Positions 1-29,390 of a stretch of 29,390 nucleotides of DNA are shown here, in pieces. Every line of letters begins with the position of its first letter. The stretch's first letter is position 1. Source of the stretch: a virus. Both the position numbers and the translations under genes were made by a program. The stretch spans positions 1-29,390 of the IMG/VR virus record IMGVR_UViG_3300031999_000151. The stretch is one strand, 5' to 3'. Below the pieces are notes generated by a model. It saw only the letters and a list, made by a program, of their open reading frames with translations, made no database searches and was not told where the DNA came from.

Positions 1-2010
1 TATTCTTCCACTATAAGGTGTTCCTCGTGAAATATGAGCACGATCATGAGTTTCACCCTTTTTACTTATTTGAAATTGTCCTCCTTTGACTAAACCAAAT
101 TGATCATAACCAAATGCATACGCCGGTATATCGCAAAACCATACGTCCTTTGTGCCATTTCTTCCGATAACACCATCCACTACTATATAATCAGGCGATT
201 CGAATAATTTAGGATAAAGTTCTTCCTCTTTTCCTTCTTCAGTTGCCATGGCCATTTGCCATTGACGTTTTTCTTGATATTTAGGATTCTTCGATCCATA
301 ACCCATAGGAACTTCTTTTTTACCTGCGCCCGGCGGAATTAAATGTTTTATCGCTAATTCTTCTTTAGATCTTCTGAAAGGTTTTGTATAATCATCAATC
401 GAAATGTATTTTATGTCATCCTCATGAGGATACCATGATCCCCAACCATTTTTATTATTAATTTCTTTCTCATATTGACTATTTACAGGAATTTCTATTT
501 TCCAACTGGAATCAAATTTTATATCAGTTTTTTCTTCCAAATCATGCAAAAATTTAAATAATTCTTTTGCGTTTTCTGGAAACATCCAAAATGTAATAAT
601 TTTATATTTTCTAAAAATACGTCCCGAACAAGGCCCTCTAAAAATAGGAAAATCATTATGATATACATCTCCATAGCCCATAAACAATTCAGTTTTTTCA
701 GTATTATAACCAAATGTTATAACATCATTAATGTCCGTATTCAGTGTAACAATATTGGGCATACCTCCTGTAAATTGACCAACATAAATAGCATTAGGAT
801 TTTCAAATAATTTAGGATAAAGATCTTCTTCTTTACTTTCATCGGTTACACTTGCCATTTGCCATTGACGTTTAGATTGATATGCTGGATTTTTTGAACC
901 ATAACCAAAAGGAACTTCATGCTTATGTTTCGTATCTAAATGCTGAATATTCATTTCTTCTTTAGAACGTGATACACTTCCAATATAATTTTTAAGAAGA
1001 ATGTTTTTAGTACCCTTAGGCCCAACAACTTCAATATACCAATCATCATTTTTAAAGTCTAGCACTCGGAAATAATCATCTAAATCTTTAATTATTTTTT
1101 GTAAACTTACTTTATTTTTCGGAAAGTCCCAAAAAGAAATCAATTTTTCTTTTGTCCAAATTCTGCCCGAGTATTTTAAGTCATGTCGTGATGCAGTAAA
1201 ATAATCATCTTCAGTAGTTGTTGCTACAATATCATCATGAGTCTCAGACTCTTCACCAATATATAGTTTATCATTATAATATCCGAATGGATATGCTCCA
1301 ACATCTTGATAACCTACAGTTTCATTATTATTTTGAGGATTTACTGCTTCATCAGGACTTTCAAATAATTTAGGATAAAGTTTTTCTTCTTTACTTTCAT
1401 CGGTTACACTTGCCATCTGCCATTGACGTTTAGATTGATATGCAGGATTTTTTGAACCATAACCAAATGGTACCTCGTGTTTTTTACTTGTATCTAAATG
1501 CTGTAGATATTCTGCTGTTGGAGGATTTTTTGAATGAGTTGTTCCATATTTTTTAATATACTCTTCAATGGTAATATATTCCGAGCGTAAAAATCCATAA
1601 TCCCTATTATAAGTTCTTTTTTGACCTCTCGGTGCATCCGGATATGTTTCTATTTTCCATTCGTTATTTAATAATTTTTTACCTAACTTTTTTTCTAATT
1701 TTAAAATAATAAAGTGTAATTCATCACCTGTTGGGTATTCCCAAAAACTTATTATTTTAGGTGTAAAAAATAATCGCCCAGGATAAATAATTTTATTTTT
1801 TGAATCTTTATACGTATACGGATCTGTTTTTGTATTTTGTCCATGCATAGTTTTTAATTTTCCAATGACTACATCAATAAGTTTTTTTGTTTCCTTATTC
1901 ATTATAACTGAAAATGGCCGAGTGCCTTCACTACGAAAAAAATAAGTTTTTCCGGCAAAGTGTACACCATCTGGTGATTCGAATAATTTTTTTGTTGATA
2001 TGTATTTCAT
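1..2010 (-). CDS. Modular repeat protein, unknown function (partial, C-terminus beyond left edge)
   Basis: An open frame of 670 codons starts at the ATG at 2010 (leader is A/T only, no Shine-Dalgarno) and runs off the left edge without a stop. The protein consists of about 185-205-residue modules: three complete and the start of a fourth. Each module opens with a LFESPD-like strand, has a central stretch with YSGRI and ISFWDFP-type motifs followed by a Trp-Ile-Glu segment, and ends with a highly conserved linker containing GYGSKNPAYQSKRQWQMA. The linkers lie at about 1350-1480, 797-922 and 190-316. There is no signal peptide or membrane segment. I do not recognise the family. The repeated beta-rich units suggest a structural or binding protein, but that is inference. 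It lies 17 bp downstream of the gene at 2028-2762, in the same leftward unit. Confidence 0.85.
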   Translation of the reverse strand, partial: MKYISTKKLFESPDGVHFAGKTYFFRSEGTRPFSVIMNKETKKLIDVVIGKLKTMHGQNTKTDPYTYKDSKNKIIYPGRLFFTPKIISFWEYPTGDELHFIILKLEKKLGKKLLNNEWKIETYPDAPRGQKRTYNRDYGFLRSEYITIEEYIKKYGTTHSKNPPTAEYLQHLDTSKKHEVPFGYGSKNPAYQSKRQWQMASVTDESKEEKLYPKLFESPDEAVNPQNNNETVGYQDVGAYPFGYYNDKLYIGEESETHDDIVATTTEDDYFTASRHDLKYSGRIWTKEKLISFWDFPKNKVSLQKIIKDLDDYFRVLDFKNDDWYIEVVGPKGTKNILLKNYIGSVSRSKEEMNIQHLDTKHKHEVPFGYGSKNPAYQSKRQWQMASVTDESKEEDLYPKLFENPNAIYVGQFTGGMPNIVTLNTDINDVITFGYNTEKTELFMGYGDVYHNDFPIFRGPCSGRIFRKYKIITFWMFPENAKELFKFLHDLEEKTDIKFDSSWKIEIPVNSQYEKEINNKNGWGSWYPHEDDIKYISIDDYTKPFRRSKEELAIKHLIPPGAGKKEVPMGYGSKNPKYQEKRQWQMAMATEEGKEEELYPKLFESPDYIVVDGVIGRNGTKDVWFCDIPAYAFGYDQFGLVKGGQFQISKKGETHDRAHISRGTPYSGRI

Positions 2011-2027
2011 TTAAAATTATCTTTATT

Positions 2028-2762
2028 TTACGTTAGCATGATGAACCAATCTGCTGGGCTATCCGTTTTAATCTTTTCTTTAAGTTCTTTTAATTCTTCT
2101 TGACCCTCAGCTTTTATATCTGCATAGTTTATTTGTACACCTCCTATAAGAGTATAATTAAACGTTCCTAATATTTTTGCTAATTGTATTTTTCCACGAG
2201 CAACAACCCATTTTAAGAAAACGGGATCTTCATATAAATCTTCTTCGGGAATCTGATTTAATGTTGTGACCCAAAGTGATTCAACCGGATCTCTACCAGT
2301 AATTATCAATCTTTTTGTATTAATACTAAAATGGTGATTTATATCTTTTAAGTTAAATTGTTTTGCCAAATCCCAAAAACTCCACTGAATTGTTCTATAT
2401 GTTATTTGATCTGATGATAAAGGAGTCAAATAAAGGTCTGCAGCCATTAATCTATCAAAACTCATATCTGGATCATGAATACCAAAAACTCTTTGTCCTG
2501 AACCCATTTCATAAACAACTTTAACTGCCATAACACAGGATGGTAATTGAAAAGTTCTTGTATCATGCCATTCTTGTGTATTAAAATAACTTTTATCAAG
2601 CACATACCAACCATCTTGTACTGCATCGCGGTATTCACGATACATAACTTTACTTTCTAAATCAATTAAACGTGATATTTCTATTGATGGTAAAGAAAAT
2701 GGTATACTACAACTGGCAGTGATTTCCCCATTAACCTGAGATATAAGTTCTTGTTTGGTCAT
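2028..2762 (-). CDS. Conserved-looking phage structural protein, possible neck/head-tail connector
   Basis: 244 residues, ATG to TAA. It is soluble with no signal peptide or transmembrane helix. The N-terminal half is helical (MTKQELISQVNGEI, then LIDLESKVMYREYRDAVQ), followed by a beta-rich core and a C-terminal helix pair ending in Asp-Trp-Phe-Ile. The size, the helical start and the two-part layout remind me of uncharacterised proteins annotated near neck or connector genes in environmental myophages. That resemblance is from memory, and no diagnostic motif proves it. The start is 2 bp after the stop of a 28-codon ORF, and the gene is followed 17 bp later by the modular repeat protein, so all three probably share a transcript. 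The CDS is secure; the function is a guess. Confidence 0.85.
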   Translation of the reverse strand: MTKQELISQVNGEITASCSIPFSLPSIEISRLIDLESKVMYREYRDAVQDGWYVLDKSYFNTQEWHDTRTFQLPSCVMAVKVVYEMGSGQRVFGIHDPDMSFDRLMAADLYLTPLSSDQITYRTIQWSFWDLAKQFNLKDINHHFSINTKRLIITGRDPVESLWVTTLNQIPEEDLYEDPVFLKWVVARGKIQLAKILGTFNYTLIGGVQINYADIKAEGQEELKELKEKIKTDSPADWFIMLT

Positions 2763-2764
2763 TT

Positions 2765-2851
2765 TTATAATACAATTATTTCATCATAAGGTAATCCTAA
2801 TTTTTCAGCAGCCTTTTTAATAATCTGATCTTCAAGACTCCCTATATTCAT
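2765..2851 (-). CDS. 28-codon ORF, probable gene remnant
   Basis: ATG at 2851 and TAA at 2765-2767. The product contains LEDQIIKKAAEKLGLPYDE, an amphipathic helix-turn pattern like the first helix of small HU/IHF-like or helix-turn-helix phage proteins of 70-90 residues; here it stops right after that helix. It overlaps the last 20 bases of the truncated GIY-YIG gene in the +1 frame and ends 2 bp before the next start codon. It could be the N-terminal remnant of a small DNA-binding protein cut off by the endonuclease invasion, or it could join the upstream endonuclease frame through a single-base shift in a GGG run. Whether it is translated is unknown. Confidence 0.4.
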   Translation of the reverse strand: MNIGSLEDQIIKKAAEKLGLPYDEIIVL

Positions 2852-3074
2852 TGATATATTTTTCCTGTGAATCAAATGCAGCTTCTTTGATTTCGAAATG
2901 TTCCAATATTTCTTTATTAAAAAATTCCTGCCCATATTTTTTAATTGCGCGTTTTATATAAGTTCCACTTCCTAAATAATTATCATTCAATTCATCAGTA
3001 GAATGATCTCCAATATATTGCTTTCCATTGGCTTTATTAGTAATAACATATACAAAGTTGAATTTCTTTTCCAT
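2832..3074 (-). CDS. GIY-YIG homing endonuclease, C-terminally truncated
   Basis: 80 residues with the GIY-YIG nuclease core. The first motif is FVYVITN (residues 7-13), the second is KQYIGDH (18-24), followed by a loop with Arg42 in KRAIKKYG and the acidic helix QEKYINE with the probable metal-binding Glu71. Family members usually continue for 20 or more residues with a Gly-Tyr-Asn segment that supplies a conserved Asn; here the frame ends at TGA directly after the Glu helix, so the enzyme is probably defective. The ATG overlaps the TAA of the upstream amidoligase-like gene (TAATG), which allows translational coupling. A second, shorter copy of the same 5' end lies at 4511-4594. Such free-standing nucleases spread by cutting alleles that lack them (family knowledge). 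Confidence 0.8.
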   Translation of the reverse strand: MEKKFNFVYVITNKANGKQYIGDHSTDELNDNYLGSGTYIKRAIKKYGQEFFNKEILEHFEIKEAAFDSQEKYINEYRES

Positions 3075-4501
3075 TATTTTAAATATGTTTTTCTATCGTA
3101 TTTATTTTGAAAGCTAAGATTATCATTATCAGATGTTCTCATACTCTTAATATACGAGTAGTCTCGTATCTCATCTACTTGCACTGCATTAGATATTTTT
3201 GGTAATGACATTTCTGTAACAATTATTGTACTTGATTCGTCAACTTCTAAATCTTTTCCAGGTGTCGCAAATTTAATAACACTTCTAGTTACATTACAAT
3301 TAACAATTTCTTCATTATTGATAACGTAACAATCTGAAAGTTCATTTTCTTTATTTACACTTGCTCCACCTAAAAATGATTCGCTAATTTTATTACTACT
3401 TATTATCTTAGAATTATAAAGTCGCGCTTTTGATATGTTACAACCTACAAATGCACAATTTTCAAATACTCCAGTTAAATCACATTTAACTAAATCCATA
3501 TCATGTACAGTTGTTCCGCCGACTCTTCCTTTTCGTAATTGGAATCTGGCGATTTGTGTATCGTAATTAAATGCCCCTTCTTTTAATCCTCCATTAATGA
3601 TCATTTCGAATAAAGGTCCTCTCAATATATTCCAATAAGTTTTGAGGATTTGTTTTGAGGTTTTTAAATCAACATATACTTTTAAATTTTGGAATTCGTT
3701 TAAAAATACTTCAGGATCGTAAAATGCCATTTGAATCTTGTCAAAATTTTCAGTGATACGCTTTATCTCGTATTGTTCAAAAGCGTTAAGATCTTTTTCA
3801 TTAAGACTTTGATACGCTTTAATAATGAAATACTCTAAAATCTCTTTTATCTCTATAGATTTGGTCGCATAATTTTTTCCACCAATATAATTACATTCAA
3901 GGATTCCTTGTGTATAGTTCGTAAAGTCAATCCCGTAAAACTCTGCGTGTGGTGTTGTTAAGATGTAGTTAATGTTTCGTTCTATCTCAGACTCATTAAT
4001 GTAATTTGAGATTGGTGCAAATGATTTTATTGATAACGCATAAGGCGATCCTTTTTGTTCTGGAAAACGCTGATATACAAAGTTCTCATCGAATTTCAAC
4101 ACTAAACGAGTTGGGTTCATCATAGAAACACTAGAAAGAGTCTCAAGATGACTATGATTGAAAGATAAAGATACCTTTAATTGTGTATCATAAGTGGTTT
4201 CGCAACTTTCAGATATCCATTTAGTGACCTCGTCGATTATTGGGATCACTGAGTGATAGTTCTGGGGAGCGAGATGAAAGCGATAACGTGAGCGCTTAGC
4301 ATCATACTCTTTTAAGAGAATTGCATTCTCATATGTTGGGCGAAAAGTTGTTTCGTTTGTAAGGATCACATTTTTTCCAATTAAACGAGACAAGTCAGAC
4401 ACGATGAAGTTTGACTCTTTCGTACTGTAGAACTCGAATATGAAGCCAAGATCGCAAAAATTTAGGACCTCGAGAACTGAATAATGGCGTGGTTGTCTCA
4501 T
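3074..4501 (-). CDS. Amidoligase-like protein with beta-helical C-terminal domain
   Basis: 475 residues, ATG to TAA. The N-terminal part fits the layout of the putative amidoligase family (COOH-NH2 ligases): a glycine followed by an acidic beta strand, GFIFEF at 19-24, and a later His-rich strand SLSFNHSHLE at 111-120, in the position of the family's conserved His motif. A predicted helical middle follows (about 200-330). The C-terminal part (about 330-430) has short regular strands such as DLTGVFENCAFVGCNISKA, typical of pentapeptide or beta-helical ladders. Amidoligases form amide or isopeptide bonds. In phages they could modify host wall or virion proteins, but the substrate is unknown. 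The gene is flanked on both sides by GIY-YIG sequences. CDS certain; family assignment moderate. Confidence 0.6.
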   Translation of the reverse strand: MRQPRHYSVLEVLNFCDLGFIFEFYSTKESNFIVSDLSRLIGKNVILTNETTFRPTYENAILLKEYDAKRSRYRFHLAPQNYHSVIPIIDEVTKWISESCETTYDTQLKVSLSFNHSHLETLSSVSMMNPTRLVLKFDENFVYQRFPEQKGSPYALSIKSFAPISNYINESEIERNINYILTTPHAEFYGIDFTNYTQGILECNYIGGKNYATKSIEIKEILEYFIIKAYQSLNEKDLNAFEQYEIKRITENFDKIQMAFYDPEVFLNEFQNLKVYVDLKTSKQILKTYWNILRGPLFEMIINGGLKEGAFNYDTQIARFQLRKGRVGGTTVHDMDLVKCDLTGVFENCAFVGCNISKARLYNSKIISSNKISESFLGGASVNKENELSDCYVINNEEIVNCNVTRSVIKFATPGKDLEVDESSTIIVTEMSLPKISNAVQVDEIRDYSYIKSMRTSDNDNLSFQNKYDRKTYLK

Positions 4502-4510
4502 AATTATGAA

Positions 4511-4594
4511 TTATTTACTATGATCACCTATATACTGTTTTCCATTTACTAAATTGGTAGTAATATAAACAAAATTAAATTTCTTTTCGATCAT
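4511..4594 (-). pseudogene. GIY-YIG endonuclease relic (5' end only)
   Basis: Reading leftward from the ATG at 4594, 27 codons encode a near copy of the N-terminus of the endonuclease at 2832-3074. It has MIEKKFNFVYITTN, then LVNGKQYIGDHS, then an early TAA. Both GIY-YIG motifs are recognisable, but the catalytic Arg and Glu helices are gone, so it cannot be an active nuclease. It overlaps the last 20 bases of the S1-domain gene and ends 9 bp before the amidoligase-like start. This parallels the other copy, which starts on the stop codon of its upstream gene. It is best read as a decayed insertion of the same homing-endonuclease family. Confidence 0.75.
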
Positions 4595-5828
4595 TATTTT
4601 TATTTATATATTCACGATCAGGAAGACGAAATATTATTCTATCATCTTTATATTGATCAAAATAAACATTTATTTTATCTCCATTAATAAAATTATTTAC
4701 CATTATTTTGTCGCGTTTAAAATTATTTATGGGAATTAACCCATTTATATCTTCAACTGATACAATAACACCAAACCCTAATACCGCAGCAACTGTTGAT
4801 ACTAATATTTTATCTTTAGAATTGAAAATAAAACTCTGAATCTTATTTAATTTTTCTTCGGGGCTTTCTTTCGTAAGAATTATTCTGTTATCTTTTGTAA
4901 TTTCAGAAATATAAAAATCAATCGTATCACCAGATTTTATATCTTTTTGATTAAATTCTATCTTTGTTTGTGAATCCATTTTAGATGTATGTAATAAACC
5001 AGTAAAAAACTCATTAAATTCTATGAATATTCCATAAGTAGAACACCCAGTTATAACACCGGTGTGTTTTTTCATTAAATCTAATTCTTGAGTTTTAATT
5101 GGAAGTATATAAGCTAAATATTTTTTATGTGAAACAATAAATGAATTCATTTCTTTTAAAAAATCTTCAACCATTACAATTATTTCTTTTCCTATATACG
5201 ATTGAAAATCTACAATTTTATTCGGAGCTGCAAGAGAACCTGGCATAAATGCTTCAATACCCTGAACTTCAACAAAAAATCCTCCTTTATTAGCTTGTAA
5301 AATTTTAGCTGTGTATGCTTTATTTGGATTTTGAATCTGTTCCATGAATTCATCTCGTACTGTTTTAAGGTGTCCTTGCCACAACGATACTTTTACTGAA
5401 GGAAATGCTTCTATAATATATGCATATAATCCTTTATCGAGTAATTTTTTAATAATTTCTTTAGTATGAATCGCTGCAATAAATTCTTTATAAGTATTAT
5501 AACCAAACACTTGTACAAATTTTTTCTCTCTAGCCAAATCAATTGTAACGGTAAGCCCGCCCAATAATTCAATATCAATAAATTGCTCTTTTACATTAAA
5601 TATATCTGTAATGCGAACAACGTCATCTTTTTTCAAATCTTTTTTGATAAGTTCTGAATCTGTGCTATTATAAAGATAAAAAAGTTCTTGAGCATAGGAT
5701 TCTCGAGAAAAAATCCTGTTTTTAGTAGTACATCCATTTATTTTTCTATTCGGGGTTAATTTTGAAGTTCCATTGTAACCATCATCATACATTTCCCAGT
5801 TAAAATTTTCTTGTGAATTTGATTCCAT
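4575..5828 (-). CDS. S1-domain (OB-fold) RNA-binding protein, ribosomal protein S1-like
   Basis: 417 residues with at least three S1-type OB-fold domains at about 170-236, 253-320 and 340-405. Each shows the pattern of a strand, a Gly-Phe/Tyr-Gly turn and an Ile/Leu-hydrophobic strand: GGFFVEV, YGIFIEFNEFFTGLLH and GFGVIVSVEDINGLIP. A more diverged OB-like segment lies at about 65-110, and the first 60 residues are polar and probably disordered. S1 domains bind single-stranded RNA; in bacterial ribosomes S1 recruits mRNAs with weak or absent Shine-Dalgarno sequences. Ribosomal-protein-like genes are known from large phages. It is the first gene of the leftward block, with an A-rich leader, and could favour phage mRNAs, whose leaders are all A/U-rich here. 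That role is inference; other RNA or structural roles are possible. Confidence 0.75.
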   Translation of the reverse strand: MESNSQENFNWEMYDDGYNGTSKLTPNRKINGCTTKNRIFSRESYAQELFYLYNSTDSELIKKDLKKDDVVRITDIFNVKEQFIDIELLGGLTVTIDLAREKKFVQVFGYNTYKEFIAAIHTKEIIKKLLDKGLYAYIIEAFPSVKVSLWQGHLKTVRDEFMEQIQNPNKAYTAKILQANKGGFFVEVQGIEAFMPGSLAAPNKIVDFQSYIGKEIIVMVEDFLKEMNSFIVSHKKYLAYILPIKTQELDLMKKHTGVITGCSTYGIFIEFNEFFTGLLHTSKMDSQTKIEFNQKDIKSGDTIDFYISEITKDNRIILTKESPEEKLNKIQSFIFNSKDKILVSTVAAVLGFGVIVSVEDINGLIPINNFKRDKIMVNNFINGDKINVYFDQYKDDRIIFRLPDREYINKNNDRKEI

Positions 5829-5916
5829 TTTTATTTTAGATTAAAGTGAATATTAATGTTTTATATGTTATATATTTTAAATTAAATTAAAAGATATATA
5901 TAAAAACATAAAATAT
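5829..5916. promoter_or_regulatory. Divergent intergenic region, presumed bidirectional promoter
   Basis: An 88-bp spacer between two divergently read genes, composed almost entirely of A and T. Both units must start in or near it unless they are read through from elsewhere. TATA-like stretches occur on both strands (for example GATATATATAAAA at about 5891-5903 on +), but no clear Bacteroidota-type TTTG / TAnnTTTG pair and no Shine-Dalgarno sequence is visible. The promoter function is inferred from the layout only. Confidence 0.4.
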
Positions 5917-7992
5917 ATGAATTTAAAGAAAATTTCTTTGACTACATTAATGCCCGAATTCCCCGCTATTTATGAATATAATAATAATATAATAGAAAAT
6001 TATTTAGATGTTATATATAATGAAGAAACGGGTGTAGTTATTGTCCCAGTAAATACCTCAGGGCGAATTAAAGGTGCTACAGGAGAATTTGTTACAACTA
6101 TAACAGATAATCTTATAGTTAAAAGCCAATATACTAATTTATATGATAATATTACTACAGCAGATTATAGTTGGTATACAGCTTACATTGGTGCTGATAC
6201 AGTTTTAAGAGATCCATCAACATGGGAAAATGCATATTTTAAATATATTGATGTTAATAAACCATACTATAAAGTTAATAATAATGATCCTATTTTAAAT
6301 GGAAATATAGCTCTTAAATCAGAAACAGTTTCACAAATAGTAGAACTTATATTTAATGGAACATCTCCAACAAATCCGTTTATTATATTATTAGATCCAA
6401 ATTCTGGACTTACTTATGATATAGCAGCAGTAGATTCATCATATCAATGGTTATCTTTAATATGTATTGGTTATAATGCATCGATAGGTTCAACGTGGAC
6501 TCCTTATCATTATGGAAGAGATTCTAGTGTTTCTGGCGGTGGGGGCGGAGGTGGTTCATATGTTTTACCTATAGCTACTATTTCAACATTAGGAGGAGTA
6601 AGAAGAGGTTCAGATATTTCAATAAATGCATTTGGAACTATAAGTGTTGTACCTAGAACATTTTTACGTGAAGCTAGTATAGGATCTGGTTTTACGTGGG
6701 TTGCAGGAATTATAAATGTTGATACGTATACAACAGATTCTAGTTTAGACACTTTAAGATTAAGACACAATGCGACAGAAGCAAGTTTAGGTTCTTTAAC
6801 AAGAGTTGTGTTCGATGCTTCGCTTGTAACTATAACAACAAGGCTTAACACAACAGATTCAAGTTTAGACACACTAAGATTAAGACACAATGTTACTGAA
6901 GTTAGTTTAGGCTCTTTAACAAGAACTGTGTTTGATGCTTCAATCTCAACTTTAACAACTCGACTCAACACAACAGATTCAAGCTTAAGCTCTTTAACAA
7001 GAGTTATGTTTGATGCTTCAATCTCAATTTTAACAACTCGACTTAACACAACAGATTCAAGTTTAGACACTTTAAGATTAAGACACAATGCGACAGAAGC
7101 TAGTTTAGGTTCTTTAACAAGAGTTGTGTTCGATGCTAGTTTAGTGACTATAACAACAAGGCTTAACACAACAGATTCAAGTTTAGACACACTAAGATTA
7201 AGACACAATGTTACAGAAGTTAGTTTAGGTTCTTTAACAAGGACTGTGTTTGATGCTTCAATCTCAACTTTAACAACTCGACTTAACACAACAGATTCTA
7301 GTTTAAATACTTTAAGATTAAGATACAATGCAACTGAAGCTAGTTTAGGTTCTTTAACAAGAGTTGTGTTCGATGCTTCAACTGTAACAATTTGGAATAA
7401 ATTTGTCAATGTTGATACTTCCTTACTTAATTTAGGAACTAAAAATGCAAATCAAGATACTTCACTAAATTCAATATGGACTAAATTAGATGCTTGTCTT
7501 GGAAGCGGTACAGGAGATGTTACAAAAGCTTATGTAGATGGATCTTTAGCAAGATATGTTAAAAATGCATCAATGGGTACTGATAGTTTTGCCATTATAG
7601 GTGGATATTGGGAAGTTAGTACAGGCATAACGAATAGAATAACAGCTATTGAAGCTTCTTTAAATAATTCTACAACTCTTGCTGCAGCTTTAACTCCTGA
7701 TACTTCAACATCATTACAAATTAGATTTGATAAAATACAAGGTTATGTTTACGGAACAAGATTAGTTCCATTAACTGGAAACTTTACAATGAGTGCTAGT
7801 GATGCTATTGTAGGATGCACAAATCTTATTATAAGCGCATCAACAAATACTGTTACATTTCCTACAACATTTAAGAAAATTGGAGGGACTTATGTTACAA
7901 ATGCGATAACCGCAGATTCAAGTAGAAACTGGATTTATGTCCAATATGTTGATGCAAGTACTCAACTTTATAATATAGCAAAAATAGTATAA
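5917..7992 (+). CDS. Tail fibre protein with 40-residue shaft repeats
   Basis: 691 residues, ATG to TAA, first gene of the rightward block. Residues 1-205 form an N-terminal domain, probably for attachment to the tail. A Gly-rich hinge (seven Gly) then leads into the tail-fibre phrase ATISTLGGVRRG. Residues 272-497 are shaft repeats of the type TTDSSLDTLRLRHNATEASL (five units of 40 residues and one of 26). After the repeats comes VTKAYVDGSLARY, a phrase frequent in phage fibres, and a beta-rich C-terminal knob ending in NWIYVQYVDASTQLYNIAKI. Fibres of this kind are trimeric and bind host receptors (general knowledge; not shown here). No chaperone domain is visible. The stop is 2 bp before the next start, so the genes are probably co-translated. 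Confidence 0.8.
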   Translation: MNLKKISLTTLMPEFPAIYEYNNNIIENYLDVIYNEETGVVIVPVNTSGRIKGATGEFVTTITDNLIVKSQYTNLYDNITTADYSWYTAYIGADTVLRDPSTWENAYFKYIDVNKPYYKVNNNDPILNGNIALKSETVSQIVELIFNGTSPTNPFIILLDPNSGLTYDIAAVDSSYQWLSLICIGYNASIGSTWTPYHYGRDSSVSGGGGGGGSYVLPIATISTLGGVRRGSDISINAFGTISVVPRTFLREASIGSGFTWVAGIINVDTYTTDSSLDTLRLRHNATEASLGSLTRVVFDASLVTITTRLNTTDSSLDTLRLRHNVTEVSLGSLTRTVFDASISTLTTRLNTTDSSLSSLTRVMFDASISILTTRLNTTDSSLDTLRLRHNATEASLGSLTRVVFDASLVTITTRLNTTDSSLDTLRLRHNVTEVSLGSLTRTVFDASISTLTTRLNTTDSSLNTLRLRYNATEASLGSLTRVVFDASTVTIWNKFVNVDTSLLNLGTKNANQDTSLNSIWTKLDACLGSGTGDVTKAYVDGSLARYVKNASMGTDSFAIIGGYWEVSTGITNRITAIEASLNNSTTLAAALTPDTSTSLQIRFDKIQGYVYGTRLVPLTGNFTMSASDAIVGCTNLIISASTNTVTFPTTFKKIGGTYVTNAITADSSRNWIYVQYVDASTQLYNIAKIV
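6730..7407 (+). repeat. Tandem 120-bp coding repeats in fibre shaft
   Basis: Units start at 6730, 6850, 6970 (short, 78 bp), 7048, 7168 and 7288. Units 1-2 and 4-5 encode identical 80-residue blocks, yet differ at synonymous sites (for example Ala-Ser-Leu-Val is written gcttcgcttgta in one and gctagtttagtg in the other). The same unit recurs in the fibre gene at 16075-20193. Confidence 0.9.
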
Positions 7993-7994
7993 TT

Positions 7995-8774
7995 ATGTTA
8001 AACAAAGCAATGTTTTGGAGTTTATCAACTGAAACAACTTCAACTTCAACACCAACTCAATTAGTTAGTTTATCTAATTTAATTTCTTTCTTTAAGATGG
8101 ATGGTTCTTTAGGAAGAGCTCAAGATATATTTGGTGCTCATGATGGATCTTTAGTTGCAGTAGTTCAAAATAGTGCTGGAAAAATAGGTACTTCTTTCTC
8201 ATTTAATGGAACTAGTTCTGGTGTAGATTGTAGTACAAGTGGTGGAGCTTTTGATTTTGGAACATCAACAGACTTTTCTCTTTGTGCTTGGACTAAAACT
8301 ACCGTTGCTGCAGAACAAATGGTTATATCAAAATTTTATACTGGAGTTGTTCCTGCATTTATATTAGAAGTAGAAGGTTCTACTGCATATGCAGTAATAA
8401 GAGATGGTACTGGAAGTGGAACTGCTGAAGCAGTTGTAGTACAATCTCCTCTTACAGGATTTATAAATGTTTGTGATAATAATTGGCATTATTTAGTTGC
8501 TACTTTTGATAGAGATGCTTCTTTAACTTTATACGTAGATGCTAGAAAAGCAGGTGATGCTAGTATATTTGGAGTAACAGGTACTATAAATAATGGTAGA
8601 GCATTAATGATAGGAAGAAGAGATTTTGTTACTACTCCATTTTATTTTAATGGAAATATTGATGAAGTAGCTATTTGGAGTAGAGTATTAACTCAATTAG
8701 ATGTTTCAGCTTTATATAATAATGGTTATGGTTTATCTTATCCATTTACATCTGAAAGTTCTGTAGGCACATAA
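7995..8774 (+). CDS. LamG/concanavalin A-like lectin domain protein (tail adhesin)
   Basis: 259 residues. Residues about 28-250 match a laminin-G type jelly roll: a start with LISFFKMDGSLG, then AGKIGTSFSFNG, FDFGTSTDFSLCAWTK, a central NNWHYLVATFDRD strand followed by LTLYVDARKAG, and an end with FNGNIDEVAIWSRVLTQLDV. These are the usual landmarks of the LamG_3 family, which binds glycans or proteins, often with Ca2+. The first 27 residues are Thr/Ser-rich with no signal peptide. The start is 2 bp after the preceding fibre gene and the stop 19 bp before the giant depolymerase-like gene. It is probably an accessory receptor-binding or tip protein. Fold assignment strong; ligand unknown. Confidence 0.85.
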   Translation: MLNKAMFWSLSTETTSTSTPTQLVSLSNLISFFKMDGSLGRAQDIFGAHDGSLVAVVQNSAGKIGTSFSFNGTSSGVDCSTSGGAFDFGTSTDFSLCAWTKTTVAAEQMVISKFYTGVVPAFILEVEGSTAYAVIRDGTGSGTAEAVVVQSPLTGFINVCDNNWHYLVATFDRDASLTLYVDARKAGDASIFGVTGTINNGRALMIGRRDFVTTPFYFNGNIDEVAIWSRVLTQLDVSALYNNGYGLSYPFTSESSVGT

Positions 8775-8793
8775 AAATATAAAAATATAAATA

Positions 8794-11700
8794 ATGCATT
8801 ATTTAACATTCAATGGAAAGTATATAATTTTAAACGGTGGTTTTTTAAATGATGGTGCAATTACTACAGTAACACCAATACCACCAATACCTCCGACAGC
8901 GACTACATTTCCTTTAACTTTAAGTGGAAATCATTTAGTTGATGCCTCCGGAACTCCTTTCTTAATAATTGGAGATTCTCCTTGGTCACTTATTGTTGGT
9001 CCTAAAGAATCAAGTATTGCATTTTATATAGATAATAGAGCTGCTAAAGGTATTAATGCATTTATATTAAATGCTATAGAATCGTATTATAATGGCCCTG
9101 CAGATGCATCGGGTTATTTACCATTTCAAAATATGACAACACCTTTTATTAATCCTTCAGAAAATTATTGGAGAAATGTTGATTTTACTATAAATTATTG
9201 TGCATCTAAAGGTATTGCTGCATTTTTAAATCCTGCATATTTAGGATATGATGATGGAGGAAATAGACCCGAAGGATGGTGGTCAGATGTGAGTAATGCA
9301 TCTTTGACCACAATGTCTGATTATGGAAAATTCTTAGGAAACAGATATAAAAATACAAATAATATAATATGGGTTATTGGTGGTGATAGTTCTGCTGGAA
9401 AAACACAAGCTAAAATAAATGCAATGGTTGCAAGTATTGAAGCATCATCAGGAAAAGCTGAATTATTTACAGCACACGATGCTAGATATGTCTCGTCTTA
9501 TACTAATTATGATGAATCTTGGCTTGATTTTCAAACAGCTTATTCAGGCAATAGGTATACAGCAAGAGATTGTTCTTATAATATGAGAAGAGGAGAGCCT
9601 TATGTTTATTATGAAGGTCATTATGAAGGATATGATGTAGGAACGGTACCGATGATGTTAAGATGGCAAATGTATACTCCTATACTTATGGGGGCAATGG
9701 GAACTTTTTATGGAGATTCATCAATATTTGCCTTTGAATCTCCTTATGGAGGATCGTGGACAACTGCTTTAGAACATCAAGGAGCATTAGATTTAGAAAG
9801 ATATGGAAAATTATTTAATTCTAGACCGTGGTATAATTTAGTGCCCGATATAAGTAATTTAGTTTTAACTAAAGGTGTAGGATCACCTGATACTTCAGCA
9901 TATGCATCGTGTGCTATAACAACTGATGGAGGTTGTGCTATAGCTTATACACCATTTAAAAAGGATTTAAGCATAAATATGTCAAAAATAATTGGTACTG
10001 GAGTTCACGTTTGGTGGTATAATCCAGCAACAGGAAATTCATCTGATTATGGAACATATGCAAATGCAACAACTATTAATTTAAGTCCTCCTTCATTAGG
10101 AGACTGGGTTTTAGTTTTAGATAATAGTGCTCTTAATTTAAGCGCACCGGGTATACCTTATGTTCCACCTGTTCCAGAGCCATCAACTTATAGTTATTCT
10201 TCACAACCTATACTAAGTCACGATCAGTATTATGTTACTTATGATGGTGCTTTAGATAATGATTTAGTAGGAACTTGGAATCCTTGGTTTCCTACTCAAG
10301 ATACTTGTACGGGAACATTTTCTTATGATATTATAAATAATGTAAATAACATATATTCAATAAATAATACATCAGGATTATTAAGTATAGGTTCAAGTAC
10401 TAATTTAACTACTGGAACTGATCAAGTAACTATTAGAACTACATTAGGTTCAATAACTCAAGATTGTTCAGCTTTTATTAAAGTTATGCCTATAGGTAAT
10501 TGTTACTTTATTGATCCAAGTGTTGGTTCTTCGGGAACTGGAACAAGAATAAGTCCTTATAAAGCTTGGAGTGATTCATATACACATGCAGTAGGTAAAG
10601 CATATTTCTTAAAAAGAGGTAGTATTACTACAACAAAGTTAGAAGCATCTACTAATGGAACTTTAGGAAACGAAGTTATTTATGGTTCTTATGGTCCTGA
10701 AAACGGTGGAACTAAAGCTTTTATTCAAAGACCTGGTTTAGTTGGTATATATTTATATGGCAATTATAATCAATTTTATGATTTATATTTTAATAAATGT
10801 GGTTGGGCTATAATACAAGAATATACTTCGGCAGGTTATAAAAGAACTAATAATTTATTTAGTCATTTATATGCTTATCAAACTGGATTAATAAATGGTG
10901 CAATATTTTTTCAGCAACAAATGCCAGGTCTTCAACAATCTATAGATTTTCAAGCACATCATAAAGTTTATGATTATCAAGTTACCGAAGCAAGTGGTTA
11001 TGGTATGAAAATTGAAATGGGTGATATTGGAATAGAAAATATGAGAACTTGGAAAAATGGATGTCCTACAAACGAGGGACATGGGATCTCATTAGCAACA
11101 CTTGCAAATCACGTAGTCATAAAAGGTCTTTCTTCATATGCAAATACTTATCTAGGTATGGAAATGTCTGGTTCATATCACGATTTATCTTATTCATATA
11201 TTGATGGTTCTGGAGTAGGTGCAGTTAGTGCTATTAATTTAGATGATCCTACAACTCATGATTGTTCAATAAGACATTGTGTAATTAAAGGAACTAATTT
11301 ACTTGGTTCACAAAAATATGCAGCAATAAGATTTAGAACCGGCGCTCAAGATACATCTACTGGAGAACTTTTAACTCCAATAGATTCAAGAAAGAAATAT
11401 ACTATTGAAAATTGTAATATTTCTTATGCTCCTGGTAATAAAGGTACAGCTATAGGTATTTATAATTATACACAACAAGTTTTATTAAGAAATAATATAA
11501 TACACGATTGTTCATATGGTATTTATATGTTAAGTTGGGAAAGTGGAATAAAAGATGTGTCTATCTATAATAATATATTTCATAGTAATAATTCAGATAT
11601 TTATACACTTTATGGTTCATCTAATCTTAATGTATATAACAATACAGCAACTAGTGTATTTGACTTCACAGATTCAGCAACTGAAACTGTTAAAAATAAT

Positions 11701-14700
11701 GTTTATGGTTCTTGGGTTGGTGCTGTTAGTTCTTCATCTAATAATTTAGATATCGATACAATAAATCAAACAGATTATTTTGTAGATCCTACAAATCATA
11801 ATTATCATTTAAAAAGTAGTGCAACAAATCTTATAGGAATGGGTATTAATGTTGGAATTTTAACTGATCATGATGGTAGCACATACACAAATCCTCCATC
11901 TATTGGAGCTTATGAATATTTTTTAGAACCCTCAACTTATAGTTATTCTTCACTCATGTCAGTATTAAGTGTAGATTTAAAATATTGCATTCCTGAAAAT
12001 GTAAGTACTGGTGATTATGTTGGATATTGGAAAAATAGCAGAAGTTGGGTAGCAGAAGGAAGCATCAGATATGCTATAGAAACTGATCCACTTAGCGCAC
12101 TTGCTATTGACACATCATCTGGATTAATGACAATATCTGATTATACTAAAATTCAAGGACAAATAGCTACACAAGATTATCTTTGGGATGTCAGTATAAG
12201 AACAACAGATTATGGATTCAACCCACCTTATTACACAATAAGTAAAGCTGAAATAAGAATAAAAGAAAATTCATATTGCAAATTCTATGATCCATCTTTT
12301 GGTGGAACATCTTTAGGTACTAAAGTTGCTCCTTATAAAACAATGAATGCTGTAGCATATGAAGCAGGATATGGATATTTTGTTAAAAGAGATAGACAAT
12401 TTACAGATATAAATACTGTAGCAATAGGTGGACTACATGCAAGTGAAACAAATCCTACAGTATTTAGTGCTTATGGTTCGGGTTATAGACCTATATTCTG
12501 TGGACCTGGTGGTGGAGTTGGTTTTTATCTTGGAACAGGAGAAACTTCTGAACCTGAAGAATATGTTTATCTTTATGAATATGAGATAAAAAGCTATGAA
12601 AATATGGCAATTAAATCTTTTATGTATACTACACATATAGGTATGTATAACCTTTATATTCATAGGAATAATTTAGGTGATATTGAAAGTCAATGTTCAA
12701 TGAGCACACAATCATATGAAGATTTATCATATCATGCACCTCTTGAAGTTTTAAACTGTGATTTTTCTGAGGCACAAATAGGTACTATTCTTACTCATAG
12801 TCATATGAAAATAGGAATGAATCCAATTACTATAAAAAGCTGTAGTTTTTATGATAATACTCCTATTTCACAAGTAAGATTAGCTGATGGTTCTCTTGGT
12901 GGTGTAGTTGAAGATTGCCTCTTTATTATGGATGCCTCTGAATATGATAATAATTCATGTACACATATTCAATTAAGAATGAACAATGTTGTAATTGAAA
13001 GAAATAGATTTTCTGGTTCTACAACTGCAATATTTGTAACTTGTCCGGGCTGGGTAATAGGTGAAGATTGGATTTATCTAATGCAACCTTGTGATTTTAC
13101 AATTAAAAATAATTATTTTGATCAAGCTAGAGAATACGCAATTAATATTGCGACTAATGGTGCATTATTTAGAACATCTAAGAATGTATTAATTGAAAAT
13201 AATATTATAACAAATTGTAATAATTATGGTATTAAAGCTTCTAAAGCTAATAATGTTATTATAAGATATAATAATATAAGTGGATTTCCTGTTGCTTCAG
13301 TAGCAGGTTATAGTAGTACTGGAATATTAGAACCAGCTGTTTATGGTTTAAATGATGCAAGTATTTATTATAATGTTATTTATGGATTTAAAAATGGTAT
13401 TGATGTAGCTGTATCTTCTGGTATAGGAATTTATAATAATACAGTTGATGGTTCTATAATTTTAACTGGAGCAACTAATGCAGTTGCAAGGAATAACTTC
13501 TTTCTTAGAAAACTTACAAATGCAGATACATCTTCAAATAATATTAATATTGCCGATATTACAGTGGCTGATTATTTTACTGATTATGCAAATCATGATT
13601 ATCATTTAAAAAGTACAGCAACAAATGCTTTAGATGCAGGATACGATATGGGATATATTAGAGATTTAGATGATGTTTCTGTTAATAATCCTCCAGATAT
13701 CGGAGCTTATGAATATTTTTTTTTGAATGATTTAAATATATTATTTGCGGATGATCTTAGTACTTGGATAGTTGGTGAACCATCTATAGGAGGGGTATTT
13801 GAAAGATGGCCTCTAACCAGACAAAATTGGAATTCTGGAAGTATAGCAAATAGTATAGTTCAAGTTAATGAAAGTAATGTTGGAAAAGCATTTGAATCTA
13901 CTGTTGCAACAGGAGAATGTACAGGATTAGGTAATAATTGTTATCAAATGCAAATATGTTTAGGGCAACGTTATCCAGAAGTTTGGGTAGATTGGAGTAT
14001 GTGGGCAGATCCTGGTTATGATGGAGATGGTGCAACAGCGGGTGGTGCTGGTGCAGGAAAAATGCCGGCAGGGTTTATGGGTGGATTAGATCATTTATTT
14101 GGCGGCGGAGATCCTTGTACTAGATCTGGTGAAGCTGCAACTGGATGGCATACTCATCCAGTTTGGGGAAGTACTAATAATCTTATGTCTTATACTTATG
14201 ATTTGCAATCAGCTGCTAGAACAGGGGCTTATATTAATAATATACCAATAGGAGGATGGGAACGTTGGACAGCAAGATGTAAAGTAAATACTCCTGGAGT
14301 TTCAAATGGTTTTATAGAATATTTTGTTAATAGTTTATATAAGTGTGGACAATATGATATTATGATGCGTTCTACAGAACAATATAATGCAGATCCATCT
14401 TATGGATATATTGAAGCAGTTTGGTTAAGTAATTTCTTTGGAGGAGGAGGTTCAACATTTGCTAGTAAAAGAAATAATACTATGAGATTTTCTAATATAG
14501 TTATTTCAGAAGTTGGAGCTCAAAATGAAAGATATAAAGATAGTTCTTCTCACACAGGAGATACTATACCATCTTTATATTATTCAGGATTTAAAAATGA
14601 TATAAGTATTTTATTCAATGAAACATTTACAGCTGAATCAGGAGTAATTCAATCGCATTACAATGTAGATACTCCTCCAATGAGTTATAGAACATATACA

Positions 14701-14955
14701 AAAACTATAATAAGTTCAACTGCAACCATTAATTTAATATGGGACTATTATAGATATGATTTTGATTATGGAGCTAATAATAGTTGGTGCAAAGTATATA
14801 AAGGAGTAGAAAAAACTTTAGTAGCAACATATGATAGAACTAATTTAGCTAGTGGTACTGATGCTATAGATTCAAGCGTATGTATTATAGATTATTTTAT
14901 AGGGAATAATGTCGGAGACTCAAAGGGATGGAAACTACATTATACTACCTTTTGA
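8794..14955 (+). CDS. Giant tail spike/depolymerase: DUF4038-GH140-like, two beta-helix modules, PL14-like lyase
   Basis: 2053 residues. Order of domains: a short N-terminal beta segment; a DUF4038/apiosidase-like TIM barrel with its C-terminal beta domain (about 40-445), including LVDASGTPFLIIGDSPWSL, NIIWVIGGDSS with Asp198 and YVYYEGHYEG with Glu274/Glu278 as candidate catalytic acids, and the HVWWYNPATG...DWVLVLDN ending; module A (462-1044) and module B (1045-1643), each starting PSTYSYSS, with a cadherin-like domain, a parallel beta-helix and a NHDYHLKS...PPDIGAYEY-type closing segment; a polysaccharide lyase 14-like jelly roll (about 1650-1905) with GKMPAGFMGG at 1755-1764 and GGWERW at 1820-1825; and a C-terminal CUB-like domain ending GWKLHYTTF. 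No signal peptide. It probably cleaves capsule or exopolysaccharide from the virion; the substrates are unknown. It ends in TGA, unlike the intact neighbours (TAA), and overlaps the next frame by 47 bp. Confidence 0.85.
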   Translation: MHYLTFNGKYIILNGGFLNDGAITTVTPIPPIPPTATTFPLTLSGNHLVDASGTPFLIIGDSPWSLIVGPKESSIAFYIDNRAAKGINAFILNAIESYYNGPADASGYLPFQNMTTPFINPSENYWRNVDFTINYCASKGIAAFLNPAYLGYDDGGNRPEGWWSDVSNASLTTMSDYGKFLGNRYKNTNNIIWVIGGDSSAGKTQAKINAMVASIEASSGKAELFTAHDARYVSSYTNYDESWLDFQTAYSGNRYTARDCSYNMRRGEPYVYYEGHYEGYDVGTVPMMLRWQMYTPILMGAMGTFYGDSSIFAFESPYGGSWTTALEHQGALDLERYGKLFNSRPWYNLVPDISNLVLTKGVGSPDTSAYASCAITTDGGCAIAYTPFKKDLSINMSKIIGTGVHVWWYNPATGNSSDYGTYANATTINLSPPSLGDWVLVLDNSALNLSAPGIPYVPPVPEPSTYSYSSQPILSHDQYYVTYDGALDNDLVGTWNPWFPTQDTCTGTFSYDIINNVNNIYSINNTSGLLSIGSSTNLTTGTDQVTIRTTLGSITQDCSAFIKVMPIGNCYFIDPSVGSSGTGTRISPYKAWSDSYTHAVGKAYFLKRGSITTTKLEASTNGTLGNEVIYGSYGPENGGTKAFIQRPGLVGIYLYGNYNQFYDLYFNKCGWAIIQEYTSAGYKRTNNLFSHLYAYQTGLINGAIFFQQQMPGLQQSIDFQAHHKVYDYQVTEASGYGMKIEMGDIGIENMRTWKNGCPTNEGHGISLATLANHVVIKGLSSYANTYLGMEMSGSYHDLSYSYIDGSGVGAVSAINLDDPTTHDCSIRHCVIKGTNLLGSQKYAAIRFRTGAQDTSTGELLTPIDSRKKYTIENCNISYAPGNKGTAIGIYNYTQQVLLRNNIIHDCSYGIYMLSWESGIKDVSIYNNIFHSNNSDIYTLYGSSNLNVYNNTATSVFDFTDSATETVKNNVYGSWVGAVSSSSNNLDIDTINQTDYFVDPTNHNYHLKSSATNLIGMGINVGILTDHDGSTYTNPPSIGAYEYFLEPSTYSYSSLMSVLSVDLKYCIPENVSTGDYVGYWKNSRSWVAEGSIRYAIETDPLSALAIDTSSGLMTISDYTKIQGQIATQDYLWDVSIRTTDYGFNPPYYTISKAEIRIKENSYCKFYDPSFGGTSLGTKVAPYKTMNAVAYEAGYGYFVKRDRQFTDINTVAIGGLHASETNPTVFSAYGSGYRPIFCGPGGGVGFYLGTGETSEPEEYVYLYEYEIKSYENMAIKSFMYTTHIGMYNLYIHRNNLGDIESQCSMSTQSYEDLSYHAPLEVLNCDFSEAQIGTILTHSHMKIGMNPITIKSCSFYDNTPISQVRLADGSLGGVVEDCLFIMDASEYDNNSCTHIQLRMNNVVIERNRFSGSTTAIFVTCPGWVIGEDWIYLMQPCDFTIKNNYFDQAREYAINIATNGALFRTSKNVLIENNIITNCNNYGIKASKANNVIIRYNNISGFPVASVAGYSSTGILEPAVYGLNDASIYYNVIYGFKNGIDVAVSSGIGIYNNTVDGSIILTGATNAVARNNFFLRKLTNADTSSNNINIADITVADYFTDYANHDYHLKSTATNALDAGYDMGYIRDLDDVSVNNPPDIGAYEYFFLNDLNILFADDLSTWIVGEPSIGGVFERWPLTRQNWNSGSIANSIVQVNESNVGKAFESTVATGECTGLGNNCYQMQICLGQRYPEVWVDWSMWADPGYDGDGATAGGAGAGKMPAGFMGGLDHLFGGGDPCTRSGEAATGWHTHPVWGSTNNLMSYTYDLQSAARTGAYINNIPIGGWERWTARCKVNTPGVSNGFIEYFVNSLYKCGQYDIMMRSTEQYNADPSYGYIEAVWLSNFFGGGGSTFASKRNNTMRFSNIVISEVGAQNERYKDSSSHTGDTIPSLYYSGFKNDISILFNETFTAESGVIQSHYNVDTPPMSYRTYTKTIISSTATINLIWDYYRYDFDYGANNSWCKVYKGVEKTLVATYDRTNLASGTDAIDSSVCIIDYFIGNNVGDSKGWKLHYTTF
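10177..13722 (+). repeat. Tandem duplication of a cadherin-like plus beta-helix module
   Basis: Two diverged copies of about 590 residues inside the giant gene: 10177-11925 and 11926-13722. Both start with (E)PSTYSYSS, encoded by nearly the same bases, both have a CYF/CKF-Asp-Pro-Ser phrase opening the beta-helix, and both end with a DY/NYHLKS...IGAYEYF closing segment. Confidence 0.8.
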
Positions 14956-15142
14956 ATCTAATTTTGAAGATGCTACTATATCAACAGATGAAAGTGGAGT
15001 TTCAACAATTTTAGGCCCCACATGGACTGCTTTCGAAGCAAGACCCGAAATTGGTAGTTATAATATAGTTACTGAGGCATATGATACATCTGCCGCTTAT
15101 CCCGAGATAGTAACCTTTGATGGTAGCATTTCATATAATTAG
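14909..15142 (+). CDS. N-terminal part of a jelly-roll lyase-like protein, frameshifted
   Basis: 77 codons ending in TAG. After a short start (MSETQRDGN) the sequence YIILPFESNFEDATIS looks like the first strands of a jelly-roll domain, which then continues without a gap in the +1 frame of the ORF at 15117-15722 (joined as SISY | ISPVGAKA). Together they would make one protein of about 270 residues, a normal length for a single-domain polysaccharide lyase-like jelly roll. The start lies inside the end of the giant gene (47-bp overlap). No other in-frame ATG exists, because a TAG stands three codons upstream. It could be a mutated gene, a sequence error, or a +1 programmed shift at AAT TAG C. 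Confidence 0.55.
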   Translation: MSETQRDGNYIILPFESNFEDATISTDESGVSTILGPTWTAFEARPEIGSYNIVTEAYDTSAAYPEIVTFDGSISYN

Positions 15143-15722
15143 CCCAGTTGGAGCAAAAGCTAGGGTACAAGGTTCTTTATCATTTAATGTAGATTATATA
15201 TCTGAATATAGAAGTGTTTATAAAATATACATTGATCCATCAATTCAAGTATTGGAATCTTATGAATCAACCGAATATCTAAAGTTTGCAGAGATATGGG
15301 ATGAACATGAGGATTCATGGGATGGAAATACAGCAGGTCAAGCTTATTGGAGATTTGGATTAAGGACTAATCCTCTAGTGTGGTTTTTTGATGGTTATTT
15401 AGAACAACCAGCTGCAGTACGAGATACTTTAACATTTGCTAGAATAACAAATAATACTGTTGCTATACCCTATGGGCAATGGGCAACGCTTGATTATACT
15501 TTTCACCCAGGAGAAGGAACAGCCGGTCATGTTCTAATAACAATAAATTACGGAGGAACTACTTATACAATATTTGATGCTACAGGAAATACATCTTACC
15601 CAGAGCACCCTTTACCTGTGGGGTGGTATCAACCTATGAAATTATATATGCCTGATGTACTTGCAAATGAAATAGGAGAAATGATAGTTTATTATGATGA
15701 TTTCAAATTATATTTAAAATAA
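15117..15722 (+). CDS. C-terminal part of a jelly-roll (polysaccharide lyase-like) protein, frameshifted
   Basis: 201 codons, ATG to TAA, but the first 6-8 residues (MMVAFHI) are probably not native. From about ISPVGAKARVQGS the frame continues the domain begun at 14909. Landmarks are VYKIYIDPSIQVLESY, the strand FAEIWDEHEDSW, a central YGQWATLDYTFHPGEG, and the end MKLYMPDVL...MIVYYDDFKLYLK. This order (carrier strand, Trp strand, GQW turn, then DDF-aromatic final strand) is typical of concanavalin-like sugar-lyase or glycan-binding domains. I cannot name the family or identify catalytic residues with confidence. It is followed by a strong terminator, so it closes the first rightward transcription unit. 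Confidence 0.65.
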   Translation: MMVAFHIISPVGAKARVQGSLSFNVDYISEYRSVYKIYIDPSIQVLESYESTEYLKFAEIWDEHEDSWDGNTAGQAYWRFGLRTNPLVWFFDGYLEQPAAVRDTLTFARITNNTVAIPYGQWATLDYTFHPGEGTAGHVLITINYGGTTYTIFDATGNTSYPEHPLPVGWYQPMKLYMPDVLANEIGEMIVYYDDFKLYLK

Positions 15723-15760
15723 GAAATTTAAATAATATAGTTTCTAAATATTTGAAATTT

Positions 15761-15795
15761 AAAGCCATTATACGTATAATGGCTTTTTATTTTTA
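15761..15795 (+). terminator. Rho-independent terminator, perfect 26-bp palindrome
   Basis: AAAGCCATTATAC at 15761-15773 is followed directly by its exact reverse complement GTATAATGGCTTT at 15774-15786, then by TTATTTTT. It lies 38 bp after the stop of the split lyase-like gene. The stem is preceded by an A-run (ATTTAAAG), so it could also work on the other strand, although no leftward gene ends here. Confidence 0.85.
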
Positions 15796-15835
15796 AAAAT
15801 TTTACATTTTTTTATTTAATGATATATATTATGAA

Positions 15836-16050
15836 CTACCCACCCACGCCAAAGACGATGGGATAGGCTTCAGGTTTCATAGAGTGTGCTTTGATATTGT
15901 TTTCATCTATTAGTAAGGTCTATTAAATTTTCCTCTTAATTCAACCCATTGATTAAATATGTTATTAAGATATATAATAAAAGTAGGACAGTCAGTTTTA
16001 AATGTTCTGATTGACTTCGTTAAAAGTCTAACCACTTTTAATATATATTA
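15836..16050 (-). mobile_element. Decayed IS200/IS605-type right end with TnpB C-terminal tail
   Basis: On the minus strand, codons from 15919 to the TAG at 15836-15838 read IDENNIKAHSMKPEAYPIVF and then GVGG-stop. The HSMKPEA tail followed by a short random end is a pattern I know from TnpB proteins of IS605-group elements. The same bases form the GC-richer imperfect hairpin (CCCA...TGGG, with CTTTGGCG loop side) followed by GTAGTTC, which resembles the right-end/omega-RNA hairpin of such elements. Upstream, in another frame, 44 open codons (15910-16044) read LNNIFNQWVELRGKFNRPY-stop, consistent with further decayed coding sequence. No RuvC motifs, TnpA gene or left end remain. Resemblance is from memory, so confidence is moderate. 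Confidence 0.5.
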
Positions 16051-16074
16051 TAAATAAAATAAAAATTATAAAAA

Positions 16075-19000
16075 ATGAGTACTAGAATTACACCATTTGT
16101 GAAACGCATGCGTACGCAAGGAGGCACAATTTATACTTTTAGTTCTGCACTTGAAGATATTGGATTGAATATAAATGAAAGAAATAATGTGGTTAAAATG
16201 TCACATTATGCATTATTAAATATTCCGTCTATTGACGCTCCGAATAATTTACAACAAAATAAATTTAATGTATTAGCAATACCAGGTGCATATGAATCAT
16301 ATTTAACGGGTGGTAGTATAAAAAATGGAGGAATATTAGTTGCAGAAAGTTTTCAAAATTATGCACTTAATTTTGAAACTAATTTATTAGCTGATGTATC
16401 TTATAATCCTAGTTTACAAACTACTATATCTGAAAGAGTATTTTGGAAATGGTTAAAAGAAACTGGTGCTATTCGTTGGACTCCAATTGATACTTGTATA
16501 GGACTTTATTGGAAAGAAGAAACTGATACTGATACTTCAGTAGGATACAATTCAGTTGTTAAAGCTATTGGACAAATTAGCGCAGGTTCTGTACGTACTG
16601 ATACATTTGGAACTTATAATGAAGTTTATGTTTTAGTTCCTACATCTTTTGGTCAAACTCCAGTATATTTTAAACAAATTGATGATGATAATTATCATCA
16701 TGGATTATCTATAACAAATGGTTATGTAAATATATTAGGAAGAGAAAATTATGTTCAACCACATCCAGATGCATTAAATTATGAAGCATATTATGACTTA
16801 GCTGACTCAAGCACTATAGTAAATGGTACCGAAACAATGTATTATGATAATAGTATAGGTAGTTATAATCCTGGTTGGTGGTGGACATATGAATCTTCAA
16901 CATACGGAGATTTTTCTATAACAAATGATAATAATTATTTTATTGATAGTTCAAATTATATTGATGAAGGTATTTATAATATTTCATTAAAATATACAGG
17001 AACAGCGACTATTGAATTTCAACGCTCAAAGGTTGATTGTATTTCTATTGAATATAATTTAGATAATCTTAAATCTATTTTTAATGATTCAACAATAACA
17101 TTTGATTCATTGGCTACCACTCTATCTGAAGATGATTCATATGATTTTAATGCAATTCTTGTATATTATTCTGTATATAATAAAAGTTTAGATACTAATT
17201 TAGCAACTAATCTTTTAGGAATATTATTCTTAGATACTGCTAGTGGAAACACAACAGCATACCCTCTTTCTGAAATTACTTTACCCTCAATAACAAAATA
17301 TCAAAGTAATACCTCAGGATTTGGCACATCATATTCATTTAGATTAAATGTTAAATCTGATTATATGTTAGATGATACTGCTGCTACTATTGTGGATGCA
17401 GCAACTTCTTCTCAACTTGTATTAGAAGATTTTTCACAAGTATTTGATAGTTTACAAAAAAGTTTATCAATTTTAAATCAACATACAGGTACAATTAATT
17501 TTATAACAGGACAATATTTAGATATTACTGCAAACCAGACTAATATAGAAAATCAGATAAATGATTTAGTATATCAAAATAATAATTTGGATATTAATAT
17601 CATTGGAACTGAAAACACAATCGCGATGTTTGCTAGTGGAGATGATCCGTTGGTTGATTCATCAATTTATATGAAAAATGGAAATGTAGGATTTTTTAAT
17701 AATTCTCCTACTTGGAAAATTCAAATAGATGCATCTTTAAAAACAAAAGATATTTATATTGAAAATGCAATACGAGATACAAGTGGATACATTCTTTTAG
17801 GATATGGTTCTCCATTACAAATTGGAAGTTCATTAAATGATAGATCCTTTAATCTTTATGATGGAGATGGAGGACCATATATAAGTATTAGAGATGGCTC
17901 AATGTATTTTAGAAATATTATTCTTGATGGATCGATTGTATATAGTGATGGAACACCTATAGGTGGAGGAGATGTAACTACAGTATATGTTGCTCAAGAA
18001 TTAGCAAGATATTTACCATGTGCTTCATTAGGTGTAGGTTTTGCTTGGGCCGGCCCATATTTATATGTCGATGTAAGTATTGCAGGAGGAGGAGTTAGTC
18101 AAGTATACGTTGATGGTTCTTTATATCTTAGAGATGTATCAATTTTAAATGTATATAATAAAAGTAATGCAACTGAAGTAAGTTTAGGTTCTTTAACAAG
18201 AACTATATTTGATGCTTCTTTAGTTACTATAACCACAAGACTTAACACAACAGATTCTAGTTTAAATACTTTAAGATTAAGACATAATGCAACTGAAGCT
18301 AGTTTAGGCTCTTTAACAAGGACTGTATTCGATGCTTCAACTGTAACGATATGGAATAAGTTTGCTAATGTAGATACTTCATTATTAAATCTTGGATATA
18401 GAGATGTTTCAATATGGGTTAAATTCGGAAGTGTTGATACTTCATTACTTAATTTAGGAACTAAAAATGCAAATCAAGATATTTCAATTAATGCATTAGT
18501 TACAAGAGTTTTATTTGATGCTTCAACTATAACGATATGGGATAAATTTAGCTATGTTGATACTTCATTAGTTAATTTAGGAACTAAAAATGCAAATCAA
18601 GATATTTCAATTAATGCTTTAGTCACAAGAATTTTATTTGATGCTTCTTTAGTCACTATAACAACTCGACTTAACACAACAGATTCTAGTTTAAATACTT
18701 TAAGATTAAGACACAACGTTACAGAAGTTAGTTTAGGCTCTTTAACAAGAACTGTGTTTGATGCTTCACTTGTAACGATATGGAATAAGTTTGCTAATGT
18801 AGATATATCACTTAATAGTATAATTAGTGGTTCTGGAGTTACTCAAGCATATGTAGATGGTTCATTAGCTTTAAGAGATACTTCATTACTTAATTTAGGA
18901 AATAGAGATACTTCAACCTGGGTTAAGTTTGGTTCTGTTGATACTTCATTACTAAATCTTGGATATAAAGATGTTTCAATATGGGTTAAATTCGGAAGTG

Positions 19001-20193
19001 TTGATACTTCATTACTTAATTTAGGAACTAAAAATGCAAATCAAGATATTTCAATTAATGCTTTATGGACAGCAGGTGCAGTTAATGTACTTACTCCGGG
19101 TGCTAATAGAATCATTACAAATGATGGAACTGCAACAGGATTAAATGCACAAGCAAATTTATCATTTAATGGAACTATTCTAGATGTTTCAGGAAATATA
19201 AGATTTTCTACGGGTACTAATAGGAGTATTTATTTTGTAGATGCAGCAACAACTACCCCAAGTACTTTAAGTATATTTGGAAATTCTAATACTAATACTT
19301 CACCTGCTGGGGCTGGTGCAGCAATGACTTTTCGTTCCGGAACTGGATCTATTATAACAGTAGGAACGGGGGGTACGGGTGGTGCATTAACAGTAGCAGG
19401 AGGAACTGGTGGAAGTGCAGCTTCAGAAGAACCTGGTGTTATAGGTGGAGTAGGTGGTTTATTAACTATACAGGGTGGAAATGGTGGAGCTAATACAGGA
19501 TCTGGAGCAGGTGCAGGTGGAGCAGGTGGAGAATTACTTATAACTGCAGGAACTGGTGGAACTTCTGCATCAGGAACTGTTGGTATTGGTGGATTACTTA
19601 CACTTCGAGGTGGTAATTCAGGATCAGAAACTGGTGGTAATGTAAGAATTTATGGAGGTACAGGAGAGGTTTCGGGTAATGTTTATATAGCAAATAACGA
19701 ATCAACAGATATTGGCAGAGTATTTTTTCCAAGCGGTTTAGTTGGTACACCTGCCATTAGTTTCAGAGCAGATACTGATACAGGATTTTATTGGGGCAGC
19801 GCTAATCAAATACGTGTTGCAACGGGAGGACTTTGGAATTTTGCTTTTGATACTTCTGTGTTTCATGCAGATGGTGATATAATTGCTTATAGCACAACAA
19901 CATCTGATATAAGATTAAAAGAAAATATAATGGAATTGGAAAATCCATTAGATAAAATACTGCAATTAAATGGAATAACTTATAACACAAAAAGAACCGG
20001 TAAAAAACATATTGGATTAATTGCGCAAGATGTTGAAAAGATTATACCATTAGTAGTAGAAGAATATACCATTCCATTCGAAGAAGATGATAAGGAATTA
20101 TATAAAACTATTAGATATCAAGAACTTATTCCATATTTAATAGAAAGTATAAAAATTCTAGAAAATAGAATTAAAATATTAGAAAATAAATAA
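16075..20193 (+). CDS. Long tail fibre with C-terminal S74 intramolecular chaperone
   Basis: 1372 residues, ATG to TAA. Residues 1 to about 480 form an N-terminal virion-attachment region. Short helical and beta-prism-like stretches follow, then repeats shared with the 5917 fibre (about 698-997), a Gly-rich region (about 1076-1202, many GGTGG/GGNGG motifs), and a fibre-tip phrase FRADTDTGFYWGSANQIRVA. The end is a peptidase S74 chaperone: TSDIRLKENI with the likely self-cleaving Ser1277 and Lys1282, KHIGLIAQDVEKIIP, and a final coiled-coil helix (SIKILENRIKILENK). S74 domains trimerise the fibre and then cut themselves off, here releasing about 96 residues. The gene starts a new unit after the terminator and ends 2 bp before the next gene. 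Confidence 0.9.
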   Translation: MSTRITPFVKRMRTQGGTIYTFSSALEDIGLNINERNNVVKMSHYALLNIPSIDAPNNLQQNKFNVLAIPGAYESYLTGGSIKNGGILVAESFQNYALNFETNLLADVSYNPSLQTTISERVFWKWLKETGAIRWTPIDTCIGLYWKEETDTDTSVGYNSVVKAIGQISAGSVRTDTFGTYNEVYVLVPTSFGQTPVYFKQIDDDNYHHGLSITNGYVNILGRENYVQPHPDALNYEAYYDLADSSTIVNGTETMYYDNSIGSYNPGWWWTYESSTYGDFSITNDNNYFIDSSNYIDEGIYNISLKYTGTATIEFQRSKVDCISIEYNLDNLKSIFNDSTITFDSLATTLSEDDSYDFNAILVYYSVYNKSLDTNLATNLLGILFLDTASGNTTAYPLSEITLPSITKYQSNTSGFGTSYSFRLNVKSDYMLDDTAATIVDAATSSQLVLEDFSQVFDSLQKSLSILNQHTGTINFITGQYLDITANQTNIENQINDLVYQNNNLDINIIGTENTIAMFASGDDPLVDSSIYMKNGNVGFFNNSPTWKIQIDASLKTKDIYIENAIRDTSGYILLGYGSPLQIGSSLNDRSFNLYDGDGGPYISIRDGSMYFRNIILDGSIVYSDGTPIGGGDVTTVYVAQELARYLPCASLGVGFAWAGPYLYVDVSIAGGGVSQVYVDGSLYLRDVSILNVYNKSNATEVSLGSLTRTIFDASLVTITTRLNTTDSSLNTLRLRHNATEASLGSLTRTVFDASTVTIWNKFANVDTSLLNLGYRDVSIWVKFGSVDTSLLNLGTKNANQDISINALVTRVLFDASTITIWDKFSYVDTSLVNLGTKNANQDISINALVTRILFDASLVTITTRLNTTDSSLNTLRLRHNVTEVSLGSLTRTVFDASLVTIWNKFANVDISLNSIISGSGVTQAYVDGSLALRDTSLLNLGNRDTSTWVKFGSVDTSLLNLGYKDVSIWVKFGSVDTSLLNLGTKNANQDISINALWTAGAVNVLTPGANRIITNDGTATGLNAQANLSFNGTILDVSGNIRFSTGTNRSIYFVDAATTTPSTLSIFGNSNTNTSPAGAGAAMTFRSGTGSIITVGTGGTGGALTVAGGTGGSAASEEPGVIGGVGGLLTIQGGNGGANTGSGAGAGGAGGELLITAGTGGTSASGTVGIGGLLTLRGGNSGSETGGNVRIYGGTGEVSGNVYIANNESTDIGRVFFPSGLVGTPAISFRADTDTGFYWGSANQIRVATGGLWNFAFDTSVFHADGDIIAYSTTTSDIRLKENIMELENPLDKILQLNGITYNTKRTGKKHIGLIAQDVEKIIPLVVEEYTIPFEEDDKELYKTIRYQELIPYLIESIKILENRIKILENK
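18165..19065 (+). repeat. Fibre-shaft repeats shared with the 5917-7992 gene
   Basis: Several copies of the LRLRHNxTExSLGSLTRTxFDAS unit are interleaved with VDTSLLNLGTKNANQDISIN units. Stretches starting at 18241 and 18668 match the unit at about 7285 almost base for base (cttaacacaacagattctag and onward), so the two fibre genes have exchanged or copied shaft DNA. Confidence 0.85.
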
Positions 20194-20195
20194 TT

Positions 20196-21068
20196 ATGGC
20201 TGTAACAATAACAAAACCAATTTCTTGTGTATCAATGGGGTGTATAATATGGAACGCTGAACATTCAATTGACAATCCTTTTGGAACTGGCCAAAATATT
20301 TCATTAAGAGATTTGGGTTTAACTATTAATAGAACAACTCCATTTAAGTTTTCATATTTTAATGATGTTTCACTTTATGATCCTTTTCATAGTAATTATA
20401 CTGATCACGATATAATGTTATGGGATCCTATTGATTATAGAGAACAATTTATTACTATAGATTCTTGCACATTGTGGAGCTGTAAATTTACTACCGATTT
20501 TTACACAGAAGAAGATTTTTATTTCAATTCATCAATAGGAAATTATACAGTGCCCGGTTTACCTGATCATGGATGGGGTATAGAAAAAATGAAAGGTGGT
20601 AATGGATCTTATGGAATAAAAAAATACAATAATATTGTTTTACATGATAGTAGTATATATTTACATTATGCATTTAAATGGGGTGTTGGTGATGAGGAAA
20701 TTCAGTATCATGCTCAATATATTATTTCATTAAATTATAATGATGCTTCATTAAGTGTAATTCCGTCAACTCAAGCTTGGACAGCAGCGGGTGAAAAAAA
20801 TTATGATGTAAGTACAAACACAGTTTGGTATTATAAAAGTCGTAATAATAATAATTTTTACTGTTCTGCAATAACAGCAACTGTATGGCAAGAACTTGGT
20901 GACCATTTACAAGATAAATATGGTGGACCGGGTACTATTACTATATCAAATGATGGTGCGCCTGGAACGTATAGTACTACATTTACTTTCGGTTATTTAA
21001 TTAAAAGTTCCTATAATATATTAGATGTAGAAAATACAAGAACTTTTACTGCTAATATGACATCTTAA
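20196..21068 (+). CDS. Hypothetical structural protein
   Basis: 290 residues, starting 2 bp after the S74 fibre and ending 18 bp before the next gene, so it is translated from the same message. The sequence is beta-rich and aromatic-rich (many Trp, Tyr, Phe), with no signal peptide, membrane helix or coiled coil. It carries the Asp-x-Ser signature of its neighbours (NDVSLYD, HDSSIYL, NDASLSV, YDVSTNT). I do not recognise a family. The position directly behind a fibre suggests an accessory fibre, adaptor or tip protein, but nothing in the sequence proves this. Confidence 0.8.
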   Translation: MAVTITKPISCVSMGCIIWNAEHSIDNPFGTGQNISLRDLGLTINRTTPFKFSYFNDVSLYDPFHSNYTDHDIMLWDPIDYREQFITIDSCTLWSCKFTTDFYTEEDFYFNSSIGNYTVPGLPDHGWGIEKMKGGNGSYGIKKYNNIVLHDSSIYLHYAFKWGVGDEEIQYHAQYIISLNYNDASLSVIPSTQAWTAAGEKNYDVSTNTVWYYKSRNNNNFYCSAITATVWQELGDHLQDKYGGPGTITISNDGAPGTYSTTFTFGYLIKSSYNILDVENTRTFTANMTS

Positions 21069-21086
21069 AAAAATATATAAAATATA

Positions 21087-23387
21087 ATGGCAAACGTAAA
21101 CTCATTCACAGAAACAGTTGATCTATTAGTATCACAAGTAAATATTGCTTTAGAAAATGTTGTTGCATTAAACGAAAGTTTAACAACACAAGAGGATACT
21201 GTAACGTTATCAGTAGAACAAATGAATTCTATTACAGGAGATGTTTCAACTGTAACTTATTCATTACCTTCATATAATAATGTGATCAATAAAGTTAACG
21301 CAGCATCACAAACGGTAGATACTTTTATAAGAGGTGAAGGCGTTGTTTTATTGAATGATGGAACTTATCGCAAAATAACAACAATTCCTGTAGCAATATC
21401 TCCGGCGCAAATAACCAATGTATCAGCACCCACAAAATTTTTAACAAGAACTAATTGGTTTTTTGAATCAATGATGCATCCTCAACTTATAGTATCATTT
21501 GATCTTAAAAACAAAATAGATGATCGTTCAGATAGAGTTACAGTTAAAAGAGTGATTTTTGATAACTTTAATGATGAAGAAACACAATGGTTTTTAGATA
21601 ATATTATAGGTGTTAATAGAACTTATTACGAAACAGTTACATATTTTAATGCTCAAGGGAAAAAATATTGGGAAGATGAAGAAATTCAAGATCTTCCTCT
21701 TTCAACTGAACCCTACACAGGGTATTTTGTAATTACTGACAAAAGAACTATAAGTACTAAAGAATGGTATTATCTTGATACTATGAATTATGGAGTAACA
21801 TCTGATGAACCTATTGTCAAAAATCATCAATTATCAATAGGAGATCAATTTCGTTACGGGAATTCAATTTGGAAAATTGATGATATTCAAATTAATGAAA
21901 AAAGAGTTCATGTTATTCCTATAGTAGGTATGGATCATCCAACAATTAATAATAATTTTGAAATTTATAATACGCCCTTTTCAACTAAAATATTAAATAT
22001 ACCAATTGGATATGATGAATGTAATATTATATTTCTAAAGGGTATTAATGATGATTTTAATATCATAGCAGATGATTGGAGTTTTGGAATAACATTTTAC
22101 ACAAATAATTTAGTAATAAGTGGAGGTTCAACAACACTTGAAAATTATTATAATACGTATGTAGCTGATTTTGGAAAACAGCTAGAAGGACAAACAAAAG
22201 AAAAATTTATTCCGGCATATTATGGATTAATTCCGGATCCTCCTGTATTTTCAGCTACTGATTTTGCGGTTAAACAAATTAACACACAAATGAATGCTGC
22301 TTTAGATACAGAAACTATTAAAAATACACAAACTCAAATTGAATCAACAAAAACACTTGTAAATTCTCTTAAAAGTACTATTTCTCAACAAAAGGCACAA
22401 TTAGTTGAATTAACAGATGCGGGAGAAAGAGCAAACTTAAACTCAAAAATTACATCAAATGTTAATAGTTTGTCAAATAAAACAATAGAATATCAATCTT
22501 TAGTCAGATCACTTGCTACAATAGCATATGAAAACTCAGCTGTTACAGTTGACGCAAAATATAGAGTAAGAGGATTCTTTGCAATCCCAACACCAAAAGG
22601 AAACCCACCACAGCAAATTATTCAATTTGAATATGCATATCGTTATTTAAAACTTGATAACACTGGTATATCTCTTAATACGTATGAACATCCGGATCCT
22701 AGCACAGGACAAATTGCACGTGGAGTTTTTACAGATTGGACAACAGTTCCTTCGATAATAAAAACAAAAGTTTATGATGTATCATCTGCAACTTATTCTT
22801 GGGTTACTGAGAATATCGCAGATGGTGAAGTAACTAATATAAATCAAATTGATATTCCTATCACAAAGGGTGAAAAGGTTGAATTAAAGATTAGATCAAT
22901 ATCTGAAGCTGGTTGGCCATTAAATCCTTTAAAATCTGCGTGGTCAGATACAGTTATTATTGAATTTCCTTCAAATTTACAAGGTTCGAATCAGATAGTA
23001 AATATTTTAAGTGATGCTGCAGTTGAAGAAACAACAATTAAACTTGATGAAACATTATCTGCAGCTGGGATTCCTACTCACCTCGTAGATTCTGTTCCAA
23101 ATCCAAATTCCGGAACAGGAACATATTTTAAACATCAATCAATTAATCTTGCATTTGATTTAAAAACAAAAGATACTGCTGGAATAATTAATACGGTTAA
23201 TACTGTAGATTTACAAACACAAATAGAAAATTTATCACCTTATACTTATGTTACTATAATTGCAAATCCAAACTCAACACAAAAAACATCTTATCCACAA
23301 ATAACAGGAACACTTCAACAATTTTTACAAGCAGTAGTTGATTCATCTGCAGCAATTTATGATAAATTTGTAACAAATATAATTTAA
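21087..23387 (+). CDS. Virion structural protein with coiled coil and fibronectin III-like region
   Basis: 766 residues, ATG to TAA. The N-terminal part (1-390) is mixed alpha/beta. A long coiled coil follows at about 391-475 (TQTQIESTKTLVNSLKSTIS, QQKAQLVELTD). A fibronectin III-like domain at about 487-630 has VRGFFAIPTP, then EYAYRYLKLD, then KVELKIRSISEAGWPLNPLKSAWSD-like strands with the usual Trp. The last 130 residues are helical and beta. Coiled coil plus FN3 is common in baseplate and tail-tip proteins of large myophages. The family is not recognised precisely. The leader is A/T only and the next gene starts 13 bp after the stop. Confidence 0.75.
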   Translation: MANVNSFTETVDLLVSQVNIALENVVALNESLTTQEDTVTLSVEQMNSITGDVSTVTYSLPSYNNVINKVNAASQTVDTFIRGEGVVLLNDGTYRKITTIPVAISPAQITNVSAPTKFLTRTNWFFESMMHPQLIVSFDLKNKIDDRSDRVTVKRVIFDNFNDEETQWFLDNIIGVNRTYYETVTYFNAQGKKYWEDEEIQDLPLSTEPYTGYFVITDKRTISTKEWYYLDTMNYGVTSDEPIVKNHQLSIGDQFRYGNSIWKIDDIQINEKRVHVIPIVGMDHPTINNNFEIYNTPFSTKILNIPIGYDECNIIFLKGINDDFNIIADDWSFGITFYTNNLVISGGSTTLENYYNTYVADFGKQLEGQTKEKFIPAYYGLIPDPPVFSATDFAVKQINTQMNAALDTETIKNTQTQIESTKTLVNSLKSTISQQKAQLVELTDAGERANLNSKITSNVNSLSNKTIEYQSLVRSLATIAYENSAVTVDAKYRVRGFFAIPTPKGNPPQQIIQFEYAYRYLKLDNTGISLNTYEHPDPSTGQIARGVFTDWTTVPSIIKTKVYDVSSATYSWVTENIADGEVTNINQIDIPITKGEKVELKIRSISEAGWPLNPLKSAWSDTVIIEFPSNLQGSNQIVNILSDAAVEETTIKLDETLSAAGIPTHLVDSVPNPNSGTGTYFKHQSINLAFDLKTKDTAGIINTVNTVDLQTQIENLSPYTYVTIIANPNSTQKTSYPQITGTLQQFLQAVVDSSAAIYDKFVTNII

Positions 23388-23400
23388 TTAATAGAACAAA

Positions 23401-26400
23401 ATGAGTTATTCAAAATTATTTAATAATACAGCTGTTTTAACATCTAAAAATCCTGAGGTATTTTTAACTTTAACGTGGAATACTTCGGGGCAATATTGGA
23501 TAATTCCTGATATATCTACAGTAATTGATAGAAAAGTATTATATATAAATGGATTAGATGCAAATGATTATACTGGCACACCTTCATTAGGATATGCGTT
23601 AGAATTAAATTCAAGTAATAATGTTGCATCATTTCATATTTATACTCCAGTTAATTATAATTTTACAGAAAGATTATATTTTAAAATATATAATTCTGAT
23701 ACTTTATCTACTATAATTAATTATGAATTAATTAATATTAAAAATAGACCTTATATAGTTGAAAATAATATTATTAATACATTCACAAATGATAATATAC
23801 TTATTGATGACGAAGCATCATATATGATATTAAGAACTAACCCTAAATATACAGGAAATATAGTTCTTTATGTAGATAGTAGTGAAAATATGTATCTAGA
23901 TACATTTAAAATATCTGATGTTTTATCTAATAAAAAATATCGTAAACAACAAATTTCTGGAAATAGTGTTCTATCAAGTGATATTCGAAATACATTTTCA
24001 TCTTTACCATTAGGAGAATTGTATCGTGTTGATAGTGATAATACTCTTTTAATTGATATCCCAAAAACATCAATAGAAGATCAATATATTACTACATATA
24101 ACTATGGCGCAAAATTATTAAAAGATGAATTATATGCAGAAGATAATGGCATACTAGCTCCACTTTGGATTAATTCAAAATTACCTGATTATTTTGCAGC
24201 ATTTAGATTATCAGGTGTTTATAATACAGAAACCTATGATGGTTCTAATCTTGATAATTTAGCATTTAAATATTTAGAGGAAAGTGATTTAATAAAAACC
24301 TGGAGTTTAAAGCCAGAAGCTCCTCTTGGTCAATATTTAGAAACACATACAGCAGATATTGTTAAAATTAAGTCTCCTTTATTTTTATCATTAACTGATC
24401 CAAGCGCAAATGAATCAGATCCAAATACATGGTATGGCATAGCAGTTGATAAAGGTGTTGTTACAGGAAGATCTGAAACTACACATTTCTTTAATCAAAA
24501 GGCGCAAAATTATACAGATCTTAATGCCTTTGTATCACAAGGATTTGAAAGAAATACATTATTAATTCCTAATTTAATAAATTTAGAATATATTTTTACT
24601 GATGAAGATGTAAGTCTTTATTCAATGAATCGTTATTTTGGACTTTATTTAACAGAAAATGTATTATATAAAATAGGTTATTATTTAAATTCTTCTTCTG
24701 GAACAATAGAAATAATTTCATTAGATGGTACAGATAGTAGTGTTTTTATGCATTCATTAATTTTTAATGCAAGCACAGGAAATGTTGCATCAGATTATAT
24801 GAATAGAATATTTGTTTTGAATGATAATATTCAACTTCAAAGAATTACAAATGTTAATCAGATAAATGAAGCATCAATTAATGATTATGTAAATAAACCA
24901 TATCAAAATATTTTTATTACAGAAGCTGAACAAATTAGTTATAATCCTTTTATGATTTTAACACTTAATAATACACTTGAACAAGGAGAACATTTAAGAA
25001 TAATTAACAAAACTCAAAATAAAATTTGGGAAGTTTATAGCGTTGACGCTAGTAATTTTAATTGTAATAGATATTGTTCTATTTCTGAAGATCCTAGCGG
25101 ATTATATCCTATAGTATATAGAACATATTTTGATATCACCGGAGATATTTCTTATCAAATACAAGAAATTGAGGCAGCATTTGATTTATTTAGTGATTTT
25201 GAAGGCACTCAGTTTAGAGCAGGCATACACGGAGATAATTGGGTATCATTGATTCTTAATGATGATGCATCTACTAATGAAGAATGGTTGTTTCAAAGAA
25301 TTACTTCTTCTACACTATCTGATCCCAATGATTCTTCATCAGCATTTAATTCTATAGAAACTGCAGGATATATATCATTTTTTGGAAGATTTACACCAAA
25401 TTCAAGTGACTTTGAAACTATTACATATGATTCATCTTATGGTCCAATTGATTTTGAATTATTCGGTGATCGCAATAGTATAATGATTAATTTTATTAAT
25501 AATGAAACTAATTATTTATACACTATGGATTCATCAGATAATATAATTGATAAATTTGAAGACCCAACACTTTATCAAGGAAATAGTGGCTGGTATAAAA
25601 AAATTCTTGAGTTTGAAGTTTCTACAAATTTATATCAATACATAAAAGATCCTTTAAGTATTAAAGATAAAATTTTAATAATGACATCTGAAGAAATTCA
25701 ATTAATTGAAAATCAGTTTAATGCATATAATCTTTATCCTATTAATATATCTTTAATGGGAATTAATTCTGTAAAAGATATTGATTATACAGTTTATGAT
25801 ATTTCATTAGGAGTTAAAAATAAATACAAATATAATAGAGAAGATGATGTTAGTTCATATAATATATTTATTGAGCATGATGCTTCATATTCTCTTAGTA
25901 TAAAAGGATCGTATATAATTCAGTCAGGCACAGGAAATAAAATTCAATATGGTATTACATCATCATATACAACCAATTCATTAATAAATACATTTGATTC
26001 TAGTATTAAATTTTTAGCTGACACAGATACTATTGTTACTTATGCTGTATTAGATGGTTCTTATAATTATCAAGGATATAAAGATGGATCTGCTGGTAAT
26101 GAAGAAAATATATGTGATTATTATGATTCAAGTGTATTATTAAAATATGGTTTAACCACTCCTCTTATTTCAAAATGGGTAGGTTTAGGTAATGATTGCA
26201 GAAATAATCCTATAAGATTAATTTTAGATAGTTCTATTTTAAATGTAAATACAAACTTTATACCAGATGATAATAATTTTACTCAAGAATTAACATACCC
26301 CTCATTTAAGTATTTAACTCCAGGAAATAGAGCTTGGGAAGATTATGTTTTTTATGATATAAATGATGTTATTTATGATGCTGACGCATCATTATATTTA

Positions 26401-28101
26401 ACATTTAAAGAATCAATGTTCAGATATCCTTATGTTGATTATTTTTCAAAATTAGTATATTCTAATTATAATGTTGATGCGACTAAATCTCGATCATCAA
26501 TAGTATATTATAATCAATATAAAGATACTATTGATGTAATTTTTATGGGATTAAATCTTTCTATAAAAGTAGAAAATCTTGCAAAAAATGTTTTGGATAT
26601 TAAAAATTATGATAGATATAAATTCTCGTTTATTTCTACAACACAACGAAATAAAGATTCAAATCGTCCTATTGAATTTATTATTAATGAAAATATAAAA
26701 ACCATATTAATGATATGGTATCAAGGAAATGATGAACTTAATTATAATGCAAGATATTCTACATTTTTACCCGGAAAAAGTTTAATGAATTACACAGGTG
26801 AAGGTTTTGTATCAACTTCTAATTCTTCTGATCATTATAGTTTTGTTAAAACACCATATTTTGTAAACAATTCTACAATTCAAAAAACTATTGAAAATTT
26901 TTACGGTACAGCTACTACATATAATAGTGCTACAGCAAATCCGTATGCGCAATTTAATAAAAATTTAGGTGAATTTAGTTCAACTTGGAATGCATTTAAT
27001 ACTAGTACTAATATAATAGCTACAAATATATTTTATATTCCTTCGGATGAAAATTATCAAACATTTTCACAATATATTGATTATATATATGCACGAAATG
27101 CTACTACTTATGGAGATTATGTATTAAATTATGGTTATAGATATCGTAGCAAAGTAAATTATTATGATAATAATACTACTAATTTAGCAACATTAAAATA
27201 TTATCTTGCAACAGCTCATACATATATTATGTATTACATTATTAGAGAAAATGAAATTATTAATAGTTTAGATTTTGGAAGTGTTGTTAATCCAATGTCA
27301 ATAACCATTAACGCTCCAAGAATATATGGTAGTATAAGTACATATAATGGATGGTTCAAACCTGATTTTAATAACATATTAGAATTTAAAACAAACGAAG
27401 AAAGTGATTTAATATCTATAGTCAATAAAGATTTTACACTTAGTAATACAAATTTAAGAACATATAACAATATTCCTCAGTTATGGTATAATAATGTCGT
27501 TTCAACTGTTTCTGCAGCAGATATTGCAGCAGGAAATGCAATTTCATATATTTCTAATTTTAATGTATTTAAAGCATTATGGGATGCAGATTATTATATA
27601 AAAGATAATGCATATGTAAATGGTTATTTATCTTCGCAAGAATTATCTTCATTTTTTGGTTCTAAATTACCTAAACTTTCTAATGAAATAACATTAGAAA
27701 AATGGGATTCTACTATGGTATCTTCACTTCAAGAGACGACTACTATAACATTATCATTTAATATAACTCGAGCTATATTATCATTATTTAAAACAAATTC
27801 AACATTTTTATCTAATTGGGCTAATTTTGGTGATTCAGATTCTACTATAGATGCTTATGTAAAAAATACTATTTTAACATATTACAATATTAGCCAACCA
27901 AAAATAAAAGTTAATTTTTATTATAAATCTCGTGATACATTATTATTACACTATACTAATGATGGAGGTTTTAAAAATGATGGTAAACAAAATTTTAATG
28001 GGCAATTAATATATCAGAATGATGAATACATATATAAAATAATAGTTTCAAAGGCTGGAAACTTCTCATACTTTATTTCATTTACATTAACAGAAAAATA
28101 A
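23401..28101 (+). CDS. Very large virion structural protein, unknown family
   Basis: 1566 residues, ATG to TAA. The protein is rich in Asn, Tyr, Ser, Ile and Asp, with no signal peptide or transmembrane segment. It reads as a chain of beta-rich domains. A recognisable early stretch is LAPLWINSKLPDYFAAFRLS (about residues 250-275), the kind of phrase I associate with uncharacterised structural proteins of environmental phages. About two dozen Asp-x-Ser motifs are spread evenly over the whole length. The position after fibre and FN3-type genes, and the length, fit a baseplate, tail-tip or long fibre component. There is no enzymatic motif. Confidence 0.75.
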   Translation: MSYSKLFNNTAVLTSKNPEVFLTLTWNTSGQYWIIPDISTVIDRKVLYINGLDANDYTGTPSLGYALELNSSNNVASFHIYTPVNYNFTERLYFKIYNSDTLSTIINYELINIKNRPYIVENNIINTFTNDNILIDDEASYMILRTNPKYTGNIVLYVDSSENMYLDTFKISDVLSNKKYRKQQISGNSVLSSDIRNTFSSLPLGELYRVDSDNTLLIDIPKTSIEDQYITTYNYGAKLLKDELYAEDNGILAPLWINSKLPDYFAAFRLSGVYNTETYDGSNLDNLAFKYLEESDLIKTWSLKPEAPLGQYLETHTADIVKIKSPLFLSLTDPSANESDPNTWYGIAVDKGVVTGRSETTHFFNQKAQNYTDLNAFVSQGFERNTLLIPNLINLEYIFTDEDVSLYSMNRYFGLYLTENVLYKIGYYLNSSSGTIEIISLDGTDSSVFMHSLIFNASTGNVASDYMNRIFVLNDNIQLQRITNVNQINEASINDYVNKPYQNIFITEAEQISYNPFMILTLNNTLEQGEHLRIINKTQNKIWEVYSVDASNFNCNRYCSISEDPSGLYPIVYRTYFDITGDISYQIQEIEAAFDLFSDFEGTQFRAGIHGDNWVSLILNDDASTNEEWLFQRITSSTLSDPNDSSSAFNSIETAGYISFFGRFTPNSSDFETITYDSSYGPIDFELFGDRNSIMINFINNETNYLYTMDSSDNIIDKFEDPTLYQGNSGWYKKILEFEVSTNLYQYIKDPLSIKDKILIMTSEEIQLIENQFNAYNLYPINISLMGINSVKDIDYTVYDISLGVKNKYKYNREDDVSSYNIFIEHDASYSLSIKGSYIIQSGTGNKIQYGITSSYTTNSLINTFDSSIKFLADTDTIVTYAVLDGSYNYQGYKDGSAGNEENICDYYDSSVLLKYGLTTPLISKWVGLGNDCRNNPIRLILDSSILNVNTNFIPDDNNFTQELTYPSFKYLTPGNRAWEDYVFYDINDVIYDADASLYLTFKESMFRYPYVDYFSKLVYSNYNVDATKSRSSIVYYNQYKDTIDVIFMGLNLSIKVENLAKNVLDIKNYDRYKFSFISTTQRNKDSNRPIEFIINENIKTILMIWYQGNDELNYNARYSTFLPGKSLMNYTGEGFVSTSNSSDHYSFVKTPYFVNNSTIQKTIENFYGTATTYNSATANPYAQFNKNLGEFSSTWNAFNTSTNIIATNIFYIPSDENYQTFSQYIDYIYARNATTYGDYVLNYGYRYRSKVNYYDNNTTNLATLKYYLATAHTYIMYYIIRENEIINSLDFGSVVNPMSITINAPRIYGSISTYNGWFKPDFNNILEFKTNEESDLISIVNKDFTLSNTNLRTYNNIPQLWYNNVVSTVSAADIAAGNAISYISNFNVFKALWDADYYIKDNAYVNGYLSSQELSSFFGSKLPKLSNEITLEKWDSTMVSSLQETTTITLSFNITRAILSLFKTNSTFLSNWANFGDSDSTIDAYVKNTILTYYNISQPKIKVNFYYKSRDTLLLHYTNDGGFKNDGKQNFNGQLIYQNDEYIYKIIVSKAGNFSYFISFTLTEK

Positions 28102-28107
28102 TAATAT

Positions 28108-29390
28108 ATGAAATTTCAATATTCACCGGGTTTATTAGGTTATGGTCCTACAGGTTCAAATGGAACTGATGGGTTTCAGGGTATGTCATTATATTTTACG
28201 GATTATGATACAATTTTTAATAAAAGTACTATAGAAACGGCTATTGAAAATAATTATACTCTTTGGTCAAATGCATTGCCCAATACAACTTTACCGGCTG
28301 ATAGAGTTTATATTACAGGAGATTTGTTTGTTAATTCAAGGGGTATAGTATATGAAATTGATGCATCAGCTAATACATTTAGTGAAACAGATGGTCAATT
28401 ATCTAAATCTGATTATTTTACTACTAATTTAATAAGAACAGATGATGGAGTTGAACGTTGGTTTAATCTAGCTGATTTAAATCAAGTCGATGGATCAATT
28501 TATACTGCTATAGCTTTAACAAATGTAGATTTAGATACTTGGACAGATAATTCACCTGCTCCTCATTATTCAGCTGGTGCAACTGTTGCAAATCAATACG
28601 CTGAGTCTGCAAGTATACTTGCGCAAGCAGGAATTTTAGAAATTAGTTGTCAATTTTTAAAAAACTTTGGAAATAATGTTACTATAGCATTATATGATAA
28701 TAGTGATGTATTATATCAAACTTTATGGACTATAAGCGCATCAGGAACATATACTACTAGTATTACAATTCCTATCGAAATAAATTTAAAGATTAAATAT
28801 ACATTTAATATTAATACTTATTATCAAATATATCGTCCTACTTTAATATCTTACGGAAGTTCTTTAATTGAAAATTATTATTTAATCGATAACACACAAT
28901 TATCCTCAACATTTAATTATGCTAACATATCAATTTATGGTATAAATTTAAACAATTTTACAAGAATTGAATGTACAGATATAATTGATGGATCATTTAA
29001 CGCGTTTACATTATATTCAACTGGAGAAAATTTAGATGTTGATGATCATCGTGCGCTAGCACTTGTTTATGAAAATAATTTAAATGTTTTTAAAATCGGT
29101 AACATTGATACAACAAATAATGTGCGAAACACATCATTAACATTTGATGTTTCTTTATTAAAACATAATAGACCATTTAGATTTAATAAAAATACCTCTT
29201 CTGATTCTGTTTTAACAAATTTAGAAAAAAATCCTGTATTATTATTTGATCCTAATTTTAATTCAGCACCAATTTCTTTTCAAAATTATGTAGCATCAGC
29301 AAATGACATTACAATAAATTGGAAATTATCAGATTTTTCTAATGATACATCTGTCATAGGAGATTTATATTTTTACAAAGAACCTTCTTT
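28108..29390 (+). CDS. Structural protein with short collagen-like N-terminus (partial)
   Basis: The ATG at 28108 lies 6 bp after the preceding stop, and the frame stays open for 427 codons to the right edge. The product starts MKFQYSPGLLGYGPTGSNGT, with a short Gly-x-y stretch (GPTGSNGTDGFQG) like a collagen-type fibre start, and continues with Ser/Thr/Asn-rich beta sequence. Asp-x-Ser motifs occur again (IDASANTF, VDGSIYT, IDGSFNAF, FDVSLLK). The family is not recognised. It probably belongs to the same tail or baseplate assembly; the C-terminus lies outside the window. Confidence 0.8.
   Translation, partial: MKFQYSPGLLGYGPTGSNGTDGFQGMSLYFTDYDTIFNKSTIETAIENNYTLWSNALPNTTLPADRVYITGDLFVNSRGIVYEIDASANTFSETDGQLSKSDYFTTNLIRTDDGVERWFNLADLNQVDGSIYTAIALTNVDLDTWTDNSPAPHYSAGATVANQYAESASILAQAGILEISCQFLKNFGNNVTIALYDNSDVLYQTLWTISASGTYTTSITIPIEINLKIKYTFNINTYYQIYRPTLISYGSSLIENYYLIDNTQLSSTFNYANISIYGINLNNFTRIECTDIIDGSFNAFTLYSTGENLDVDDHRALALVYENNLNVFKIGNIDTTNNVRNTSLTFDVSLLKHNRPFRFNKNTSSDSVLTNLEKNPVLLFDPNFNSAPISFQNYVASANDITINWKLSDFSNDTSVIGDLYFYKEPS

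Follow-up and report, generated by a model that had tools for sequence, protein, structure and literature searches.

The analyzed window, a virus record of 29,390 bases, encodes 5 leftward and 10 rightward genes. The five leftward genes (1..5828, minus strand), which code for a head-tail adaptor-like protein, an S1-like protein and others, served as the negative control. The rightward genes, all on the plus strand, encode a 691-aa fiber-like protein with coiled-coil-like repeats (5917..7992), a 259-aa LamG/ConA-like lectin protein (7995..8774), a 2053-aa fiber/depolymerase (8794..14955) with an Apiosidase domain (PF13204), right-handed beta-helices and a PL14-like domain, a 77-aa open reading frame (ORF) overlapping the 3' end of the latter gene (14909..15142), a 201-aa protein (15117..15722), a 1372-aa tail fiber with a C-terminal Peptidase_S74 intramolecular chaperone (16075..20193), a 290-aa protein (20196..21068), a 766-aa conserved structural protein (phrog_29329; 21087..23387), a 1566-aa conserved protein (23401..28101) and a 427-aa fiber-like protein that is cut by the window end (28108..29388). 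Units of the form DASL, DSSL or DVSGL occur in internal repeats of some of the fiber proteins. No glycosyltransferase gene is present within this 29-kb window, which is a fragment of a genome.

A sequence-only reading of the window had called attention to an over-representation of Asp-x-Ser (DxS) in the rightward proteins, and the excess proved to be stronger than claimed. When all 20x20 residue pairs at spacings 1-5 were compared in these proteins, D-x-S ranked first (151 vs 45.5 expected, z 15.6), and the runner-up, S-L (z 6.4), itself overlaps the motif. Comparison with residue-shuffled controls, protein by protein, yielded 37 DxS vs 10.9 in the 2053-aa protein (z 8.1) and 22 vs 10.8 in the 1566-aa protein (z 3.7), so the earlier counts of about 35 and about two dozen, along with the expectations attached to them, were accurate. 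The 1372-aa (40 vs 8.5, z 12.3), 691-aa (23 vs 4.6, z 9.3), 259-aa LamG (7 vs 1.7, z 4.3) and 427-aa (8 vs 2.9, z 3.1) proteins show the same excess, which thus holds for most of the rightward proteins but is slight, in raw DxS, in the 766-aa (6 vs 3.6) and 290-aa (4 vs 1.8) proteins. The shuffled controls revealed no general excess of Ser at +1 or +3 from Asp, the exception at +1 being the 691-aa protein (10 Ser vs 4.5), and neither D-x-T (37 vs 46.6) nor N-x-S (54 vs 62.3) is in excess in the rightward proteins.

After exact 6-mer repeats were masked, D-x-S remained at the top of the ranking (124 vs 41.4, z 12.9; runner-up z 4.1). The leftward genes, with 10 DxS in total, show no excess either against shuffled controls, where no leftward protein of appreciable size stands out, or in the repeat-masked test, and the claim of a specific excess in the rightward proteins holds up in both comparisons. 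The S1-like protein is indeed free of DxS, with none after 28 Asp, but on its own it is a weak control because only 1.5 would be expected.

The specificity of the motif was examined in a pool consisting of the window and its close relatives, which contains 1174 raw and 451 non-redundant sites. The sequon that emerges is narrower than Asp-x-Ser, namely D-[A,C,G,P,S,T,V,I]-[S or C]. The probability of Ser at +2 is 0.53 for D-V, 0.47 for D-A, 0.45 for D-S, 0.41 for D-C and 0.36 for D-P, compared to about 0.08 after residues other than Asp. With Ala, Val, Ser, Cys, Thr, Pro, Gly or Ile in the middle, Ser is 2.7-5.3 times likelier after Asp than after other residues; for Asp, Glu, Lys, Gln, Tyr, Met, Phe, Asn, Leu and His in this position, the pool shows no real excess (0.5-1.4). 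When all 20 residues were scanned at the third position, Ser (555 vs 175, z 28.7, 3.2x) and Cys (38 vs 11, z 8.1, 3.4x) alone were enriched, and Thr was not (D-[small]-T, 0.90x). The possibility that the Cys excess merely reflects mutational proximity to Ser was rejected, given that Thr, Ala, Asn, Gly and Tyr are also one step away and unenriched. At the first position, Asp is enriched 3.2x and Glu more weakly, the latter (E-[small]-S, 1.45x) making the position less sharply defined. At each position of the sequon the specificity exceeds composition, as would be expected of a sequon recognized by an enzyme. The hydrophobic residue that had been tentatively appended to the motif fared less well, the preference at +3 being weak and, with redundancy removed, significant for Ile only (2.0x).

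The window contains 130 sequons with the small-middle class vs 24 expected (5.4x). Because the class itself comes from the pooled clade set, this figure, like those given below for the two largest relatives, is partly circular in that respect, and the material independent of the pool consists of the phage Lak-A1, the Lak-like loci L123 and L124, and more distant phages. Gene by gene, the observed and expected numbers of D-[small]-S are 22 vs 3.7 in the 691-aa protein, 6 vs 0.9 in the LamG protein, 29 vs 5.1 in the 2053-aa protein, 2 vs 0.4 in the 77-aa ORF, 1 vs 0.3 in the 201-aa protein, 35 vs 5.1 in the 1372-aa tail fiber, 4 vs 0.9 in the 290-aa protein, 4 vs 1.0 in the 766-aa protein, 22 vs 5.5 in the 1566-aa protein and 5 vs 1.6 in the 427-aa protein, compared to 2 vs about 3.1 in the 1886 aa of the leftward genes. 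The two Ser codon families contribute equally to the sequon (18.0% of TCN and 17.6% of AGY codons) and, therefore, selection acts at the level of the protein, not DNA. No comparable excess was found in the other two forward frames; one reverse frame carries part of the signal (45 vs 22.6), as it should, since GA..TC is its own reverse complement.

The sites turn over among close homologs while the density of the motif is kept, which is again the behavior expected of an enzyme-recognized sequon. In an alignment of 7 homologs of the 1566-aa protein, 36 of the 62 DxS columns are found in one homolog only, and the residue between Asp and Ser is free to vary. Where Asp is kept, Ser is retained in 74% of the comparisons, and where Asp is lost, in 30%. 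The respective values for the fiber N-terminus are 85% and 29%, and coupled loss of Asp and Ser ranks second among 494 pair types. Unmatched sites cluster weakly in a register-shift analysis (1.1-1.3x), a result to which we give no weight. Furthermore, the sequons avoid each other: in four proteins, 2 were observed less than 8 residues apart vs about 11.5 expected. An AlphaFold model of a segment of the 1566-aa protein includes about 110 reliable residues, and the 4 DxS sites in this confidently predicted stretch lie in loops or at loop edges. For the apiosidase domain, the AlphaFold model made without homologs has a pLDDT of 36, and a genome scan found no bacterial homolog; comparison by eye of its sequence with solved apiosidases suggests that 1 of the 11 DxS sites is clearly shared and that most are phage-specific.

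Relatives of the window were identified using the 766-aa protein as the query. They reach 405 kb in size, and the named ones are jumbo or huge phages of Bacteroidota: Lak (Prevotella; 39% identity in this search), PAU, Tenacibaculum PTm1 and pT24, Chryseobacterium MA9V and Flavobacterium MaF61. All 11 loci with at least 61% identity, two of which (L119 and L120) represent one phage, show the DxS excess (1.57-2.86x), so that the motif recurs in related phages, where the earlier reading had proposed to look for it. Among the loci at 26-34% identity, the ratio is mostly about 1, with marginal exceptions, the clearest being L137 (1.56x, z 2.7), and the homologous fiber loci of most of the more distant relatives lack the excess; the sequon thus has a clade boundary.

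In the two largest relatives, the sequon is confined to fiber and baseplate genes. The DxS ratio in G001 (405 kb) is 2.1-3.1x in the 20-kb bins at 0, 180, 220 and 380 kb and 0.74-1.54x in bins outside fiber-bearing stretches; in G002 (260 kb), DxS is again concentrated in the fiber-bearing stretches. For D-[small]-S, the enrichment is 4.1x in the fibers of G001 and 4.7x in those of G002, compared to 0.92x and 1.01x, respectively, in non-fiber genes. The sequon-richest ORFs of these two genomes and of G003 are fiber- or baseplate-like. The Lak megaphages carry the same sequon more weakly, at a lower density. In the long ORFs of Lak-A1, the small-middle class is enriched 1.79x (z 8.4) and the large class 1.06x, so the middle-residue rule holds although Lak lies outside the set from which it was derived; in L123 and L124, the values are 2.2-2.4x and about 1.0x. 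The Lak-A1 sequons are concentrated in a few long ORFs, and one Lak ORF (265783-269595; 12 sequons vs 2.3) is, judging by the similarity of the N-termini, the apparent counterpart of the 427-aa protein of the window.

Phage-encoded glycosyltransferases (GTs) are present in the relatives G001, G002, G003 and G010. In G001, a cluster at 276-304 kb includes three GT25 genes, a GT10 fucosyltransferase, a GDP-mannose dehydratase, a DegT aminotransferase, and AGT-like and further GT-like genes; its counterparts are located at 3-29 kb in G002, 40-51 kb in G003 and 180-207 kb in G010. One of the GT25 genes, denoted GT25-A, and the fucosyltransferase are found, along with further GT-like genes, in 4 of the 4 large clade genomes examined, and the dehydratase in 3 of these (G001, G002 and G010). 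GT1/GT4 (PF00534) had no match in the clade records, and two GT2 genes near a G001 fiber cluster (379876-381437) were not found in the other clade records and were dropped as general candidates. One gene of the cluster matches the DNA alpha-glucosyltransferase (AGT) family; phage glycosyltransferases can modify DNA or host surfaces. Two conserved genes come after the cluster in G001, G003 and G010 and encode putative capsid-like and prohead-protease-like proteins, labels that are based on sequence appearance and similarity to Lak, without a family match; the capsid-like protein shows no sequon excess (DxS 1 vs 1.2).

GT25-A (G001 280299-281015) matches PF01755 above the cut-off and contains the invariant EDD motif (FEDD). 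Its nearest solved relative by sequence match is procollagen galactosyltransferase 1, a protein glycosyltransferase with hydroxylysine as the acceptor, and the match to mimivirus R655 is weak (E 0.011). The GT25 family is mixed and includes both protein glycosyltransferases and lipopolysaccharide enzymes, so that a protein acceptor for GT25-A is putative. The GT25-A orthologs form a sharp group, with at least 41% identity followed by a drop to 35%. Among the 14 metagenomes with a sequon-positive fiber locus (28635, 37468, 31521, 29983, 5573, 32053, 50014, 50015, 35698, 9860, 44580, 9503, 27899 and 3860), 12 also contain a GT25-A ortholog at this threshold, compared to 0 of 14 with the more distant relatives at 26-34% identity (Fisher p 6e-6), a comparison that leaves out the Lak-like L123 and L124, includes the same phage in some metagenomes and is not independent evolutionary evidence because it lies within one clade. 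GT25 occurs without the sequon in other huge phages (LR756501, LR756504, G016 and G017). Lak encodes one GT25 of the same family as GT25-A, and the search used found no fucosyltransferase match in Lak.

With the sequon and its distribution established, its chemistry-like specificity, the turnover of its sites and their spacing suggest that it marks a covalent modification: the selectivity for Ser and Cys, not Thr, suggests chemistry at the nucleophile, and the distance kept between the tens of sites in a protein is what one would expect if each carried a bulky group. The glycan cluster in the relatives points to a glycan as the attached group. Phage-directed glycosylation of Ser/Cys in tail fibers at D-[A/C/G/P/S/T/V/I]-[S or C] appears to be the best explanation, and one that is reasonably probable. 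Under this scenario, a phage-encoded enzyme would act on phage proteins inside the host cell. It would recognize a Ser or Cys preceded by a small residue (-1) and Asp (-2) and attach a group, most likely a sugar, to its primary hydroxyl (-CH2-OH, Ser) or thiol (-CH2-SH, Cys), leaving Thr unmodified. The glycosyltransferases of the cluster (GT25, GT10 fucosyltransferase and others) could then extend the sugar into a fiber-coating glycan; GT25-A is a candidate for the first transfer. The glycan would likely make the long fibers more stable or protease-resistant, shield them, or help them adhere to mucus or host polysaccharide. We counted against the glycan the occurrence of GT25 without the sequon in other huge phages, the single GT25 and missing fucosyltransferase match in Lak, the lack of a GT in the window, the capsid-like protein with no sequon excess, and the capacity of phage GTs to act on DNA or host surfaces instead. 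Of the modification or processing site suggested earlier, the first alternative is favored by the three-position specificity, the coupled turnover and the glycan cluster, and the number of sites, 20-40 in a protein, makes processing unlikely.

The sequon evidence fits equally well another covalent modification of the same Ser/Cys, such as phosphorylation by an unrecognized kinase, acylation or a phosphodiester-linked group. A preference for Ser with an acid at -2 resembles the acidophilic kinase consensus, and Polo-like kinases prefer [D/E/N]-x-[S/T]-hydrophobic. Nevertheless, a modification of this kind appears unlikely considering the glycan cluster in the relatives, the absence of any match to the Pkinase family (PF00069) in the 7 clade records (one of 405 kb), and the acceptance of Cys together with the barring of Glu, Lys, Gln and Asn from the middle position, both atypical of a kinase. 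Alternatively, and in our view rather improbably, D-x-S could be an Asx-turn or capping motif of beta-rich trimeric fibers that involves no enzyme, a version of the selected beta-turn code offered in the sequence-only reading. The location of the excess in fiber proteins and the loop positions of the four modeled sites are compatible with such a code, but the turn-prone residues Asn, Asp, Lys and Glu show no excess in the middle position where Val, Ala and Ile do, Cys is enriched and Thr is not, the sites turn over among close homologs, and the homologous fiber loci of more distant phages lack the motif. Docking of a protein of the host or the phage (a chaperone, an adhesin or a host surface lectin) at the repeated motif would account for a short linear motif, its turnover and its restriction to fibers; we consider this highly improbable, given that the Ser/Cys selectivity points to nucleophile chemistry and the tens of spaced sites per protein to attached bulk. 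An artefact of repeats, module shuffling or a codon or DNA motif bias, which the motif-bearing repeat units might bring to mind, is hardly credible: shuffling and a DNA motif are ruled out by masking, codon families and reading frames, the excess persists in 451 non-redundant contexts, and the non-fiber genes of the same genomes lack it.

The general protein O-glycosylation system of Bacteroidota, with the sequon D-S/T-[L,I,V,T,A,S,M] (PMC12871550, PMC8698959), is the only known exception to motif-less bacterial O-glycosylation (PMC12871550). The two share an Asp-directed, Ser-preferring three-residue sequon, fucose-related genes and the phylum, which is that of the hosts of the named phage relatives. 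In the Bacteroidota system, the residue immediately after Asp is modified and may be Thr, a hydrophobic residue comes next and the reaction takes place outside the cytoplasm, whereas in the phages Ser lies two residues after Asp, Thr is unenriched, Cys is enriched and the targets are fiber proteins. Phage fibers are expected to be cytoplasmic products. The earlier view of the two motifs as related yet distinct is borne out, D[ST][AILVMT] being unenriched in these proteins (0.71-0.87x).

The literature searched, in which coverage of subscription journals is poor, contained no report of such a sequon in phages, Lak phages and moraphages included. A second sequon, of a different build, could be read directly from the sequences of widespread megaphages, the gut Lak phages among them; it would single out exactly the residues to examine by mass spectrometry, add a new sequence-directed Ser/Cys-modifying enzyme to those available to engineers and alter models of fiber-host and phage-mucus interactions for these phages. 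To the more specific proposal that Lak-related megaphages encode sequon-directed glycosylation of Ser/Cys, not Thr, with tens of phage-made glycans per fiber chain, we would give even chances; if true, bacterial viruses would have their own equivalent of the glycoprotein coats of eukaryotes and giant viruses, built on a sequon that resembles no described one. The glycosylation of giant-virus fibrils by virus-encoded enzymes is a functional analog. In mycobacteriophages, glycans on virion structural proteins (Freeman et al., 2023, as cited in PMC12619734) are located, according to the citing text, at the C-termini of capsid and tail-tube subunits, and no dense three-residue sequon across tail fibers is described in the text consulted. 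Several core glycosyltransferase families are found in the moraphages (PMC12619734).

By pattern matching, 38 of the 377 ORFs in the 405-kb relative G001 (L018-L037) were found to start with a shared leader of the type MKxVREHINEKFxEESDPIxDMGIG, for example those at 29775-30170, 60995-61396, 78165-78659 and 94158-94565. The same pattern was not found in the close relatives G002 and G003 or in the more distant Lak-A1, and the leader is possibly a G001-specific targeting or cleavage signal. The same genome encodes, inside the phage contig, a 5523-aa ORF (10592-27160) whose N-terminus is hydrophobic and whose repeats resemble those of a beta-helix; the sequon occurs in it 39 times against 16.6 expected. 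Collagen-like G-T-Q/G-I-Q repeats are present in G001 386690-390574, where they are accompanied by an S74 chaperone, and in 3-1931.

In the window, the 2053-aa protein (8794-14955) is a predicted multi-domain depolymerase fibre, a single chain in which beta-helices and a PL14-like domain are combined with a glycoside hydrolase domain of apiosidase-like type. The protein encoded at 1-2010 (minus strand) contains three internal repeats, with a conserved stretch EVPxGYGSKNPxYQxKRQWQMA followed by LYPKLFESPD/LFENP as the repeat end. Genes for GIY-YIG-like and HNH-like endonucleases appear, by eye, to be abundant in the clade (window 2832-3074, minus strand, and many G001 ORFs). The non-coding gap at 15723-16074 of the window includes a hairpin-like stretch, CCCACGCCAAAGACGATGGG, that looks like a possible IS605/TnpB element end.
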